A stretch of DNA of 64,000 nt, taken from NCBI RefSeq assembly GCF_002954355.1, contig NZ_MQVV01000012.1, positions 62,001 through 126,000 of the forward strand, written 5' to 3'. The stretch is from Nonlabens tegetincola. Lineage in GTDB: Bacteria; Bacteroidota; Bacteroidia; Flavobacteriales; Flavobacteriaceae. The notes beneath the pieces were generated by a model. That model was not told where the DNA came from. It ran no database searches and worked only from the letters and a program-made list of their open reading frames with translations. How positions within the stretch are numbered: position 1 is the first letter of the stretch; every line of letters starts with the position of its first letter. The translations under genes were made by a program, and so were the position numbers. Shown in pieces: positions 1-64,000 of the stretch.

Positions 1-65
1 GCATATTCACGTTCGTCAGTAAGTAAGAGAGATTTTAGTAGTTCTAATTTCTCATCGGTATTCAT
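1..65 (-). CDS. 5' end of a coiled-coil/OmpA-like family gene, cut by the window edge
   Basis: An ATG at 65 on the minus strand opens a frame that runs off the left edge with no stop. The first 21 codons include the stretch EKLELLKSLLLTDEREY. That resembles the opening of the upstream protein (SKLEAIKNLIFGE) and, from memory, the N-terminal motif of long coiled-coil proteins in flavobacteria that can end in an OmpA domain. It begins 11 bases after the stop of the upstream gene, with AAGG a few bases before the ATG, so the two are probably one transcript. The rest of the protein is not visible and the function cannot be assigned. Confidence 0.6.
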   Translation of the reverse strand, partial: MNTDEKLELLKSLLLTDEREY

Positions 66-76
66 CAAGGAACCTT

Positions 77-430
77 TTACTGGGCTTTAATTTTCTCCCC
101 AAGTTCTATTAATGAATCTCCAAGCATTTTTCGACTTGTTTTAGCATCATCTAGCTCGTCTAGTCGGTCTTCCATCTTGCTTTCAAGATCAGTAAGACGA
201 ATGTTTAGATCAGTAGACAAACTATCAATACTTTTTGATAGCTCTTCTCTAGCATCGTCGATTAAATCTTGAAGTTCCTGCTTTTTTTTCTGAAGATCTT
301 TTTTAAGTAGTTCAAATTCAGAATCATATTGTTGTATGTTTTCTCCAAAAATGAGGTTTTTTATAGCCTCTAATTTTGAATTACTATCAACAACAGCTTC
401 GTTAGGGGTGTTTTTTTCAGGTTGGGCCAT
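77..430 (-). CDS. Small coiled-coil protein, function unknown
   Basis: A 117-residue, highly charged protein with no signal peptide or membrane segment. Residues about 38-110 are a continuous heptad-like run rich in Lys, Glu, Asp and Leu, predicting a long coiled coil, probably an oligomeric cytosolic protein. The ATG at 430 is chosen; a GTG lies directly before it in the same frame. It lies 43 bases downstream of fbp and 11 bases upstream of the partial gene at the left edge, so the three could be co-transcribed. Its N-terminal SKLEAIKNLIFGE motif is echoed in that next gene. I do not recognise a function. Confidence 0.7.
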   Translation of the reverse strand: MAQPEKNTPNEAVVDSNSKLEAIKNLIFGENIQQYDSEFELLKKDLQKKKQELQDLIDDAREELSKSIDSLSTDLNIRLTDLESKMEDRLDELDDAKTSRKMLGDSLIELGEKIKAQ

Positions 431-473
431 CACAATACATTTTCAATTAGCTAAAATACCATTTTTTATTAAA

Positions 474-1481
474 TTATGGTATTCTTTGAATAAACTGCTC
501 AGCCTTTTCAACCATGTTTTTGCTTCCGCAAATAAATGGTACCCTTTGATGAAGTTCTTCTGGTTTAAGATCTAAGATTCTTGTGTGGCCATCGCTGGCT
601 TTTCCTCCAGCTTGTTCGGCAATAAATGCCATGGGATTGCACTCATAGAGAAGGCGTAGTTTTCCATTACTTGCCTTGCTGCTTTTAGGGTACATATAAA
701 TACCGCCTTTTATCATGTTACGATGAATATCACTTACAAGACTTCCTATATATCTACTAGTGTAAGGTCGATCTCCTTCTTCCTTTTGGCAGTATTTTAT
801 GTAATCTTTAATCCCTTGTGGAAAATGCACATAATTACCTTCATTGACACTGTAAATTCTTCCATCTTCTGGAAATTGCATGTTAGGGTGTGAAAGGTAA
901 TAGGTTCCCAGCGCTGGGTTTAGAGTAAATCCATTTACACCATGACCTGTAGTGTAAACTAGCATTGTAGATGTTCCGTATATAATGTATCCAGCTGCAA
1001 CTTGTTGATTACCTGGCTGAAGAAAATCTTCCAGTTGTACCGGTGTTCCTGGTGGTGTTACTCTTCTGTAGATGGAAAAGATAGTTCCTACTGACACATT
1101 TACGTCGATGTTTGAACTACCATCAAGTGGATCCATAAGTACCACATATTTACTTGCGTGGTTACCATCGTTACCTTCAATAGTTATAAAGTCGTCATTT
1201 TCTTCACTTGCGATACCACAAACGATTTGCCTATTAGTCAATGTCCTTATAAAAGTATCGTTTGCAAAAACATCTAATTTTTGTTGGTCTTCACCTTGGG
1301 TATTGATTTCACCTATACTACCAGTAATGTCTACCAGACCAGCCTTGTTAACCTCGTGGTTAACCATCTTTGCTGCTAGTCTTATCGAGTTGATAAGTCT
1401 ACTTAATTCACCGCTACTATAAGGAAATGCAGCTTGATGTTCTATGATAAATTCTCCTAGGGATTGGTTTTTGGTAGCCAT
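474..1481 (-). CDS. fbp: Class I fructose-1,6-bisphosphatase
   Basis: Hydrolyses fructose 1,6-bisphosphate to fructose 6-phosphate in gluconeogenesis in the cytosol. At 335 residues it has the usual class I length. Visible are the metal-binding [13 protein letters not shown] region (63-75), SEEND (92-96) and the diagnostic DPLDGSSN motif (117-124). The C-terminal half carries the NEGNY and KGGIYMYP substrate-binding stretches. It fits with pckA and pgi elsewhere in the window as a gluconeogenic set. Upstream on the minus strand, a near-consensus -7 box (GATATTTG) lies about 20 bases from a TTG. It is divergent from the GNAT gene at 1590. Confidence 0.97.
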
Positions 1482-1589
1482 ATTTTATATCGTTGCTGCA
1501 AATATCTTAATAAATGCAAGTAACTACAACGATGTAGTGCTAACTTTTTTGAATTATACTCTACTAGACTTTAATTTAGCAAAAAAACC

Positions 1590-2066
1590 ATGATAAACAT
1601 TCGACAGGCCACCCAACAAGATTTTTCTAGAGTTCTTGAATTAATTAATGAATTAGCCCTTTTTGAAAAGGAGCCCGATGCAGTTGAAATTTCAATAGAA
1701 GATTTAATTCAAAACGGGACAGGAAATAATCCTCTTTTTACTTGCTTTGTAGGTGAATATAAAGGTAATATTGAAGGAATGGCATTGTGCTATCCCAGAT
1801 TTTCGACATGGAAAGGTGTTACCATTCATCTAGAAGATTTAATTGTTACTCAAAAAATGAGAGGAGTTGGTTTAGGAAAAGCCTTATATAACGAAGTTCT
1901 TAAACACGCGTTAAAAAAGGGTGCAAGGCGAGTAGAATGGGTAGTGCTGGATTGGAATACACACGCTATTGATTTTTACAAGAATACTGGAGCAACCGTA
2001 TTTGACGAGTGGCGAGTTGTTCAAATGGATCACGGTTCTTTAACGGCTTATATTGACAAACAGTAA
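1590..2066 (+). CDS. GNAT N-acetyltransferase (diamine/spermidine acetyltransferase-like)
   Basis: A 158-residue single-domain GNAT protein predicted to transfer an acetyl group from acetyl-CoA to an amine. The acetyl-CoA loop is seen as MRGVGLGKALYNEV (about residues 90-103), followed by the WNTHAIDFYKNTGA helix-strand typical of the SAT1-like branch. The substrate is inferred only. Its stop codon overlaps the start of aspartate kinase by one base (TAATG), so the two are translationally coupled. The fbp-GNAT-aspartate kinase neighbourhood is, from memory, common in flavobacteria. Confidence 0.85.
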   Translation: MINIRQATQQDFSRVLELINELALFEKEPDAVEISIEDLIQNGTGNNPLFTCFVGEYKGNIEGMALCYPRFSTWKGVTIHLEDLIVTQKMRGVGLGKALYNEVLKHALKKGARRVEWVVLDWNTHAIDFYKNTGATVFDEWRVVQMDHGSLTAYIDKQ

Positions 2067-3349
2067 TGAGGATATTCAAATTTGGTGGAGCATCGGTTAA
2101 AGATGCAAATGGTGTAAGAAATGTAGTTAACGTATTGCGTATTACTGGATTTCGTGATTTAGGAGTGGTAGTTTCAGCAATGGGTAAAACAACAAACGCT
2201 CTTGAAGAAATACTTGCACGATATCAAAAAAATGATAATTCTTATCTAAAATTGATTGATAAACTCTACGAGCAACATAATGAAGTTATTGTAGAGTTAG
2301 AAGAGGTTACAGATTTCATAAATGAGGATGAGGTATTACGCTTTCGCGAAAGCGGAATAAAAAATAAACTTAAAGGAATTATTGAAGCTTTAAAGGGCGA
2401 GTTGTTACGTAATAAAACAAAGAACTACAGTTTTTTATACGATCAAGTCGTAAGTCATGGAGAACTTATTTCAACTAAAATTGTTGCAGCTTTTTTAAAT
2501 GCCTGTAACATTCCTGTGCAATGGGTGGATGCAAGAGAATTAATTAAAACTGATACTAAGTACCGGGATGCTGGAGTGCAATGGCAGGAAACAGAAAATG
2601 CTATTAAAAATATAAGTGGCTCCTCGTTCCTTACTCAAGGATTTATAGGAAGCGATGACAATGGTTTTACAACCACGCTAGGTAGAGAAGGAAGCGATTA
2701 TACAGCTGCTATCCTTGCATATTGTCTGGATGCCGAAAGTGTCACTATATGGAAAGATGTTCCTGGTGTTCTAAACGCAGATCCTAGAGTGTTTCATGAC
2801 ACTGTTTTGCTAGAAAAAATCCCATACAACGAGGCTATTGAATTAGCATTTTATGGAGCGAGTGTCATCCATCCTAAAACTTTACAGCCTTTACAAAGAA
2901 AGAGTATACCACTACATGTGAAGTCCTTTTTAAATCCTAAAGAAAACGGGTCAACGATTACTCACTCAAATACCTTATTACCTGAAATTCCTTGCTATAT
3001 CGTTCGTAAGCATTTGATTTTTTTAAGAGTTTCTTCTAGAGATTTTAGCTTTATAGGTGAAGGAAATATTTCGGAAATATTTCACGAGTTGAGCGAGGCT
3101 AAAATGCAGGTAGGTTTATTACAAAATTCGGCAATAAGTTTTTCAATTTGTGTTGAAGATAAATACAGTCTAATAAATGTTCTATTGTCTAGATTACAAG
3201 AACGTTACGACGTAAGCGTGGTAAAGAATGTTGCTTTATATACGATTAGACATTATAATGGTGAAAAAGTAGCTAGTATTGAAAATGAGCAGCAGGTATT
3301 ACTAAAACAACGCACACAAGAAACCTTGCAGGTTGTCGTTAAACAATAG
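2066..3349 (+). CDS. lysC: Aspartate kinase, monofunctional
   Basis: Phosphorylates aspartate, the first step toward lysine, threonine and methionine. The 427-residue protein starts with the amino-acid-kinase motif KFGGASVKD (5-13), has TTLGREGSDYTAA near residue 213 and WKDVPGVLNADPRV near 230, and ends in ACT-like regulatory sequence (about 305-400). There is no homoserine dehydrogenase domain, unlike ThrA/MetL. The dispersed 16-bp palindrome lies at 2339-2354 and encodes RFRES at residues 92-96, in a region that is not part of the active site. It is coupled to the GNAT gene upstream by a one-base overlap. Feedback control by amino acids is known for the family but not shown here. Confidence 0.92.
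   Translation: MRIFKFGGASVKDANGVRNVVNVLRITGFRDLGVVVSAMGKTTNALEEILARYQKNDNSYLKLIDKLYEQHNEVIVELEEVTDFINEDEVLRFRESGIKNKLKGIIEALKGELLRNKTKNYSFLYDQVVSHGELISTKIVAAFLNACNIPVQWVDARELIKTDTKYRDAGVQWQETENAIKNISGSSFLTQGFIGSDDNGFTTTLGREGSDYTAAILAYCLDAESVTIWKDVPGVLNADPRVFHDTVLLEKIPYNEAIELAFYGASVIHPKTLQPLQRKSIPLHVKSFLNPKENGSTITHSNTLLPEIPCYIVRKHLIFLRVSSRDFSFIGEGNISEIFHELSEAKMQVGLLQNSAISFSICVEDKYSLINVLLSRLQERYDVSVVKNVALYTIRHYNGEKVASIENEQQVLLKQRTQETLQVVVKQ
2339..2354. repeat. Dispersed 16-bp palindrome, copy 1 (in aspartate kinase)
   Basis: Exact CGCTTTCGCGAAAGCG. It is in frame as RFRES, residues 92-96 of the kinase. Confidence 0.95.
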
Positions 3350-3366
3350 TGACTTAACATTTATAG

Positions 3367-3374
3367 TATATTTG
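3367..3374 (+). promoter_or_regulatory. -7 promoter box for the OlsF-like gene
   Basis: TATATTTG matches the Bacteroidota TAnnTTTG consensus 36 bases before the ATG at 3410. No clear -33 TTG is seen at the usual distance. Confidence 0.55.
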
Positions 3375-3409
3375 TGAGTCAATCTATTAATTGACCAGGA
3401 CTTTATTTT

Positions 3410-5239
3410 ATGGGACTTGTAACTGCCAAAGAGGTCGCAAAAGCGATAAATATTGATAAATACGGTGCATTAGGTACTTTAGGCGGTTGGTCGTTGATGA
3501 AAATCTTGAGACTTTCTGCTTTAAATAGAAAGTATGATAAATTTAAACATCTGCAAGGTTCAGAATTTTTGAATGCCTTACTGGATGATTTACAAATTTC
3601 CTTTGAGATTCCAGAAGAGGATTTAAGACGTATACCAAAAACAGGACCGTTTATAACTATTTCCAATCATCCCTTGGGTGGAATTGACGGTATATTATTA
3701 CTAAAATTACTTCTAGATAGAAGACCCGATTTTAAAATTGTTGCAAACTTTTTATTACATCGTATAGAGCCCTTAAAGCCCTATGTAATGCCTGTAAATC
3801 CTTTTGAAAATCATAAGGATGCAAAAAGCAGCACAGCAGGTTTTATGCAAGCCATCAGGCATTTAAAAGCAGATCAACCTCTAGGGATTTTTCCTGCTGG
3901 TGAGGTTTCAACTTATAGAGATGGTAAATTGGTGGTAGATAAAGAATGGGAAGAGGCGGCAATGAAACTCATACATCGTGCTCAAGTACCTGTTATTCCA
4001 ATCTATTTTCATGCAAAGAACAGCAGGTTATTCTATAGACTTGCAAAGATTTCTGACACATTGCGTACGGCAAAGCTTCCTAGTGAATTATTAACTCAGA
4101 AAAAGAGAGTTATTAAAGTGCGAGTAGGAAACGCAATCCACGTAAAACATCAGCAAGAGTATACCGATCTAGGAGAGTTTACTGATTTTCTTAGAAAAAA
4201 GACATACATGCTTTCTAGAGCATACGATGAATCAGGTAAAAAGTTTACTGATTTACCTAAAAGCATAAAACTTCCTAAAGCTCCTGAGCGTATCGTAGGT
4301 CACGTTAAGCCTGAAGATATGGAAAAGGAAATCGAATACCTAAGAGAGAACGACAAGAGGTTATTGATCTCTAAAAACTATGAGGTATTTCTAGCTGAAA
4401 GTAAATCTATTCCAAAGATTTTACATGAAATTGGTAGGCTGCGTGAAATTACTTTTAGAAAAATAGGTGAAGGAACGAATAAATCTATTGATTTAGACAA
4501 ATACGATTCCTATTATCATCAAATGTTTCTCTGGGACAAGGATGCAAAATGTATCGCTGGTGCTTATCGTATGGGAATGGGGCAACAGATCTACAAGAAA
4601 TATGGTATCGAAGGTTTTTACTTAAATGAGCTCTTCAGGTTTGACAACGAGTTACATAAAATGATGAGCGAGAGTATAGAGATGGGACGAGCATTCATTA
4701 CATCGGACTATCAACAAAAGCCTATGCCACTGTTTTTATTATGGAAAGGAATTGTGCATTGTACACTACGTTTCCCGTCGCACAAGTACCTAATTGGCGG
4801 AGTGAGTATTAGCAATAAATTCTCAAATTTTTCAAAATCATTAATGATTGAATTTATGAGAAGTAATTATTACGATCCTTATATCGCACAATATATAAAG
4901 CCTAAAAAAGAATTTAAAGTTAAGCTGGCCGATGCTGATAAGGATTTCATTTTTGACGAATCTCAGGCTGATTTAAATAAATTTGATAAGCTTATTGATG
5001 AGCTAGAGCCTAATGAATTAAGGTTGCCAGTACTCATTAAAAAATATGTAAAGCAAAATGCTAAGGTCGTAGCTTTTAATGTAGATCCTTTATTTAATGA
5101 CGCTATTGACGGTCTTATGTATATACGAATTGCTGATTTGCCAGAAAGCACAGTTAAACCTGTGATGGAGGAATTTCAAGCAGAAATGGAGTCTAAATAT
5201 TTTAAAAACGGAGATTCAAAATCTACCTATTCTGAATAA
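3410..5239 (+). CDS. Fused lysophospholipid acyltransferase + GNAT-like N-acyltransferase (OlsF-like)
   Basis: A 609-residue two-domain lipid enzyme. The N-terminal half is PlsC-like: ISNHPLGGIDG (about 82-92, a His-x5-Asp form of the acyltransferase box) and FPAGEVSTYRDGK (about 162-174). The C-terminal half (about 330-520) resembles OlsB/GNAT acyltransferases: REITFRKIGEG, FYLNELFRF, SIEMGRAFI. This order matches OlsF, described in Serratia and Flavobacterium, where the C-terminal domain N-acylates an amino acid (ornithine) and the N-terminal domain adds the second acyl chain to make aminolipids. Ornithine versus glycine as substrate cannot be read from the sequence. The gene has its own promoter box and is followed by a strong terminator. 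Confidence 0.85.
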   Translation: MGLVTAKEVAKAINIDKYGALGTLGGWSLMKILRLSALNRKYDKFKHLQGSEFLNALLDDLQISFEIPEEDLRRIPKTGPFITISNHPLGGIDGILLLKLLLDRRPDFKIVANFLLHRIEPLKPYVMPVNPFENHKDAKSSTAGFMQAIRHLKADQPLGIFPAGEVSTYRDGKLVVDKEWEEAAMKLIHRAQVPVIPIYFHAKNSRLFYRLAKISDTLRTAKLPSELLTQKKRVIKVRVGNAIHVKHQQEYTDLGEFTDFLRKKTYMLSRAYDESGKKFTDLPKSIKLPKAPERIVGHVKPEDMEKEIEYLRENDKRLLISKNYEVFLAESKSIPKILHEIGRLREITFRKIGEGTNKSIDLDKYDSYYHQMFLWDKDAKCIAGAYRMGMGQQIYKKYGIEGFYLNELFRFDNELHKMMSESIEMGRAFITSDYQQKPMPLFLLWKGIVHCTLRFPSHKYLIGGVSISNKFSNFSKSLMIEFMRSNYYDPYIAQYIKPKKEFKVKLADADKDFIFDESQADLNKFDKLIDELEPNELRLPVLIKKYVKQNAKVVAFNVDPLFNDAIDGLMYIRIADLPESTVKPVMEEFQAEMESKYFKNGDSKSTYSE

Positions 5240-5272
5240 AAAAAACCGCCATCTTTAAAATGGCGGTTTTTT
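5238..5272. terminator. Bidirectional intrinsic terminator
   Basis: An A-run, a GC-rich stem (ACCGCCAT paired with ATGGCGGT), a seven-base loop and a T-run. It lies between convergent genes and works for both. Confidence 0.9.
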
Positions 5273-5291
5273 ATTGAAATGATTCTATTTG

Positions 5292-5708
5292 TTAGAACCA
5301 AGGTTTTCTGCCTGCTTGATAAGTGTTGTAGAACTCTTCATCTGACTTGGTCAGGTAAATAATACCTTCTATTAAACCTACTGCATAAGTAGCCATAACT
5401 ATGAATATACCAAAAAACAGACAGGTCGTAATCCATCCTATCACGGTAAGTCCAGCAAGAATGAACCCTTCTTTTTGATAACCTAGAATAAACTTGTGTA
5501 CCCCAAAACTACCTAAGAAAATTCCTAGAAGTCCTGCAAGTAATTTTTTATTATCTCCATTGTTTACCGTGTCATTTAAGCCACGTTGAAAGTCTCGTGC
5601 ACTTTCTTTTGCAGCATCAGCGGCTTCATTAAATGTTTCTTTTGTGCTGTCATAGGCATCCGATGCAGATTCTTTTGCCTTGTCAAAGGGGTTGTTTTCC
5701 TCGCTCAT
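5292..5708 (-). CDS. TM2-domain membrane protein with amphipathic N-terminal segment
   Basis: A 138-residue protein. Residues about 5-48 are an Ala/Lys/Glu/Asp-rich amphipathic stretch with repeated K-E-S/T-A patterns, like LEA or apolipoprotein helices. Residues about 53-125 are a TM2 domain: a first hydrophobic helix (LLAGLLGIFLGSFGVHKF), a short turn with GYQKEG, and a second helix ending in a membrane-proximal tail. TM2 proteins are inner-membrane proteins of unknown biochemical role. The fusion to a stress-helix-like N-terminus suggests a membrane or stress function, which is inference only. It shares the terminator at 5238 with the OlsF-like gene. Confidence 0.85.
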   Translation of the reverse strand: MSEENNPFDKAKESASDAYDSTKETFNEAADAAKESARDFQRGLNDTVNNGDNKKLLAGLLGIFLGSFGVHKFILGYQKEGFILAGLTVIGWITTCLFFGIFIVMATYAVGLIEGIIYLTKSDEEFYNTYQAGRKPWF

Positions 5709-5743
5709 AATTATTGGTTATTAAGGTTGTTAATGTTACAATA

Positions 5744-6139
5744 TTACTGTTTTTCAAATAATTCTTCTTGCTTAGGTTCCCACAATTCGACTTTCCTACC
5801 ATCACAATCTATGATCCAAGCAAATTTACCGTAATCAAATTCCTGCATATCTCCTTCTTGTTGAATGCCAGAATTTTGTAAGTCTGCTAATAATTCTATA
5901 AGATTATCAACACGATAATTAATCATGAATTTTTGCTCTTTTGGGTAGTAAGTAGTATCTGCAGGAAAAGGACTCCACTGTTGACTAGCTTTGGGTTCTC
6001 TTTTTACTTCTTCTGACATAAAAAAAGTACATCCATATTGATCAGTATTTAATCCCAAATGTTTTTGATACCATTGTTTTGTTCTTTCAGGATCGTTACA
6101 AACAAAAAATATTCCTCCTAATCCAGTTACTTTAGCCAT
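5744..6139 (-). CDS. VOC-family (glyoxalase/bleomycin-resistance fold) protein
   Basis: A 131-residue single VOC domain beginning MAKVTGLGGIFFVCNDPERTKQWY, the usual opening for this fold, and ending in DGRKVELWEP with the typical terminal Glu. The ATG at 6139 is preferred over an upstream ATG at 6193 because homology begins there and the extra residues lie inside the upstream gene. It overlaps the 2-hydroxyacid dehydrogenase by 8 bases, so it is translationally coupled. Substrate and enzymatic activity cannot be told from sequence. Confidence 0.82.
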   Translation of the reverse strand: MAKVTGLGGIFFVCNDPERTKQWYQKHLGLNTDQYGCTFFMSEEVKREPKASQQWSPFPADTTYYPKEQKFMINYRVDNLIELLADLQNSGIQQEGDMQEFDYGKFAWIIDCDGRKVELWEPKQEELFEKQ

Positions 6140-7070
6140 GATTCTTAATGATTTTATCGGCAATAACTTCTGCCAATTTATACTTTGATTCAATCGTCCA
6201 TCCAGCCACGTGAGGACTCAATATCACATTTTTCATACTTATAAGCTCTTTAAACTCTGGTGGCATGGTATCATTTTCAAATAATGATGTAAAACTACTC
6301 TTTTCAAATTCTAGTACGTCTAATCCAGCTCCTAATATCTTTTTACTCCTCAAGGCCGTGACTAAATCCTTAGTGACAACCGCCTTTCCTCTTGCAGTGT
6401 TAATTAGATAGAACGCTTTCGCGAAAGCGTTAATAAAATCTTCATTCACCATTCCTATCGTTAGATCAGTTTGTGGTGTGTGCAATGAGAGAACATCTGC
6501 CTGTTGCTGTAATTCCTCAAGGGTTACCTGGCTGGCATTTTCATCTTGTAAACCTGACTTTAAATCATGAAAAATCACCTTGCAGTCAAACCCTTTAAGT
6601 TTTTTGGCAAATGCTTTACCCATATTCCCGTAACCTATTAATCCAATGGTTTTTCCATCTACCTCGATGCCGCGATTTTCTTCTCTTTGCCAAAGGCCGT
6701 TGCGCACCTCATGATCTGCCGTATGTAGTTTATTAAAAAGGGCTAGTAACATTCCTAGTGAGTGCTCACCTACTGCATTGCGGTTACCTTCAGGTGCGTT
6801 ATAGCATACTATTCCCAACTTGCTTGCGGTTTCAAGATCAATGTTTTCTAATCCAGCACCTATTCTTCCTATAAACTTAAGATTCTTGGCCTTCTTTAGA
6901 AAGGTTTGATCAATAGGGAATCTACTACGTACGATTAATCCATCGTACTGTTCAACTGTTTTTTCAACTTCTGCTTTTGCAGAGTTAAAATCACATTCAT
7001 TTTGAAATCCAAAATCAGACAGTTTCTGAATCAAAATAGGGTGGTTCTCGTCTAGATGTAAAACCTTCAT
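6132..7070 (-). CDS. D-2-hydroxyacid dehydrogenase, phosphoglycerate dehydrogenase-like
   Basis: A 312-residue NAD-dependent dehydrogenase. It shows GRIGAGLENID (substrate domain), the Rossmann motif IGYGNMGKAFAKKLKGF followed by an acidic residue, HTPQTDLTIGMV, the INTARGKAVV strand and the SPHVAGWT catalytic-His segment. It lacks the C-terminal ACT domain of long SerA enzymes. It most likely makes 3-phosphohydroxypyruvate for serine or acts on a related hydroxyacid; which is not certain. The dispersed palindrome encodes AFAKA at residues 215-219, just before the conserved YLINTARG strand, apparently without changing the usual spacing. Confidence 0.88.
   Translation of the reverse strand: MKVLHLDENHPILIQKLSDFGFQNECDFNSAKAEVEKTVEQYDGLIVRSRFPIDQTFLKKAKNLKFIGRIGAGLENIDLETASKLGIVCYNAPEGNRNAVGEHSLGMLLALFNKLHTADHEVRNGLWQREENRGIEVDGKTIGLIGYGNMGKAFAKKLKGFDCKVIFHDLKSGLQDENASQVTLEELQQQADVLSLHTPQTDLTIGMVNEDFINAFAKAFYLINTARGKAVVTKDLVTALRSKKILGAGLDVLEFEKSSFTSLFENDTMPPEFKELISMKNVILSPHVAGWTIESKYKLAEVIADKIIKNHG
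6414..6429. repeat. Dispersed 16-bp palindrome, copy 2 (in 2-hydroxyacid dehydrogenase)
   Basis: Exact CGCTTTCGCGAAAGCG. Read on the minus strand it encodes AFAKA, residues 215-219. Confidence 0.95.
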
Positions 7071-7171
7071 AGGGCAAATTATAGGGTAAAAATAATCATT
7101 TCATAATGGTGCGGTTCTTGTAATTAAGAATAAAAAACTACTTTTATTTAATAATTTAAAACATAAAAAGA

Positions 7172-7867
7172 ATGGGTTTAATGGGGTACTACATTATCGG
7201 AGGATTGGTAATGCTGGTAAGTATGTATGTAAGTAATAAATTGAAATCTAAATTCAAGCACTATTCAAAAATTCATTTACGTAATGGAATGTCTGGGGCA
7301 GAAATAGCTCAAAAAATGCTAGACGATAATGGCATAACGGATGTAAAAGTAATTTCTGTAAAAGGTCAATTAACAGATCACTACAATCCGGCTAATAAAA
7401 CGGTTAATTTGAGTGATGTGGTGTACTCTCAACGTAACGCAGCAGCCGCTGCTGTTGCGGCTCATGAGGTAGGTCATGCGATACAACATGCTACAGCTTA
7501 CTCATGGTTAGGAATGAGGTCAAAACTAGTGCCTGTAGTAAGCATCGCATCACGATTTTCACAATGGGTTATTATCGGTGGGATCACACTTGCCGCGACT
7601 ACTCAATTTGGAAATACTCTACTATTAATAGGTATTCTAATGTATGCTACAGGAACTTTATTTTCTTTTATCACCTTGCCAGTTGAGTATGATGCTAGTA
7701 ATCGTGCTCTAGCTTGGTTAGAAGGGAACAATATGCTTACTAGAGAAGAACATGAAGGCGCCAAGGATGCCTTAAAATGGGCAGCACGTACCTATCTGGT
7801 TGCTGCTGTAGGTTCACTCGCCACACTTTTATACTTCTTGTCTATATATTTAGGAAGAAGAGATTAA
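7172..7867 (+). CDS. Membrane zinc metallopeptidase, YugP type
   Basis: A 231-residue integral membrane protein. It has an N-terminal membrane helix (GYYIIGGLVMLVSMYVS), the RNGMSGAEIAQKMLDDNGI region, the zinc motif HEVGHAIQH (about residues 98-106) and further hydrophobic helices at about 128-170 and 205-227. This is the YugP-like neutral zinc peptidase family, whose physiological substrates are largely unknown. The second conserved acidic region (LPVEYDASNRALAWL) is present, so the active site looks complete. It is followed by a terminator. Confidence 0.88.
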   Translation: MGLMGYYIIGGLVMLVSMYVSNKLKSKFKHYSKIHLRNGMSGAEIAQKMLDDNGITDVKVISVKGQLTDHYNPANKTVNLSDVVYSQRNAAAAAVAAHEVGHAIQHATAYSWLGMRSKLVPVVSIASRFSQWVIIGGITLAATTQFGNTLLLIGILMYATGTLFSFITLPVEYDASNRALAWLEGNNMLTREEHEGAKDALKWAARTYLVAAVGSLATLLYFLSIYLGRRD

Positions 7868-7880
7868 AAATTCTCAAATT

Positions 7881-7913
7881 AAAAAAGCCTCTGATATTTC
7901 AGAGGCTTTTTTT
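7881..7913. terminator. Bidirectional intrinsic terminator
   Basis: Stem AAAAAAGCCTCTGA pairs with TCAGAGGCTTTTTT around a four-base loop. It lies between the convergent peptidase and tyrS genes. Confidence 0.9.
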
Positions 7914-7932
7914 GATTGGGTTAAAGAAGTTT

Positions 7933-9231
7933 TTATTTTAAAATAACTAGAAACTTATTACGCTTACCTCGCTGTAAAAGCATTAAGTCACCAGCAATAA
8001 TATCGTCTTCATTTATAGATCTTTCCTCGGTTATCTTATTTTTATTTATGGATAAACTATTTTCTTTAAGAGCTCTTCTTACTTCACTATTAGATTTTAG
8101 GAATCCAGTAGTCTCTGCAAAGAATTGAACTAGGTCTATCCCATTTTCAACCACTTTGCGATCTACTTCTACTTGCGGAACACCTTCAAAAATCTCGAGT
8201 AAAGTAGCTTTGTCAAATTTGTTCCATTGCTCTGGTGTCACCGTTTTACTAAATAGAATTTGTGAAGCTTCTACAGCTGTTTCATAAGCTTCTTTACCAT
8301 GGACCATAACGGTTACTTCTTCAGCTAGGCGTTTTTGAAGAGATCTTCGGCCTGCATCCTGCTTGTGTTCTTCGATTAATTGTTCACATGTTTCCTTGTC
8401 TAGAAAAGTGAAAATTTTAATCCAGTTTTCAGCATCGGCATCCGTAGCATTAAACCAGAATTGGTAAAATTGATAAACACTTGTTTTGTCTGCATCTAAC
8501 CATATATTTCCCGATTCTGTTTTACCGAATTTCGTACCATCAGCCTTAGTAACTAAAGGAGTAGTAAGTGCATAAGCTTTTCCACCAGCCTTACGTCGTA
8601 TTAACTCTGTACCAGTGGTGATATTTCCCCATTGGTCACTACCACCTATTTGCAGTTTACAACCCATTGTTTCATAGAGATGTAAGAAATCATATCCCTG
8701 AAACAGCTGGTAGGTAAATTCTGTAAAGCTCATGCCATCCACTTCACCCGTAAAGCGTTTTTTCACGCTATCCTTGGCCATCATGTAGTTTACAGTAATG
8801 TGTTTACCAATATCTCTAGCAAAATCGATCAGGCTAAATTCTTTCATCCAGTCGTAATTATTCACTAGAACTGCACGAGTACTTTCATCACCAGATTCAA
8901 AATCAACAAATCTAGATATTACGTTTTTGACACCTTTTATATTTTTATCTAGAATCTCTTGGGTAAGTAAGTTACGCTCACTGCTTTTACCACTTGGATC
9001 ACCTATCATACCAGTGGCTCCACCTACAAGTGCAACCGGTCTGTGACCAGATCGTTGTAGGTGCATGAGTAAAATGATTTGTACTAGACTTCCTATGTGA
9101 AGAGAATCTGCAGTAGGGTCAAAACCTATATAACCAGTAACAGTTTCCTTGTTAAGTAGTTCTTCAGTATCGGGCATGATATCATGTATCATTCCTCTCC
9201 ATCTCAATTCATTTACAAAATCGTAGGACAT
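7933..9231 (-). CDS. tyrS: Tyrosyl-tRNA synthetase
   Basis: Charges tRNA-Tyr with tyrosine. The class I signature appears as HIGS (45-48) and the KMSKS counterpart as KFGKT (234-238), with the tyrosine pocket around [10 protein letters not shown] (198-207). The C-terminal S4-like RNA-binding domain carries [16 protein letters not shown]. The ATG at 9231 gives 432 residues and the conserved [13 protein letters not shown] opening. A 24-residue extension to 9303 is open but would overlap the promoter box at 9251-9258, so it is rejected. It is divergent from the SDR gene. Confidence 0.97.
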
Positions 9232-9250
9232 AAGCTTGTGTTTTGACCTG

Positions 9251-9258
9251 CAAATATA
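9251..9258 (-). promoter_or_regulatory. -7 promoter box for tyrS
   Basis: On the minus strand it reads TATATTTG, followed by C, 20 bases before the tyrS ATG. It supports the shorter tyrS start. Confidence 0.6.
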
Positions 9259-9315
9259 TGGGGTTTTGGCAGTTTTGTAGCACTGTGATCGTGATGTATT
9301 CATTACTTTTACAAC

Positions 9316-10314
9316 ATGATTCTTATCACAGGAGCAACTGGATTATTAGGAGGACATTTGTTATATCGCTTTCGCGAAAGCGCAACACAAATAATCGCCA
9401 TTTTTAGAACAGAGAGTAGCAAGGATAAAGTACGCCGCATTTTTGAATCGTACGACAAAGAAAGTGGACATCTTATTGAAAATTTTAATTGGGTAAAGGC
9501 TGATATTTTGGACGTGCCTAGTTTGAACCTTGTCTTTAACAATGTTAATCAAGTATATCACTGTGCAGCGGCTATTGAAGCAAATAATTTTGAAGAACTT
9601 GAAAAGATAAATGTCACTGGAACTGCTAATGTTATTAATACGGCATTGCACCACAAAGTAGAAAAATTTTGTCACGTTAGTAGTATAGCCGCTTTAGGAG
9701 ATGCTCTGGCAGGAAAACCAACTAGCGAGGAAGACTTCTTTAATTTGGACGGACTTAATAGTGATTATGGCATTACAAAATATGGTGCCGAAATGGAGGC
9801 CTGGCGTGCTACTCAAGAAGGTATGAAGGTTATAATTGTCAATCCTGGAGTTATTCTAGGCGAAGGTGATTTTAATTCAGGATCGGGTAAGTTAATATCT
9901 AGAACAGCTGGCGGGAATAAATTTTATACTACGGGTAGTAGTGGTTTTATAGATGTACGTGATGTTGTGCATTACATGGTTAATCTCATGGAAAGTGATG
10001 TGGAAAATGAGCGTTTTATCCTAGTGTCTAACAATCTTAATTACAAAACTGTTCTTGATCAAATAGCAGGTCATTTAAAGGTAAAAAAGCCTAATATCAA
10101 ATTAAGCGCATGGTTTTTACAGTTTCTATCTATACTATCTCAGCCTATAGGCTGGTTAGGAGGTTCAAGTTTAACTAGTGCCACAGTTAAGAGTCTCACT
10201 AGTGAAACGTATTATAGTAACGATAAAATAAAAGCTGTCTTCCCGAATTATGAGACCAAGCATTTTGATCAAACCCTACAAAGGGTTACAACTTTTTATA
10301 AGAATCTAAATTAA
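9316..10314 (+). CDS. NAD-dependent epimerase/dehydratase (extended SDR)
   Basis: A 332-residue extended short-chain dehydrogenase. The NAD-binding motif TGATGLLGG is at residues 5-13, the catalytic Ser region is HVSSIAALG and the YxxxK pair is in YGITKYGAE (near residue 156). The variable C-terminal half gives no clear substrate; a sugar-nucleotide, dihydroflavonol-reductase-like or sterol-like substrate is possible. The dispersed palindrome encodes RFRES at residues 18-22, in the first helix directly after the glycine motif. Its 3' end overlaps the convergent DUF4296 gene by 4 bases. Confidence 0.85.
9367..9382. repeat. Dispersed 16-bp palindrome, copy 3 (in SDR gene)
   Basis: Exact CGCTTTCGCGAAAGCG. 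In frame as RFRES, residues 18-22. Confidence 0.95.
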
Positions 10315-10736
10315 TTTTCTTCTTTTAAATTATTGATACTATCCCTTTCTAATAGTGTGTTTAAGGGTGTTTTTAATTCACCTAATTTATTTTCACGTTG
10401 TTGACGTGCTGCAATGCTATCCTTGATGGTGTTTAATTTAGATTGAGTGAGCTCAATCATTTCCATATATTCATCAGGTCTTTGGTTGTAGTATTCCAAA
10501 TTCTCTTTAAATACAAGACTGTCGATTTGATGTTTCTTATAAATATAGGCTGTAGGAAGAGTGCCTGTTTTCATAAAATTATCACGATTTGTTCCTATCG
10601 CACCTTCAATCAAATACAAGTCGGCAAAAACATCAGACATCTTCTCAATATCAAGAAAGGATTCTGGACGTTCCACTTTATTGATATTAACACAACCTAC
10701 AATTGTGATAAAGAGTATGAAAATTATTTTTTTCAT
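10311..10736 (-). CDS. DUF4296 lipoprotein
   Basis: A 141-residue predicted lipoprotein: MKKIIFILFITIVGC gives a short hydrophobic signal and a lipobox Cys at position 15. The rest is the DUF4296 domain (MSDVFADLYLIEGAIG, then a helical YIYKKHQIDSLVFKENLEYYNQRPDEY segment). The role is unknown. Its start overlaps the pyrC stop by 4 bases (ATGA), making it the last gene of a dpm1-pyrC-DUF4296 operon, an arrangement I remember from other flavobacteria. Confidence 0.85.
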   Translation of the reverse strand: MKKIIFILFITIVGCVNINKVERPESFLDIEKMSDVFADLYLIEGAIGTNRDNFMKTGTLPTAYIYKKHQIDSLVFKENLEYYNQRPDEYMEMIELTQSKLNTIKDSIAARQQRENKLGELKTPLNTLLERDSINNLKEEN

Positions 10737-12073
10737 CGATTGAAACTTAATTCTTGGGCATTTCTTTCTGCACTTACTTTAAAGTTGTGATAGGCTATGT
10801 GACCATTAACGATAGTATGTGAAATTCTACTTTTAAAAGTAACACCTTCAAAAGGAGACCATCCACAGCTCGCAAGAATATTATCTTTGGTGACAGTCCA
10901 TGGGTTATTGGTGTCTACAATAACTAAATCTGCTTTATATCCTTTTCTTATATAGCCACGTTTTTCGATGTCAAATAATCTCGCTGGATTGTGGCACATT
11001 TTTTCAACCACCTTTTCAATAGAGATTTTTCCTTCATGTACAAATTGTAACATGGCTGGTAAAGCGTGTTGAACTAAAGGACCACCACTAGGGCAGTTTG
11101 TATAAGTGTTTGATTTTTCTTCAATAGTATGTGGCGCATGGTCTGTAGCTATTACGTCAATCCTATCATCCAATAGCGCTTCCCATAATTGATCTCTATC
11201 ACTTTTTGTTTTTACCGCAGGATTCCATTTTATAAACGCTCCTTTTTCTTTGTAATCCTCGTCACTAAACCACAAGTGATGTATACAAACCTCGGCAGTG
11301 ATTTGTTTTTGCTCTATAGGTAATTTATTATCAAAAAGCTCGGTTTCCTTACCGGTTGACAAATGAAAAACGTGAATTCTCCCACCAGTTTGTTTAGCAA
11401 GCTCAACGGCCTTTGAGCTACTTTTATAACAGGCTTCTGCACTGCGTATTTTTGGATGTTCGGTTATTGGAATTTCTTCACCATATGTATTTAGAGCCTC
11501 TTGTAAATTTGCTTTTATGGTGTCTTCATCTTCACAGTGTAGCGATATTCTAAGCTTTACTTTAGAAAAAATTTCTTTAAGAACTTCCTCGTCATTCACC
11601 AGCATATTCCCTGTTGATGATCCTAAGAACAATTTAATACCAGGTACTCTATTAATGTCCACTTTGAGTATTTCATCAAGGTTGTTATTAGTACCACCAA
11701 ACATGAAACCATAATTAGCATGACTAGTTGCTGCTGCAATAGCCATTTTATTTTCCCACTCTGGAATAGTGATGGTTTGTGGTTTTGTATTAGGTTGTTC
11801 CATAAAGGTGGTTATACCACCAGCTACAGCAGCAGCACTTTCTGAAGCGATGTTACCTTTATGAGTAAGACCTGGTTCTCTAAAATGTACTTGATCATCA
11901 ATTACACCTGGTAGAACATATTTTCCTTCGGCATCAATAATAATGGTGTTAGGATCTTTAGCACTTATTGATTCATCGATTTCAAGAATAGTATCACCTT
12001 CAATGAATATGTCTCCTTCAAAAACGGTTCCTTCATTGACAATTTTAGCATTCTTAATTAAAGTCTTTTTCAT
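10733..12073 (-). CDS. pyrC: Dihydroorotase
   Basis: Cyclises carbamoyl-aspartate to dihydroorotate in pyrimidine synthesis. The 446-residue amidohydrolase has the zinc motif in DDQVHFREPG (59-68), ISLHCEDE and HVFHLST metal-binding strands, and IATDHAPHT with the catalytic Asp. It belongs to the longer, PyrC/allantoinase-like class I type. It overlaps the genes on either side by 4 bases each (ATGA junctions), so the three genes are translationally coupled. Confidence 0.94.
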   Translation of the reverse strand: MKKTLIKNAKIVNEGTVFEGDIFIEGDTILEIDESISAKDPNTIIIDAEGKYVLPGVIDDQVHFREPGLTHKGNIASESAAAVAGGITTFMEQPNTKPQTITIPEWENKMAIAAATSHANYGFMFGGTNNNLDEILKVDINRVPGIKLFLGSSTGNMLVNDEEVLKEIFSKVKLRISLHCEDEDTIKANLQEALNTYGEEIPITEHPKIRSAEACYKSSSKAVELAKQTGGRIHVFHLSTGKETELFDNKLPIEQKQITAEVCIHHLWFSDEDYKEKGAFIKWNPAVKTKSDRDQLWEALLDDRIDVIATDHAPHTIEEKSNTYTNCPSGGPLVQHALPAMLQFVHEGKISIEKVVEKMCHNPARLFDIEKRGYIRKGYKADLVIVDTNNPWTVTKDNILASCGWSPFEGVTFKSRISHTIVNGHIAYHNFKVSAERNAQELSFNR

Positions 12074-12801
12074 ATTTCTAATTTCCCTAGTACACTCTTT
12101 ATTTTCATAGCTATTACACCAATAATAGCCTCGCTTATTATTCCCTTCGACATTTTAGATTCACCTTTTGAGCGGTCAGTGAAAATGACTGGTATTTCAA
12201 CAATTTTTGCTTTCAATAAGTAGGCTTTGAACTTAAGTTCAATTTGGAAAGCATAGCCCACAAATTTAATCTTATCTAAATTAATTTTCCTTAATAAACT
12301 TGATTTATAACATTTGAATCCTGCTGTCGTGTCATGGATATCCATACCAGTTATGAATCTCACATATTTTGATGCAAAATAAGATAGTAATATGCGACTC
12401 ATAGGCCAGTTAACCACGTTGACACCTTTGACATAACGGCTACCTATAGCGAGGTCCGCGCCATGTGTAGCACATGCTTCATAAAGAATAGGAAGATCAG
12501 CTGGATTATGACTAAAATCAGCATCCATTTCAAATATAAAGTCATATTCTCTTTTTAAAGCCCATTTAAACCCATGGATATAGGCCGTTCCCAGACCAGC
12601 TTTATTTTTTCTAATTTCTAAATGCAGTCTATTGTCAAAGTTTTTCTGGATCTGTTTTACTTCATTTGCAGTGCCGTCTGGTGAATTATCGTCTACGACT
12701 AATAAATGAATGTCATCATTTAAAAGTAATACTGCATTACAAATGGATGAGATATTTTCAATCTCATTATAAGTAGGTATTATGACTAAAGTCTTTTTCA
12801 T
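12070..12801 (-). CDS. Polyprenol-phosphate mannosyltransferase-like GT2 enzyme
   Basis: A 243-residue GT2 glycosyltransferase: IPTYNEIENI near the start, VVDDNSPDGT, the DxD metal site in EMDADFSHNP (about 91-100) and GSRYVKGVNVVNWPMSRILLS. Length and motifs match the soluble Dpm1-like polyprenol monophosphomannose synthases with no C-terminal membrane helices. It would load a sugar on undecaprenyl phosphate at the inner face of the membrane, donating to envelope glycans or protein O-glycans, which flavobacteria make. First gene of the dpm1-pyrC-DUF4296 operon. Confidence 0.9.
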   Translation of the reverse strand: MKKTLVIIPTYNEIENISSICNAVLLLNDDIHLLVVDDNSPDGTANEVKQIQKNFDNRLHLEIRKNKAGLGTAYIHGFKWALKREYDFIFEMDADFSHNPADLPILYEACATHGADLAIGSRYVKGVNVVNWPMSRILLSYFASKYVRFITGMDIHDTTAGFKCYKSSLLRKINLDKIKFVGYAFQIELKFKAYLLKAKIVEIPVIFTDRSKGESKMSKGIISEAIIGVIAMKIKSVLGKLEI

Positions 12802-12861
12802 ATAGCAGGCGCAAAAATACTCAAATATTCTACCCTATTTTAAACGACTAGTTGAATAGCT

Positions 12862-12869
12862 TATTTTTG
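12862..12869 (+). promoter_or_regulatory. -7 promoter box for the DUF4271-hemD operon
   Basis: TATTTTTG lies 14 bases before the ATG at 12883. It makes the TTG at 12877 an unlikely start. Confidence 0.55.
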
Positions 12870-12882
12870 TGTTCACTTGCTT

Positions 12883-13515
12883 ATGAGTCCACTCGCACAA
12901 AATTTTGATTGGTTTTTTATAGTACTTACTACATTACTCGTTTTTGTGGTGATTGCGCGTTACATGTCTAGTATTCAAATTACCGATTACTTATCTGTTT
13001 TTATAAATGACAAAATAATAAAAGTAACCTTGGACGAGCCTAAAACTTACAGATGGATTCATGCAGCCTTAATCATTTGCTATTTTGTTGCTCTTACAAC
13101 CATAGCCCAACTAGTTTGGGGTGATAACCACCTTATAAGTAAGGAATGGGTAATGAAACTGCTTTTAATCATCTTGTTTTATAGTTTTCAATACTTTGTG
13201 TCAAAAATTTGTTCTGTAATAACAAAGACAGAGGATGTTGTTTATTTAGGCTGGCACTATAGGTGGTTTATGAGAAATGGGTTTGCTATTGTTGCTATTT
13301 TATTTGCTATTGTAGCAGCGTTTAAAAGTTTGCAGCACGATATCCTTGTTATAGCGGGAATTACAGCTGTATTCATGGAAATACTTATCAGTATTTTAAT
13401 TATAGTTAAGTTAAAGAAGGTTCTTTTAAACAATTGGTTTTATTTTATTTTGTACCTTTGCGCCCTTGAAATCGCACCCTACTTACTTTTGTATAAGTAT
13501 GTTAAGGGTGGATAA
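12883..13515 (+). CDS. DUF4271 multi-spanning membrane protein
   Basis: About 210 residues with at least five hydrophobic helices: near residues 10-26, 59-77, 88-105, 130-150 and 155-175, with a last one at about 185-205. This is the DUF4271 family, found beside hemD in flavobacteria. No catalytic motif is visible. The ATG at 12883 is chosen over an in-frame TTG at 12877 because the promoter box ends only 7 bases before the TTG. hemD follows after 12 bases, so the pair is probably one operon and a role near heme biosynthesis is possible but unproven. Confidence 0.85.
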   Translation: MSPLAQNFDWFFIVLTTLLVFVVIARYMSSIQITDYLSVFINDKIIKVTLDEPKTYRWIHAALIICYFVALTTIAQLVWGDNHLISKEWVMKLLLIILFYSFQYFVSKICSVITKTEDVVYLGWHYRWFMRNGFAIVAILFAIVAAFKSLQHDILVIAGITAVFMEILISILIIVKLKKVLLNNWFYFILYLCALEIAPYLLLYKYVKGG

Positions 13516-13527
13516 TTGAAATTGCAT

Positions 13528-14271
13528 ATGGACAACAAAGTGAAAACAATTCTGGTTTCACAGCCACAACCAAAGGCTGAAACCTCACCTTATCAAAATC
13601 TTGTAGATCGTACTAAGGTGAAGATTGATTTTCGCTCTTTCATTCACGTGGAAGGCGCGAGTGCTAAGGAGGTAAGAGAACAAAAAATTGATCTTTCTAA
13701 GTTTAGTGCTATCATCCTTACTAGTAGAAATGCCGTTGATCATTTTTTCCGCGTTGCTGAAGAAATGCGTTTTAAAATTCCAGACTCTCTAAAGTATTTT
13801 TGTCAGTCAGAGGCTGTAGCTTATTACTTGCAAAAATATGTAGTCTATAGAAAGCGTAAAATTTATGTAGGTAAAAGGACTTTTGCAGAGCTTACTCCTC
13901 TTATCAAAAAGCATAAAAACGAATCTTTTTTAGTTCCTAGTTCTGATAAATTAAAGGATGATGTGCCTAGAGAGCTTGATTCGCTAGGAGTGAATTGGAA
14001 GAGTGCTGTTTTCTTTAGAACAGTAATTAGTGATCTTTCTGACCTTGCAGATGTAAAATACGACGTTCTAGTATTTTTTAGTCCTAGTGGTATAGAGAGT
14101 TTGTTCAAGAATTTCCCTGACTTTGTACAGGATAAAACTCGTATTGCTGTTTTTGGTAACACTACGATGAAAGCAGCGCAAGAAAAAGGTCTTCGAATAG
14201 ATATTCAGGCACCTACTCCAGAATCGCCTTCTATGTCAATGGCGATCGAGAATTATATTAAAGGAAAATAA
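13528..14271 (+). CDS. hemD: Uroporphyrinogen-III synthase
   Basis: Closes and inverts ring D of hydroxymethylbilane to give uroporphyrinogen III for heme. The protein of about 247 residues shows the low-similarity HemD pattern: VKTILVSQPQP at the start, AIILTSRNAVDHFF (about 70-83), VVFFSPSGIESLF-like sequence (about 178-190) and IAVFGNTTMKAAQEKG (about 205-220). The ATG at 13528 is preferred over the upstream in-frame TTG at 13516. It follows the DUF4271 gene and ends before a palindrome copy and a shared terminator. Confidence 0.9.
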   Translation: MDNKVKTILVSQPQPKAETSPYQNLVDRTKVKIDFRSFIHVEGASAKEVREQKIDLSKFSAIILTSRNAVDHFFRVAEEMRFKIPDSLKYFCQSEAVAYYLQKYVVYRKRKIYVGKRTFAELTPLIKKHKNESFLVPSSDKLKDDVPRELDSLGVNWKSAVFFRTVISDLSDLADVKYDVLVFFSPSGIESLFKNFPDFVQDKTRIAVFGNTTMKAAQEKGLRIDIQAPTPESPSMSMAIENYIKGK

Positions 14272-14284
14272 AAGGTAGAGTTTT

Positions 14285-14300
14285 CGCTTTCGCGAAAGCG
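14285..14300. repeat. Dispersed 16-bp palindrome, copy 4 (intergenic)
   Basis: Exact CGCTTTCGCGAAAGCG, 13 bases after the hemD stop and 15 bases before the terminator stem. Confidence 0.95.
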
Positions 14301-14315
14301 AAACTTAATAAAAAC

Positions 14316-14346
14316 AAAAAAGGCTTCTCAATGAGAAGCCTTTTTT
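14316..14346. terminator. Bidirectional intrinsic terminator
   Basis: A-run, GGCTTCTC, a three-base loop, GAGAAGCC and a T-run. It lies between convergent hemD and pckA. Confidence 0.9.
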
Positions 14347-14353
14347 AATTGTG

Positions 14354-15970
14354 TTATTCACTAATTACTGGTGGACCACCAGCAAGGATTTCTTCACTAG
14401 CATAACTTTCAAATTTTTTGAAGTTATTCATAAAGTAATCTCTTAATTTATGTGCGGTCTTATAATAACCTTCATCATTGTTCCATGATTTTCTCGGGCT
14501 TAAAACTTCGTCAGGCACGTTAGGGCATGTTCTAGGTTGCGCCACGCCAAACATAGAGTGTATGTGATAATTGTCTTTATTTGCCTCTTCTAAACTTCCG
14601 TCAAGGGCTGCGGTAATCATCGCTCTTGTATATTTAAGCTTCATTCTGTGGCCAACTCCATAAGGACCACCAGTCCATCCAGTGTTCACTAGCCAAACGT
14701 TGGTGCCAGTTTCCTTCATTTTGGCGCTCAACATTTCAGCATACTTAGTTGGATGTAAAGGCATAAAAGGAGCTCCAAAACAAGCTGAGAAACTAGGTTG
14801 TGGTTCATTTACTCCAGCTTCAGTACCAGCTACCTTTGCAGTATATCCACTAATAAAGTGGTATGCAGCTTGTCCTGGCGTAAGTTTTGAAATTGGAGGT
14901 AACACACCAAAAGCATCTGCTGTAAGGAAGAATATATTTTTAGGATTCTTTCCTTTTGATGGTTGCTTGATGTTTTCAATATGATAAATAGGGTAGCTTA
15001 CTCTGGTGTTTTGAGTAATACTAGTATCTGCAAAATTAACGGTGCCATCCTCATTGAAAATCACATTTTCTAAAATAGCTCCTGGTTTAATCGCATTATA
15101 GATCTCAGGTTCACCCTTTGGGTCTAGGTTTATGACTTTGGCATAACAACCACCTTCAAAGTTAAAAACTTCATTGTTTGAGGTCCAACCGTGCTCATCG
15201 TCACCGATAAGCGCTCTATTAGGATCGGTCGATAAAGTAGTTTTTCCTGTTCCACTTAAACCAAAGAATATTGCTGTATTTCCATCCTTACCTACATTGG
15301 CACTACAGTGCATAGGTAATGTGTTTTTGTCTACAGGAAGAATGAAGTTTAAGGCACTGAAGATACCTTTCTTGATTTCACCTGTATATCCTGTTCCTCC
15401 AATCAAAGCAATTTTTCTTGAAAAATTCAAAATTGCAAAATTATGTTGTCTGGTATGATCAACCTCAGGATTAGCCATAAATCCTGGAGCGTTAATTACC
15501 GTCCATTCTGGATCAAAGTTGTCTAATTCGCTTTCATCAGGTCTTAAAAACATATTGTGAGCAAACATGTTAGACCATGGATATTCATTAATCACTCGTA
15601 GATTAAGTCTATAGTCATCATGTGCACATGCATAAGCATCTCTCACAAAGAGCTCTTTTCCATTTAGGTATGCTGTAACTTTTTCTAATAAAGCATCAAA
15701 ATGATCCGGTTCAAAAGGAATATTGATGTCACCCCACCAAATTTTGTCAGATGTTACATCGTCTTTAACGATAAAACGATCCTTTGGGGATCGTCCTGTA
15801 AATTCACCTGTGTTTACGGCTAGGGTACCGTTTTTAGTTTCCTTACCATTGAAACGCTCTACGGAGATTTCTTGCAGATCTTTTGGTGCAAGTTGGTAAT
15901 GTAATTGAGAATCTGTGATTCCCCATTTTTCTAGTGAGATAGTTCTCATAGCTAGTGTATTTGAACCCAT
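14354..15970 (-). CDS. pckA: Phosphoenolpyruvate carboxykinase (ATP)
   Basis: Converts oxaloacetate and ATP to phosphoenolpyruvate, CO2 and ADP, the entry step of gluconeogenesis. With the ATG at 15970 the protein has 538 residues, close to the E. coli enzyme. Motifs: TGRSPKD (58-64), the substrate/Mn site region NPEVDHTRQHN (167-177), the P-loop GLSGTGKTT (237-245) and GDDEHGW (256-262). A longer frame to 16003 exists but would begin on top of the promoter -7 box, so the shorter start is used. It shares a terminator with hemD. Confidence 0.96.
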   Translation of the reverse strand: MGSNTLAMRTISLEKWGITDSQLHYQLAPKDLQEISVERFNGKETKNGTLAVNTGEFTGRSPKDRFIVKDDVTSDKIWWGDINIPFEPDHFDALLEKVTAYLNGKELFVRDAYACAHDDYRLNLRVINEYPWSNMFAHNMFLRPDESELDNFDPEWTVINAPGFMANPEVDHTRQHNFAILNFSRKIALIGGTGYTGEIKKGIFSALNFILPVDKNTLPMHCSANVGKDGNTAIFFGLSGTGKTTLSTDPNRALIGDDEHGWTSNNEVFNFEGGCYAKVINLDPKGEPEIYNAIKPGAILENVIFNEDGTVNFADTSITQNTRVSYPIYHIENIKQPSKGKNPKNIFFLTADAFGVLPPISKLTPGQAAYHFISGYTAKVAGTEAGVNEPQPSFSACFGAPFMPLHPTKYAEMLSAKMKETGTNVWLVNTGWTGGPYGVGHRMKLKYTRAMITAALDGSLEEANKDNYHIHSMFGVAQPRTCPNVPDEVLSPRKSWNNDEGYYKTAHKLRDYFMNNFKKFESYASEEILAGGPPVISE

Positions 15971-16000
15971 GTTGTGTGGTTTGGGAGTTAAAATTTGATG

Positions 16001-16032
16001 CAAAAGTAACGCACTATAACGTTGTAGTACAA
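16001..16032 (-). promoter_or_regulatory. pckA promoter (-33/-7)
   Basis: On the minus strand a TTG is followed after 21 bases by TACTTTTG, the Bacteroidota two-part promoter, 30 bases before the chosen ATG. Confidence 0.7.
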
Positions 16033-16037
16033 CCTTT

Positions 16038-16424
16038 TTAACGTTTTAATTTTAAAAAATTGTACACGTTTACAGCCCATCCTATGATTAAAAGCAGCCC
16101 ACCAATTGGTGTAATTGGTCCTAGAAACTTTAATGTAATTCCCAGTATTTCCTGTAAACTAAGTAGGTAAATACTAAATGAGAAGAAAATGGTTCCTATA
16201 GTGAATAAATAATAAACGGTTTTTTTGTGAGTAGCGGTTGCTTGATCGATTAAACTCATAATTAATAAAGCAAATCCGTGGTAGATTTGGTATCTAACTC
16301 CTGTTTCAAAACTTGCCAATTGTTCTGGTGTAAGTGCTTCTTTTAAAGCATGCGCACCTAATGCTCCTAGTATCACTCCGATAAGGATAAATACACTTCC
16401 TGTGACTAAAAAATTCTTTCTCAC
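16038..16424 (-). CDS. DUF423 small membrane protein
   Basis: A 128-residue protein with four predicted membrane helices (about 5-25, 44-62, 69-90, 97-118). It has the DUF423 signature GALGAHALKEALTPEQLASFETGVRYQIYHG-like region spanning about residues 20-52, as in E. coli YgdD. Function unknown. It ends 68 bases before the pckA ATG on the same strand, with the pckA promoter in between, so the two are probably separate units. It is divergent from the saccharopine-dehydrogenase-like gene. Confidence 0.9.
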   Translation of the reverse strand: MRKNFLVTGSVFILIGVILGALGAHALKEALTPEQLASFETGVRYQIYHGFALLIMSLIDQATATHKKTVYYLFTIGTIFFSFSIYLLSLQEILGITLKFLGPITPIGGLLLIIGWAVNVYNFLKLKR

Positions 16425-16477
16425 AAAATTTTCTTTTGATTATTATCTATGTACTTTGGTCTAAAATTACAACTCAT

Positions 16478-17842
16478 ATGCGTCATATCTTAGTAATCGG
16501 AGCAGGAAAATCAACAGGTGTCCTATTAGATTATTTAAAAGAAAAATCTGAAACTCATCAATTGTTTATCACTGTAGGTGATAAGGATATAGACCAGGCA
16601 TTGAGGTTGACTCACGGACATAAAAACTGTGAGGCGATAGCGCTAGATGTTTTTAATGCCGCAGATAGAAAGACGCAAATTGAAAAGGCTGATATCGTTG
16701 TCTCTATGTTGCCAGCTAGATTTCATATTGAAGTGGCAAAGGATTGTTTGAAGCTCGAGAAAAATATGGTTACCGCAAGTTATGTGAGTGAAGAAATGCA
16801 AGAACTTCACGATGATGTGGTGAAAAAGGGACTTGTGTTCATGAATGAGATTGGTGTTGACCCAGGAATTGATCATATGAGCGCCATGCAGGTTATCGAT
16901 AAAATCAAAAAACAAGGTGGAAAAATGTTGCTTTTTGAATCGTTTACTGGTGGATTAGTTGCACCAGAACATGATGATAATTTATGGAATTACAAGTTCA
17001 CGTGGAATCCTAGAAATGTGGTCACTGCTGGTCAAGGTGGTGCTGCAAAATTTATACAAGAAGGAACTTACAAATACATACCCTATAACCGACTTTTTAG
17101 GAGAACCGAGTTTCTTGATGTAGAAGATTATGGAAGGTTTGAAGCTTATGCAAACCGCAATAGCTTGCATTATCGTGAAATTTATGGCTTAGACGACGTT
17201 CTTACTCTATATCGTGGTACTATGAGAAGAGTAGGATTTAGTAGGGCTTGGAATATGTTTGTCCAACTGGGAATGACCGATGATACTTACCTCATGGAAG
17301 GTTCTGAAAACATGTCTTATCGAGATTTTGTAAATAGCTTTTTACCGTATTCACCAACTGATAGCGTAGAGCTCAAAATGCGCAATGAGCTTAAAATTGA
17401 TCAAGATGATATAATGTGGGATAAACTATTAGAGCTAGATCTTTTTAGTTCTACTAAAATGATAAGTCTAAAAAATGCAACTCCTGCACAAATTCTTCAA
17501 TATATCTTACAGGATTCTTGGACCTTGGAAGAAGGTGAAAAGGACATGATAGTTATGTATCACAAATTTGGATATGAACTTGATGGTGAGCGCAAACAAA
17601 TAGATAGTACCATGGTTTGTCTGGGTGAAGGTGACTATAAAACAGCAATGGCCAAAACAGTGGGATTACCAGTTGCAATTGCTACTTTAAAAATACTTGA
17701 TAAAGAAATTACAAATCCAGGTGTGCAAATTCCAATTTGCAGTTCTGTTTACGAACCAATTTTAAAAGAATTAGAGTCTTATGATATTCGCTTTCGCGAA
17801 AGCGAAACAAAATACCTAGGTTATAATCCTATTCATCGTTAG
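16478..17842 (+). CDS. Saccharopine dehydrogenase-like oxidoreductase
   Basis: A 454-residue NAD(P)-dependent enzyme opening with HILVIGAGKSTGVLLDYL, a Rossmann motif. It has the LYS9-type catalytic region (MNEIGVDPGIDHMSAMQVID, about 120-140) and ESFTGGLVAPEHDDNLWNYKFTWNPRNV. It likely splits or forms saccharopine or a related product in lysine breakdown; direction and cofactor are not visible. The ATG at 16478 is used because an upstream frame start at 16436 precedes the TACTTTGG promoter-like box. The dispersed palindrome encodes RFRES at residues 438-442, near the C-terminus. It overlaps the convergent LuxE-like gene by 4 bases. Confidence 0.88.
   Translation: MRHILVIGAGKSTGVLLDYLKEKSETHQLFITVGDKDIDQALRLTHGHKNCEAIALDVFNAADRKTQIEKADIVVSMLPARFHIEVAKDCLKLEKNMVTASYVSEEMQELHDDVVKKGLVFMNEIGVDPGIDHMSAMQVIDKIKKQGGKMLLFESFTGGLVAPEHDDNLWNYKFTWNPRNVVTAGQGGAAKFIQEGTYKYIPYNRLFRRTEFLDVEDYGRFEAYANRNSLHYREIYGLDDVLTLYRGTMRRVGFSRAWNMFVQLGMTDDTYLMEGSENMSYRDFVNSFLPYSPTDSVELKMRNELKIDQDDIMWDKLLELDLFSSTKMISLKNATPAQILQYILQDSWTLEEGEKDMIVMYHKFGYELDGERKQIDSTMVCLGEGDYKTAMAKTVGLPVAIATLKILDKEITNPGVQIPICSSVYEPILKELESYDIRFRESETKYLGYNPIHR
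17789..17804. repeat. Dispersed 16-bp palindrome, copy 5 (in saccharopine dehydrogenase-like gene)
   Basis: Exact CGCTTTCGCGAAAGCG. In frame as RFRES, residues 438-442. Confidence 0.95.
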
Positions 17843-18816
17843 GTAGTAGCCATAAGGTTACAGCCTCTAATATCGCTGTGGTCAAACCTACCAAGAACTT
17901 CAAAGGTACCGTCCTGGTAAACCTTTCCTAGATCTTGGGTAGCAATAAAACTACAAGAATAATAATTAGCAAGGTCGATAATGTTTAAGCCACCTGTCTT
18001 GCCGTAATCTTGACTACTCAACGGATCATTGAGTTGCCTGGCAGATACACGCATCCAATTTGGAGTTTTAAATAGCCTACCATCAGATGAATATGCTTGT
18101 GACAGTAATTCTGTCATTCCATACTCACTGTGAATTTGAGCCTTTGAGAAAGAGATCTTTAGTATATCATGAAGTTCAGACTTAATAATCTCCTTTCTCA
18201 TCCCTTTCATTCCTCCAGTTTCAATGATTATTGTATTAGGTAAATCCATCGGGCACATTTCAGCGAGTTGTAAAAGAGCAAACGTAACACCAATTAATAT
18301 TACTTTTTTATCCTTCAATTCTTGAAGGATTATAATGAGGTCTTCCATGTTTCTTAAATAGAAGCCGCTTTTCTCATGTTTACTTTGTTGGATCCATCTG
18401 TTAACCATGTGTACTAGAGACGAGCCAGTGCGATCTAGATAATGCGGTAAGAGGCCAAGAACTACATAATCTTCAATATTGCCATATACTTCTTTGAAAG
18501 ATAGATCTAGACTACTGTGATAATCTTCTATCGAATGTACTAGATGTCTTGAGACTGTGCTGCCTGTTGTACCAGAACTTGTAAATGTTTGTTGTATTTG
18601 TTTTCCTGTAATTACCACATCATGAGTTTTGAAAAATTCAATTGGTAAAAACGGTATTTCCTCTATCTGGTGAACTTGTTTGTTTCCTAAGAGGTAATTA
18701 CAGTACCTTTTATAAACGGGATTGTTGTTGTACTGATAGTTGAATTGATGAATACATTGTTCATTAAATTCCTTATGGTCTTTTATAGTAAAAGGATTTT
18801 TTCTAGTAGTATTCAT
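17839..18816 (-). CDS. LuxE-like acyl-protein synthetase / acyl-adenylating enzyme
   Basis: A 325-residue protein with the ANL-type nucleotide loop FTSSGTTGSTVSRH (about 84-97) and HSEYGMTELLSQAYS (about 228-242), as in the LuxE acyl-protein synthetase family. LuxE activates fatty acids as acyl-AMP and transfers them to a Cys in bioluminescence. Here there is no luxCDAB neighbour, so the acyl acceptor is unknown. A role in activating an acyl or aryl acid for envelope or pigment chemistry is possible. It follows a terminator and is probably a single-gene unit. Confidence 0.82.
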   Translation of the reverse strand: MNTTRKNPFTIKDHKEFNEQCIHQFNYQYNNNPVYKRYCNYLLGNKQVHQIEEIPFLPIEFFKTHDVVITGKQIQQTFTSSGTTGSTVSRHLVHSIEDYHSSLDLSFKEVYGNIEDYVVLGLLPHYLDRTGSSLVHMVNRWIQQSKHEKSGFYLRNMEDLIIILQELKDKKVILIGVTFALLQLAEMCPMDLPNTIIIETGGMKGMRKEIIKSELHDILKISFSKAQIHSEYGMTELLSQAYSSDGRLFKTPNWMRVSARQLNDPLSSQDYGKTGGLNIIDLANYYSCSFIATQDLGKVYQDGTFEVLGRFDHSDIRGCNLMATT

Positions 18817-18831
18817 ATTAAAGGCAAAAAT

Positions 18832-18861
18832 AAAAAAGCACTGCGTATCGCAGTGCTTTTT
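18832..18861. terminator. Intrinsic terminator
   Basis: Stem AAAAAGCACTGCG pairs with CGCAGTGCTTTTT around a three-base loop, 22 bases downstream of the T9SS protein stop on the minus strand. Confidence 0.9.
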
Positions 18862-18882
18862 ATTCTATAATGTGATCGTAGT

Positions 18883-20601
18883 TTACTTAACGATTAGTTT
18901 ACGAGTTTGAGAAACTTCATTTTGAGAAATTCTTACAATATAAAGACCAGCATCAAGGCTAGAAATGTTTAATTCTCTTGTAACATTCTGTACATTAAGT
19001 ATCTGTTGTCCTAATGTGCTGTATACAGTTACGTTAACTGGTTGTCCGTTTGAAGTATTGATAAATAATTTATCAGTACTGTTAGGATTAGGATAAATGT
19101 TGAAATCTGCTGAGTCAATCGTATCGTTAGAAAGGATAGTGATATCAGTAAGATCTCTAGCTTGAATGTGGTAACCATTACTTCTTTGAGTAATAAAACC
19201 AATAAGGCTTGTAGGTTGTGTAGGATATATTGATCCTATATAATCTACATTGAAAAGAGCTCTATGAGAAAAGCTGTCCATTCCAACAGAAATAGGTTGC
19301 TCGTCACCGTTTGAAAATGCTAGAGTACCATCTGCATTGTCAAAAGTAACATTATCAATTTGTACAATTTCAGATTCGTAGTCTTCTGGGTTTGCGTTTA
19401 ATTGCGCAAGAGTAACTATTTCTGGAGCAACTGTGTTTCCTGTGCTCGTTGGAGCTCCAGTGTCTACAGTTGGAGTGAATTGAAGTAGTCCATTGAATTC
19501 ACTAAGAGTACCTGTAACTCCCGTGATTCCATCACCTCTTACTAGAGCAGTTGTAATAATTCCAGAATTATCATCAATTAAAACACCAGCAGTCGCGTCT
19601 TGTATCCATTTTTGGTTTCTGAAACCTTCAGTATGAGTAATTATTACTTCTCCGGCAACAGTTATAACATCAGAAGTAGGAAGGCTTATTGCTCTTAATG
19701 CAGCAAGGTCTTGAACTTGTTGAGCACCTGGAACTGTAAAGCTTACTGATTGAGAAACAGCAGGGTTTAAAGGAGCACCTACATTATCTACTAGTTGAAT
19801 TGTTACGGTATAAGTAGCAGGACTTAAACTTGTAAATGAAATATCTGTAGTGTCGAATTTATCAACAAAGCCGTTGTTGTCTAATTCATATTGAACATAA
19901 CCATCACCACCAGCTGATGCTACGTTAAAATTGGTTACCACAAATGAAACATCTACATTGCTAGTTACTGTACTTCCATTTGCAGGAGCAGTAATACTCA
20001 ATGTTGGGTTAGTATTTGCAGTAGTGGTATAAGACCCTACATTGATGATAGATTCAAAAGTTGTTGTACCACACTGATTATCTAGAGTGTTAGGGGCAGT
20101 AGTATTCCAGTTTGCTTGATTAAAAGTAGCATCTGGACCAGTGCCATCAACTCTTTTTGCATAAGAGTCTAGATATTCCCAAGTTTCTCCGGTACCATCA
20201 ACCATAGTACCGTATGTGTCTACCACATTTGTACTTACAGTTTCAATAATACGAATAGCATCATCTCCATTGTTGTTTGCAGCACTGGCGCTAGCATAAT
20301 CAGTTGCAGGAATATTTGGAAATTCCAAATTTAAGGTAGCCTCGGTACCTGAGTACACGTAGACAAATGAATCTGTTCTAGTTCCAAAAACGCTTAGGTC
20401 AAAAGGAGAACCGAAAGCACCACCATTTGCAGATTTTTCTAAAGTATACTGTGTGAAATCAACTGTTCCATCAGCATAGATCTCAATTAATTTAGGAGTA
20501 CCACCTGAACAGGTACCGTCCATTATTGATGTAATAATAGGTTGTTGAGCAAAAGAAAAAGAAGCAGCAAATAAGGCTACTAAAAAGTAAATTTGTTTCA
20601 T
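18883..20601 (-). CDS. Secreted protein with lamin-tail-like, Ig-like and OB-like parts and T9SS sorting tail
   Basis: A 572-residue exported protein. A signal peptide (MKQIYFLVALFAASFSFAQ) is followed by a lamin-tail-like region (about 20-190), an Ig/cadherin-like segment with NPTLSITAPANGSTV (about 195-290), then a region (about 295-490) with an OB-fold pattern often seen in secreted nucleases but without an obvious nuclease site. The C-terminus (ADFNIYPNPNSTDKLFI through LYIVRISQNEVSQTRKLIVK, about 497-572) is a type A sorting domain for the type IX secretion system. It is expected on the cell surface or released. It has its own promoter box and terminator. Confidence 0.87.
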   Translation of the reverse strand: MKQIYFLVALFAASFSFAQQPIITSIMDGTCSGGTPKLIEIYADGTVDFTQYTLEKSANGGAFGSPFDLSVFGTRTDSFVYVYSGTEATLNLEFPNIPATDYASASAANNNGDDAIRIIETVSTNVVDTYGTMVDGTGETWEYLDSYAKRVDGTGPDATFNQANWNTTAPNTLDNQCGTTTFESIINVGSYTTTANTNPTLSITAPANGSTVTSNVDVSFVVTNFNVASAGGDGYVQYELDNNGFVDKFDTTDISFTSLSPATYTVTIQLVDNVGAPLNPAVSQSVSFTVPGAQQVQDLAALRAISLPTSDVITVAGEVIITHTEGFRNQKWIQDATAGVLIDDNSGIITTALVRGDGITGVTGTLSEFNGLLQFTPTVDTGAPTSTGNTVAPEIVTLAQLNANPEDYESEIVQIDNVTFDNADGTLAFSNGDEQPISVGMDSFSHRALFNVDYIGSIYPTQPTSLIGFITQRSNGYHIQARDLTDITILSNDTIDSADFNIYPNPNSTDKLFINTSNGQPVNVTVYSTLGQQILNVQNVTRELNISSLDAGLYIVRISQNEVSQTRKLIVK

Positions 20602-20620
20602 AATTGATATAAATTTTGTG

Positions 20621-20628
20621 CAAAGATA
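20621..20628 (-). promoter_or_regulatory. -7 promoter box for the T9SS protein gene
   Basis: On the minus strand it reads TATCTTTG, followed by C, 19 bases before the ATG. Confidence 0.65.
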
Positions 20629-20759
20629 CCACGATTAATTAAGGTATCTGTTTGATAATCTAGGATTTAATATTAAGATAACATTTGAAAGAAATTCTTT
20701 CCAAACTTCCTCATTTCAAGTCTGCTATAATAATTGTAATTTTCCACGTGGTTTAAATT

Positions 20760-20780
20760 AACCTAAACCTAACACAACCT
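20760..20780 (+). promoter_or_regulatory. AACCT direct repeats upstream of the response regulator
   Basis: AACCT begins at 20760, 20766 and 20776, 6 and 10 bases apart, about 55-75 bases before the ATG. This could be a binding site for the adjacent response regulator, but nothing else supports that. Confidence 0.3.
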
Positions 20781-20833
20781 TAAAACGCTTTTAAACCATT
20801 CGATATAATTTCGAACTTTACTTACAATTCAAC

Positions 20834-21520
20834 ATGAAAGACTTAAAAGAGAAGATTTTAATAGTAGATGATGAACCAGATATCCTAGAAATTGTTGGTT
20901 ATAATCTTAAGAATGAAGGATATCAGGTTTACACAGCAGAGAACGGCGATGAAGGTGTTAAAAAAGCCAAGAAAAAGAAGCCGGATCTTATCATACTAGA
21001 CGTTATGATGCCTATTATGGATGGGATTGAAGCTTGTGAAAAAATGAGAAAAATTCCTGAATTGGATAATTCTATTATTACCTTTTTCACTGCTCGAGGC
21101 GAGGACTTCTCTATGATAGCTGGATTTGATGCAGGTGCCGATGATTATATTACAAAACCCGTTAAACCTAGATTACTTATAAGTAAGGTAAAGTCATTAC
21201 TTAGAAGAAAAATAAAGGAAGTTGAGTCTGATGAAAATGTGGTAAAACTTGGTGATTTAGTAATCGATAAAGATCAATACAAAATCTTTTACAAGAAGGA
21301 AGAAATGATTCTACCTAGAAAGGAGTTTGAATTATTGTCTTTGCTGACAAGTAATCCGGGTAAAGTGTTTAAAAGAGAAGAAATTCTTGATGTCGTTTGG
21401 GGAAATGAGGTTGTAGTTGGAGGACGCACTATAGATGTTCACATTAGGAAATTAAGAGAAAAACTAGGAGAGAAGAGCTTTAAAACCGTAAAAGGAGTAG
21501 GCTATAAATATGTCAAATAA
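20834..21520 (+). CDS. OmpR/PhoB-type response regulator
   Basis: A 228-residue two-domain regulator. The receiver has the acidic pair DD (12-13), the phospho-acceptor Asp56 in LIILDVMMP, and Lys108 in DYITKPV. The winged-helix output domain (about 135-228) has LPRKEFELLSLLTSNPGKVFKREEIL and the recognition helix GRTIDVHIRKLREKLG. It overlaps the histidine kinase gene by 11 bases, so the two form a cognate pair. The layout resembles PhoB-PhoR of Bacteroidota, but phosphate sensing is not shown by the sequence. Confidence 0.93.
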   Translation: MKDLKEKILIVDDEPDILEIVGYNLKNEGYQVYTAENGDEGVKKAKKKKPDLIILDVMMPIMDGIEACEKMRKIPELDNSIITFFTARGEDFSMIAGFDAGADDYITKPVKPRLLISKVKSLLRRKIKEVESDENVVKLGDLVIDKDQYKIFYKKEEMILPRKEFELLSLLTSNPGKVFKREEILDVVWGNEVVVGGRTIDVHIRKLREKLGEKSFKTVKGVGYKYVK

Positions 21521-22604
21521 CAATCCAATTTCTCAAAATAGAAAGAGTTATAGGTTTGCTTTTAGATCATCTTTATTTATAAGCAGTATTGCAGCTATTC
21601 TTATTATTTTATACGAGATTCTCTTTCATCCAGAATTACCTCTTGTATTTTGTATTGTATTTCCATTTTTACTTTTTGTTATTTCTTTTTTGGTCGTTCA
21701 ATACAGGGCCCAGCAATACATTTACAAGAGTATTCAAAAAATATATGATGAGATAAGTATTTTAGAATCCACTTCTCTTATCGAGCAACCGGTGACTACC
21801 GATATGAGGACCTTGAAAAATCAAGTTGAAAAATTTGCTCGTAAGAAAAAAATAGAAATCGAAACTTTAAAGGTGCGTGAGAATTATCGTAAAGAGTTTC
21901 TAGGTAATATCTCTCATGAGCTTAAAACTCCGTTATTTACTATTCAAGGCTATATTGACACCCTTTTGGATGGCGCTCATAAAGACAAGGTAATTAGGAA
22001 AAAATACCTGCAACGAGCTCAAAAAGGAGTAGAGCGTCTTACTTATATTATTAATGACATGGATATGATCACTCGACTAGAGGTAGGTGATATGTCGTTG
22101 GATAAAAAAGAATTTGATATTGTTGCCTTGATAAAACAAGTCTTTGATCAGTTCGAAATGAAGGCAGGTAAAAAAAATATTACGCTTGCACTAGATATGA
22201 ATTACGATTCACCAATAATGGTAAGAGCCGATCAAGAACGTATTCAGCAAGTAATTGCTAATTTGATTGTAAACAGCATCAAGTATGGGAGAAACAATGG
22301 AACTACTGAGATTGCTATAGAAGATCTAGTAAATAACAAGGTGATTATTAGAGTGACTGATAATGGTGAAGGTATTGACAAGGAGTTTGTTCCTAGGTTA
22401 TTTGAGCGCTTCTTTAGGGTTGACCGAACGGGTTCTCGTAAAGAAGGAGGCTCTGGTTTAGGACTTGCTATTGTTAAACATATTATCGACGCTCATCGAG
22501 AAAGCATCTACGTTGACAGTGAATTAGGAATCGGTTCTGAGTTTTCATTTACTCTAGAAAAAGCTTCGTCTAGGCTAGAAGATATTGAAGTAGTTGAAGA
22601 ATAA
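21510..22604 (+). CDS. Membrane sensor histidine kinase
   Basis: A 364-residue kinase with two membrane helices at about 22-38 and 44-63 separated by only a few residues, so it has almost no periplasmic sensor domain. The phospho-accepting His136 is in NISHELKTPL. The ATP lid motifs are NSIKYGR (N-box), DNGEGI (G1), FERFFRVDR (F-box) and GGSGLGLAIVKHI (G2). Signals are probably read in or through the membrane or by a partner protein. It overlaps the response regulator by 11 bases upstream and, unusually, the convergent glycosyltransferase gene by 97 bases at its 3' end. Confidence 0.93.
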   Translation: MSNNNPISQNRKSYRFAFRSSLFISSIAAILIILYEILFHPELPLVFCIVFPFLLFVISFLVVQYRAQQYIYKSIQKIYDEISILESTSLIEQPVTTDMRTLKNQVEKFARKKKIEIETLKVRENYRKEFLGNISHELKTPLFTIQGYIDTLLDGAHKDKVIRKKYLQRAQKGVERLTYIINDMDMITRLEVGDMSLDKKEFDIVALIKQVFDQFEMKAGKKNITLALDMNYDSPIMVRADQERIQQVIANLIVNSIKYGRNNGTTEIAIEDLVNNKVIIRVTDNGEGIDKEFVPRLFERFFRVDRTGSRKEGGSGLGLAIVKHIIDAHRESIYVDSELGIGSEFSFTLEKASSRLEDIEVVEE

Positions 22605-23617
22605 CTCTCAACTAGTCCTTTATATTCATCTACCATTTTAAGCATATTGATGTCAAACTCATCCTGATTGCAATAAGGAGCAAATCCAGCTTTTTGTAAA
22701 TGTTCTGCGAGGTATTCTTGCTCAAATTGACCTGGTGTTGGGATGAAAAAAGCCTTCTTTTTTAATTTTTGTAAATCCATTACGGTGGTATAACCACTAC
22801 GTGATAAAATTAATTTACTTCTGTCAAAGGCCTTCTGTAATCCCTGTGTATCTAGGTAGTTGCAATAAGTAATGTGTCCACTTTTAACAATAGTCTGTTC
22901 TTTTTCTACCTTACCAGAAATAAAAAGGACCTTACCATTAAACTTTTCACACTCTTTTTTTAAACGACGTTCTAGAATTGATTTCTGTGGTTCTGGTCCA
23001 GATAGTAAGACCATTAAGTCATAGGTGTGACTTTGAGCGTTGTTTGGTACAAAACGAGATAGTGGACCCAAATAGATTTTCTTTAAATCACTATCCTCAT
23101 TATAGCTTAATTTCCCACTTAAGTTAGGATAAGATTTAACATCAGGAATCCAGCATTGATCAAACTTCTTAATATAGTGTAAGTGCAGTTGTGTACTTAA
23201 CCAAGTGGTTCCTCCAGATAAAACCTGCAATTGATGAGTGATAAATACGGTAGGAATTAGATTAGTATAAAGCCCTAATCTATTGTCTGAAATTATTCCG
23301 TCTAGTTTATACTTGATAATCAGGTGCTGCAATGCTTTGTGTTCAGATCTTATAGCTTGCCATATTCTAGGAGAATCCTTGATCAATTTCAACTTTAGAG
23401 ATCCTCGCTCGTTTTGATAGGATATCTCATAGGATGGCAACTCGATAAACGTTAAAGTTGGAAATTCCTTTTTCAGCAGGTTAAGTGCGTCGCCATCACT
23501 TGCTATAATTGGTCTGTCCCCATTATCAATAATCGCATTGATAATAGGTATACATCTAGTGGCATGACCTAATCCCCAATTAAGTGGAGCAACAAGTATG
23601 TTTTTGTAATTTCGCAC
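22508..23617 (-). CDS. Glycosyltransferase, GT28/MurG-like fold
   Basis: A 369-residue predicted GT-B glycosyltransferase. The N-terminus ILVAPLNWGLGHATRCIPIINAI is a typical sugar-transfer glycine loop. The C-terminal half has LMVLLSGPEPQ and the nucleotide-sugar-binding SRSGYTTVMDL...FIPTPGQFEQEYLAEHL region. Donor and acceptor are unknown; related proteins are common in Bacteroidota. The last 32 residues are a Ser/Glu-rich tail encoded antisense to the histidine kinase 3' end. From memory, homologues stop near the YKGL position, so this tail looks like a recent extension. Confidence 0.8.
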   Translation of the reverse strand: MRNYKNILVAPLNWGLGHATRCIPIINAIIDNGDRPIIASDGDALNLLKKEFPTLTFIELPSYEISYQNERGSLKLKLIKDSPRIWQAIRSEHKALQHLIIKYKLDGIISDNRLGLYTNLIPTVFITHQLQVLSGGTTWLSTQLHLHYIKKFDQCWIPDVKSYPNLSGKLSYNEDSDLKKIYLGPLSRFVPNNAQSHTYDLMVLLSGPEPQKSILERRLKKECEKFNGKVLFISGKVEKEQTIVKSGHITYCNYLDTQGLQKAFDRSKLILSRSGYTTVMDLQKLKKKAFFIPTPGQFEQEYLAEHLQKAGFAPYCNQDEFDINMLKMVDEYKGLVESYSSTTSISSSLDEAFSRVNENSEPIPNSLST

Positions 23618-23648
23618 GAATCAAAGATACCTAACAGTTGGAATCTGA

Positions 23649-23656
23649 TATCTTTG
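23649..23656 (+). promoter_or_regulatory. -7 promoter box for the trmB operon
   Basis: TATCTTTG, 32 bases before the TTG start of trmB. Confidence 0.65.
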
Positions 23657-23687
23657 TAGGCATTAAGTAACCTTTAAATTATTGTAT

Positions 23688-24356
23688 TTGGGAAGTAAAA
23701 ATAAGCTTAAGAGATTTAAAGAAAATGAGACCTTTGACAATGTAATTCAGCCTACTAGGGATGAAATGTTAAACAATTTTACTCTTAAAGGAAGGTGGAA
23801 TGAACACTTCGGTAATGATAAACCCATAACTCTTGAATTAGGTTGTGGTAAAGGTGAATACACTCTTGCACTAGCAAGAAAATATCCAGATCGTAATTTT
23901 ATTGGTATCGATATAAAAGGAGCTAGATTTTGGCGTGGTGCAAAGACTGCTCTGGAAGAAGGATTAGATAACGTAGCTTTTTTACGTACTCAAATTGAAT
24001 TAGTAGATTGCGCTTTCGCGAAAGCGGAAATAGCAGAAATCTGGATCACATTTCCAGATCCTCAAATTAAATACAAACGAACTAAGCACCGCATGACAAA
24101 TGATGCTTTTCTAGCCAAGTACAAGCATGTTTTACAGGAAGACGGTGTGATGCACTTGAAAACAGATTCAGAGTTTATGCATGGCTACACCATAGGATTG
24201 TTACATGGTCGTGGTGATGAAATTCTTTATGCTCATCATGATATTTACTCAAATACTGAGGCTCCTGAAGAGGTAGTATCTACACAAACCTTTTATGAAA
24301 AACAATACTTAGAAGTAGGAAAGCCTATTACTTATTTGAAATTTAAGATTAAGTAA
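23688..24356 (+). CDS. trmB: tRNA (guanine-N7)-methyltransferase
   Basis: Methylates G46 of tRNA using S-adenosylmethionine. The SAM site is LELGCGKGEYTLALARKYPDRNFIGIDIKG (about residues 47-76) and the catalytic region is WITFPDPQIKYKRTKHR. The start is taken as the TTG at 23688, giving MGSKNKLKRFKENETF, the usual flavobacterial opening; a TTG two codons earlier is also open. The dispersed palindrome encodes AFAKA at residues 109-113, just before the conserved WITFPDPQ. The stop overlaps the LysE-family start by one base. Confidence 0.93.
   Translation: MGSKNKLKRFKENETFDNVIQPTRDEMLNNFTLKGRWNEHFGNDKPITLELGCGKGEYTLALARKYPDRNFIGIDIKGARFWRGAKTALEEGLDNVAFLRTQIELVDCAFAKAEIAEIWITFPDPQIKYKRTKHRMTNDAFLAKYKHVLQEDGVMHLKTDSEFMHGYTIGLLHGRGDEILYAHHDIYSNTEAPEEVVSTQTFYEKQYLEVGKPITYLKFKIK
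24011..24026. repeat. Dispersed 16-bp palindrome, copy 6 (in trmB)
   Basis: Exact CGCTTTCGCGAAAGCG. In frame as AFAKA, residues 109-113. Confidence 0.95.
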
Positions 24357-24988
24357 TGGATTCGTTTTGGCACTTTGTTTTTGGTTTTTCAGTTGGATTT
24401 ATAGGTGTTATTCCACCAGGATTATTAAATCTGACTGCAGCAAAAATTAGTGTTAATCAAGGTCGTAGAGCTGCGGTTTTATTTTGTGTAGGAGCTTCAC
24501 TAGTTGTTGTGGCCCAGGTCTATGTAGGTGTGTTTTTTTCAAAGCTTCTTACGGATAATCAACAAGTGCTAATTGCTCTAGAACGGTTTGCTATTATTGC
24601 ATTCTTTGCTTTATCTATTTTCTTTTTTATTAAAGCTAGATTAGATACAGCTACTGAAGTAAAAGCCGTTGAAAAATCTGGCTATAAGTTATTAGGTCAT
24701 GGTATTATTCTTTCTACACTTAATGTATTTCCTATTCCTTTTTACATAGGGTTTAGTTCTTTTTTGGCTGATAGAGATTTATTCAAATTTGAATCACCTA
24801 CTGCTCATTTTTTCATATTTGGAGCTTGTCTAGGGACTTTTTTAATGTTGTTGGCCTATGTGAAGTATGTCAAGAAATTCGGGTTTGATAGTGTGAATTT
24901 TGCGAGAAATATCAATTATTTGTTAAGTGGATTGACATTCTTGATAGCACTGGTTTCACTTATTAAAATGAGAGATGACATCTTCTAA
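24356..24988 (+). CDS. LysE-family amino-acid exporter-like membrane protein
   Basis: A 210-residue protein with six predicted membrane helices. The first helix carries GFSVGFIGVIPPGLLNLTAAKISVNQGRRAA-type sequence (about residues 7-38); the PPG motif is typical of the LysE/RhtB exporter family. The substrate is unknown. Its ATG overlaps the trmB stop (TAATG) and its 3' end overlaps the next gene by 14 bases, so trmB, this gene and the ATL gene are one operon. Confidence 0.87.
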   Translation: MDSFWHFVFGFSVGFIGVIPPGLLNLTAAKISVNQGRRAAVLFCVGASLVVVAQVYVGVFFSKLLTDNQQVLIALERFAIIAFFALSIFFFIKARLDTATEVKAVEKSGYKLLGHGIILSTLNVFPIPFYIGFSSFLADRDLFKFESPTAHFFIFGACLGTFLMLLAYVKYVKKFGFDSVNFARNINYLLSGLTFLIALVSLIKMRDDIF

Positions 24989-25313
24989 AGACGATTTTTT
25001 TAATAAGGTGTACGATGTGGTAAGGCAAATACCAGTAGGTAGGGTTACTAGTTATGGTGCTATTGCTAGATTTTTAGGAGCGCCTCGCAGTAGTAGGGTA
25101 GTTGGATACGCAATGAATAGCAGTCACACACAAGATGATGTGCCAGCGCAACGAGTGGTGAATCGTAACGGTGTTCTTACAGGTAAACACCATTTTCCTG
25201 GTACAAAACTTATGCAACAATTATTAGAAAATGAAGGGCTAGATATTATTGATGATCAAGTCCAAAACCTTGATGAGGTGTTTTGGGATCCTAATATTGA
25301 ATTAGAGCGTTAA
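24975..25313 (+). CDS. Alkyltransferase-like (ATL) DNA-repair protein
   Basis: A 112-residue protein with the DNA-binding winged helix of O6-alkylguanine-DNA alkyltransferases: QIPVGRVTSYGAIARFLGAPRSSRVVGYAM (about residues 18-47), including the arginine finger. The usual active-site PCHRVV reads PAQRVV here, so the alkyl-accepting Cys is replaced by Ala. That is the hallmark of ATL proteins, which bind O6-alkylguanine lesions without repairing them and hand them to nucleotide excision repair. UvrC and Mfd are also encoded in this window. Translationally overlapped with the LysE gene. Confidence 0.9.
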   Translation: MTSSKDDFFNKVYDVVRQIPVGRVTSYGAIARFLGAPRSSRVVGYAMNSSHTQDDVPAQRVVNRNGVLTGKHHFPGTKLMQQLLENEGLDIIDDQVQNLDEVFWDPNIELER

Positions 25314-25341
25314 TCGTTTTTAGATTACAGGTTTTCTAAAA

Positions 25342-26115
25342 TTATAGATACAAAATATATCCTACATTAAACCACCATATCCAATCATTGGCACGGTTGT
25401 TCTCGTTTAAAGGACTTAGACCGTCAACGTAGTTATCATTAACATAATAATGCCATTTTGAAGAGATTAATAAGTCACTTAATGGTCCAAGTTTATATCT
25501 CATTCCTATATCACCTACTAGCGCAATAGCACTACCTTGCGATGTGTCTATACGATCTAAAAAAGTTGGATACGTTGTAATAGGATTGTTCAAAGGTCCT
25601 AGGGAACTTGTAGCTTCTGGTCTATAACTTACATAATGTGCGCCGAAACCTAAATATGGAGCCACCTTTGGGCTTCCAGATTGAAAATCTCTTATACTCC
25701 AAGGAAACCATTCTAAATGGGCTCCTATTTCAAACACTCTAGCTTTACCTTCCATTGAGCGCAATTGTAAACCAGCTATTGATGGTCTGTCAGCTAGCTC
25801 ACTTAAATGGTTAAGAGTGGTAACGTGATAACTAGCCTCACTTCTTATTTTAAAATGATCATTCCAGTATGTGTCGCGACTATAACAATTACAGTCTGCT
25901 CGATATGCAAAATTTATGTAATGTACCAGTCCTACACCTATACCTACATTACCTGAGTTAGTGTCAAAATCATATCGTTCTCCATAATCACTTTGAAAAG
26001 CAACAGGTCCAGTTATAAAACCTAGTTCGTGAGAGAATCCCAATTGAGCATTTATACTTTGCAATGATGTTACAAATAGAAGAAGGACTAGAATTTTCTT
26101 AATACTTGGTGTCAT
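25342..26115 (-). CDS. Outer-membrane beta-barrel-like exported protein next to gdhA
   Basis: A 257-residue protein with a signal peptide ending near NAQLGF (about residue 23). The body has alternating aromatic/polar strands and a terminal aromatic-rich strand (WIWWFNVGYILYL), typical of an outer-membrane barrel. An AYRADCNCYSRDTYWNDHFKIRSE-like segment with two close Cys lies near residues 70-90. I recall this family sitting beside gdhA in flavobacteria and being mis-annotated as glutamate dehydrogenase for that reason; the function is unknown. It is divergent from gdhA. Confidence 0.75.
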   Translation of the reverse strand: MTPSIKKILVLLLFVTSLQSINAQLGFSHELGFITGPVAFQSDYGERYDFDTNSGNVGIGVGLVHYINFAYRADCNCYSRDTYWNDHFKIRSEASYHVTTLNHLSELADRPSIAGLQLRSMEGKARVFEIGAHLEWFPWSIRDFQSGSPKVAPYLGFGAHYVSYRPEATSSLGPLNNPITTYPTFLDRIDTSQGSAIALVGDIGMRYKLGPLSDLLISSKWHYYVNDNYVDGLSPLNENNRANDWIWWFNVGYILYL

Positions 26116-26304
26116 GTAGGAAGACTTTGTAAAGCGTCAAATATATAAAAATATATACCACTTTATGAGTTAATTAGGCTTTCACAGCGCAAATATCAAT
26201 CAAACATAACCTATCCCATAGACGAACTACAATCCTTATTACTTTTTATTATGCTCGCATACCTAAAAATAACCTAAAAATGCATTCACGTAAATGGACT
26301 ATCC

Positions 26305-26312
26305 TATATTTG
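26305..26312 (+). promoter_or_regulatory. -7 promoter box for gdhA
   Basis: TATATTTG, followed by C, 46 bases before the gdhA ATG. Confidence 0.65.
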
Positions 26313-26322
26313 CATCGTTAAC

Positions 26323-26334
26323 GAAAACGTTTTC
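26323..26334. promoter_or_regulatory. Palindromic operator candidate in the gdhA leader
   Basis: GAAAACGTTTTC is a perfect 12-bp palindrome with TTAA on both sides, placed just downstream of the -7 box. The form (AACG at the centre) is typical of LacI/GalR-family operators, and the position would suit a roadblock repressor. Confidence 0.45.
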
Positions 26335-26357
26335 TTAAACGTATTTATATATCAATA

Positions 26358-27700
26358 ATGGAAAAAAAGTTCAAGAATTTGTTGACCTTATAGAGAGTAA
26401 AAATCCTAATGAGCCAGAATTCATTCAAGCTGTAACTGAAGTTGCAGAGGCTGTAATCCCATTCATCGAAAAAAATCCAAAGTACCAAGTAGATAATTTG
26501 CTTGAACGTATGGCAGAGCCAGAGCGTGTAACCATGTTTAGAGTGCCGTGGACCGATGACCAAGGTAATGTACATGTAAACCGTGGTTACCGTATTCAAA
26601 TGAATAGTGCTATTGGACCATACAAAGGTGGATTAAGATTTCACCCATCGGTAAATCTTAGTATACTTAAGTTCCTCGCTTTTGAACAAGTATTTAAAAA
26701 TAGCCTTACTACATTGCCTATGGGTGGTGGTAAAGGTGGTTCTGATTTTAACCCAAAAGGAAAATCAGACCGTGAGGTAATGCGTTTTTGTCAAAGTTTT
26801 ATGGTAGAACTACAACGCGTTATAGGAGCAGATACTGACGTGCCTGCTGGAGATATTGGAGTAGGAGCAAGAGAAATCGGTTACCTATTTGGATACTATA
26901 AGAAATTACGTAACGAGTTTACTGGTGTTCTTACTGGTAAAGGTTTGTCTTATGGTGGATCGCTTATGCGCCCAGAAGCTACAGGATACGGTAACGTATA
27001 TTTTACTCAAAACATGCTAGCCACTCAAAATGATAAAATCGAAGGAAAAACTGTAGTGATTTCTGGTTCTGGAAATGTAGCACAGTTTGCTGCCGAGAAG
27101 ATTCTAGAGTTAGGTGGTAAGGTAGTAGCTATGTCAGATTCTGGTGGATATATTTACGATGAAGACGGTATAGATACAGAAAAGCTAGAATTCATTATGG
27201 ACCTTAAAAATAACAAGAGAGGTCGTATAAAAGAATATACTGATAAGTACACAAATGCTACCTTCCATGAAGGAGATCGTCCATGGAGTGTTAAGTGTGA
27301 TATCGCCTTACCATGTGCTACTCAAAACGAGTTAAACGGTGACGAGGCTAAAACACTCGTTGAGAATGGATGTAAAGCAGTAGGTGAAGGTGCAAACATG
27401 CCTTGTACTCCAGAAGCTATTGAAGTATTTCTTGATAATAAAATCCTTTTTTCACCAGGAAAAGCAAGTAATGCTGGTGGTGTAGCAACTTCAGGACTAG
27501 AAATGTCTCAAAATTCAATGAGATACAACTGGACTAAAGAAGAGGTAGACAACAAGCTGAAAGACATCATGAACAGTATTCACGAACAATGTGTTGAATA
27601 CGGTAAAGATGAAAACGGTTTTGTAGACTATGTAAAAGGAGCAAACATCGCAGGTTTTGTAAAAGTTGCTGATGCAATGCTAGCACAAGGCGTGGTTTAA
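26358..27700 (+). CDS. gdhA: Glutamate dehydrogenase, with an apparent 1-base frameshift after codon 3-4
   Basis: Interconverts glutamate and 2-oxoglutarate with NAD(P)H. The body is complete: [35 protein letters not shown] with the catalytic Lys, and the NAD(P) loop [16 protein letters not shown]. The long open frame begins only at 26498. The 46 or so residues before it are conserved GDH sequence ([24 protein letters not shown]) in the same frame but without a start codon. The ATG at 26358 is one base out of frame and runs into TAG at 26391. Adding one A to the seven-A run at 26362-26368, or a -1 slip on A_AAA_AAG at 26363-26369, gives a 447-residue protein, the E. coli GDH length. Confidence 0.92.
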
Positions 27701-27721
27701 TAACATCGCTTTTAGTGATTA

Positions 27722-27737
27722 CGCTTTCGCGAAAGCG
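27722..27737. repeat. Dispersed 16-bp palindrome, copy 7 (intergenic)
   Basis: Exact CGCTTTCGCGAAAGCG, 21 bases after the gdhA stop and before its terminator. Confidence 0.95.
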
Positions 27738-27756
27738 TTATTCAAATCATAAATTT

Positions 27757-27792
27757 TAAAACCCTTTACCAGCAATGGTTCAGGGTTTTTTT
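27757..27792 (+). terminator. Intrinsic terminator after gdhA
   Basis: AAAACCCT pairs with AGGGTTTT, with an inner ACC/GGT pairing, followed by a T-run. Confidence 0.75.
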
Positions 27793-27800
27793 CTTATACC

Positions 27801-27808
27801 TATTTTTG
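27801..27808 (+). promoter_or_regulatory. -7 promoter box for the porZ operon
   Basis: TATTTTTG, 46 bases before the porZ ATG and directly after the gdhA terminator. Confidence 0.5.
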
Positions 27809-27853
27809 TATAAATAAATACGCAAGGTTTAAAAATAGCGTTATCCTTTCTAT

Positions 27854-30139
27854 ATGAAATATTTCTTTTTTAGTTTACTGATTGTATTGTCTATTAGGCT
27901 TCAGGCTCAAAACTTCGAAAATTCATGGGAAGGTTTTTTCTCATTTAATGAAATTATAGATCTAGAACGTACTGATGAAGTCATCTATGCAGCTGCTTCC
28001 AATTCAATTTTTACGTACAATATAGCTTCAGGGAAAATTTCTACTATCACTACTATCAATGGTTTGAGTGGTGAGCGAATTAGTCAAATATTTTATAGTG
28101 AGGATAAGGATGTGCTAGTGATTGCATTTGAAAATGGATTGTTACAGATTGTAGAGTCTACTGGAGATATCACTACCGAGGTAGCTATAAGAGACAAAGC
28201 AATAATCTCTCAAGAAAATAAAAGAGTCAATGAATTTCTTGAACGAGGTGATTTGCTTTACATCGCGACAAACTTTGGTATTGCAATTTATAATCTTGAA
28301 GACCTAGAGTTTGATGACACATACTTTATAGGAGATAATGGAAGTCAAATACAGGTAAATTCTATAGCAGTATCAAATAACACGCTTTTTGCAGCTACAC
28401 AGGATGGAGGATTTAGAATTGCCGATATCACAAATCCTTTTTTAATTGATTTTGCAAATTGGACCCAGACAAACGGTGATGTTTGGGTTGAGGTTTTTCC
28501 GTTTGATAGTGAAATTTACGCCGTGACTGAAGGTAGATTCATATTTATATATAACGGATCTTCATTAGTATCTACAGGAATTAGAGTGCCTCAACTGGTT
28601 AAAGATGTTGATACTACAGATTCTACTATTTTATTTGTAGGGAATAATAGATCGTTTCTTTATGATACTAACTTGAATATAGTAAGTACTGTTGATCTGG
28701 TAAATGGAGAATCTTTTAATTATAATGCAGGTGTGATTGATACTTCTCAACTTTACTTAGGAACACAAAATAACGGTATGTTGATTTTCGACCAATCAAA
28801 TTTTATAACTGCACAACAAGTGCTTGCTGATGGACCATCAAGAAATTCTGCTTTCTCGATAAGTGCTGTTCCTAATGAATTATGGGTAGCCTATGGCGAC
28901 TATGATATTTTTTATAATCCGTTTCCACTAGAATCATTTGGTGTCTCTCACCTAGTGAATGAGTCTTGGATTAATCATGAATTTGACGATGTTTTAAACG
29001 CTCGTTCAATCGCAAGTATTACAATAAACCCGTCAAATACAAATCAAGTCTATTTGAATTCAATGATTGACGGCCTTATTGAATTTACAGATGATGTTGC
29101 GGTACAACAATTTACTGAGAGTAATACGTCAATGACTCAAATTGGAGGAAACCCAAATAACGGTACAAGGATTCCTAGCAGTGTATTTGATAGTTCTGGT
29201 GATTTATGGGTTCTTAATTCTATTACTAATACTACGATTAATAGAAAATCTCCTACAGATAATTGGACTGCTGTAGATTTTTCGGTGCCTTATCCTGGAG
29301 AATTAGAATTAACCAGCGCTACAAAAATAGATGTGTCTAGTACAGGTAATTTGTTCTTTGGTACCACAGGAGCCGGATTATATGCTTATAATCCAACTGA
29401 TGGAACCTTTGGGAATTTAAATGAGAATATTCAAGAAGGTAACTTGGTAAATAATTATGTAAGTGCTGTACGACTGGATCAAAATAATGCACTTTGGATA
29501 GGCTCAAATCTAGGTTTAAGAGTATTGTTTAATGCTAATAGTATTTTTGAAGATCAAGTGACTGATGCTAGACCAATAGTTATAGAGGATTCAAACAATA
29601 TTCCTAGAGAGTTGTTAGATGGTGTGACCATTTTGGACATAGAAATAGATGGAAACAATAGAAAGTGGATAGCTACCGCAGGATCAGGTGCTTTCCTGTT
29701 TTCTCCTAGTGGTAGGGAAACAATTTTTCAATTTACAAAGGAAAACTCTCCATTACCTAGTGATGTGATTAATGATATTGCAATAGATGGTGCTACAGGT
29801 AAAGTATATTTTGCAACGAACAACGGTATTGTAGCTTTTCAAGGTGATCGTTCTAGTGAACCTAGAGAAAATTTAGAAAATGTTTTCGTTTTCCCTAATC
29901 CGGTTAGACCAGGATTCAATGGTAATGTCACTATTGATGGATTGACAGATCGTGCACGGGTAAAAATTACCGATGTAGAAGGTAATCTAGTATACGAGGA
30001 AGTTTCACAAGGTGGAAGCATTACCTGGGATCAACGCAATTTTGGTGGAGTAAAAGTTGCTAGTGGCGTTTATTTACTTCTCATTTCAACCGATGATAAC
30101 ATAGAAACGACGGTTACTAAATTGATGATTATTAGATAA
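27854..30139 (+). CDS. porZ: Type IX secretion component PorZ
   Basis: A 761-residue surface protein of the T9SS attachment machinery. The signal peptide ends near LQAQ. The mature protein opens with the PorZ-typical WEGFFSFNEIIDLERTDEVIYAAASN and TINGLSGERISQIFY, the start of two beta-propellers (repeats with LWIGSNLGL, KWIATAGSG). The C-terminus (about 680-761: VFVFPNPVRPGFNG to TVTKLMIIR) is a sorting domain that stays attached. In Porphyromonas, PorZ works with PorU, PorV and PorQ and binds anionic LPS; the flavobacterial partner glycan is unknown. It is followed after 5 bases by recO, an arrangement I recall in related genomes. Confidence 0.88.
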   Translation: MKYFFFSLLIVLSIRLQAQNFENSWEGFFSFNEIIDLERTDEVIYAAASNSIFTYNIASGKISTITTINGLSGERISQIFYSEDKDVLVIAFENGLLQIVESTGDITTEVAIRDKAIISQENKRVNEFLERGDLLYIATNFGIAIYNLEDLEFDDTYFIGDNGSQIQVNSIAVSNNTLFAATQDGGFRIADITNPFLIDFANWTQTNGDVWVEVFPFDSEIYAVTEGRFIFIYNGSSLVSTGIRVPQLVKDVDTTDSTILFVGNNRSFLYDTNLNIVSTVDLVNGESFNYNAGVIDTSQLYLGTQNNGMLIFDQSNFITAQQVLADGPSRNSAFSISAVPNELWVAYGDYDIFYNPFPLESFGVSHLVNESWINHEFDDVLNARSIASITINPSNTNQVYLNSMIDGLIEFTDDVAVQQFTESNTSMTQIGGNPNNGTRIPSSVFDSSGDLWVLNSITNTTINRKSPTDNWTAVDFSVPYPGELELTSATKIDVSSTGNLFFGTTGAGLYAYNPTDGTFGNLNENIQEGNLVNNYVSAVRLDQNNALWIGSNLGLRVLFNANSIFEDQVTDARPIVIEDSNNIPRELLDGVTILDIEIDGNNRKWIATAGSGAFLFSPSGRETIFQFTKENSPLPSDVINDIAIDGATGKVYFATNNGIVAFQGDRSSEPRENLENVFVFPNPVRPGFNGNVTIDGLTDRARVKITDVEGNLVYEEVSQGGSITWDQRNFGGVKVASGVYLLLISTDDNIETTVTKLMIIR

Positions 30140-30144
30140 CCAGT

Positions 30145-30867
30145 ATGCTAGTAAACACTGCAGCACTCGTGCTTTCTACGGTCAAATATGGTGAAAGCGA
30201 TATCATAGCAAAATTATTCACTCGTGAATTAGGAGTTCAATCCTATATGATAAAAGGAGTGCGCAAATCGCGTAAAGGCAAGTTGCGTATTTCATTCTTT
30301 CAACCACTTACACAATTAGAGATTCAAACCAATCATAAAGGAAAGGGTAATTTAGAGTATATTAAAGAAGCTGGGGTAAGAGTACCGTATTCAAATATTC
30401 ACACTGATATTGTCAAAGGCAGTATTGCTTTGTTTTTCAGCGAGGTGCTCAGTCAGTTATTGATAAATGATCAACCAGATGAATCCCTCTTTGATTATTT
30501 AAACTACGCTTTTGAATTTTTAGACGTGACCGATCATGTCGCAAATTTTTCTATCAAAGTTCTTCTGGATACAAGTGTTATAATGGGATTTGGTATTGAT
30601 CAGGCTTCAAACGATCAACCCTACCTTAATTTGCTTACTGGTGTTTTTGATGATAATGGATTACAACCTCATCACACTACTCAAAGTGAGGCCAGTCTCA
30701 TAAAACAATTTATGGGCATAAAATTTGATGAGCTAGGTACTATAAAAATGAATAGATCTAGTCGTAATTCCTTACTTAGTTTGGTGATCGACTATTTTCA
30801 AATACATTTGCAAGTCTTTAAAAAACCATCGTCCTTGGCGATATTAAAACAGCTGTTTGATTCTTGA
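30145..30867 (+). CDS. recO: DNA repair protein RecO
   Basis: A 240-residue recombination mediator that helps load RecA with RecR. The N-terminal OB-fold is seen in TAALVLSTVKYGESDIIAKLFTRELGVQSYMIKGVRKSRKG-type sequence over about residues 5-46, with the basic GVRKSRKGK stretch. The C-terminal helical domain follows. No zinc-finger Cys cluster is present, as is usual in Bacteroidota. It sits 5 bases after porZ and overlaps the TonB receptor start by 3 bases (TTGA). Confidence 0.93.
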   Translation: MLVNTAALVLSTVKYGESDIIAKLFTRELGVQSYMIKGVRKSRKGKLRISFFQPLTQLEIQTNHKGKGNLEYIKEAGVRVPYSNIHTDIVKGSIALFFSEVLSQLLINDQPDESLFDYLNYAFEFLDVTDHVANFSIKVLLDTSVIMGFGIDQASNDQPYLNLLTGVFDDNGLQPHHTTQSEASLIKQFMGIKFDELGTIKMNRSSRNSLLSLVIDYFQIHLQVFKKPSSLAILKQLFDS

Positions 30868-33266
30868 TTAGAATAATAATTTTACTAGTTTTTTTAAGTG
30901 CATTTAATGCTTTTTCTCAAACAGTTACTGTTGTTAATAGTGAGACCGGTGAACCTGCAGTAAATGTTGCCATCTATAATAAATCAAAGAAGTTAAGCAC
31001 CTATACTAATATTGATGGTAAAGCTAGACTGGATAAATTTGATCTAGATGAAAATTTATATTTTCAAGCTATTTCTTACTTGACTATACGATTGACAAAA
31101 AATCAAATTATTGCAAATGATAATTTAGTAGGACTTACACCTAGATCAGAGACTATAGATCCTATTGTTATTTCTGCTTCAAAATTTGAACAGCGAGAGA
31201 GAGACATACCTCAAAAAATAATAGCTATTCCAGGTTTAAAAGTTCAAGAGTATCAACCACAAACCACAGCAGATTTTTTGGAGCAAACAGGACAAGTATT
31301 TGTGCAAAAATCTCAACAAGGTGGTGGTAGTCCTATGATACGAGGCTTTTCAACTAATAGATTATTAATTACTGTTGATGGAGTGCGCATGAACAATGCG
31401 ATTTTTAGAGGAGGAAACCTTCAAAACATCATATCAATAGACCCATTAAGCATTGATCGCAGCGAGGTGATTCTAGGTCCAGGCAGCGTGGTGTATGGTA
31501 GTGATGCTATAGGTGGTGTAATGAATTTTTATACAGCACAACCCAAATTTGCTCAAGATTCTTCCATGGTAAGTGGTCGTGTAATGGGAAGATATTCATC
31601 GGCAAATAATGAAAATACCGTTCATGCTAGGTTTAATTATCACGGTGATCAATGGGCCACTGCTACTAGTATAAGCTTAAATTATTTTGATGATCTACGC
31701 ATGGGAGAACACGGTCCAGACGATTATTTAAGATTACAATATCAAACTAGAGCAAATCAGCAGGATGTAGTAGTTGATAATCCAGACTCCAGAGTACAAA
31801 TTTCTAGTGGTTATGATCAAATCAATTTATTACAAAAAGTAAGTTATGAGCCTAGTTTAAAATGGCGATTAGATGCCAGTCTTATTTACACAGCTACTAG
31901 TGACTATTCTAGGTATGATGCATTGACACGCTTTCGCGAAAGCGGAGAACCCAGAAATGCGGCATGGTATTATGGGCCACAAAAATGGTTGCTCGCACAT
32001 GGAGTTGCTACGCACAGAGGTAATGGGAAATGGTATGATAAATTGGTTATCAGCCAGTCCTTTCAAAAAGCTGAAGAAAGTCGTAATACTAGATCGTTCC
32101 AAAGTAATTCGTTATTCCGAAATAAAGAACAGGTAAATATTTGGAGCACCAGTGTAGATGCAGAGCGACGAGATAGAGAAAATAATGTTCTTTTCTATGG
32201 TGTCGAGTTTATTCACAACCGCGTAAATTCTAAGGGTAGTGAAGTTAATATAGAAACTAATGAGGTCCAGGCTGCGGCCTCTAGATATCCTGATGGTGCC
32301 TCATGGCGCTCACTCGCTGCGTATTTTAACTATCAATGGAGCATCAAAAAAAATCTAACATTGCAATCTGGATTGCGTTATAATCACATCTGGCTTAATG
32401 CAGATTTTGATCAAAGGTTTTTTGATTTCCCTTTTCAAAGCGCAACAGTTAACACAGGAGCACTTACCGGTGCAGCTGGATTAACATACTTACCTAATCC
32501 ATCATGGGAACTCCGAGCAAATTTTAGTACGGCATTTAGAGCTCCAAACGTAGATGATGTTGGAAAAATATTTGACCCAGATCCGGGAACTCTTATTGTA
32601 CCAAATCCTGACGTAGAATCTGAATACTCCTATAATACCGAACTGGGTGTAAAAAGAAAATGGAAAAACGTACAGTTCGAGATAGCAGGCTATCATACCT
32701 TCTTGAAAGACGCTTTGGTGCCTAGACCTTTCTCTTTTAATGGTCAAGATCAAATTGATTATCAAGGGGAAACTAGAAACGTATTTGCTATCCAAAATGG
32801 GCAAGAGGCTAGGATTTGGGGAATCGAAGTTGCAGGTAAATGGAATTTAGAGAATAACTGGTCCATTAAAGGAACTTATACTCATGTAAATGGTGAGCAA
32901 ACAGAAGAGGATGGTAGTAAAGAGAACGTGAGGCATGTTGCACCAGATTTTGGAAGACTTGAAATTGAGAAAACTGGCTCTAGATGGAATGCAGCTGCTT
33001 GGGTGATGTTCAATGGAGAGTTAGGATTTAACGATCTAGACCCTACACAACGCAATAGACCTTATTTGTACGCTCTAGATGAAGATGGTAATCCTTATTC
33101 ACCTAGATGGTACACGTTTAATGTGCGAGGTAATTACCAGTTAAAGGACGATATAACGGCAACAGTAATTATTGAAAATATAACCGATCAACGTTATCGA
33201 ACTTACTCTAGTGGTATTGCTGCTGCAGGTCGCAATTTGATTGTTGCACTTAGATTTGACTTTTAA
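30864..33266 (+). CDS. TonB-dependent outer-membrane receptor
   Basis: An 800-residue receptor. It starts at a TTG overlapping the recO stop; the signal peptide is IIILLVFLSAFNAFSQ. A carboxypeptidase-regulatory-like domain (about 20-95) precedes the plug (QEYQPQTTADFLEQTGQVFVQKSQQGG through GPGSVVYGSDAIGGVMNF, about 125-215) and a 22-strand barrel ending in a terminal aromatic F (ALRFDF). The plug and RNYQL-type barrel resemble iron/heme or vitamin receptors, but the ligand is not identifiable. The dispersed palindrome encodes RFRES at residues 356-360 in a barrel loop. It is in the porZ-recO-pdeM run. Confidence 0.92.
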   Translation: MIRIIILLVFLSAFNAFSQTVTVVNSETGEPAVNVAIYNKSKKLSTYTNIDGKARLDKFDLDENLYFQAISYLTIRLTKNQIIANDNLVGLTPRSETIDPIVISASKFEQRERDIPQKIIAIPGLKVQEYQPQTTADFLEQTGQVFVQKSQQGGGSPMIRGFSTNRLLITVDGVRMNNAIFRGGNLQNIISIDPLSIDRSEVILGPGSVVYGSDAIGGVMNFYTAQPKFAQDSSMVSGRVMGRYSSANNENTVHARFNYHGDQWATATSISLNYFDDLRMGEHGPDDYLRLQYQTRANQQDVVVDNPDSRVQISSGYDQINLLQKVSYEPSLKWRLDASLIYTATSDYSRYDALTRFRESGEPRNAAWYYGPQKWLLAHGVATHRGNGKWYDKLVISQSFQKAEESRNTRSFQSNSLFRNKEQVNIWSTSVDAERRDRENNVLFYGVEFIHNRVNSKGSEVNIETNEVQAAASRYPDGASWRSLAAYFNYQWSIKKNLTLQSGLRYNHIWLNADFDQRFFDFPFQSATVNTGALTGAAGLTYLPNPSWELRANFSTAFRAPNVDDVGKIFDPDPGTLIVPNPDVESEYSYNTELGVKRKWKNVQFEIAGYHTFLKDALVPRPFSFNGQDQIDYQGETRNVFAIQNGQEARIWGIEVAGKWNLENNWSIKGTYTHVNGEQTEEDGSKENVRHVAPDFGRLEIEKTGSRWNAAAWVMFNGELGFNDLDPTQRNRPYLYALDEDGNPYSPRWYTFNVRGNYQLKDDITATVIIENITDQRYRTYSSGIAAAGRNLIVALRFDF
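31929..31944. repeat. Dispersed 16-bp palindrome, copy 8 (in TonB receptor)
   Basis: Exact CGCTTTCGCGAAAGCG. In frame as RFRES, residues 356-360. Confidence 0.95.
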
Positions 33267-33269
33267 GGA

Positions 33270-33905
33270 TTGAGTACACGGGCTTCTATACATGGTCAGC
33301 GATTTGAATTAGATCCTACTGGAGCGGTTTATTGGGTAGAACAAGATGTGTTGCTAATTGCCGATGTCCATTTAGGTAAAAGTGCTCATTTTAGAAAAAA
33401 TGGGATGGCAGTTCCTGCTACTGCCGATGATAAAGAATATGACAAGCTTACCAACCTTATTCATAAATACAAGGCAAGTAGATTGTGGTTTTTAGGTGAT
33501 TTATTTCACTCATATCAAAATGCTGAATGGCATTTTTTTGAACAATGGATGAGGTTTCAAACTGCTGATATAGCTCTTATTATGGGAAATCATGATGTGA
33601 TTTCAAAAAAAAAATTCAACCGTATAGGATTAAAGACCTATGAGGCAATTAGAATGGATTCTATTTTCTTAACACATCATCCAGAAATTAAACAAGGCTT
33701 TTTTAATATCGCTGGACATATTCACCCTAGTGTGAAATTACAAGGCACCGGAAAACAATCTATGAAATTACCTTGCTTTCATGTATGTGAGACGGGAATG
33801 GTCCTGCCAGCATTCGGCGATTTCACTGGAACCTATACTATTCAGCCTAAAAAAGGAGATCGAGTATTTGTTGTTGCCGACAATAAAGTGATTGAAATGC
33901 GTTAA
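33270..33905 (+). CDS. pdeM: Ligase-associated DNA damage response endonuclease PdeM
   Basis: A 211-residue calcineurin-fold metallophosphoesterase. Metal-site motifs are in order: IADVHLGKSAHFRKNG (about 31-46), FLGDLFHS, MGNHDV, THHPE and GHIHP. PdeM is usually found with a DNA ligase and Lhr-like helicase in a repair cluster; here it stands alone behind a TonB receptor, so the name rests on sequence only. The start is a TTG at 33270, since no in-frame ATG precedes the first motif. It sits 3 bases after the receptor gene. Confidence 0.85.
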   Translation: MSTRASIHGQRFELDPTGAVYWVEQDVLLIADVHLGKSAHFRKNGMAVPATADDKEYDKLTNLIHKYKASRLWFLGDLFHSYQNAEWHFFEQWMRFQTADIALIMGNHDVISKKKFNRIGLKTYEAIRMDSIFLTHHPEIKQGFFNIAGHIHPSVKLQGTGKQSMKLPCFHVCETGMVLPAFGDFTGTYTIQPKKGDRVFVVADNKVIEMR

Positions 33906-33956
33906 GCCTTTACAAAAGAAACTTCTTTATCGTTTTCTTGTTAGTACCTTAGTACT

Positions 33957-34826
33957 ATGAGAAGAAAACTTTACGCAATACTCAATGCCATTATAGTAGT
34001 TGTTTTAATAGGCTGGAATGGATATGCAAATTCAGGTAATTTTAATGGAAAGAATGTAGGTGAGCTCAGTGCAGAATATAATAACCTGTTTACTCCTGCT
34101 AGTTATGCCTTTTCCATTTGGGGCCTTATTTTTTTATCCCTATTGATATTTTGCGCTTATGGTCTTTATTATGCTTTTAATGATAAACATAGAGATTTAC
34201 TTAGGAGGTTATGTAGTTCTGATTTGATAAGCAACAATCAGAAAAAGTTTATAAACCGAACTGACTTCATTCTAACCACCGCTCCATTTTTCTTTATAGC
34301 AAACGTCTTGTGTTCCTTATGGGTAGCATTTTGGCTAGAAGAAATGATTTTAGTATCCGTTCTCATAATGTTTGGACTATTAAGTAGTCTACTTATATGC
34401 ATAAAACGTTTGGATCTTGAAATTTGGGATGCTCCTATTCACATTATTGCTTTTGTATGGTGGCCGCTATGTTTGTACGCGGGATGGATAAGTGTTGCAA
34501 CTATTGCAAATGTGGCATCCTATCTTGTAAGTGTGACTGATTTTACTATTGATGAACAAATTACAATAACCATTGTAATGGTTGCTGTAGCAGTTGTTAT
34601 CAATCTATTTATGATTGTAAAACGTAATATGCGCGAGTTTGCATTAGTTGGAGTATGGGCATTAATAGCTATTGCAGTTAGACACTTTGAAGAGGTTACA
34701 TGGATTGCTTATACTTCTTTGCTAGGAGCAGTTGTTCTATTTATTGCGGCTGGAATTCATGGTTCTAGAAATAAAGAAACAAGTCCAATAATGAAGTACA
34801 AGGAATATAAATCTCTAAGAAAGTAA
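33957..34826 (+). CDS. TspO/MBR-related tryptophan-rich membrane protein, long form
   Basis: A 289-residue membrane protein. NNLFTPASYAFSIWGLIFLSL (about residues 43-63), WWPLCLYAGWISVATIANVA (about 168-187) and further hydrophobic helices match the TspO/MBR fold, a membrane protein that binds porphyrins and related ligands. The family is usually about 160 residues with five helices. This one has an extra loop (about 85-110) and additional C-terminal helices, giving about eight membrane segments. The function is unknown. It is convergent with the disulfide-reductase gene, only 4 bases apart. Confidence 0.75.
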   Translation: MRRKLYAILNAIIVVVLIGWNGYANSGNFNGKNVGELSAEYNNLFTPASYAFSIWGLIFLSLLIFCAYGLYYAFNDKHRDLLRRLCSSDLISNNQKKFINRTDFILTTAPFFFIANVLCSLWVAFWLEEMILVSVLIMFGLLSSLLICIKRLDLEIWDAPIHIIAFVWWPLCLYAGWISVATIANVASYLVSVTDFTIDEQITITIVMVAVAVVINLFMIVKRNMREFALVGVWALIAIAVRHFEEVTWIAYTSLLGAVVLFIAAGIHGSRNKETSPIMKYKEYKSLRK

Positions 34827-34830
34827 TAAG

Positions 34831-36168
34831 TTAAAAACTGCGTATATCATTACCCCAACTTGGATACGTGAAAATGGTGTTTTTTAAATTTTCAAATGTC
34901 ATTCCAGCATTCATGGCAACTGCAAACATGTTTATTTGTTCTGATGCCTCTGGACCTATAATATGAGCTCCTACAATCTCATTGTTACTTTTATCTAGTA
35001 ATATTTTGTATGCATATTTAATTCCTTGTAAGCGTCTGTTATTAAACCAGGAGGAAGCATCGTTTTCAATAACCTCATAGTTTAGCCCGTTTTCATTAGC
35101 TTGTTTTTCTGTAAGGCCTATTCCAGCAATTGTAGGAATCATAAAAACAGCGCTAGGAATTGCTGGGACTTTTAATTCTTTATTATTCCCTAGTATATTT
35201 TCACTTACAACTTGTGCTTCAATACCACTTAAAGGAGTTAAGGGTAGGGTTTTAATACTTACATCACCACAAGCGTAGAAGTTTTCTTGACTCTCACTTT
35301 GTAATTTAGAGTTTACGACGATACCATTACGATTTGTCACTACACCAGCATTTTCCAATTTTAAATCGTCAATGGATGGCACTCTACCCGATGTGTTAAA
35401 AACCACATCGACCGTTTTTTGATGTTGAATACCATCTTGATGATAGTAAACAATATGTTTTTCATCTATCTTTTCAATGGAGCTGGCTTGAGAATTAAGT
35501 TGTATTGAAATTCCTAATTTTATACTTAACTGTTGAGCATGATGTACCGTGTATTCTTCAAATGGATTTAGAATGCGTTCACTTCTTTGCAGTACGGTTA
35601 CTTCGCACCCTAATCTGTGAAGAATGTGACTAAATTCCATTCCTATATATCCACCACCTATAAAAAGAACTTTCTTGGGAAGTTGTTTCATTGAAAAAAA
35701 GTCGCCACTGGACAACGTATATTCAGCACCAGGAATATCTAGAGGTCTAGTTTTCATTCCAGTTGCTATCACAAACTTTTTAGAGTATATCTTCTCTCCT
35801 TCAATATCTAGTGTATTTTTATCTACAAAAGAGGAATTACCGTGGTAACAATCTATCCCTGCTTCTTTAAATTTATTTTCGGTACGCTGCGGTATGTTGT
35901 CACGATAAGATTCAACTTGATTCAGCATTTGCTCCCAAGAAGCTGTAGCAGTTCTAGATATCCCATTTCCCTTTAAGTCACCGCTTAAATTTTGAGCTTC
36001 AATTGCTGCAAGAAGAATTTTTTTGGGATCACAGCCACGTTGGGCGCATGTTCCTCCATATTCTCTTATATCGATAACTCCTACTTTTTTTCCAGAGTTG
36101 GCACATTGAGTAGCTACTAACTGTCCTGCAGTTCCAGTTCCTATTACAAATACATCATATGTTTTCAT
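34831..36168 (-). CDS. FAD-dependent pyridine-nucleotide disulfide oxidoreductase
   Basis: A 445-residue flavoprotein of the glutathione/mercuric reductase class. The FAD loop is VIGTGTAGQLVA at the start; the redox disulfide is GGTCAQRGCDPKK (about 38-50, Cys-x4-Cys); the NAD(P) loop is VLFIGGGYIGMEFSHIL; the second FAD site is FYACGDVS. The normal C-terminal HPT with the catalytic His is replaced by TYPSWGND, so classical disulfide reduction by the partner subunit is doubtful. The ATG at 36168 is used; the TTG three codons upstream is less likely. Confidence 0.88.
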   Translation of the reverse strand: MKTYDVFVIGTGTAGQLVATQCANSGKKVGVIDIREYGGTCAQRGCDPKKILLAAIEAQNLSGDLKGNGISRTATASWEQMLNQVESYRDNIPQRTENKFKEAGIDCYHGNSSFVDKNTLDIEGEKIYSKKFVIATGMKTRPLDIPGAEYTLSSGDFFSMKQLPKKVLFIGGGYIGMEFSHILHRLGCEVTVLQRSERILNPFEEYTVHHAQQLSIKLGISIQLNSQASSIEKIDEKHIVYYHQDGIQHQKTVDVVFNTSGRVPSIDDLKLENAGVVTNRNGIVVNSKLQSESQENFYACGDVSIKTLPLTPLSGIEAQVVSENILGNNKELKVPAIPSAVFMIPTIAGIGLTEKQANENGLNYEVIENDASSWFNNRRLQGIKYAYKILLDKSNNEIVGAHIIGPEASEQINMFAVAMNAGMTFENLKNTIFTYPSWGNDIRSF

Positions 36169-36246
36169 AGTAAGCAAGTTAAACCTAGATACTGTTAAAT
36201 GCTCTTAAACTCAATCCAAAGCTTTTCTAAAACTCAGGGAGCGACC

Positions 36247-36254
36247 TATCTTTG
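36247..36254 (+). promoter_or_regulatory. -7 promoter box for mfd
   Basis: TATCTTTG, followed by C, 18 bases before the proposed TTG start at 36273. It overlaps an earlier in-frame TTG at 36252. Confidence 0.65.
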
Positions 36255-36272
36255 CGACTCAATACAAGGATT

Positions 36273-39200
36273 TTGAGTTATACTTCTATATTAGAGCGTT
36301 TTAAAAGCTTATCACAAACCAACGTTTTAAATGACCTAGTTCAAGATGCAAAGGGCTATCATACTATTAGTGGATTAAACGGTAGTAGTTATTCCATGTT
36401 GATAAAGGTTCTTTTTGATCAGGCAGAAAAACCGTTTTTACTTATATGTGATGATAAGGAACAAGCAGCGTATTATTTAAATGATCTAGAACAGAGTATA
36501 GGAGAAGATCACGTGCTATTTTATCCAGGTAGTTATCGCAGGCCCTATCAAATTGAGGAGACTGACAACGCCAATGTATTGTTACGAGCTGAGGTCCTCA
36601 ATAGGATAAACTCTAGAAAAAAACCAGCGGTAATCGTCACTTATCCAGATGCTTTGTTTGAAAAGGTTGTGACTCGGAAAGAACTTGAAAAAAATACCCT
36701 TAAAATTTCGGTTGGCGATCAAATCACCGTTGATTTTGCTAACGAAGTTTTATTCGAGTACGAGTTTAAAAGAGTTGATTTTGTGACTGAGCCAGGAGAA
36801 TTTTCCCTAAGAGGAGGAATATTAGATGTGTTCTCTTTTAGTAACGACGAGCCCTATCGAATTGAGTTTTTTGGAAATGAAATCGATTCCATTCGAGTTT
36901 TTGATGTTGAAACCCAATTAAGTAAGGAACAGGTTAAAAAAATCTCAATTATTCCAAATGTTGAACACAAAAAACTTGAAGAAACTAGAGAGAGTTTCCT
37001 TAAATACCTGTCTAATAAGACCAGTATTTTTGCTTTTCACTTAGAACTACTCTACGGTCGATTAGACTCGCTTTTCGCGAAAGCGGAACAAGAATATAAC
37101 AATTTGCAAGGCGAAATACGTCAATTATCGCCACAGGAAATTTTTGCAAATTCTGAGCTTATCAAAAAGCAGCTAAAAGAGTATAATCACTTTGAATTTG
37201 TTGCCAATCAAGGAGAAATAGCATTTAAGACACAGCCACAACCATCTTTTAACAAGCAGTTTGAGTTATTGATTGAAAATCTTGAAACTAACAAGGCAGA
37301 TGGTATCAAGAACTATATCTTTTGTGGTACCGCACAACAAGCAAAACGTTTTCATGACATTTTTGACGACATGAATGCTACCGTCGAGTATGAAACCGTA
37401 GTAGCTCCTTTATATCGTGGATTTATAAGTTATGATTTGCGTATTGCATGTTATACCGATCATCAAATATTTGAACGATATCATAAGTTTCATCTCAAAA
37501 ATGGATACGCAAAAAAACAAGCGATTACCTTAAAGGAACTTAACTCGCTCGAGATTGGAGATTATGTTACTCATATAGATCATGGAATAGGGAAATTTGG
37601 TGGATTACAAAAGGTCGATCAAAATGGTAAACAACAAGAGGCCATTAAACTTATTTATGGTGAACGAGATATCTTATATGTATCAATTCATTCCTTACAT
37701 AAAATTACCCGATTTTCAAGTAAAGATGGTAAACCACCAAAAATTTACAAATTAGGTAGTCCAGCCTGGAAGAAACTGAAACAAAAAACTAAGAAAAAGG
37801 TAAAGGAAATTGCTTTTGATCTTATCAAACTTTACGCAAAACGTAAATCGAAAAAAGGATTTCAGTATGCGCCAGATGGTTATTTACAAAATGAACTCGA
37901 GGCTAGTTTTATCTATGAAGATACACCAGATCAAAGTGCAGCCACCGCCGATGTAAAGGCCGATATGGAAAGCGATAAACCAATGGATAGATTGGTTTGT
38001 GGTGATGTAGGTTTTGGTAAGACAGAGGTAGCCATAAGAGCTGCCTTTAAAGCAGCGGTTAATGGAAAACAAGTCGCTGTTCTTGTGCCTACAACTATTT
38101 TAGCTTTTCAGCATGCTAAATCTTTTAAAGAACGATTGTCGGATTTACCTGTGAAGGTAGATTACTTAAACCGTTTCAGAACAGCAAAAGAACGACGAGC
38201 AGTTCTTGATGGACTTGCCGATGGAAGTATCGATATCGTAATAGGCACCCATCAACTTGTAAATAAATCTGTTCGTTTTAAGGATCTCGGACTTTTGATT
38301 ATTGATGAGGAGCAAAAATTTGGAGTTGCAGTAAAAGATAAATTAAAAACCCTTAAAGAAAATATCGATACGCTCACGTTAACAGCGACACCTATTCCTA
38401 GAACACTTCAGTTCTCATTAATGGCTGCTCGTGATTTAAGTGTTATTAAAACACCACCGCCTAATAGACATCCTGTCGAAACAAAGGTGGTTCGTTTTAG
38501 TGAAGAGGTAATTCGTGATGCTGTGAGTTATGAAATCTCAAGAGGCGGACAAGTGTTTTTTGTCCATAATCGAATCGAGAATATAAAGGAAGTAGCAGGA
38601 ATGATTCAAAGATCAGTACCCGATGCAAAAATTGGTATAGGTCATGGTCAAATGGATGGTAAAAAATTAGAGGAACTCATGCTTTCATTTATGAACGGTG
38701 AGTTTGATGTACTCGTTTCAACAACCATAATTGAAAGTGGTCTGGATGTCCCAAATGCTAATACGATTTTTATAAATAACGCTAATAACTTTGGCTTGTC
38801 TGATCTACATCAAATGAGAGGTAGAGTAGGGCGTAGTAATAAAAAAGCCTTCTGTTACTTCATAACGCCACCCTATGAGGTTATGACTGATGACGCACGT
38901 AAACGTATTCAAGCAATTGAAACATTTTCTGATTTAGGAAGTGGTTTCAATATCGCAATGAAAGATCTTGAAATACGTGGAGCTGGAGACATTTTAGGTG
39001 GTGAACAAAGCGGTTTTATGAATGAAATTGGTTTTGATACCTATCAAAAAATCCTTGCCGAAGCTATTTCTGAATTAAAAGAAAATGAATTCAAGGATCT
39101 TTATATTGAGGATGAAGTAGATAAAAAACCTGTTACTGATGTCAATATAGATACTGATTTTGAATTATTATTTCCAGATGATTATATCAACTCCATTACA

Positions 39201-39617
39201 GAAAGATTATCGCTTTATTCAAAATTGAATGAGGTTGAAAACGAGGATGAGTTACAAAATTATCGAAAAGAATTAGTAGATCGTTTTGGAGAATTACCAG
39301 ATGAAGCAGAAGACTTACTTACAAGTATTCGTATAAAGTGGATTGCTGCTAATATGGGGCTTGAAAAAATTGTTATGAAAAACGGAAAGTTCGTAGGCTA
39401 CTTTGTAAGTGATCAACAAAGTGATTTTTATCAATCACCAGCATTTGGAAAGGTGTTACAGGCAGTTCAATCTCATCCTAGACAATTTAAGATGAAGGAG
39501 AAACAAACAAGAGCTGGATTACGTTTATTACTCACTATACCAGATATTAAAACAGTTGATGAAGCATTTGAAGCTTTAAATAAAATATTACCATTGCCGG
39601 TCCATGAAAAAGCTTAA
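36273..39617 (+). CDS. mfd: Transcription-repair coupling factor
   Basis: A DNA translocase of about 1,114 residues that removes stalled RNA polymerase and recruits UvrA. Order of domains: UvrB-like region (about 1-400, with EPGEFSLRGGILDVF), RNA-polymerase-interacting CarD-like domain (GDYVTHIDHGIGKFGG, about 430-500), RecG-like helicase with Walker A GDVGFGKT (577-584), DEEQ box (678-681), LTATPIPRTL and the QMRGRVGRS motif, then the TRCF domain. The TTG at 36273 is chosen because the TTG at 36252 lies inside the promoter box. A degenerate palindrome copy encodes LFAKA at residues 267-271. Confidence 0.95.
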   Translation: MSYTSILERFKSLSQTNVLNDLVQDAKGYHTISGLNGSSYSMLIKVLFDQAEKPFLLICDDKEQAAYYLNDLEQSIGEDHVLFYPGSYRRPYQIEETDNANVLLRAEVLNRINSRKKPAVIVTYPDALFEKVVTRKELEKNTLKISVGDQITVDFANEVLFEYEFKRVDFVTEPGEFSLRGGILDVFSFSNDEPYRIEFFGNEIDSIRVFDVETQLSKEQVKKISIIPNVEHKKLEETRESFLKYLSNKTSIFAFHLELLYGRLDSLFAKAEQEYNNLQGEIRQLSPQEIFANSELIKKQLKEYNHFEFVANQGEIAFKTQPQPSFNKQFELLIENLETNKADGIKNYIFCGTAQQAKRFHDIFDDMNATVEYETVVAPLYRGFISYDLRIACYTDHQIFERYHKFHLKNGYAKKQAITLKELNSLEIGDYVTHIDHGIGKFGGLQKVDQNGKQQEAIKLIYGERDILYVSIHSLHKITRFSSKDGKPPKIYKLGSPAWKKLKQKTKKKVKEIAFDLIKLYAKRKSKKGFQYAPDGYLQNELEASFIYEDTPDQSAATADVKADMESDKPMDRLVCGDVGFGKTEVAIRAAFKAAVNGKQVAVLVPTTILAFQHAKSFKERLSDLPVKVDYLNRFRTAKERRAVLDGLADGSIDIVIGTHQLVNKSVRFKDLGLLIIDEEQKFGVAVKDKLKTLKENIDTLTLTATPIPRTLQFSLMAARDLSVIKTPPPNRHPVETKVVRFSEEVIRDAVSYEISRGGQVFFVHNRIENIKEVAGMIQRSVPDAKIGIGHGQMDGKKLEELMLSFMNGEFDVLVSTTIIESGLDVPNANTIFINNANNFGLSDLHQMRGRVGRSNKKAFCYFITPPYEVMTDDARKRIQAIETFSDLGSGFNIAMKDLEIRGAGDILGGEQSGFMNEIGFDTYQKILAEAISELKENEFKDLYIEDEVDKKPVTDVNIDTDFELLFPDDYINSITERLSLYSKLNEVENEDELQNYRKELVDRFGELPDEAEDLLTSIRIKWIAANMGLEKIVMKNGKFVGYFVSDQQSDFYQSPAFGKVLQAVQSHPRQFKMKEKQTRAGLRLLLTIPDIKTVDEAFEALNKILPLPVHEKA
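37069..37085. repeat. Dispersed palindrome, degenerate 17-bp copy 9 (in mfd)
   Basis: CGCTTTTCGCGAAAGCG: one extra T compared with the consensus. It encodes LFAKA in frame. Confidence 0.85.
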
Positions 39618-39641
39618 TAAAAGCAGAAGCTTTAGCCCAAA

Positions 39642-41696
39642 TTATTTCTTTATCAATTTATGTATTTCAATTACCTGTTGATCGTTCAATAATCTGAAAA
39701 AATAAACGCCTTTTCCTAATTCTTGAATGGATATGTTGTTCAATTGATCTGGACCAAGCTTGCAATTTTTCACAAGCTTACCTTGTAGGTTGTAGATTTC
39801 TAGTCTGTTTATAGTGTTATTTAAACACGCTATATTAATCTGGTCACTTGCGGGATTTGGGTAAAGTTCGATTTGAGATCGCGTGTTTGGTGCATTTTCA
39901 TAGTTTAATAAACCGCTTATATCTAATGTAACAATGTCGCTATTAGATCCAAAACCATAAATCATTTCTTCTGTGATAAAGTAATTTCCAGCACCATCCT
40001 CAATCGTATTCAGTAACAGTTGCCAGGTGGTACCTGCATCTGTTGTGAGATATAAATCTCCAGTTGAGGTTGTAATTCCTATTCCGTAAGATGGAGTAAA
40101 GAATTTGAAGGTACCTATAAATCCTGGGAAATTATTGTACTGAAAGGTTTGTCCGCCATCATAAGAAACCTGTTGACCTATATAAAATGTGTTTGCATCA
40201 ATCAATTGTATTCCTTCAAAATTCCCACCTGTGTAATTGATAGGATTCCAGGATGCACCACCATCAATTGTCTTAAAAGCTTGATTACTGGTATTAGTCG
40301 CAATACCTATCAAATCATCGAGGAAAACGATGTATTCAGTATTACCTGTAGTAGTGATATGGCTCCATCCAGAACCAGTTTGGTAACGATAAATTCCATC
40401 GCTTGCAAAGAAGTTACCACCTACCACAAAAAAGTCATCTCTAGATTTTAACCAAACGTCTTTTGCAATAAACTGTTGGGTAATATTAGGTCCCGTTATG
40501 TTAATCCAGGTGTCACCATAATCATTAGAATAACTTACTCGACTTATATTTCCACGCGTAGTAAGTGCTTCACCATTAGGCTTTAGGTGAACGGCATTAT
40601 AGCCGCCAGAAACTGTCTTGCGGTCCCATGTTACGCCATAATCTGTAGTACGATACATAACATCTCTAAATACCGCACTACCATTATTACCTAGACCTAC
40701 TACTAATCCTGTAGCATTATTACCAAATGAGGCTTGTTCTAGTGAGCTTGGTATAAAATCATTTAAATGACTGTTCCATGTAGTTCCATCTATAGATTCT
40801 AGTACAGCTCCTTCTAATCCAATATATAATTTAGTTGCGCTGGCATCAATGCTTAAAAGATCATCTCGTCCTATATCTTGTAGGCTCCATGAAAGGCCCT
40901 GATCATTTGAACTCAATATATTTCCATCGTTGCCCACAACGTAATAGGTATTATTATGAAAAACTAGATCATTTAGTCGCTCGTTAGTTCCAGATGTAGA
41001 TTGGTTCCAGGTTAATCCTGCATCGTTAGTATAAAAAATAAAACCGCCTGATGCGATAACTATCCCATTGAGAGAATCTCTAAAATCAATTTTAGTTATG
41101 GTCCAAAAATTTTGAATAGGTAATGCTATACTAGTCCATGTGGTACCGCCATCGTCGGTTCTATAGAAGGTGATGTCGTCGCCCACTACAAATCCGGTAT
41201 TACTATCAATAAAGTGAATGTCTCTTATCGTTTCAGTTGTTCCTACATTAAGAGTAGTCCAATTACTACCACCATCGATAGTTTTGATAAGTTTACCATT
41301 ACCACCAGCAACATAGCCTTCATTCTCATTCAGAAAATATAAAGTAGAAAATCCGCTGCTGGGTAGATTATAATTGATAGTACTTCTAAATTTATCATTT
41401 GATTTTATAACTCGATTTCTATTTACTATGTAAGCGAGATCATTACGCAGGACCTGTAGATCAAAACCTTGTCCATTACCTTCTAGTCTATAAGAGTTAC
41501 CATCGTTTTCACTTATATACATACGATTAAGAAGATTGACTTCATCAAACAAGAATATACTACCATCTGGTGATACTTCAACTTCCGTAATTTCGGAAAT
41601 GTTTTTTATAGGAGTTCTAAATACCCAATCTGGTTGTTGAGCTCGAAATGTTGTTGTAGTTAATAAAACAATAAATGATAAAAGCGCTGTTCTCAT
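39642..41696 (-). CDS. Secreted Ycf48/BNR-like beta-propeller protein with T9SS sorting tail
   Basis: A 684-residue exported protein. The signal peptide ends near TTTFRAQQ. The body is a series of beta-propeller blades with repeated KTIDGGSNWT, RTDDGGTTWT, YTNDAGLTWNQ and TTDYGVTWDR motifs, about every 45-60 residues, as in Ycf48/HCF136 and sialidase-type BNR proteins. The catalytic residues of sialidases are not seen. The C-terminus (NTRSQIELYPNPASDQINI to IEIHKLIKK, about 607-684) is a T9SS type A sorting domain. The binding partner is unknown. It follows mfd convergently, 24 bases apart. Confidence 0.87.
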   Translation of the reverse strand: MRTALLSFIVLLTTTTFRAQQPDWVFRTPIKNISEITEVEVSPDGSIFLFDEVNLLNRMYISENDGNSYRLEGNGQGFDLQVLRNDLAYIVNRNRVIKSNDKFRSTINYNLPSSGFSTLYFLNENEGYVAGGNGKLIKTIDGGSNWTTLNVGTTETIRDIHFIDSNTGFVVGDDITFYRTDDGGTTWTSIALPIQNFWTITKIDFRDSLNGIVIASGGFIFYTNDAGLTWNQSTSGTNERLNDLVFHNNTYYVVGNDGNILSSNDQGLSWSLQDIGRDDLLSIDASATKLYIGLEGAVLESIDGTTWNSHLNDFIPSSLEQASFGNNATGLVVGLGNNGSAVFRDVMYRTTDYGVTWDRKTVSGGYNAVHLKPNGEALTTRGNISRVSYSNDYGDTWINITGPNITQQFIAKDVWLKSRDDFFVVGGNFFASDGIYRYQTGSGWSHITTTGNTEYIVFLDDLIGIATNTSNQAFKTIDGGASWNPINYTGGNFEGIQLIDANTFYIGQQVSYDGGQTFQYNNFPGFIGTFKFFTPSYGIGITTSTGDLYLTTDAGTTWQLLLNTIEDGAGNYFITEEMIYGFGSNSDIVTLDISGLLNYENAPNTRSQIELYPNPASDQINIACLNNTINRLEIYNLQGKLVKNCKLGPDQLNNISIQELGKGVYFFRLLNDQQVIEIHKLIKK

Positions 41697-41808
41697 AGCA
41701 ACAAAGATATTACATAGAGTCTATTCAAAGGGTTACTGTTTGAACTTAAGGTAATTAGATGATTGAGGTAGCGAGTGATTTTCAGTTTGATTATGATATT
41801 TGATTTTA

Positions 41809-41824
41809 CGCTTTCGCGAAAGCG
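41809..41824. repeat. Dispersed 16-bp palindrome, copy 10 (intergenic)
   Basis: Exact CGCTTTCGCGAAAGCG, directly downstream (minus strand) of the terminator at 41832-41861. Confidence 0.95.
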
Positions 41825-41831
41825 TAGAAAC

Positions 41832-41861
41832 AAAAAAAGCCAGATCAAAAAGACCTGGCTT
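41832..41861 (-). terminator. Intrinsic terminator
   Basis: AAGCCAG pairs with CTGGCTT around an 11-base loop, then a T-run on the minus strand, 20 bases after the small membrane gene. Confidence 0.8.
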
Positions 41862-41880
41862 ATATTATAGAGGTTATCTT

Positions 41881-42318
41881 CTAGGCTAACCATTGACTCC
41901 ATGGAAGACGACTAAGAACAACAACAAACGCCAAGGTGTAAAATATACCTAGCATTTTGAACTTGCCACTGCTTATAACTTTTTTCTTGTGTTTTGAATA
42001 ACCGATGGTTAAAAGTGTAACACCTATTATCATCATTAAAGGATGTTCTAGGGCTAGTAATCGCAGTCCACTGTTACCCATCACTTCACTTGTGTTATTA
42101 AAAAGCATGCTGGAATATGGAGAAACTATCCAAAGAACAATCCCTAGAAGTAATTGAATATGAGTTACAATTAACCCTACTAATGCCAGACTGAAATCTT
42201 TATTTCCAAATTCTTTTTTTCCTAACCAACCGATTAGTGAATTGATCGTTGCGATACCTAATACTAATAGTAATAGATAAGCCCAACCGGAATGTGCATG
42301 TTGAATAATATTGTACAT
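41881..42318 (-). CDS. Four-helix membrane protein, cytochrome-b561-like pattern
   Basis: A 145-residue protein with four membrane helices (about 10-28, 43-64, 87-105, 121-138). His residues sit at helix ends (IIQHAHSGW, VTHIQLLLG, LALEHPLMMI), a pattern that could hold heme as in b-type cytochromes. I do not recognise a named family and heme binding is inference. A TATTTTTG -7 box lies at 42338-42345 on the minus strand, and its own terminator follows, so it is a single-gene unit between two surface-protein genes. Confidence 0.75.
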   Translation of the reverse strand: MYNIIQHAHSGWAYLLLLVLGIATINSLIGWLGKKEFGNKDFSLALVGLIVTHIQLLLGIVLWIVSPYSSMLFNNTSEVMGNSGLRLLALEHPLMMIIGVTLLTIGYSKHKKKVISSGKFKMLGIFYTLAFVVVLSRLPWSQWLA

Positions 42319-42337
42319 AGATCTCTTAATTTGAAAT

Positions 42338-42345
42338 CAAAAATA
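42338..42345 (-). promoter_or_regulatory. -7 promoter box for the four-helix membrane gene
   Basis: TATTTTTG on the minus strand, 19 bases before the ATG. Confidence 0.55.
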
Positions 42346-42408
42346 AGGCAAAAAAATAACCCTATCTCTCTAGATAGGGTTATTGTAAAACAATTTATTT
42401 AATAGTTC

Positions 42409-45400
42409 TTAGTTAAAGATGTATCTAAGTCCTATTTGAGCTTGCCATCTTGAAGAACGTATTCCAGCATCATCAATTTGCTCAAATCCTTCTGCAAAAT
42501 CAGGATCAAATGAGAATTCTGGGTCTGGTCCACCTCTTTCAGTTTCTACGATTTCAACTTCACCAAAGCTTCCTGTGATTCTCTTTTGAACACCCCAGTC
42601 TTTGTTTAAGAAGTTGAAGAAGTTGAAGATGTCTAATGAAGCTTGGAAAGTGTGCTTTTTACCACCAAAGTCTAATTTAAAGTCCTGAAGAACTTTTAAG
42701 TCTACAATGTGGTTCCATGGTCCACGGTCACCATTACGCTCTGCATATTGTCCTCTTCTTTCTCTTAGGTAGTCATTACCTTCAATAAACGCATCAAGAG
42801 CAGCCCATTGATCTGCAGCCGATACACCGTTTGCATCTACTAGGTTAATCTCGCTCTGGTTTCTAGGAATATAGAATAAAGCATTATCACTAGAGTCGTC
42901 GTTTAAAAGATCAGCTCCTTCATCATAGATGTAACTTAAAGTACCACCTTGTTGACCGTTATAGAATAAACTTACTGTAGTAGCAAAGTTTTCACTCCAT
43001 TCCATTTGGTAAGAAGCGTTTGCAGTAATTCTGTGACCTAATGCAAACTGTGAGTTTCCAATAGTTGCACGGTTTTTACCGTTTACAGTAACTACGTTTC
43101 TCCATTGAGAACTGTTTTGTGAAGAAGTACCTTCAAAGATAGATTTACCTTGTCCGTATGTATAAGCGATTTGTCCAGAGAATCCATTGTCAAATGGCTT
43201 TGTTAATACGAATGATGCGTTGTATGACCAACCTTCATTTGTATTTGTTCCTAAGATAATACGAGAATACTCACTATCTATACGCTGACTGTCATTCCAA
43301 AGTGGACGAGTATCTGCACCGTTAAGAGATCCTACTGGTTCACCAATGTTTAAGTTTTGGTAAAGTACATTATTGATTGTTTCATTGTATAGGAAGTCTG
43401 CACTAGCAATTAATCCCCATACACCTAATTTTTGGTCAACTCCTAGACTGTATTTAGCTACCTGAGGTAATTTAAAGTCTGGTGCAAATAAATCGATTTG
43501 TCCACCGATTGTACCACTACCTGGTGCTGGACCGTTTCCAATAGGTTGATTAAATGGATCAGCTTCAAAGAATAATGTTCCTGAATCAAAGTCATTCTCA
43601 TTAACTCCACCTACAGAGATACCATTGTTGTTGTAAGCACCACCTGGCCATACTAATGGGATACGTGAAGTAAAGATTCCTAATCCACCACGTACTTGAG
43701 TTGTTTTGTCACCAAAAGCATCCCAGTTAAATCCTAAACGTGGAGAAACATGAATTTGGCTTTTTATTTTCTTACCAACTCTAGCACCTTGAAGATCTTT
43801 ACCAGCCGCTTCTAATAAAGCAACTGTTCTTGTGTTGAAGTCATCGTTTGCAGTACCTTCTTCAAAGAATGGTACATCAACTCTTACACCGTACGATAAT
43901 TTAAAGTCCTTAGTTAATTTCCACTCATCCTGAGCATAAAGACCTAACTGAGAGTAGTTGAATTGTGCAGCCGCTGCTGTCGCATCGTCTCCTGTTGTTC
44001 CTGCTGGATCTAGTAAAGAATAAGAGTAGTCGTAATCAGTAGGAGCAACGTCGTTTGAAGGATCATTGTCAAAATAAGATTCAAAATCAGCTAAGGAATT
44101 AAATCTATACTGTCCAAAATTTTGACGAATGAATACGTTACGTATATCATAGGATTCAAAGTTACCACCTAAAGTAATGTTGTGAGCACCGGCAGCAATT
44201 TGGAAGTTATTTGTGATAGTGAATACGTCTTGATCAAGAATGTTTCCTGTAGAGAAAGCTTCAGAACCAAATGTAATGCTACCAGCACCGTCATTGATGC
44301 TTACTCTAGGGAATGCACCACCTATTGGGTCACGGTCATCTCTTACAGTAGTGTAACTAGCAATTAAATTGTTAGATAATTTATTGTTGATTTGACTGTT
44401 CCACTCCAAAGTTGTGAAATTAGTTTCAGAAGGGAAGAAAACACCTGCGTTAGCAAAGTTGATAGAAGTAGCGCTACTTGTACTTGGTGAAGTAGACTCA
44501 CCACGTACATAGTTGTGCTTAAGTACAAGAGTATTCTTATCATTAACGTTGTAGTCTAAACGAATAGTAAATCTATCAGTATCTAATGTTCTGTTCGTGT
44601 TTTCATAACTACCAGGATTATAACCGAATAAGTTAATTAGGTTATCTCTTAAGTTGTTAATCCTTGTTGGGTCTGCTGGTAAGTTAGTGTCACCTGCAGC
44701 ATTTCTTGCATCACCTACATATTGGTTAAAATCAAAAGGTCTAGGAGTTTCTTCTCTTTCAATTTCTGCATTAACAAACATGAAAAGTTTGTTCTTGATG
44801 ATGGGACCACCTACTCTAAAACCGTAAAGGTTAGTAGAGAATTCATCTAATCTTTCTCTATCTGGAGCTGGGTCACTACCGTTTCTATCGTCTATTTCAT
44901 CGATAACTGCTTGAGGTGTTTTACCTGCAAGCTTTTCATTTCTATTGAACCAGTAAGCACTACCTTCCCAGTTATTAGTACCAGAACGAGTAATTGCATT
45001 GATAGCACCACCAGTAAAACCTGATTGTCTTACATCAAAAGGAGCAATGTTTACTTGGAATGATTCAATAGCATCTAGAGAAATAGGATTGATACCAATT
45101 TGTCCACCATTAGTACCTGTACCTGCAAGACCAAAAACGTCGTTGTTCACCGCACCATCAATAAAGATAGAGTTGTAACGGTTGTTTTGACCAGCAATTG
45201 AGATAGAACCACCTTCTGTTACTTGTGCTTGTGGAGTTTTTCTCAAAATGTCATCAATACCACGAGTTACTGTAGGTAACGTGTTGATTTCACGAGTAGA
45301 GATGTTTGTCTCTGGACCTGTATTGTTTGAATCAAAAATACCATCACGTGTTGCTTTAATAACAACTTCGTCTAGAGCATTAGCCTCATCAGATAAGGTT

Positions 45401-45720
45401 ACATTAAAAGTTTCTGATTCACCTAATTGTAGGAAAATGTTTTCAAAAACTTCATCCTTCTTTCCAACGTAAGAGAAAGTAATGGTGTAAGGACCACCTA
45501 CACGCATGTTTGTTATGCGGTAGTAACCATTGATGTCTGTAGCAGAACCGTAGTTTGTACCTGTAGGTCCGTGCACAGCAACGATTGTAGCGCCTAAAAG
45601 TGGTTCGTCACCAGCTTCTAGAACTCGACCATTAATACTCGAGGTTGTAACCTGAGCAGTGGCCACTAGCGCAACAAAAAACATTGCTAGCGTTGCTAAA
45701 AATTGTAATTGTTTCTTCAT
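42409..45720 (-). CDS. Oar-like TonB-dependent receptor
   Basis: A 1,103-residue outer-membrane receptor. The signal peptide ends at LVATAQ. The carboxypeptidase-regulatory-like domain (about 28-115, with INGRVLEAGDEPLLGATI) is followed by the plug (STREINTLPTVTRGIDDILRKTPQ to GGAINAITRSGTNNWEGSAYW, about 140-255) and a large barrel ending in ARWQAQIGLRYIFN. This matches Oar, the T9SS-linked or protease-related receptor known from Myxococcus and Bacteroidota. No SusD partner gene is adjacent, so it is not a classical SusCD pair, and the ligand is unknown. Confidence 0.9.
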   Translation of the reverse strand: MKKQLQFLATLAMFFVALVATAQVTTSSINGRVLEAGDEPLLGATIVAVHGPTGTNYGSATDINGYYRITNMRVGGPYTITFSYVGKKDEVFENIFLQLGESETFNVTLSDEANALDEVVIKATRDGIFDSNNTGPETNISTREINTLPTVTRGIDDILRKTPQAQVTEGGSISIAGQNNRYNSIFIDGAVNNDVFGLAGTGTNGGQIGINPISLDAIESFQVNIAPFDVRQSGFTGGAINAITRSGTNNWEGSAYWFNRNEKLAGKTPQAVIDEIDDRNGSDPAPDRERLDEFSTNLYGFRVGGPIIKNKLFMFVNAEIEREETPRPFDFNQYVGDARNAAGDTNLPADPTRINNLRDNLINLFGYNPGSYENTNRTLDTDRFTIRLDYNVNDKNTLVLKHNYVRGESTSPSTSSATSINFANAGVFFPSETNFTTLEWNSQINNKLSNNLIASYTTVRDDRDPIGGAFPRVSINDGAGSITFGSEAFSTGNILDQDVFTITNNFQIAAGAHNITLGGNFESYDIRNVFIRQNFGQYRFNSLADFESYFDNDPSNDVAPTDYDYSYSLLDPAGTTGDDATAAAAQFNYSQLGLYAQDEWKLTKDFKLSYGVRVDVPFFEEGTANDDFNTRTVALLEAAGKDLQGARVGKKIKSQIHVSPRLGFNWDAFGDKTTQVRGGLGIFTSRIPLVWPGGAYNNNGISVGGVNENDFDSGTLFFEADPFNQPIGNGPAPGSGTIGGQIDLFAPDFKLPQVAKYSLGVDQKLGVWGLIASADFLYNETINNVLYQNLNIGEPVGSLNGADTRPLWNDSQRIDSEYSRIILGTNTNEGWSYNASFVLTKPFDNGFSGQIAYTYGQGKSIFEGTSSQNSSQWRNVVTVNGKNRATIGNSQFALGHRITANASYQMEWSENFATTVSLFYNGQQGGTLSYIYDEGADLLNDDSSDNALFYIPRNQSEINLVDANGVSAADQWAALDAFIEGNDYLRERRGQYAERNGDRGPWNHIVDLKVLQDFKLDFGGKKHTFQASLDIFNFFNFLNKDWGVQKRITGSFGEVEIVETERGGPDPEFSFDPDFAEGFEQIDDAGIRSSRWQAQIGLRYIFN

Positions 45721-45843
45721 TTGGGTATGAATTAGCTTGAGTTAAAATTTTTGCAAATGTCCGTACTAAATCCCTTTCCAATATTAAGCTAACATTAAAT
45801 TACACTTTTTAACACTTATTTTTTATGGTTCTAATTAATTATG

Positions 45844-47472
45844 TTATTGAAATTGGTAGAATCTACTCAAGATTTGTTGTGTGCTAGCATCGTGCTGGCC
45901 AGTGGAGACGTTCTCTATGTCTTGTAAAACAGCATCAGCTAGAACTTTTCCTAATTCTACACCCCATTGGTCATAGCTATAAATGTTCCATATAACACCT
46001 TCTGTAAAGATTTTGTGTTCATACATCGCTATTAATTTGCCTAGGCTAGCTGGTGTAAGCTCATCTATAAGTAGGGTAGTAGTAGGTTTGTTCCCTTCAA
46101 AAACTTTGTATGGTAATAGAAATTCTATCTCGTCTTGGTTTTTTCCTGCAGTTTTTAGATCGTCAAAGGCTTCTTCTTTTGTCTTACCATTCATTAATGC
46201 TTCTGTTTGTGCAATAAAGTTTGCCATAAGCTTATTGTGATGATCTTGATGTTGGTATTTCGCTTTCGCGAAAGCGATAAAATGAGCAGGAATCAGTTTT
46301 GATCCTTGATGAATAAGTTGGAAAAAGGCATGTTGAGAATTTGTTCCAGGTTCTCCCCAAACGATATTACCAGTTTCATAATTCACTCTAGAACCGTTAC
46401 GATCTATAGTTTTACCATTACTTTCCATTATAGCCTGTTGTAGGTAAGCTGGTAATCGATGTAAATATTGAGTGTATGGAATTACTGCCTCGCTTTGAGC
46501 CTTATAAAAGTTGTTGTACCAAATAGTTAATAAAGCTAATTGAACAGGTATGTTATTTTCAAATGAAGCTGTTTTAAAATGTTCATCCATTTGTGATGCT
46601 CCATCAAGTAGTTGTTGGAAGTTGTGAGTGCCCACACTCAATGCTATACTCATTCCTACCGTGCTCCACAAAGAAAATCTACCACCTACCCAATCAAACA
46701 TTGGAAAAATATTTTCTTCCTCTATACCGAAATCTACAGCTCTATTTACATTACTGCTTACTGCTATAAAATGTGTTCCTACAGCATCTTGATTCACTTG
46801 TTGTGTAAACCAATTACGTATAGTAGTGGCATTGGATAAGGTTTCCTGAGTCCCAAAGGATTTTGAAACTATTACAAAGAGTGTGGTACTAGGATTAATC
46901 GTTTTTAAAACTTCTTCTACGTGATCACCTTCAACATTAGAAACAAAAAGAAGGTTGAGGTGATTCTTATAGGCTTGTAAAGCCTCAGTAATCATTACTG
47001 GACCTAGATCGCTACCACCTATTCCTATATTTACAACGGTATCAAAAGCTGTCCCACTAGCAGTTTTAAATTCGCCGCTTATTACTTTGTCTACAAATTC
47101 AAACATTTTCTGTTTGCTTGTAACAGCAGCGTCCACGAAATGTTGTGCTCCTTCATGAGCTTGTTGTGCTCGTAGAGCAGTGTGAAGGACCGACCTTCCT
47201 TCAGTTGCGTTAATAGGCTTGCCAGAAAAATACGCTTCTATGGCTGCATCTAGATGAGTTTCACGAGCAAGTTGAACTAATAGATCTTTTGTAGTTGAAT
47301 CCCATAAGTTTTTTGAAAAGTCAACATAGAAATCTTCAAAAATTGTGGTGAATTCTTGAGCTCTATTGCTGTTGTCTTTAAAAGCCTGTTTCAGGTTTAA
47401 ACCTTGGTTGTTATTATAATGTTCTTCTAGCTTTTTCCAAGCTTCAGTTTGAGTAGGATTGATGTTTTTCAT
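45844..47472 (-). CDS. pgi: Glucose-6-phosphate isomerase
   Basis: Interconverts glucose 6-phosphate and fructose 6-phosphate. The 542-residue protein has the sugar-phosphate motif IGIGGSDLGPVM (about 148-159), VGGRFSLWSTVGMSIAL (about 264-280), the catalytic Glu in YETGNIVWGEPGTNSQHAF (about 366-384) and the terminal QWGVELGK. The dispersed palindrome encodes AFAKA at residues 400-404, in the HFIAFAKAKYQHQDHH stretch; from memory of the E. coli enzyme this is a length-neutral position. It follows the M23 peptidase by 14 bases, probably in the same transcript. Confidence 0.96.
   Translation of the reverse strand: MKNINPTQTEAWKKLEEHYNNNQGLNLKQAFKDNSNRAQEFTTIFEDFYVDFSKNLWDSTTKDLLVQLARETHLDAAIEAYFSGKPINATEGRSVLHTALRAQQAHEGAQHFVDAAVTSKQKMFEFVDKVISGEFKTASGTAFDTVVNIGIGGSDLGPVMITEALQAYKNHLNLLFVSNVEGDHVEEVLKTINPSTTLFVIVSKSFGTQETLSNATTIRNWFTQQVNQDAVGTHFIAVSSNVNRAVDFGIEEENIFPMFDWVGGRFSLWSTVGMSIALSVGTHNFQQLLDGASQMDEHFKTASFENNIPVQLALLTIWYNNFYKAQSEAVIPYTQYLHRLPAYLQQAIMESNGKTIDRNGSRVNYETGNIVWGEPGTNSQHAFFQLIHQGSKLIPAHFIAFAKAKYQHQDHHNKLMANFIAQTEALMNGKTKEEAFDDLKTAGKNQDEIEFLLPYKVFEGNKPTTTLLIDELTPASLGKLIAMYEHKIFTEGVIWNIYSYDQWGVELGKVLADAVLQDIENVSTGQHDASTQQILSRFYQFQ
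46261..46276. repeat. Dispersed 16-bp palindrome, copy 11 (in pgi)
   Basis: Exact CGCTTTCGCGAAAGCG. Read on the minus strand as AFAKA, residues 400-404. Confidence 0.95.
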
Positions 47473-47486
47473 AGTAATGGCGGCTG

Positions 47487-48731
47487 TTATAAAATGTCGT
47501 CATTTTTAAAAGCTAGCTGATCTATTTCCTCCTTTAATGGGTCGATGAACTCTAGGTAGTTATTGATTTTTTCTTTTGGTAATGGGTCAGCAGCAGGTAG
47601 TTTTTGTTTGTAAGGATCAACCTGTACGCCGTTTACCCAAAAACGATAACATACGTGTGGACCTGTTGCAAGACCGGTACTACCTACAGTACCTATTACC
47701 TGACCTTGTTTAACTCGTTGACCTACCTTTACCTTACGCTTAGTCATGTGTAGGTATTGAGTTGAGTAGGTGCCATTGTGCTTAATTTTTACGTAATTAC
47801 CGTTACCTCGTGTGTAGCTGGATTTAGTAACGACACCATTTGCAGTTGCAACGATAGGTGTGCCTCGCGGTGCTGCATAATCTGTTCCCTTGTGTGCTTT
47901 CCATCTTTTTTGTACTGGATGAAATCTACGTTTTGTGAATCTACTAGAAATTCGGGTGTAATTTACCGGTGCTTTTAAGAAGAAACTGCGCAATGTTTTA
48001 CCAGTCTCATCGTAATAATCATGAATGTTTGCTATGGAATCAGTTTGGTAATCAAAAGCATAGTAAGGATTGCCATCAGTTTCAAACACTGCTGCTTCTA
48101 TAGATTCAATACCTGCAAAAATGCTGTCGTTTATGTAACGTTCGTTATAAATCATTTTAAAACGATCGCCTTTTTGTAATCTAAAGAAATCGATGGACCA
48201 TCTATAGATATCAGATAATTCATAGATTGCACTCAATCCTAAACCTTCTTCTTCCATTGCTTCTGAAAGTGTAGAGGTTATTACTCCACTAGCGGTTTTA
48301 CGTTTGAATGAAATAGGGTGTTTGTCTCGATAAGCATTAAGACTATCGGTCAATTCTACAACTACATAGTCTAGTCTAGTAGGCTCGTACACAAAGGCGG
48401 CAGGAGTTCCTATACTGTCTTTTTTTCTTAAAATTTTAAACGGTTTGCCGGTTTGTATACGACGCACGTCAAATACTTCATTAAATTCTTGGGCTGCTTT
48501 AAAGGTGCTTTGACCTTCAACCAAATAATCGTCTAATAGATCACCAAAGGTGTCACCTGACTTTACAGTGTCTTCCACTACTTCAAAATCAGTAAGGTTA
48601 AACCCATATTTCATTATCGGTTTTGGCGCTACTGGTGTTATTTGATTAACAGGTATTTGCTTTTGTTTTTTCTTGTCACAAGAAATAAATAGTAATAAAA
48701 CAGATAAACAACCTATAAGATACTTTTTCAT
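47487..48731 (-). CDS. M23-family peptidoglycan metallopeptidase lipoprotein
   Basis: A 414-residue lipoprotein (lipobox FISC, Cys18) predicted to cleave peptidoglycan cross-links in the periplasm. An N-terminal helical and OapA/LysM-like region (about 50-200) precedes the M23 domain (about 275-385): HKGTDYAAPRGTPI supplies His and Asp ligands, STQYLHM follows, and the normal HxH motif reads GPHVCYRFWVNG, with Cys in place of the second His. I recall this Cys variant in other Bacteroidota, so it may be functional. It starts 3 bases after kynA and ends 14 bases before pgi. Confidence 0.9.
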   Translation of the reverse strand: MKKYLIGCLSVLLLFISCDKKKQKQIPVNQITPVAPKPIMKYGFNLTDFEVVEDTVKSGDTFGDLLDDYLVEGQSTFKAAQEFNEVFDVRRIQTGKPFKILRKKDSIGTPAAFVYEPTRLDYVVVELTDSLNAYRDKHPISFKRKTASGVITSTLSEAMEEEGLGLSAIYELSDIYRWSIDFFRLQKGDRFKMIYNERYINDSIFAGIESIEAAVFETDGNPYYAFDYQTDSIANIHDYYDETGKTLRSFFLKAPVNYTRISSRFTKRRFHPVQKRWKAHKGTDYAAPRGTPIVATANGVVTKSSYTRGNGNYVKIKHNGTYSTQYLHMTKRKVKVGQRVKQGQVIGTVGSTGLATGPHVCYRFWVNGVQVDPYKQKLPAADPLPKEKINNYLEFIDPLKEEIDQLAFKNDDIL

Positions 48732-48734
48732 GTA

Positions 48735-49733
48735 TTATTTTGTGTTAAGTGCGTGTGTAACCCATTGCTTACCCCATTCGTCGTGTTCTTGCTGTGTCCA
48801 TAACGATGGGAAGAAACTAATTTTCTGAAAACTAGGCGGTAAGAACTGTTTCCAGTTTGTACCACCAGTTGCTTGAACAGCTTGTCCTTCTTTGCGTAAA
48901 TACCTGTGCGCTGCACCCATGTGCATGAGTAACCAGTTGATATTTGCATTTTGATCTAGCATGCGCAAGGCCTCTATAAGGTCCTCTGTTTTTTCTTCAT
49001 CTGGTAATTGTAAAAATTGCTGGTTTAAATTAGTATTTTGAACTTCACCTGCGATTCTTAAAAAACGTGGGGTATATCTTTTTTCAAACTGTTTTAAGGT
49101 AAGTGTTTTTTCACCGGTATGCATGTCAATACCGCCTTTTTTCCAGTAGATGTTTTCGTATAGTTCTTGATTTGTTACTGATTCTGCTTTCGCGAAAGCG
49201 TAATCCTGCACATTATCTTTATTGCGATAGTTATCACGCACAGTAGGATGGACCAGGTTGATAAGATCAGTGCTGTAAAATTCAATCATTCTAAATTGAG
49301 CGCTTTGGAAACCGCTTGCAGGAAGTAGCGACATACGGAATTTTAAAAACTGCTCACGTTCCATTCCTCGTACCATCACATCAAATGAATTGATCAAGAC
49401 TGTGAAGTAACGATTAATTCGCTTTGCCTTTTCAGCAAAAAAAGCACCTGTTAACTGCTCATTTTCTATAATTTGTTTCTGCTCGTGAATGATAAGCTTA
49501 AAATACAGTTCAGTTATTTGATGATAACCGATAAATATCATTTCATCGGGAAAATGTGTAGCAGGAACTTGTAGGCTCAAAAGTGTGTCTAGTCTTATGT
49601 AATCCCAGTAAGTAATGTACTGGTCGTATAACAAACCATCGAGGTAGGATAACATATCCTGTCCAGAATTCTTGAACTTCTCCTGAAGAAGTTCGATACG
49701 CTTTGCGATTTCTGGACTAATTTCTTGTGACAT
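48735..49733 (-). CDS. kynA: Tryptophan 2,3-dioxygenase family protein
   Basis: Heme enzyme that opens the indole ring of tryptophan to N-formylkynurenine. The 332-residue protein shows YWDYIRLDTLLSLQ, then FIGYHQITELYFKLIIHEQ (about 67-85) with the distal His, and LLMHMGAAHRYLRKEG...ATGGTNW (about 270-300) holding the proximal His and the GTGGT-like loop. It is somewhat shorter and more divergent than the classical enzyme, so substrate specificity is probable rather than certain. A palindrome copy encodes AFAKA at residues 179-183. It is first in a kynA-M23-pgi run with a clear promoter. Confidence 0.9.
   Translation of the reverse strand: MSQEISPEIAKRIELLQEKFKNSGQDMLSYLDGLLYDQYITYWDYIRLDTLLSLQVPATHFPDEMIFIGYHQITELYFKLIIHEQKQIIENEQLTGAFFAEKAKRINRYFTVLINSFDVMVRGMEREQFLKFRMSLLPASGFQSAQFRMIEFYSTDLINLVHPTVRDNYRNKDNVQDYAFAKAESVTNQELYENIYWKKGGIDMHTGEKTLTLKQFEKRYTPRFLRIAGEVQNTNLNQQFLQLPDEEKTEDLIEALRMLDQNANINWLLMHMGAAHRYLRKEGQAVQATGGTNWKQFLPPSFQKISFFPSLWTQQEHDEWGKQWVTHALNTK
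49185..49200. repeat. Dispersed palindrome, 15/16 copy 12 (in kynA)
   Basis: TGCTTTCGCGAAAGCG differs from the consensus only at the first base. It encodes AFAKA in frame. Confidence 0.9.
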
Positions 49734-49755
49734 AGATTGAATCTTGGTGGATTTA

Positions 49756-49786
49756 CAAAAATAACAAAGCCGTATAAACTGTTCAA
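49756..49786 (-). promoter_or_regulatory. kynA promoter (-33/-7)
   Basis: On the minus strand TTG and TATTTTTG are 20 bases apart, 23 bases before the kynA ATG. The promoter overlaps the hairpin at 49767-49800. Confidence 0.7.
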
Positions 49787-49800
49787 TGTTTATACGGCTT
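49767..49800 (-). terminator. Hairpin between the DUF3108 gene and kynA
   Basis: A 13-bp perfect stem (AAGCCGTATAAAC with GTTTATACGGCTT) and an 8-base loop, followed by a modest T-rich stretch on the minus strand. Probably the terminator of the DUF3108 gene. Confidence 0.6.
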
Positions 49801-49823
49801 AAGTGTTAATTAGTTTTAACTAA

Positions 49824-50618
49824 TTATGGGATAATTTTAAAACTGTGTTTTAATCCTTTGAAAGCTTCTAAATCTGCGGTTAGTGAACCTACAGCCAACT
49901 TTGCTTTAATGCGTAGTGGAATTTTATTTTCATCATCAGATATCCATACGGTAAGGCTTTCTTGTTCTTTAAAAACACGACCAGATTGAACGTAAGGTTT
50001 GAATTTTAGAGCAGGAACTTTACCAAATTTAGTTTTTACTGTAGTGCGTTTTAAAAACTTCAGTTTAAAGTCATAATTCTCCTTGTCAAAAAACATGGGT
50101 AAAATAAATTCGTCTCCTTTTTTAAGAGTTTTAGTGTCTATTTGATCTCGTAAATGATAGAAGGCGCTCACCATATCCTGTGTACCAGGTTTTATTTTTT
50201 CGGTACTTTTTGTGTTACGTTTTTTATCGTGAACTAGTGCTTCATTTTTTTCGTGATCAAAATCTATCACAATGTCCTTTTTGTATCCACCTTCATTGAT
50301 GTCTCTTATGAACCTATAGGGTTTAACCTCGTTTTTGTCAATATAAGATTCGTAATGATCGTCTACCGTAAAAAAGAGATCTAGTAGTCCTGTTGATCTA
50401 CCATGTCCTTTAATATGGTATACATCCTTACCTTCAAGTTGACTGTCGATGACCTCTAGTTCTGCATAACTTGCATTGAAAATACCGTAGTGAATTCTAA
50501 ACTTAAACCATTCTCCTTCTTGAAATGTTTGTTGTAGAGAATTGTTATAGGTAGCACTAGTAAAAGCGGTACTCAAAAACAAAACAACTACTAATGATAA
50601 AGAAAGAATATGTCTCAT
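49824..50618 (-). CDS. DUF3108 exported protein
   Basis: A 264-residue protein with a signal peptide (LSLVVVLFLSTAFTSATY) and the DUF3108 body: QEGEWFKFRIHYGIFNASYAELEV, then YESYIDKNEVKPYRFIRDINEGGYKKD and a final strand-rich LRIKAKLAVGSLTADLEAFK. Likely periplasmic beta-rich protein; function unknown. It lies 53 bases after hppD and ends before a hairpin, so it may be the last gene of the hmgA-CCC-hppD-DUF3108 run. Confidence 0.85.
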   Translation of the reverse strand: MRHILSLSLVVVLFLSTAFTSATYNNSLQQTFQEGEWFKFRIHYGIFNASYAELEVIDSQLEGKDVYHIKGHGRSTGLLDLFFTVDDHYESYIDKNEVKPYRFIRDINEGGYKKDIVIDFDHEKNEALVHDKKRNTKSTEKIKPGTQDMVSAFYHLRDQIDTKTLKKGDEFILPMFFDKENYDFKLKFLKRTTVKTKFGKVPALKFKPYVQSGRVFKEQESLTVWISDDENKIPLRIKAKLAVGSLTADLEAFKGLKHSFKIIP

Positions 50619-50671
50619 GATTTATGGATTAATCGTTTCACATGATGTATTACAAAGGTTATACCATTTTG

Positions 50672-51834
50672 TTATAAGGTTCCTCTTCTTGCTTGTTCTC
50701 TTTCTATAGCTTCAAATAAGGCTTTAAAATTACCAACTCCGAAAGACTGTGCACCCTTACGTTGTATTACTTCTATAAACATGGTTGGTCTGTCTACAAC
50801 TGTTTTTGTAAATAGTTGTAAAAGGTATCCTTCTTCGTCTCGATCAATAAGAATTCCATGTTTTTTAAGGAGTTCAACGTCTTCATCTATATCACCTACT
50901 CTCTCTAAAATATCATCATAGTACGTGTCTGGTACGTAAAGGAACTCTACTCCACGATCTCTCATAGCGCTTACAGTTGCAACAATATCGTCCGTTGCGA
51001 CTGCAATGTGCTGTACACCAGGACCGTTATAGAAGTCTAGATACTCCTCAATTTGAGATTTTTTCTTTCCTTCTGCTGGTTCATTAATAGGGAACTTTAT
51101 ACGACCATTACCATTGCTCATAACTTTACTCATGAGAGCAGTGAATTCGGTAGAGATATCATCATCGGCAAAAGATATGATTTGAGCAAAGCCCATTACT
51201 TCTCCGTAAAATTTACACCATGTATTCATTTGGTCCCAACCTACGTTACCGACCATGTGATCAATAAATTTAAGTCCAACTGGTTCTGGATTGTAGTGTG
51301 ATTCCCACTTTTCAAATCCTGGTAAGAAAACGCCATTGTAATTTTTACGTTCGACGAATATATGAACGGTCTCACCATAAGTATAGATTCCAGACCTCAC
51401 AACCTCACCATGTTCGTCGCTTTCAACAGTAGGTTCTAGGTAGGGTTTTGCACCTCTTTTGGTTGTTTCTTCAAAAGCTTTACGAGCATCTTCTACCCAT
51501 AAAGCCACCACTTTAACACCGTCACCGTGTAAGTTTACGTGGTCGTTGATTGGTCCGTCTTTCTGTAGTGGTGATGTAAGAACTAGTCGTATTTTATCTT
51601 GCTTAAGTACATATGAAACGCGGTCTTTTAAACCCGTTTCAAGTCCTGCATAGGCTTCTGATTGGAAACCAAAGGCTGTTTTATAGAAGTGTGCACTTTG
51701 TTTTGCATTACCTACATATAGTTCTACATAGTCTGTCCCTAATAGAGGTAGAAAATCTTCTGCTTCTTTAAATAATTTTTTGAGCGAGTATTCTGTGTTT
51801 TTAAGTCTTTTAGATTTTTTATTTCTGCTGGCAT
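50672..51834 (-). CDS. hppD: 4-Hydroxyphenylpyruvate dioxygenase, with an apparent 1-base frameshift near the start
   Basis: Converts 4-hydroxyphenylpyruvate to homogentisate in tyrosine breakdown. The Fe(II) ligands fit FIDHMVGN (His), VQHIAVATDD (His) and MFIEVIQRKG (Glu). From 51511 the frame is fully open, but homology (FKEAEDFLPLLGTDYVELY) continues upstream in this frame to about 51790 with no start codon. The natural ATG at 51834 is one base out of frame and meets a stop at 51739-51741. Adding one A to the run at 51798-51802 joins them into 387 residues, the usual length. hmgA, encoding the next enzyme, lies just upstream on the same strand. Confidence 0.9.
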
Positions 51835-51927
51835 GATGTTGTTTTTTGATAATTAATTTTTAATTGTGGCTGTTATAAAAATAATTACCACATGGCTCTC
51901 ATGTGTGCAGCACATTCCAATTTACTG

Positions 51928-52542
51928 TTATTGATCTTGCTCATTTTCTTCTTCAATTAACTCTTCTATCTCAATTATTCCTTCTGTATTTAAAGAGTCT
52001 ACTTTTTGATCTAATGTGTCAATATCTTCCTCATAATAATACCAATCATCTTCTATAGTTTCTTCCTTTTCATATTCATACTCTTGTCCAAAATTGCTAA
52101 AATCTCCATCGGCAAGTTCACTTAAAGAAAGACCTATAATAGCAACAAATAAGATGATGATAAGAGTGGTTATTCCAGATATTGCAATGGTAATTATATT
52201 AATGATTTTCCCTGCATTAACTGATTTATATGATGATTGTGAATAGGATCTAGGATCCGACTTATAGGCTCTTACTCCTTTATTGGCTATCACTAAACCT
52301 ATGATTCCACCTATTAAGGATAATGGTGCTCCTATACCGTATAAGCAACATGAAATAAAGAAAAAGACAATAGAAATTATCCCAATAACAAGTGCTGCAG
52401 GATCACCAGGGACAGATTGTTGTATCCTATTATCAAATCCTCCATCAGAATAGGATTGTTGATGATGTGTAGGTGTACTTTCGTAACCAGCTGATGATTG
52501 TTGATTTCCAAAAGGATTCTGCGAGTCGTTATTATTTTCCAA
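51928..52542 (-). CDS. CCC-motif membrane protein
   Basis: A 204-residue protein. A Gln/Ser/Asn-rich N-terminus (about 1-45) precedes two membrane helices around VIGIISIVFFFISCCLYGIGAPLSLIGGIIGLVIA (about 52-86, with the Cys-rich turn) and a third (about 113-137). The C-terminal tail (about 145-204) is strongly acidic, with repeated Glu-rich stretches. It looks like the DUF4190-like CCC-motif family of Bacteroidota; function unknown. It sits between hmgA and hppD without a clear link to their chemistry. Confidence 0.8.
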   Translation of the reverse strand: MENNNDSQNPFGNQQSSAGYESTPTHHQQSYSDGGFDNRIQQSVPGDPAALVIGIISIVFFFISCCLYGIGAPLSLIGGIIGLVIANKGVRAYKSDPRSYSQSSYKSVNAGKIINIITIAISGITTLIIILFVAIIGLSLSELADGDFSNFGQEYEYEKEETIEDDWYYYEEDIDTLDQKVDSLNTEGIIEIEELIEEENEQDQ

Positions 52543-52580
52543 TGTAAAGGTTTATTTAAATTATAGACAAATATAGTCGG

Positions 52581-53738
52581 TTATTCTAACCAACTTTTGT
52601 GATAACTCTCATCTGCAACTTTCATTGCTTCATTAGTTACTTGCAATGGTGCAAAGGTATCTACCATAACTGCGAGTTCTTCTGTAACCGTTTGCCCTAT
52701 ACTGCGCTCGGCAGCACCTGGATGTGGTCCGTGTGGAATTCCAGCAGGATGCAAGCTTATGTGCCCAGGAGCAATATCGTTCCTACTCATAAAATCACCA
52801 TCTACATAATATAGTACTTCGTCACTATCGATGTTACTGTGATTGTACGGTGCAGGAATACTTTGCGGGTGATAATCGTATAATCTAGGAACAAAGCTGC
52901 ATACAACAAATGCATCAGTTTCAAAGGTTTGATGAACTGGTGGTGGTTGATGAATACGTCCAGTGATCGGTTCAAAATCATGTATTGAAAAGGCGTACGG
53001 ATAATTATAACCATCGTATCCTACAACGTCAAATGGATGGGATGCATACACCATATCAAAAATCTCATCTTGCTTGCGCACTTTTATTAAAAACTCACCT
53101 TTTTCATCATGAGTTTCTAGCTCCTGTGGTTGTCTAAGGTCTCTTTCACAAAAAGGAGAATGTTCTAATAATTGTCCAAACCAATTTCTATATCGTTTTG
53201 GGGTATAAATAGGTCTTCGACTTTCAACAATAAACAACCTGTTGTCAGTGGTATCAAAATCAATTTTGTAAATAATCCCTCTTGGGATTAGCAAGTAATC
53301 ACCGTATTTAAAATCCAAATTTCCTAAATGAGTACGCAATTTCCCAGATCCCTTATGAATGAATAGGAGTTCATCAGCATCGGTATTCTTATAAAAATAG
53401 TCCTGAGTTTTGTTTTGCGGTGAAGCAAGTGTAATGTTACAATCGCTATTTGTTAATACAATCTTCCTAGAATCTAGATAATCTAACTCGGGTGTCACTT
53501 CAAATCCTCTAAAACGATAGCTTTTCATATTATTGGGAATTGCTATTTCTGGCTTTACAGAATATTGACCCGAAATTTCTTTCACCATTGTCGGGCGGTA
53601 AACGTGATATGAATTTGTTGACATTCCATCAAATCCAATAGTTCCAAACAATTGTTCGTAATATAATTCACCATTTTCTTTCCTAAAAATAGTGTGTCTT
53701 TTAGGTGGAATTTTTCCTAGTTTGTGATAAAAGGGCAT
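52581..53738 (-). CDS. hmgA: Homogentisate 1,2-dioxygenase
   Basis: Opens homogentisate to maleylacetoacetate after HppD. The 385-residue cupin enzyme begins MPFYHKLGKIPPKRH, has the ligand-rich PGHISLHPAGIPHGPHPGA segment (about 322-340) and DEVLYYVDGDFMSR. Bacteroidota forms of this length are normal. hppD and hmgA are on the same strand in this segment, separated by the CCC-motif gene, so tyrosine catabolism is local. The maleylacetoacetate isomerase and fumarylacetoacetase were not seen in the window. Confidence 0.93.
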   Translation of the reverse strand: MPFYHKLGKIPPKRHTIFRKENGELYYEQLFGTIGFDGMSTNSYHVYRPTMVKEISGQYSVKPEIAIPNNMKSYRFRGFEVTPELDYLDSRKIVLTNSDCNITLASPQNKTQDYFYKNTDADELLFIHKGSGKLRTHLGNLDFKYGDYLLIPRGIIYKIDFDTTDNRLFIVESRRPIYTPKRYRNWFGQLLEHSPFCERDLRQPQELETHDEKGEFLIKVRKQDEIFDMVYASHPFDVVGYDGYNYPYAFSIHDFEPITGRIHQPPPVHQTFETDAFVVCSFVPRLYDYHPQSIPAPYNHSNIDSDEVLYYVDGDFMSRNDIAPGHISLHPAGIPHGPHPGAAERSIGQTVTEELAVMVDTFAPLQVTNEAMKVADESYHKSWLE

Positions 53739-53833
53739 GCGTTTAACTTTTCTGCCCTAAATTTCGGAAATTCTTCAGACCATTCCATAGATATATGGAT
53801 CTTTTTTGAATCTGAATGTTTTTCTAGAATTAA

Positions 53834-56116
53834 TTAGAAACGATAACCTAAAGAAACAAAAAATTGATCGTCATCAAGTTGCGGAGAGAAGCTATACTTG
53901 ATTTCAATTGGTCCCAGAAAGGTTTCTATTCCATAGCCAATTGCATAACCAGTATATCTTGCTTGACTAAACCAGTCATCTTGTTCAAAAAGTTCATCAT
54001 CTACATTGGCATAATTAGCGGTGAAATTAATGTGGTTTTTTTTGAATATTTCATAGTCTGCCGTGATCCCAAATTTAATCATGGTATCACCACTTATACT
54101 GACAAAGTCATATCCGTAAAATGATACAAAATTATTTATGGGCCTCGATCCATAGCCGCCTAAATAGAAATCAAGACTACTATTTGCTGGATTTCCTATT
54201 GCAATTCCCACCTGAGCATCTCCAATAAAACTTAATTTATCAAAGCTAAAAGCTCTTTGTACTTGTAATTGAGCAATGCTGAAACTACTAAAGTCTTCTT
54301 GTTCAGAGTTTGCTAGATAAACATGGAAATCTCCGTTAATACGCCAACCTTCATTTGGAAAAAACATATTATCCATACTGTCTACTAGGATTTCTCCGTA
54401 CAAGCTAGTATACAAACTATCATCAAAAGTAAGATCCTCATTCGGTCTGTTAGGATCTGAAATTGTACTCGTAAAAATATCAAGGTATTTAAATTCTAAT
54501 CCAGCTGTTAAGTACAGATTTTTATTAAATCTAGAACGCATAAACACCTGATTGGTCCAATCCTTATATTTTACTTCAATACTGTTTACTCCTAAGTTAG
54601 TATTGTCCACATCTGCTACAAAATCAGCTTGAATATCTTGATCAAATTGAACATAATTGCTATTAACACCAATTGACCAATAACGTCCTTTGTCTATGTA
54701 GTAATCTAAATTGTATCTAATATTGTCACCAACGATAACATCGGCGCTTATGACATCGTTGCTCACTAAAACACCTTTTCTACTCAGATTAATCAAAGCA
54801 CTACTGCGCAATAATTCATCGTAGTGGATTCCTAGTCTTAAATAATTACGTACATCAGATTCAACAACTTCAATCTCTAGGGCATAACCTAATAACTCAG
54901 GGATTAATGAGTAGTTTATCTTTTTAAAATTGTTAGTCGCTTGTAAGTTGTTAATCCCGTTAGAGATATCATCATAAGCTATCATTTCTGGAGCATTCAA
55001 TTTGAATCGCCCACTTATAAAAGCTCTTGAATATTGTTTATTACCCTTTATTTCTATACGAGTTAAGTATAAACTATCACTTGCGATATTTTTTAGATCA
55101 GGTCTCCTATAACCTGTTGCGACTTTTATAAGGTCGTCAATTTTTTGTAAGGAGGCTTCTTTACCTTTTGTAATTATGGCCTGACCTTCGTCAAAAGAAA
55201 TGACAGTGAATTGTTCGATATCAGGTTGAATATAAATATCTGTCTTGGGACGTTTTATTTCCATATCACTAATCGTGCGGAAATTATTTATCTGTGATAA
55301 TATGTCAAGTGCATTTTGTAATTCCTCTTCTTCCTTTTTATCATCTTGAACATCTACTCCTATGATTATGTCCATTCCCTTTTTCCTTAACTTTTCAATA
55401 GGATAATTATCGATTACACCACCATCAATTAATAACATATTATCGATTTGTACAGGTGCAAACAAGCTAGGTAATGCACCACTTGCATTTACAGCCTTAG
55501 GCAGGCTACCTTTATCTAGAACTACTTCTTCACCTGTGACTACATTGGTGGCAATACAAAAGAATGGAATAGGAAGTTTTGAAAAGTCATCAATCTGATT
55601 CACTGGACCCATCAACTTGGATAAGAAATTGTATATGTTTTGACCTTTACTCAACGAGCTAGGAAGACTTACCTGAAAATCTTTAAAGGGTAAAGTCACA
55701 GCATATCTTTCCCGGTCCTTACGTTCGTAAAAAGTTTCTGCACGTCTTGGGATATCATCACTTATAATTTTATCAAAATCGGTAGCGTAAAAAATGGAGT
55801 CTAGTTGTTTGCCTGAATATCCAGAAGCGTAAAGAGAACCTATAATAGCTCCCATAGATGTTCCTGCTATATAATCTATTTTAATACCTAAACTATCAAT
55901 TACTTTAAGTGTGCCGATGTGGGCCAATCCTTTAGCTCCACCACCAGAAAGGACAAGACCTATTTTGGGATTTTGTACTTTTTGCAGAATGCTATCAACT
56001 TTAGTTGGTTGAGTAGGTTTCAATATAGAATCTGCAGGAATAGCATTTTGACCTTCGGTTAAAATGGGAGCTACGAGCAAAAGCAAGGAACATAAAAAAG
56101 TAACGCTAATCTTCAT
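53834..56116 (-). CDS. Patatin-like phospholipase fused to a BamA/POTRA-type barrel
   Basis: A protein of about 760 residues. The signal peptide (FLCSLLLLVAPILTEGQ) is followed by a patatin domain (about 50-270): GLVLSGGGAKGLAHIG, the nucleophile AGTSMGAIIG and LLIDGGVIDNYP, so the Ser-Asp dyad is intact. Next come a POTRA-like segment (about 330-400) and a 16-strand surface-antigen barrel (about 410-760) ending in VSLGYRF. This is the PlpD/type Vd layout, in which a lipase is carried to the surface by its own barrel. The ATG at 56116 is chosen. It overlaps the uvrC stop by 11 bases, so it follows uvrC in one transcript. Confidence 0.9.
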   Translation of the reverse strand: MKISVTFLCSLLLLVAPILTEGQNAIPADSILKPTQPTKVDSILQKVQNPKIGLVLSGGGAKGLAHIGTLKVIDSLGIKIDYIAGTSMGAIIGSLYASGYSGKQLDSIFYATDFDKIISDDIPRRAETFYERKDRERYAVTLPFKDFQVSLPSSLSKGQNIYNFLSKLMGPVNQIDDFSKLPIPFFCIATNVVTGEEVVLDKGSLPKAVNASGALPSLFAPVQIDNMLLIDGGVIDNYPIEKLRKKGMDIIIGVDVQDDKKEEEELQNALDILSQINNFRTISDMEIKRPKTDIYIQPDIEQFTVISFDEGQAIITKGKEASLQKIDDLIKVATGYRRPDLKNIASDSLYLTRIEIKGNKQYSRAFISGRFKLNAPEMIAYDDISNGINNLQATNNFKKINYSLIPELLGYALEIEVVESDVRNYLRLGIHYDELLRSSALINLSRKGVLVSNDVISADVIVGDNIRYNLDYYIDKGRYWSIGVNSNYVQFDQDIQADFVADVDNTNLGVNSIEVKYKDWTNQVFMRSRFNKNLYLTAGLEFKYLDIFTSTISDPNRPNEDLTFDDSLYTSLYGEILVDSMDNMFFPNEGWRINGDFHVYLANSEQEDFSSFSIAQLQVQRAFSFDKLSFIGDAQVGIAIGNPANSSLDFYLGGYGSRPINNFVSFYGYDFVSISGDTMIKFGITADYEIFKKNHINFTANYANVDDELFEQDDWFSQARYTGYAIGYGIETFLGPIEIKYSFSPQLDDDQFFVSLGYRF

Positions 56117-57905
56117 GTTTTTTGTAATAATCAATAATTTTTTGAGCTTTTGACAATCCTATTACTTCTTCTAATTCCTTTTTAGTAGCCTTTTTAACTC
56201 TTTTGGTACTTCTAAAATGTTTTAATAACTCAACCACAGTTTTTTCTCCTATACCAGGAATGTTATCCAGTTCGGTTTCTATCGCACCTTTACTTCTTTT
56301 GTTACGGTGGTGAGTAATCCCAAAGCGGTGAGCTTCATTTCTCATTTGTTGAATCACTTTTAATGATTCAGATCTTTTATCTAGGTATAAAGGTACAGGA
56401 TCGTTTGGGTAAAACAATTCTTCTAGTCGTTTTGCAATTCCTATAATTGGGACTTTTCCTCTTAATCCTAATCTATCCAAGGCTTTTACACCACTAGACA
56501 ATTGACCTTTACCACCATCAACAATAACAAGTTGTGGTAGCGGTTCATCTTCTTCTAACAATCGGCGATAGCGTCTATAAACCACTTCTTCCATACTAGC
56601 AAAATCATCAGGTCCTTCAACAGTTTTAATATTGAAGTGCCTGTAATCTTTCTTGCTAGGCTTCCCGTTTTTAAACACTACGCATGCGGCAACCGGATTA
56701 GTTCCTTGAATATTTGAATTGTCAAAACATTCCATATGACGTGGTTCTTCATCTAACCTTAAATCAGCCTTCATTTGAGCCATCAATCTTTTTACATGAC
56801 GTTCTGGATCTACAATTTTAATGGTTTTAAATTGCTCCTGTCGATAGAACTTAGCATTACGTTGACTTAATTCAACTATTCGTTTCTTGTCTCCTAATTT
56901 TGGGATGGTTATTTTAAGCTCTTCTCCTACATCAATATTTAGGTGTGTATAGATTTCTCTAGATTGAGAATCAAATCGATTACGTATTTCGACAACAGCG
57001 AGCTCAAGTAATTCTTTATCGGTTTCATCTAACTGCTTTTTAAGCTCCATAGTATGTGAACGAGTAATGGCACCATGATTTATTTGTAGGTAATTTACAT
57101 ATCCAGCACTTTCATCACTAATAATGGTAAATACATCCACATTAGATATATTAGGGTTTACGATAGTAGATTTTGCTTGATATCTAGTTAGCACATCTAA
57201 TTTTTCCTTTATACGCTGTGCTTCTTCAAACTCCATAGCCTCAGCGTGTTCCATCATGAGTTCTTCAAAATATTTTACAGCTTGTTTAAAATCTCCTTTC
57301 ACGATCTGTCTAATCGCCTCAATATTTCGGTTGTAGGCTACTTCTGACTGTAGACCTGTACAGGGTCCTTTACAATTACCTATGTGATATTCCAAGCATA
57401 ATTTGAATTTGCCAGCATCTATCTTGTCTTGCTGCAAATCATAATTACAAGTACGTATAGGATATAATGATTTAACTAGTTCGAGTAATGTTTTTACTGT
57501 ACGCACACTGGTAAAAGGTCCAAAGTATTCACTACCATCTTTAATCATTTTACGAGTAAGGAAAACTCTAGGAAACCTCTCTTTTTTAATACATAGCCAC
57601 GGGTAAGTCTTGTCATCTCGTAGCATGATGTTGTATCGTGGATTACGAGATTTAATCAAACTATTTTCTAGTAAGAGCGCATCTGTTTCAGTTTGAACAA
57701 CAATGTGCTCGATACGAGCTATGTTTTTAACCAGAGTGCGTATTCGGTGGCTATCATGATTTTTTGTAAAATAAGATTGTACTCTTTTTTTAAGTTTTTT
57801 TGCCTTACCTACATAAAGCAGCTTATCTTTTTTATCGTAATAAAGATATACACCTGGTGATAGCGGTAATGTTTTAATCTGAACTTCTAAGGGAGCACTA
57901 TTCAT
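56106..57905 (-). CDS. uvrC: Excinuclease ABC subunit C
   Basis: Makes both incisions in nucleotide excision repair. The 599-residue protein has the GIY-YIG 3'-nuclease (GVYLYYDKKDKLLYVGKAKKL, about 18-38), the UvrB-binding helix (FEEAQRIKEKLDVL, about 207-220), the C-terminal RNase-H-like 5' nuclease (ECFDNSNIQGTNPVAACVVFKNG, about 402-424) and a helix-hairpin-helix end (LDNIPGIGEKTVVELL). ATL and Mfd in this window feed the same repair route. A palindrome copy lies 33 bases upstream of its ATG. Confidence 0.95.
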   Translation of the reverse strand: MNSAPLEVQIKTLPLSPGVYLYYDKKDKLLYVGKAKKLKKRVQSYFTKNHDSHRIRTLVKNIARIEHIVVQTETDALLLENSLIKSRNPRYNIMLRDDKTYPWLCIKKERFPRVFLTRKMIKDGSEYFGPFTSVRTVKTLLELVKSLYPIRTCNYDLQQDKIDAGKFKLCLEYHIGNCKGPCTGLQSEVAYNRNIEAIRQIVKGDFKQAVKYFEELMMEHAEAMEFEEAQRIKEKLDVLTRYQAKSTIVNPNISNVDVFTIISDESAGYVNYLQINHGAITRSHTMELKKQLDETDKELLELAVVEIRNRFDSQSREIYTHLNIDVGEELKITIPKLGDKKRIVELSQRNAKFYRQEQFKTIKIVDPERHVKRLMAQMKADLRLDEEPRHMECFDNSNIQGTNPVAACVVFKNGKPSKKDYRHFNIKTVEGPDDFASMEEVVYRRYRRLLEEDEPLPQLVIVDGGKGQLSSGVKALDRLGLRGKVPIIGIAKRLEELFYPNDPVPLYLDKRSESLKVIQQMRNEAHRFGITHHRNKRSKGAIETELDNIPGIGEKTVVELLKHFRSTKRVKKATKKELEEVIGLSKAQKIIDYYKKHED

Positions 57906-57937
57906 AGCTAGGTAAAGGTACTATCTTTTTAAAATTT

Positions 57938-57953
57938 CGCTTTCGCGAAAGCG
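57938..57953. repeat. Dispersed 16-bp palindrome, copy 13 (intergenic, extended)
   Basis: Exact CGCTTTCGCGAAAGCG. The symmetry extends to 24 bp (57934-57957). It lies between the divergent uvrC and the small membrane gene. Confidence 0.95.
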
Positions 57954-58025
57954 AAATATATATCCATTTCTCACTCACTTTTATCATTTCTTTAAAACTC
58001 TCGCTACAAGAAGAAATTTAACTTA

Positions 58026-58298
58026 GTGAAAATTATGGTTGTGGAACATTCAAAATCACTTGAAATCCAAGAATGGGCAAGCACCAGTTTGATTGGTAAT
58101 TTTTTATTATATAAGCTGGGTAAGGATTATGGATGGGATTGGATATGGATTATAACTTTATTTATTTCAGTATTCTCCCTTTATCTAATGTTGTATTCTT
58201 TAAAGCAATATCGAAAAATTACCTTCTCATGGTTGTTTAAAACTGTTTTGGTAATTTGTTTTACCGCATATCTTTTTTTTAATCATTTAATAGACTAA
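58026..58298 (+). CDS. Small two-helix membrane protein, unknown
   Basis: A 90-residue protein with hydrophobic helices at about 40-60 and 71-87, flanked by basic residues, and an N-terminal soluble part (SLEIQEWASTSLIGNFLLYKLG). The GTG at 58026 is used; an in-frame ATG lies three codons on. It ends 2 bases before the trxA ATG, so it is probably co-transcribed with thioredoxin. I do not recognise a family. Confidence 0.6.
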   Translation: MKIMVVEHSKSLEIQEWASTSLIGNFLLYKLGKDYGWDWIWIITLFISVFSLYLMLYSLKQYRKITFSWLFKTVLVICFTAYLFFNHLID

Positions 58299-58300
58299 TT

Positions 58301-58600
58301 ATGGCAAAATTTTCTGAACTCATTAATAAAGATACACCGGTACTTATAGATTTTTATGCCACCTGGTGTGGACCATGTCAAACCATGATGCCAGTGCTCG
58401 ATCAACTTAAAAAGGATCTAGGAGAGAAAGTGACAATCCTAAAGATTGATGTTGATAAAAATCAAGCCCTTGCGGCACAATTTCAAGTACGAGGAGTACC
58501 TGCCTTTATGATATTTAAAAATGGAACCCAGCAATGGCGCGGTAGTGGTGTGCAACCGTTACACGAGCTTAAAAGTCAATTGTCCAAACATATGAATTAA
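58301..58600 (+). CDS. trxA: Thioredoxin
   Basis: A 99-residue cytosolic thioredoxin. The redox motif WCGPC is at residues 22-26, after IDFYAT, with the cis-Pro segment RGVPAF (about 67-72) in place. There is no signal peptide. It follows a small membrane protein gene by 2 bases. Confidence 0.95.
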   Translation: MAKFSELINKDTPVLIDFYATWCGPCQTMMPVLDQLKKDLGEKVTILKIDVDKNQALAAQFQVRGVPAFMIFKNGTQQWRGSGVQPLHELKSQLSKHMN

Positions 58601-58660
58601 ATTTATTGTAACTTTTTAATCTAAAAAGCTACCTATCAATGAACTAATCAACAACCTGCT

Positions 58661-60049
58661 ATGAAAAATAAAGTACTTCTTTTAGGATTATTATCTATAT
58701 TGATAGGGAACGCACAAGAGTTTGCGGGTAACTGGAATGGGCAACTAGGACCATTACCCCTTAACCTAAATTTTGAGCAGGTGGAGTTAGGGTATGTAGG
58801 TAAATTACAAAGTCCTAAGCAATCTAAAAATTACGCTTCGTTAGATGAGGTCAAAATAAACGGTGATAGTATCTCATTCAAATTAAGTGCTTTTCAAATC
58901 GTGTACAAAGGAATAAAAAAAGGTGATTTAATCGAAGGTACCTTTACACAAGGTGGAATGTCAAATGCACTAAGCTTAAAAAAAGGATTGTATTTAAATC
59001 AAGCCTCAAGGCCTCAAACACCCAAAGCACCATTTGATTATAAGGTTGAAGAAGTTTCTTTTAAAAATAAAACAGCAGGTGATATTAAATTATCAGGCAC
59101 GCTTACATTACCCCAAAAAGTTAAAAATCCTCCTGTTGCAATTTTAATTTCAGGATCAGGTCCACAGGATCGCGATGAAACGTTGTTAGATCACAAACCA
59201 TTTGCGGTTATTGCAGATTATTTTGCAAAAAATGGAATCGCGGTTTTACGTTATGACGATCGCGGCACGGCCAAATCTGAAGGTGATCACAGTACTGCCA
59301 CTAGCGCCGATTTTGCCACAGATGCATACGCTGCAGTAGCATTTCTTAAGAAGAGAAAGGATATAAATACCTCACAAATAGGATTGATAGGTCACAGTGA
59401 AGGTGGTATGATAGCGCCTATGGTTATAGCCGATCATCCTAAAGACATTGCATTTTTCATATCGATGGCAGGAACAGGAACTACTGGTGTACAAGTTCTA
59501 AAAACACAAATACGTAAATCGGCGCTGTTACAAGGTCAACCTGAAGCAGCTGTTGAAGAAGGAATGAAAATAATGGATGCTGTCATTGATGAAATGGCTA
59601 AAGAAGGAGTAAAGGATTTATCTATTGATCAAAGAAAGAAAATTATCCTTAAAACGATTGAGACTAAAAGGAGTCAGGTTGATCCTTTGATTGCTGCAGA
59701 ATACTCTGATCAAACAGCACAATCTCTTGCCGATCAATTCAGCACTGATTGGTTTGTGTATTTCATGAATTATAATCCTGTTGACGACGTTGCAAAAATT
59801 AAGGTACCAACTTTAATAATGAATGGCTCGATAGATTTCCAAGTAATACCTGAAATTAATGTGCCGCCAGTTGAAAAAGCTTTAAAAGAATCTGGAAACA
59901 ACGATGTTACAGTTAAAATTTTTCCTGGTTTAAATCATTTGTTCCAAAATGCTACTACCGGTGCAGGATCAGAATATTTTGAAATCGAGGAGACAATAGC
60001 GCCAGTAGTCTTAGAAACCATGGCGACTTGGATTAACAAACGATTTTAA
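58661..60049 (+). CDS. Exported alpha/beta hydrolase
   Basis: A 462-residue protein. A signal peptide (LLLGLLSILIGNAQ) precedes an N-terminal beta-rich domain (about 20-115), then the hydrolase: ILISGSGPQDRDE (oxyanion region), the nucleophile in IGLIGHSEGGMIAP (about 242-255), the Asp region IMNGSIDFQVIP and the His in FPGLNHLFQNATTGA. The catalytic triad looks complete. It is likely a periplasmic or secreted esterase or peptidase; the substrate is unknown. It may be co-transcribed with trxA. Confidence 0.85.
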   Translation: MKNKVLLLGLLSILIGNAQEFAGNWNGQLGPLPLNLNFEQVELGYVGKLQSPKQSKNYASLDEVKINGDSISFKLSAFQIVYKGIKKGDLIEGTFTQGGMSNALSLKKGLYLNQASRPQTPKAPFDYKVEEVSFKNKTAGDIKLSGTLTLPQKVKNPPVAILISGSGPQDRDETLLDHKPFAVIADYFAKNGIAVLRYDDRGTAKSEGDHSTATSADFATDAYAAVAFLKKRKDINTSQIGLIGHSEGGMIAPMVIADHPKDIAFFISMAGTGTTGVQVLKTQIRKSALLQGQPEAAVEEGMKIMDAVIDEMAKEGVKDLSIDQRKKIILKTIETKRSQVDPLIAAEYSDQTAQSLADQFSTDWFVYFMNYNPVDDVAKIKVPTLIMNGSIDFQVIPEINVPPVEKALKESGNNDVTVKIFPGLNHLFQNATTGAGSEYFEIEETIAPVVLETMATWINKRF

Positions 60050-60079
60050 TGTTGCTGCAAAACTCTTACACGTAATCGG

Positions 60080-60087
60080 TACTTTTG
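60080..60087 (+). promoter_or_regulatory. -7 promoter box for the O-methyltransferase gene
   Basis: TACTTTTG, followed by C, 27 bases before the ATG. Confidence 0.55.
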
Positions 60088-60113
60088 CGTGAATATAATT
60101 CCAAAGTATTAGC

Positions 60114-60770
60114 ATGTTTTTTTTACCTCAAGATCTAGATGATTATATAGTAGCTCATTCTCAAAATGAACCTCAAATTTTAAAAGATCTTAGTCGAGAA
60201 ACGTATCAAAAAGTGCTTCAGCCTATAATGCTCTCTGGTCCTTATCAAGGTCGAGTGTTAAGTATGATTTCTAGTTTGATAAGCCCCAAACGTGTGCTAG
60301 AAGTTGGTACTTTCACAGGTTATTCTGCACTATGTCTTGCCGAAGGTATGCCAGAAAACAGCGATCTAGTTACCATAGATATCAATGAAGAGTTAGAATC
60401 CTTATGTAGTAGGTATTTTTTACGCTTTCGCGAAAGCGTAAAGAAAATTAATTTCATTCAAAAAATAGGTCCAGCGCTGGATATTATACCCGAATTAGAA
60501 GGCTATTTTGATTTAGTGTTTATTGATGCTGATAAGCCAAACTATGTAAACTACTTTCATCAAATTATGAAGAAAGTGCGGCCTGGTTCTTTAATAATTT
60601 CTGATAATGTTTTGTGGCACGGTAAAGTGGTCGAAACTGTAAAGAAAAAAGATCTATCGACACCTGTGCTTCTCGAGTATAATAAGTTGTTGAAGGAAGA
60701 TCCTAGGTTGCAAACTGTTCTATTGTCGGTGCGTGATGGTCTTACTCTTTCTCGTGTAATAAAGAGCTAG
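60114..60770 (+). CDS. SAM-dependent O-methyltransferase (caffeoyl-CoA/catechol O-methyltransferase family)
   Basis: A 218-residue methyltransferase. The SAM-binding loop is VLEVGTFTGYSALCLAEGMP (about 63-82), with the metal-site Asp in VFIDADKPNYVNYF (about 139-152) and DNVLWHGKVV (about 168-177). The family methylates catechols or related phenols with a divalent metal. The palindrome encodes RFRES at residues 104-108, between the SAM and metal motifs. The last 51 bases overlap the convergent PAP2 gene. Confidence 0.9.
   Translation: MFFLPQDLDDYIVAHSQNEPQILKDLSRETYQKVLQPIMLSGPYQGRVLSMISSLISPKRVLEVGTFTGYSALCLAEGMPENSDLVTIDINEELESLCSRYFLRFRESVKKINFIQKIGPALDIIPELEGYFDLVFIDADKPNYVNYFHQIMKKVRPGSLIISDNVLWHGKVVETVKKKDLSTPVLLEYNKLLKEDPRLQTVLLSVRDGLTLSRVIKS
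60423..60438. repeat. Dispersed 16-bp palindrome, copy 14 (in O-methyltransferase)
   Basis: Exact CGCTTTCGCGAAAGCG, with symmetry extending to 20 bp. In frame as RFRES, residues 104-108. Confidence 0.95.
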
Positions 60771-61301
60771 TTTATAACCTAGACAACCTAAAATACTACC
60801 TGCGATAGCACCTACAATAACATCGGCAGGATAATGTACACCAACCATTATTCTAGATAGTGCAAATAAAATAGGCCATAGAAACAAGAGTTTCAAAAAG
60901 TGATTTTTTGTAGGCCCAAACAACATTAAATAAACAAAAAATGTGACAGCAAAACTCACTGCGCTGTGTCCTGACCAAAAGCTAAAGTTTTCTGGACGTT
61001 GACTTATTAAAATACTATCTAGTAAAACGGGTTCATTGCTTGGTCGCAATCTTTCCACAGCATTTTTTACCAAGTTAGTAATGAAAAGAGTTATTCCAGC
61101 TATCACTGGCAAACAAACGATGAGATAGTAACTCTCAGGTTTGTTATATTGTTTGTACAACAAGAAGCTAAAAAAAAGAAAGATAGGTATAGATCGTTCT
61201 GGATGCGTTATGAACTCCCAAAATTCTGGTATGTTGTTAAGAAAAGAATTATTGAGTAGTTTGAGTAATTCCCGATCAATTTCTAGAAGAGATTCCCACA
61301 T
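60720..61301 (-). CDS. PAP2-family membrane phosphatase
   Basis: A 193-residue membrane enzyme with about five helices. The phosphatase motifs are in order: KNAVERLRPS (about 74-83), SGHSAVSF (about 108-115) and SRIMVGVHYPADV (about 147-159), the three PAP2 catalytic segments. It is likely an undecaprenyl-pyrophosphate or phosphatidate phosphatase acting at the outer face of the inner membrane. It overlaps tatA by one base at its start and the O-methyltransferase by 51 bases at its 3' end. Confidence 0.88.
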   Translation of the reverse strand: MWESLLEIDRELLKLLNNSFLNNIPEFWEFITHPERSIPIFLFFSFLLYKQYNKPESYYLIVCLPVIAGITLFITNLVKNAVERLRPSNEPVLLDSILISQRPENFSFWSGHSAVSFAVTFFVYLMLFGPTKNHFLKLLFLWPILFALSRIMVGVHYPADVIVGAIAGSILGCLGYKLALYYTRKSKTITHRQ

Positions 61302-61576
61302 TAAAGTTTACGTTTAATGGAACCAGTTTCTTCAATTTTGTCCTTTACTTCTTCGATTTGCTTTTTGAAATGTTCTACTTCTTTAGAACTAAAGTCATCA
61401 GTAGCAGTTTTAGTGATTTCATGTTTAATGTCATCAGTTGCATTGCGAACTGTTTTTATGGCTTTTCCCAGACCACGAGCTATTTCTGGAAGCTTGTCAC
61501 TTCCAAATACTAATAACACAACTAATCCTACTAAGAATAGTTCTGGTGTGCTTATAAAAAGTACATGATGAATCAT
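61301..61576 (-). CDS. tatA: Sec-independent (twin-arginine) translocase TatA/E
   Basis: A 91-residue TatA-type protein. The single membrane helix LFLVGLVVLLVFG (about 12-24) is followed by the amphipathic helix DKLPEIARGLGKAIKTVRNAT and a charged tail, the usual Tat pore layout. The ATG at 61576 is used. The -7 box lies only 5 bases upstream, so the transcript has almost no leader. Its stop overlaps the PAP2 start by one base. Confidence 0.9.
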   Translation of the reverse strand: MIHHVLFISTPELFLVGLVVLLVFGSDKLPEIARGLGKAIKTVRNATDDIKHEITKTATDDFSSKEVEHFKKQIEEVKDKIEETGSIKRKL

Positions 61577-61580
61577 GCGA

Positions 61581-61588
61581 CAAAGATA
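61581..61588 (-). promoter_or_regulatory. -7 promoter box for tatA
   Basis: On the minus strand TATCTTTG lies 4-5 bases before the ATG. Confidence 0.6.
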
Positions 61589-61660
61589 CATTTATAGTAT
61601 ATCGTGTGCAATTACATAATGTTAATGCAGTACACTTCTTAAGTAATTAATTTTCTAATT

Positions 61661-62470
61661 TTATAAATAAGAGAATAGGTTATAGCTAGTGCTAGAAATA
61701 CCATTATTAGTGGTAAAAATTTCTCTACTCACAGGCATACCTTCAGAATTCAAGTTGTAGGTGTAAATCATTTCTTGAACAAGCTGTATTGAGCCAGTAC
61801 TCGTGTCGTACTCTTCTTGAGTTAAAGGTAAAAATCTTGATGAAGGAATAAAATCTTTAAAAACAAGTAACCTTATTATATCATTCATATCCTTAAAAGG
61901 ATTGTCATTTAATTCATAAGTAAAGTCGCTAAATCCTGTCGTGTTGTTATTTTCTAGATAGGTGATTCTTTCAATATTAAAGTTTGCATTGATATTAAAT
62001 ACCTCGCTATTTTCTTGTATCACTAAACCATTAGAGCTGGTTGTTATAGAAAGAATTTCATCTACACGATTAAAATTATCTATTTCAAATTGTTGTATTT
62101 GATTAGGGTTTGAAACATTGCTGCTTGTAATGATATTTTCATCGTATTCTATACTGTAAGAACTAGTACTTTGATTTTCAATCTTTGTATAATTGATTAC
62201 TTGGTTGTTTGGTGCGTATTGAAATTGATATGTTTTTGATTGTTGACCAGAGAATACGATCTCAGATATAAGATTTTCATTATCGTATACTATATCAATG
62301 TTTGTTACAATATTGCTAGCTGTGTTTTCTGCTATTTGAATTGAACTAAGTCTTACTTTATCGTCAATAGTGGTAATATCGTCATCTCCTTGATTTTGAT
62401 CATCGGACAATGTAGGATCCTCATCGCAAGAAACCAAAAGTAGAATTAATAGAGTATATAAATATTTCAC
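61661..62470 (-). CDS. Exported lipoprotein, unknown
   Basis: A 269-residue protein that starts at a GTG (62470): VKYLYTLLILLLVSCDEDP is a lipoprotein signal with lipobox LVSC. An earlier in-frame ATG at 62536 would lie inside the terminator of the upstream gene and is rejected. The body is beta-rich with repeated YDENxIxxS-type strands, like the YD-repeat or DUF4595 surface lipoproteins of Bacteroidota. The function is unknown. Confidence 0.78.
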   Translation of the reverse strand: MKYLYTLLILLLVSCDEDPTLSDDQNQGDDDITTIDDKVRLSSIQIAENTASNIVTNIDIVYDNENLISEIVFSGQQSKTYQFQYAPNNQVINYTKIENQSTSSYSIEYDENIITSSNVSNPNQIQQFEIDNFNRVDEILSITTSSNGLVIQENSEVFNINANFNIERITYLENNNTTGFSDFTYELNDNPFKDMNDIIRLLVFKDFIPSSRFLPLTQEEYDTSTGSIQLVQEMIYTYNLNSEGMPVSREIFTTNNGISSTSYNLFSYL

Positions 62471-62534
62471 GTAAAAGCGATTGAATTGGATTGATAGTTT
62501 TACAATAGAGTAAAAGTACAATTTATGGTAAAAC

Positions 62535-62566
62535 AAAAAGCCAGTTTCTATTGAAACTGGCTTTTT
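62535..62566 (-). terminator. Intrinsic terminator
   Basis: AAAAAGCCAGTTTC pairs with GAAACTGGCTTTTT around a four-base loop, 21 bases downstream of the M1 peptidase stop. Confidence 0.9.
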
Positions 62567-62586
62567 AAACGTTTATAAAACAGAGA

Positions 62587-64000
62587 TTATTGCTTTCTCA
62601 TTTCTTCAAACTTATCAACTTTAGGCTGTTGTGGCCAGCTGTTGTTTGACACATCAATGTCAGCTGTTTCTAGGTCTGGGTCTATAGTAATACCTACGAT
62701 TTCTTTATCGCTTGCTTTACTTAGACCAACTTCTTTATCATTGTATCTCCAAATTTCTGCTGGATGAGTGACACGTTCTTTAGTACCATCTGCAAACGTG
62801 TATTCAATGATAATAGGCATAACTAATCCTCCTGGTTTTTCAACAGTAATTTCATAGAAGTATTTAGGAGCTTTCATTCTAGCTCTTTCTTCGGCAGTGA
62901 AATTTTCTTTTAAGTAATCATCTATACCACTTACTACTTCTCCTGGTTGCTTACCTTTCAAGGCAGCGTTAAAGTCTTCGCTATCTTCTTTTACCATATA
63001 AACAAGACCAGCTTCTTTAATACGTTCAACAGGAATGCCGTTTTCTTTAGCATAATCCTTCATAGCTTGGTTCATTTCATTTGAAACATAATATTTACTA
63101 ACCTCTTTAAGTCCCATATCATTGAAACGAGTAGTATAGAACCATCCTCTCCAGAACCAGTCTAGATCCATAGCACTTGCATCTTCCATAGAACGGAAGA
63201 AATCCTCTGGTGTAGGGTGCTTGAACATCCATCTTTGAGAATAAGTACGGAATGCATAATCAAAAAGATCACGACCCATTACGGTTTCTCTTAAGATATT
63301 AAGACCAGTAGCAGGCTTACTATAAGCGTTTGAACCAAATTGATACGTATTTAAACCTTTACTCATAATTGGAGCGATGTATCTTTGATCACCTGCCATA
63401 TAAGGAACAATTTTCGCAGCAGGTCCACGACGAGATGGGTACGCATCTAAACCTTCAATAGCAGCTGGATAATTTTCACCAAAATCTTGTTCGGCAACGT
63501 ATTGTACAAAAGTATTAAGACCTTCGTCCATCCATGTCCATTGACGCTCATCACTATTAACAATCATTGGGAAGAAGTTGTGTCCAACCTCGTGGATAAT
63601 TACTGAAATCATACCAAATTTAGTACGATCTGTGTAGTTTCCTTCAGCATCTGGTCTACCGTAGTTCCAGCAAATCATTGGATATTCCATTCCTTGATTC
63701 TTTGCGTGAACCGATATTGCTTTGTGGTAAGGGTAGTCAAAAGTCATTCTACTGTAGGACTTTAAAGTTTGCGCTACTGCATATGTGGACCATTGCTCCC
63801 ATAATGGATTACCTTCTGGCGGATATATAGAAACAGCCATAACATCTTTATCACCTACCTTAACAGCCATAGCATCTGCTACGTAACGACGAGATGAAGT
63901 CCATCCAAAGTCACGTACATAATCAGCCTTGAATTCCCAAGTTTTAGTTTTAGTAGCACCTGGCATCATTGCAAGTTTCTCAGCCTCTGGTTGAGTTCTT
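62587..64000 (-). CDS. M1-family zinc metallopeptidase, 5' end beyond the window
   Basis: The frame is open to the right edge, so only the 3' part (about 470 codons) is visible. The zinc site is HEVGHNFFPM with the third ligand Glu in WTWMDEGLNTFVQY, 18-19 residues on, as in aminopeptidase N-like M1 enzymes. The C-terminal part (about residues 250-460 of the visible protein) is strand- and helix-rich with no sorting domain, so it is probably periplasmic or outer-membrane bound. It ends before a terminator. From memory, flavobacteria have several such peptidases; substrate preference is unknown. Confidence 0.9.
   Translation of the reverse strand, partial: RTQPEAEKLAMMPGATKTKTWEFKADYVRDFGWTSSRRYVADAMAVKVGDKDVMAVSIYPPEGNPLWEQWSTYAVAQTLKSYSRMTFDYPYHKAISVHAKNQGMEYPMICWNYGRPDAEGNYTDRTKFGMISVIIHEVGHNFFPMIVNSDERQWTWMDEGLNTFVQYVAEQDFGENYPAAIEGLDAYPSRRGPAAKIVPYMAGDQRYIAPIMSKGLNTYQFGSNAYSKPATGLNILRETVMGRDLFDYAFRTYSQRWMFKHPTPEDFFRSMEDASAMDLDWFWRGWFYTTRFNDMGLKEVSKYYVSNEMNQAMKDYAKENGIPVERIKEAGLVYMVKEDSEDFNAALKGKQPGEVVSGIDDYLKENFTAEERARMKAPKYFYEITVEKPGGLVMPIIIEYTFADGTKERVTHPAEIWRYNDKEVGLSKASDKEIVGITIDPDLETADIDVSNNSWPQQPKVDKFEEMRKQ

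What the first reader, a model, noticed from the sequence alone, without database searches (positions are those of the whole stretch)
2339..60438. A 16-bp perfect palindrome repeated 14 times across 64 kb
CGCTTTCGCGAAAGCG occurs exactly at 2339, 6414, 9367, 14285, 17789, 24011, 27722, 31929, 41809, 46261, 57938 and 60423, and nearly exactly at 37069 (one extra T) and 49185 (first base differs). That is about one copy per 4.6 kb; random expectation for a given 16-mer in 64 kb is far below one. It is GC-rich in an AT-rich sequence, so it is maintained against base composition. Copies are spread evenly on genes of unrelated function. It is not an array and has no transposase. Candidates: a DNA-uptake-type signal, a HIP1-like palindrome, a methylase target (core TCGCGA), or a chromosome-organising protein site. 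I do not know a named element with this sequence.
Basis: seen in the sequence. Interest (0 to 1): 0.85.

Follow-up and report, generated by a model that had tools for sequence, protein, structure and literature searches.

The report
Genome-wide palindromic signal in marine flavobacteria
The chromosomes of two groups of marine bacteria (Nonlabens and Dokdonia) carry the same 16-letter DNA palindrome every five or so thousand letters, evenly spaced and protected from mutation, which points to an unknown protein that reads it all along the chromosome.

Summary
CGCTTTCGCGAAAGCG occurs 12 times exactly, plus two variants, in the window and 464 times in the 3.03 Mb genome, against 0 for the reversed control. 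All 18 genomes searched of the genus inferred to be Dokdonia have 138-711 copies. Among 299 family genomes three genera are rich. The selected unit is GCTTTCGCGAAAGC with preferred outer C/G and symmetric arms that avoid C and favour T every third base. Sites are evenly spaced, 5-9 times denser between genes, and kept at orthologous Nonlabens positions (14 of 16). Two Nonlabens phages have none; integrating phages carry them. Nonlabens and Dokdonia share few sites (2 of 19, 3 of 22). Universal C5-methylase, added ParB, shared AddB and hairpin selection are not supported; 8 of 9 rich genomes lack a type IV pilus/T2SS motor. Best reading: a chromosome-wide site for an unidentified symmetric DNA-binding protein; uptake drive is the main rival.

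The parts
2339..2354 (.). exact 16-bp palindrome, inside ORF 2066-3349
6414..6429 (.). exact palindrome, inside ORF 6132-7070 (2-hydroxyacid dehydrogenase)
9367..9382 (.). exact palindrome near the 5' end of ORF 9316-10314; conserved exactly in two other Nonlabens genomes
14285..14300 (.). exact palindrome between convergent genes; conserved exactly in two other Nonlabens genomes
17789..17804 (.). exact palindrome near the 3' end of ORF 16436-17842 (saccharopine dehydrogenase); conserved exactly in two other Nonlabens genomes
24011..24026 (.). exact palindrome inside ORF 23682-24356; conserved exactly in two other Nonlabens genomes
27722..27737 (.). exact palindrome between tandem genes, upstream of a PorZ-like gene; conserved in G010, not alignable in G242
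31929..31944 (.). exact palindrome inside a TonB-dependent receptor ORF 30864-33266; not present at the aligned place in G010 or G242
37069..37085 (.). variant with one extra T, inside mfd-like ORF 36252-39617
41809..41824 (.). exact palindrome between tandem genes
46261..46276 (.). exact palindrome inside ORF 45844-47472; kept in G242, replaced in G010 by TGCTTTTGCAAAAGCA
49185..49200 (.). variant with first base T, inside ORF 48735-49733
57938..57953 (.). exact palindrome between divergent genes
60423..60438 (.). exact palindrome inside ORF 60114-60770

Best explanation
It is a chromosome-wide array of single sites for one unidentified two-fold symmetric DNA-binding protein. The protein reads a 14-bp palindromic core (GCTTTCGCGAAAGC), prefers C/G outside it, and senses both arms over a total footprint of roughly 50 bp. 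What is selected is coverage: about one site per 5 kb of resident DNA, with little value in a second site close by. Most likely the protein organises or maintains the chromosome (bridging, loop anchoring, or loading of another factor), and integrating phages carry sites because they live in such a chromosome. Shown: the motif, arms, spacing, conservation within Nonlabens, phage pattern and restriction to two lineages in the samples searched.
For: Core is long and strict: of 112 TTTCGCGAAA in 544 kb of Nonlabens, 109 extend to 12 bp and 108 to 14 bp; one-mismatch copies fall at half-site positions 1 and 6 in 58 of 62 cases in Nonlabens plus Dokdonia (65 of 71 with g190). Arms: C is 2.3% (Nonlabens) and 6.2% (Dokdonia) at -3..-12 in intergenic sites against 14.7% and 15.2% background; T is higher at every third base (bootstrap). 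Even spacing: 1.0% of Nonlabens gaps are under 1.5 kb against 26% expected. Counts of 2-8 per 20 kb in 20 samples round a complete Dokdonia genome. Conservation in Nonlabens: 14 of 16 alignable sites exact between G242 and G010; 5 of 6 and 5 of 7 between the window and these. Density is 5.2 (Nonlabens) and 9.4 (Dokdonia) times higher between genes. In low-copy genomes 7 of the 16 one-mismatch copies listed hit other core positions against 4 of 62 in Nonlabens plus Dokdonia, Fisher P 0.0009. Integrating phages carry sites with proper arms; two Nonlabens phages carry none in 71 kb.
Against: Even spacing and non-coding excess are also features of DNA-uptake signals. A biased-recombination drive would explain hundreds of sites at different places in two lineages more easily than site-by-site selection. 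Conservation was not seen in the one Dokdonia pair compared: of 16 sites of G206 only 3 aligned to G299 and none was exact (1, 2 and 11 changes), and none of 24 aligned the other way. In g190 spacing is not clearly even, intergenic excess is only 1.6-fold and TCGCGA outside the motif is 24 against 14.5 expected. The viral contigs were picked for holding the motif, so their density is biased upward; only two sequenced Nonlabens phages were available.
Confidence: 0.42

Rival explanations
1. It is a DNA-uptake-type self-recognition signal that accumulates by molecular drive: cells take up motif-bearing DNA preferentially and recombine it in, so one site per DNA fragment is favoured.
For: Even spacing, non-coding excess and tolerance inside genes resemble uptake sequences as described in passages of PMC1939737. 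Riemerella columbina prefers its own DNA (passages of PMC7965970). Drive would explain why two lineages hold largely different site sets and why g190 relaxes the outer base.
Against: PF00437, the type IV pilus/T2SS motor family, is over its cut-off in only 1 of 9 rich genomes. The passages read say that known uptake sequences are not palindromes. Mu-like and other integrating phages carry sites.
Confidence: 0.2
2. It is a bidirectional Chi-like recombination signal: AddAB or another helicase-nuclease stops degrading at the site and RecA loads on the G/T-rich arm.
For: Density is close to that of E. coli Chi (recalled, about 1 per 4.6 kb). The G/T-rich 5' arms with three-base periodicity suit RecA (recalled). 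The two phages without sites have annotated Erf and YqaJ-type recombination genes of their own. An AddB-like protein is in 20 of 20 genomes searched and an AddA-like second match in 16 of 20.
Against: Known Chi sites are 5-8 nt and oriented (recalled); this is a 14-16-bp palindrome. AddB-like proteins of Nonlabens do not group with those of Dokdonia, and poor genomes have them too.
Confidence: 0.1
3. It is a HIP1-like palindrome created or used through DNA methylation of an inner core.
For: Palindromic, hundreds of copies, deviations concentrated at the outer base as described for HIP1. In g190 TCGCGA outside the motif is 24 against 14.5 expected.
Against: TCGCGA outside the motif is at chance in the main genera: 35 against 30.6 in Nonlabens, 50 against 53.7 in Dokdonia. 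C5-methylase PF00145 is absent from 3 of 8 rich genomes tested. The unit is longer than any methylase site known to me (recalled). N4/N6 methylases were not tested.
Confidence: 0.08
4. It works as a nucleic-acid hairpin (terminator, cruciform, RNA element) or is a dispersed mobile repeat.
For: The core can fold into a 6-bp stem with a 4-nt loop.
Against: Cognate arms fold worse than arms swapped between sites (-10.85 against -11.53; -11.04 against -11.74 kcal/mol); no clear pairing covariation; the downstream arm is A-rich, not T-rich; flanks return to background and no larger repeat unit was seen.
Confidence: 0.02

Closest known systems
HIP1 (GCGATCGC) and alternate HIPs of cyanobacteria
   Same: palindrome in very many copies over the genome, outer base most variable
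   Different: 14-16 bp rather than 8 (extensions in PMC4390886 Table 3 reach about 12 bp); inner 6-mer not enriched alone in Nonlabens or Dokdonia; no universal C5-methylase; has long symmetric arms
DNA uptake sequences of Neisseriaceae and Pasteurellaceae
   Same: even spacing, non-coding excess, tolerance in ORFs, related genus with a relaxed form
   Different: palindromic and symmetric; type IV pilus/T2SS motor over cut-off in only 1 of 9 rich genomes; present in integrating phages
parS / Noc-binding site (ParB family)
   Same: 16-bp palindrome for a dimer (recalled)
   Different: hundreds of sites; each of 8 rich genomes has one ParB_N match, G326 has two
Chi
   Same: density of one per about 5 kb (Chi density recalled)
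   Different: palindromic, longer, no orientation; AddB-like proteins of the two lineages do not group
matS and SlmA sites
   Same: palindromic chromosome-organising sites (recalled)
   Different: no region of the sampled Dokdonia chromosome lacks or concentrates them

Membership tests
HIP-type iterated palindrome | strong genome-wide over-representation of a perfect palindrome | tested here: met
   464 copies against 0 control
HIP-type iterated palindrome | methylase for an inner core present wherever the palindrome is frequent | tested here: inconclusive
   C5 type not met: PF00145 absent in G242, G314, G190 of 8 rich genomes tested; N4/N6 families not tested
HIP-type iterated palindrome | inner methylase core itself enriched | tested here: not met
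   TCGCGA outside motif 35 vs 30.6 (Nonlabens) and 50 vs 53.7 (Dokdonia); 24 vs 14.5 in g190
DNA uptake sequence | even spacing and non-coding excess | tested here: met
   not clear in g190
DNA uptake sequence | type IV pilus or T2SS-like uptake motor | tested here: not met
   PF00437 over cut-off in 1 of 9 rich genomes
DNA uptake sequence | biased uptake of motif DNA | not testable with these tools
   needs a transformation experiment
Chi | short, oriented sequence | tested here: not met
   14-16-bp palindrome
Chi | AddAB/RecBCD present and matched to the signal | tested here: inconclusive
   AddB-like in 20 of 20, AddA-like second match in 16 of 20 (names by domain and length); trees of the two lineages do not join; Chi-binding residues not examined
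parS/Noc site | extra or altered ParB-family reader in rich genomes | tested here: not met
   one ParB_N match in each of 8 rich genomes, two in G326; HTH closely alike in the 12 of 20 rows that were truly ParB (5 rich, 7 poor)
matS/SlmA/Noc regional sites | restricted to or excluded from the terminus | tested here: not met
   2-8 sites per 20 kb in all of 20 samples; ori and ter placed only by GC skew
Intrinsic terminator / RNA hairpin | paired arms or 3' T run | tested here: not met
Mobile repeat (REP, MITE) | longer homologous repeat unit | tested here: not met
   only compositional arms, near background beyond about 30 bp

The most novel reading that the evidence does not exclude
Nonlabens and Dokdonia acquired a DNA-binding protein horizontally, and their chromosomes then evolved several hundred evenly spaced copies of its roughly 50-bp site, largely at different places. 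It would be a new kind of whole-chromosome address system (residency mark or loop anchor) in bacteria, which integrating phages copy.
Probability: 0.3. Interest if true: 0.9.

Novelty: new variant of a known kind. Interest (0 to 1): 0.74.

Why it matters
Genome-wide iterated signals are few (HIP1, uptake sequences, Chi, chromosome-organising sites), and the function of HIP1 is still open. Here the signal is long and strict enough to fish out its reader directly, occurs in culturable marine bacteria, and is found in two separate lineages, one with a sister genus that relaxes it. That makes the cause of such signals testable.

Tried and rejected
HIP-like methylation: C5-methylase family absent from three of eight rich genomes; no enrichment of the inner 6-mer outside the motif in Nonlabens or Dokdonia, though a mild one in g190. 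ParB/Noc reader: one ParB_N match in each of 8 rich genomes, two in G326. AddAB switch: AddB-like proteins in all 20 genomes searched, and those of Nonlabens do not group with Dokdonia. Hairpin or terminator: no clear covariation, cognate arms fold worse than swapped. Conserved-gene or ori-site reading of the low-copy genomes: several of their clustered copies lie in CusA/CzcA, TolC-like, CopA and TraN-like genes and look like transferred passengers. Same idea with another sequence in poor genomes: no comparable family in 20 loci of low-copy genomes or in 20 further 20-kb stretches; these are small samples. A listing of all 464 places was not available; the tool lists only the first.

Weak points: orthologous-site counts include duplicates. 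Three of the seven Dokdonia-to-g190 shared sites are one parAB site seen in overlapping or sister sequences, and G242/G010 rows repeat. In one search only 12 of 20 rows picked were ParB, the rest ParA or other. Loci of 'Flavobacteria bacterium BBFL7' were counted with Nonlabens on recall. The 16 one-mismatch copies of low-copy genomes are those listed; those of G051, G076, G287 and G100 were not listed. Rows dropped: near-duplicate flanks, sites too near a stretch end, and 8 viral stretches set apart by GC (one, L148, at GC 0.48) whose arms were checked as a group.
Full report
OBSERVATION. The window holds 12 exact copies of CGCTTTCGCGAAAGCG plus a copy with a changed first base (49185) and one with an extra T (37069); shuffles give 0.02. 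The window is contig C12:62001-126000 of a 3,028,293-bp, 21-contig genome with 464 exact copies and 0 of the reversed control, 600 within one mismatch.

HOST. G242, in the window's genus, has a first contig of 1,129,740 bp, the length of NZ_PTJE01000001 (Nonlabens xylanidelens); G206 has 483,439 bp, the length of NZ_REFV01000001 (Dokdonia sinensis). I infer that the window is Nonlabens and genus g206 is Dokdonia.

DISTRIBUTION AMONG GENOMES. Of 299 family genomes, 38 have any exact copy; five have over 100: three Nonlabens (464, 495, 579), one Dokdonia (630) and g190 (153); the rest have at most 13. With the 12-mer CTTTCGCGAAAG the five have 445-917, the rest at most 21, controls at most 3. 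All 18 genomes searched of genus g206 have 138-711. In 395 genomes of the phylum only the window's own is rich; the next highest count is 11. A genome deposited as Cytophagaceae SAT149 (G326) has 383 12-mers, but its AddB-like protein groups with Dokdonia (support 100/99). In an Mfd tree of 30 rows g190 is sister to Dokdonia (98/98), while Nonlabens sits in another clade (83/94) with poor genera. So the rich genomes seen fall into two lineages.

LOW-COPY GENOMES. In many of 20 fetched loci of low-copy genomes the copies sit at repeating positions in a few genes; others lie elsewhere. Six proteins with a site were scanned: three CusA/CzcA efflux pumps, a copper-type P-ATPase, and, below the models' own cut-offs, a TolC-like protein and a TraN-like conjugation protein. 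They look like passengers of horizontal transfer. Of the 16 one-mismatch copies listed for such genomes 7 hit positions other than 1 and 6 (my reading) against 4 of 62 in Nonlabens plus Dokdonia (6 of 71 with g190), Fisher P 0.0009 for 7 of 16 against 4 of 62. The motif seems to decay where nothing maintains it.

ANATOMY. In 544 kb of Nonlabens the nested counts are CGCG 405, TCGCGA 147, TTTCGCGAAA 112, 12-mer 109, 14-mer 108, 16-mer 98; the mismatch spectrum 0-5 is 98, 18, 5, 4, 7, 42 against 0, 0, 1, 5, 31, 95 for the control. Dokdonia (560 kb) gives 204, 185, 181, 139 for 10-, 12-, 14- and 16-mer. Variation is confined to the outer base and half-site position 6 in 58 of 62 one-mismatch copies. 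TCGCGA outside the motif is at chance in Nonlabens and Dokdonia (35 vs 30.6, 50 vs 53.7) and somewhat high in g190 (24 vs 14.5). In intergenic sites (40 Nonlabens, 69 Dokdonia after removal of near-duplicates) each arm shows the same outward pattern: T at -2 and -3, then T at about -6, -9 and -12, and C at 2.3% and 6.2% over -3..-12 against 14.7% and 15.2% background, fading by about -30. The T periodicity has a bootstrap interval above zero in Nonlabens, Dokdonia and (barely) g190; arms of phage sites and passenger sites show the same C deficit (8.7%, 8.3%), and 15 arms at hits in higher-GC viral contigs do not (38%). The arms do not clearly covary and cognate arms fold worse than swapped ones. 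This suggests a dsDNA dyad of about 50 bp, not a hairpin.

PLACEMENT. 12-mer gaps in Nonlabens have mean 4,968 bp, CV 0.45, and 1.0% lie under 1.5 kb against 26% expected; Dokdonia (two 80-kb regions) has CV 0.65 and 17% against 40%; g190, with 11 gaps, is not clear (0.82). In 20 samples of 20 kb from a complete Dokdonia chromosome, 12-mer counts have variance/mean 0.28 (P 0.00065) and 16-mer counts are 2-8 throughout; GC skew suggests ori near 0.7 Mb and ter near 2.2 Mb, and neither stands out, though I made no formal test. Density between genes is 0.80 per kb against 0.155 in ORFs in Nonlabens, and 1.94 against 0.206 in Dokdonia; for g190 (12 sites) the ratio is 1.6. All orientations of neighbouring genes are represented when genomes are pooled. 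Coding sites favour the frame that reads AFAKA (85 of 125; frames 0 and 2 hold 23 and 17).

CONSERVATION. G242 and G010 share 14 of 16 alignable sites exactly (18 in all) in regions of 84-90% identity; at 89% chance is 0.155 per site, P 4e-10, and at 92% flank identity P 5e-7. The window shares 5 of 6 alignable sites with G242 and 5 of 7 with G010 at about 72% identity; the other 6 and 5 of its 12 did not align. One loss in G010 is a synonymous rewrite of AFAKA. In the only Dokdonia pair compared, G206 and G299, 3 of 16 sites aligned and none was exact (1, 2 and 11 changes); none of 24 aligned the other way. By protein homology, 7 of 12 Dokdonia coding sites are shared with g190 and 4 of 7 the other way; Nonlabens-Dokdonia 2 of 19 and 3 of 22; Nonlabens-g190 1 of 3 each way (duplicates included). 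The two lineages thus hold mostly different sites. I read this as separate accumulation under the same reader; an ancestral system with turnover and many losses is not excluded.

PHAGES. 41 viral stretches hold the motif. 33 of them, from 22 contigs, have proper arms as a group, and some contigs share site and flank (L164, L165, L168, L177). These contigs were picked for holding the motif, so their density is biased upward. Ten proteins were scanned with Pfam and ten with PHROGs: a tyrosine integrase (L155), a serine recombinase (L166) and Mu-like portal, F and transposition proteins (L167, L187) show that at least three contigs are integrating phages. The Mu-like one has 6 sites on a 37-kb contig. 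Nonlabens phages P12024S and P12024L have none within three mismatches in 71 kb, where the Nonlabens 12-mer spacing predicts about 14; no integrase is annotated in them.

CANDIDATE READERS TESTED. C5-methylase PF00145: absent in G242, G314 and g190 of 8 rich genomes tested. ParB: one match in each of 8 rich genomes, two in G326. AddAB: AddB-like PDDEXK_1 proteins in 20 of 20 genomes, an AddA-like second match in 16 (names by domain and length); AddB-like proteins of Nonlabens do not group with Dokdonia. Type IV pilus/T2SS motor PF00437: over cut-off only in G242 and G215 of 20, so in 1 of 9 rich genomes.

LITERATURE. No held paper contains the 16-mer. Ten contain TTTCGCGAAA; by title and abstract start none concerns these genera (listing). 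Searches for Dokdonia or Nonlabens with 'palindrom' gave 5 and 7 papers, by title unrelated (listings). Fourteen papers hold 'highly iterated palindrom', most on cyanobacteria by title or abstract (listing). Of PMC4390886 I read the abstract, outline, passages and sections 8 and 13; of PMC1939737, PMC7965970 and PMC3630211 passages only. [quoted passage not shown] Facts on Chi, matS, SlmA, Noc and RecA preference are recalled.

VERDICT. The long strict core, symmetric arms, even coverage, site-level conservation in Nonlabens and presence in integrating phages fit best a chromosome-wide binding site for an unidentified symmetric protein (0.42). DNA-uptake drive is the main rival (0.20), weakened by the missing motor.

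Noticed in passing
G000 C10:164170 and C10:521166 (L329, L349): In the window's genome the AddB-like and AddA-like genes lie about 357 kb apart; where both were found in other genomes they lie about 5 kb apart. G010, G242, G087 and G042 showed only the AddB-like match.
   Followed up: partly
L023-L042: Palindrome-bearing metal-efflux and conjugation-type genes in many poor genera suggest transfer from motif-rich donors; the motif could serve as a tag of donor origin.
   Followed up: partly
G326 (PAUP01, L106, L341): A genome deposited as 'Cytophagaceae bacterium SAT149' groups with Dokdonia by its AddB-like protein, so its label is doubtful.
   Followed up: partly
window 46261-46276 in G010: The lost site became TGCTTTTGCAAAAGCA, itself a perfect palindrome; in the AFAKA frame the four changes are synonymous.
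   Followed up: no
L319 (Nonlabens phage P12024L) 16409-18674: Annotated oxygenase-domain protein, HMC glucosyltransferase and methyltransferase suggest modified DNA; its sister P12024S has other annotations there.
   Followed up: no
L389 9903-10372 (G345): Three near-identical copies of a sequence with ATTTCGAAAT in its middle, spaced about 230 bp: a local tandem repeat in another family.
   Followed up: no
L396 (G021) 9071, 16646, 17638: CCAATATTGG occurs three times in 20 kb (expected 0.02); flanks of the last two look partly alike, so perhaps a gene repeat.
   Followed up: partly
G242 C8:126205-127296: One Nonlabens genome has a full T2SSE-family ATPase over the cut-off that the other two searched lack.
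   Followed up: no
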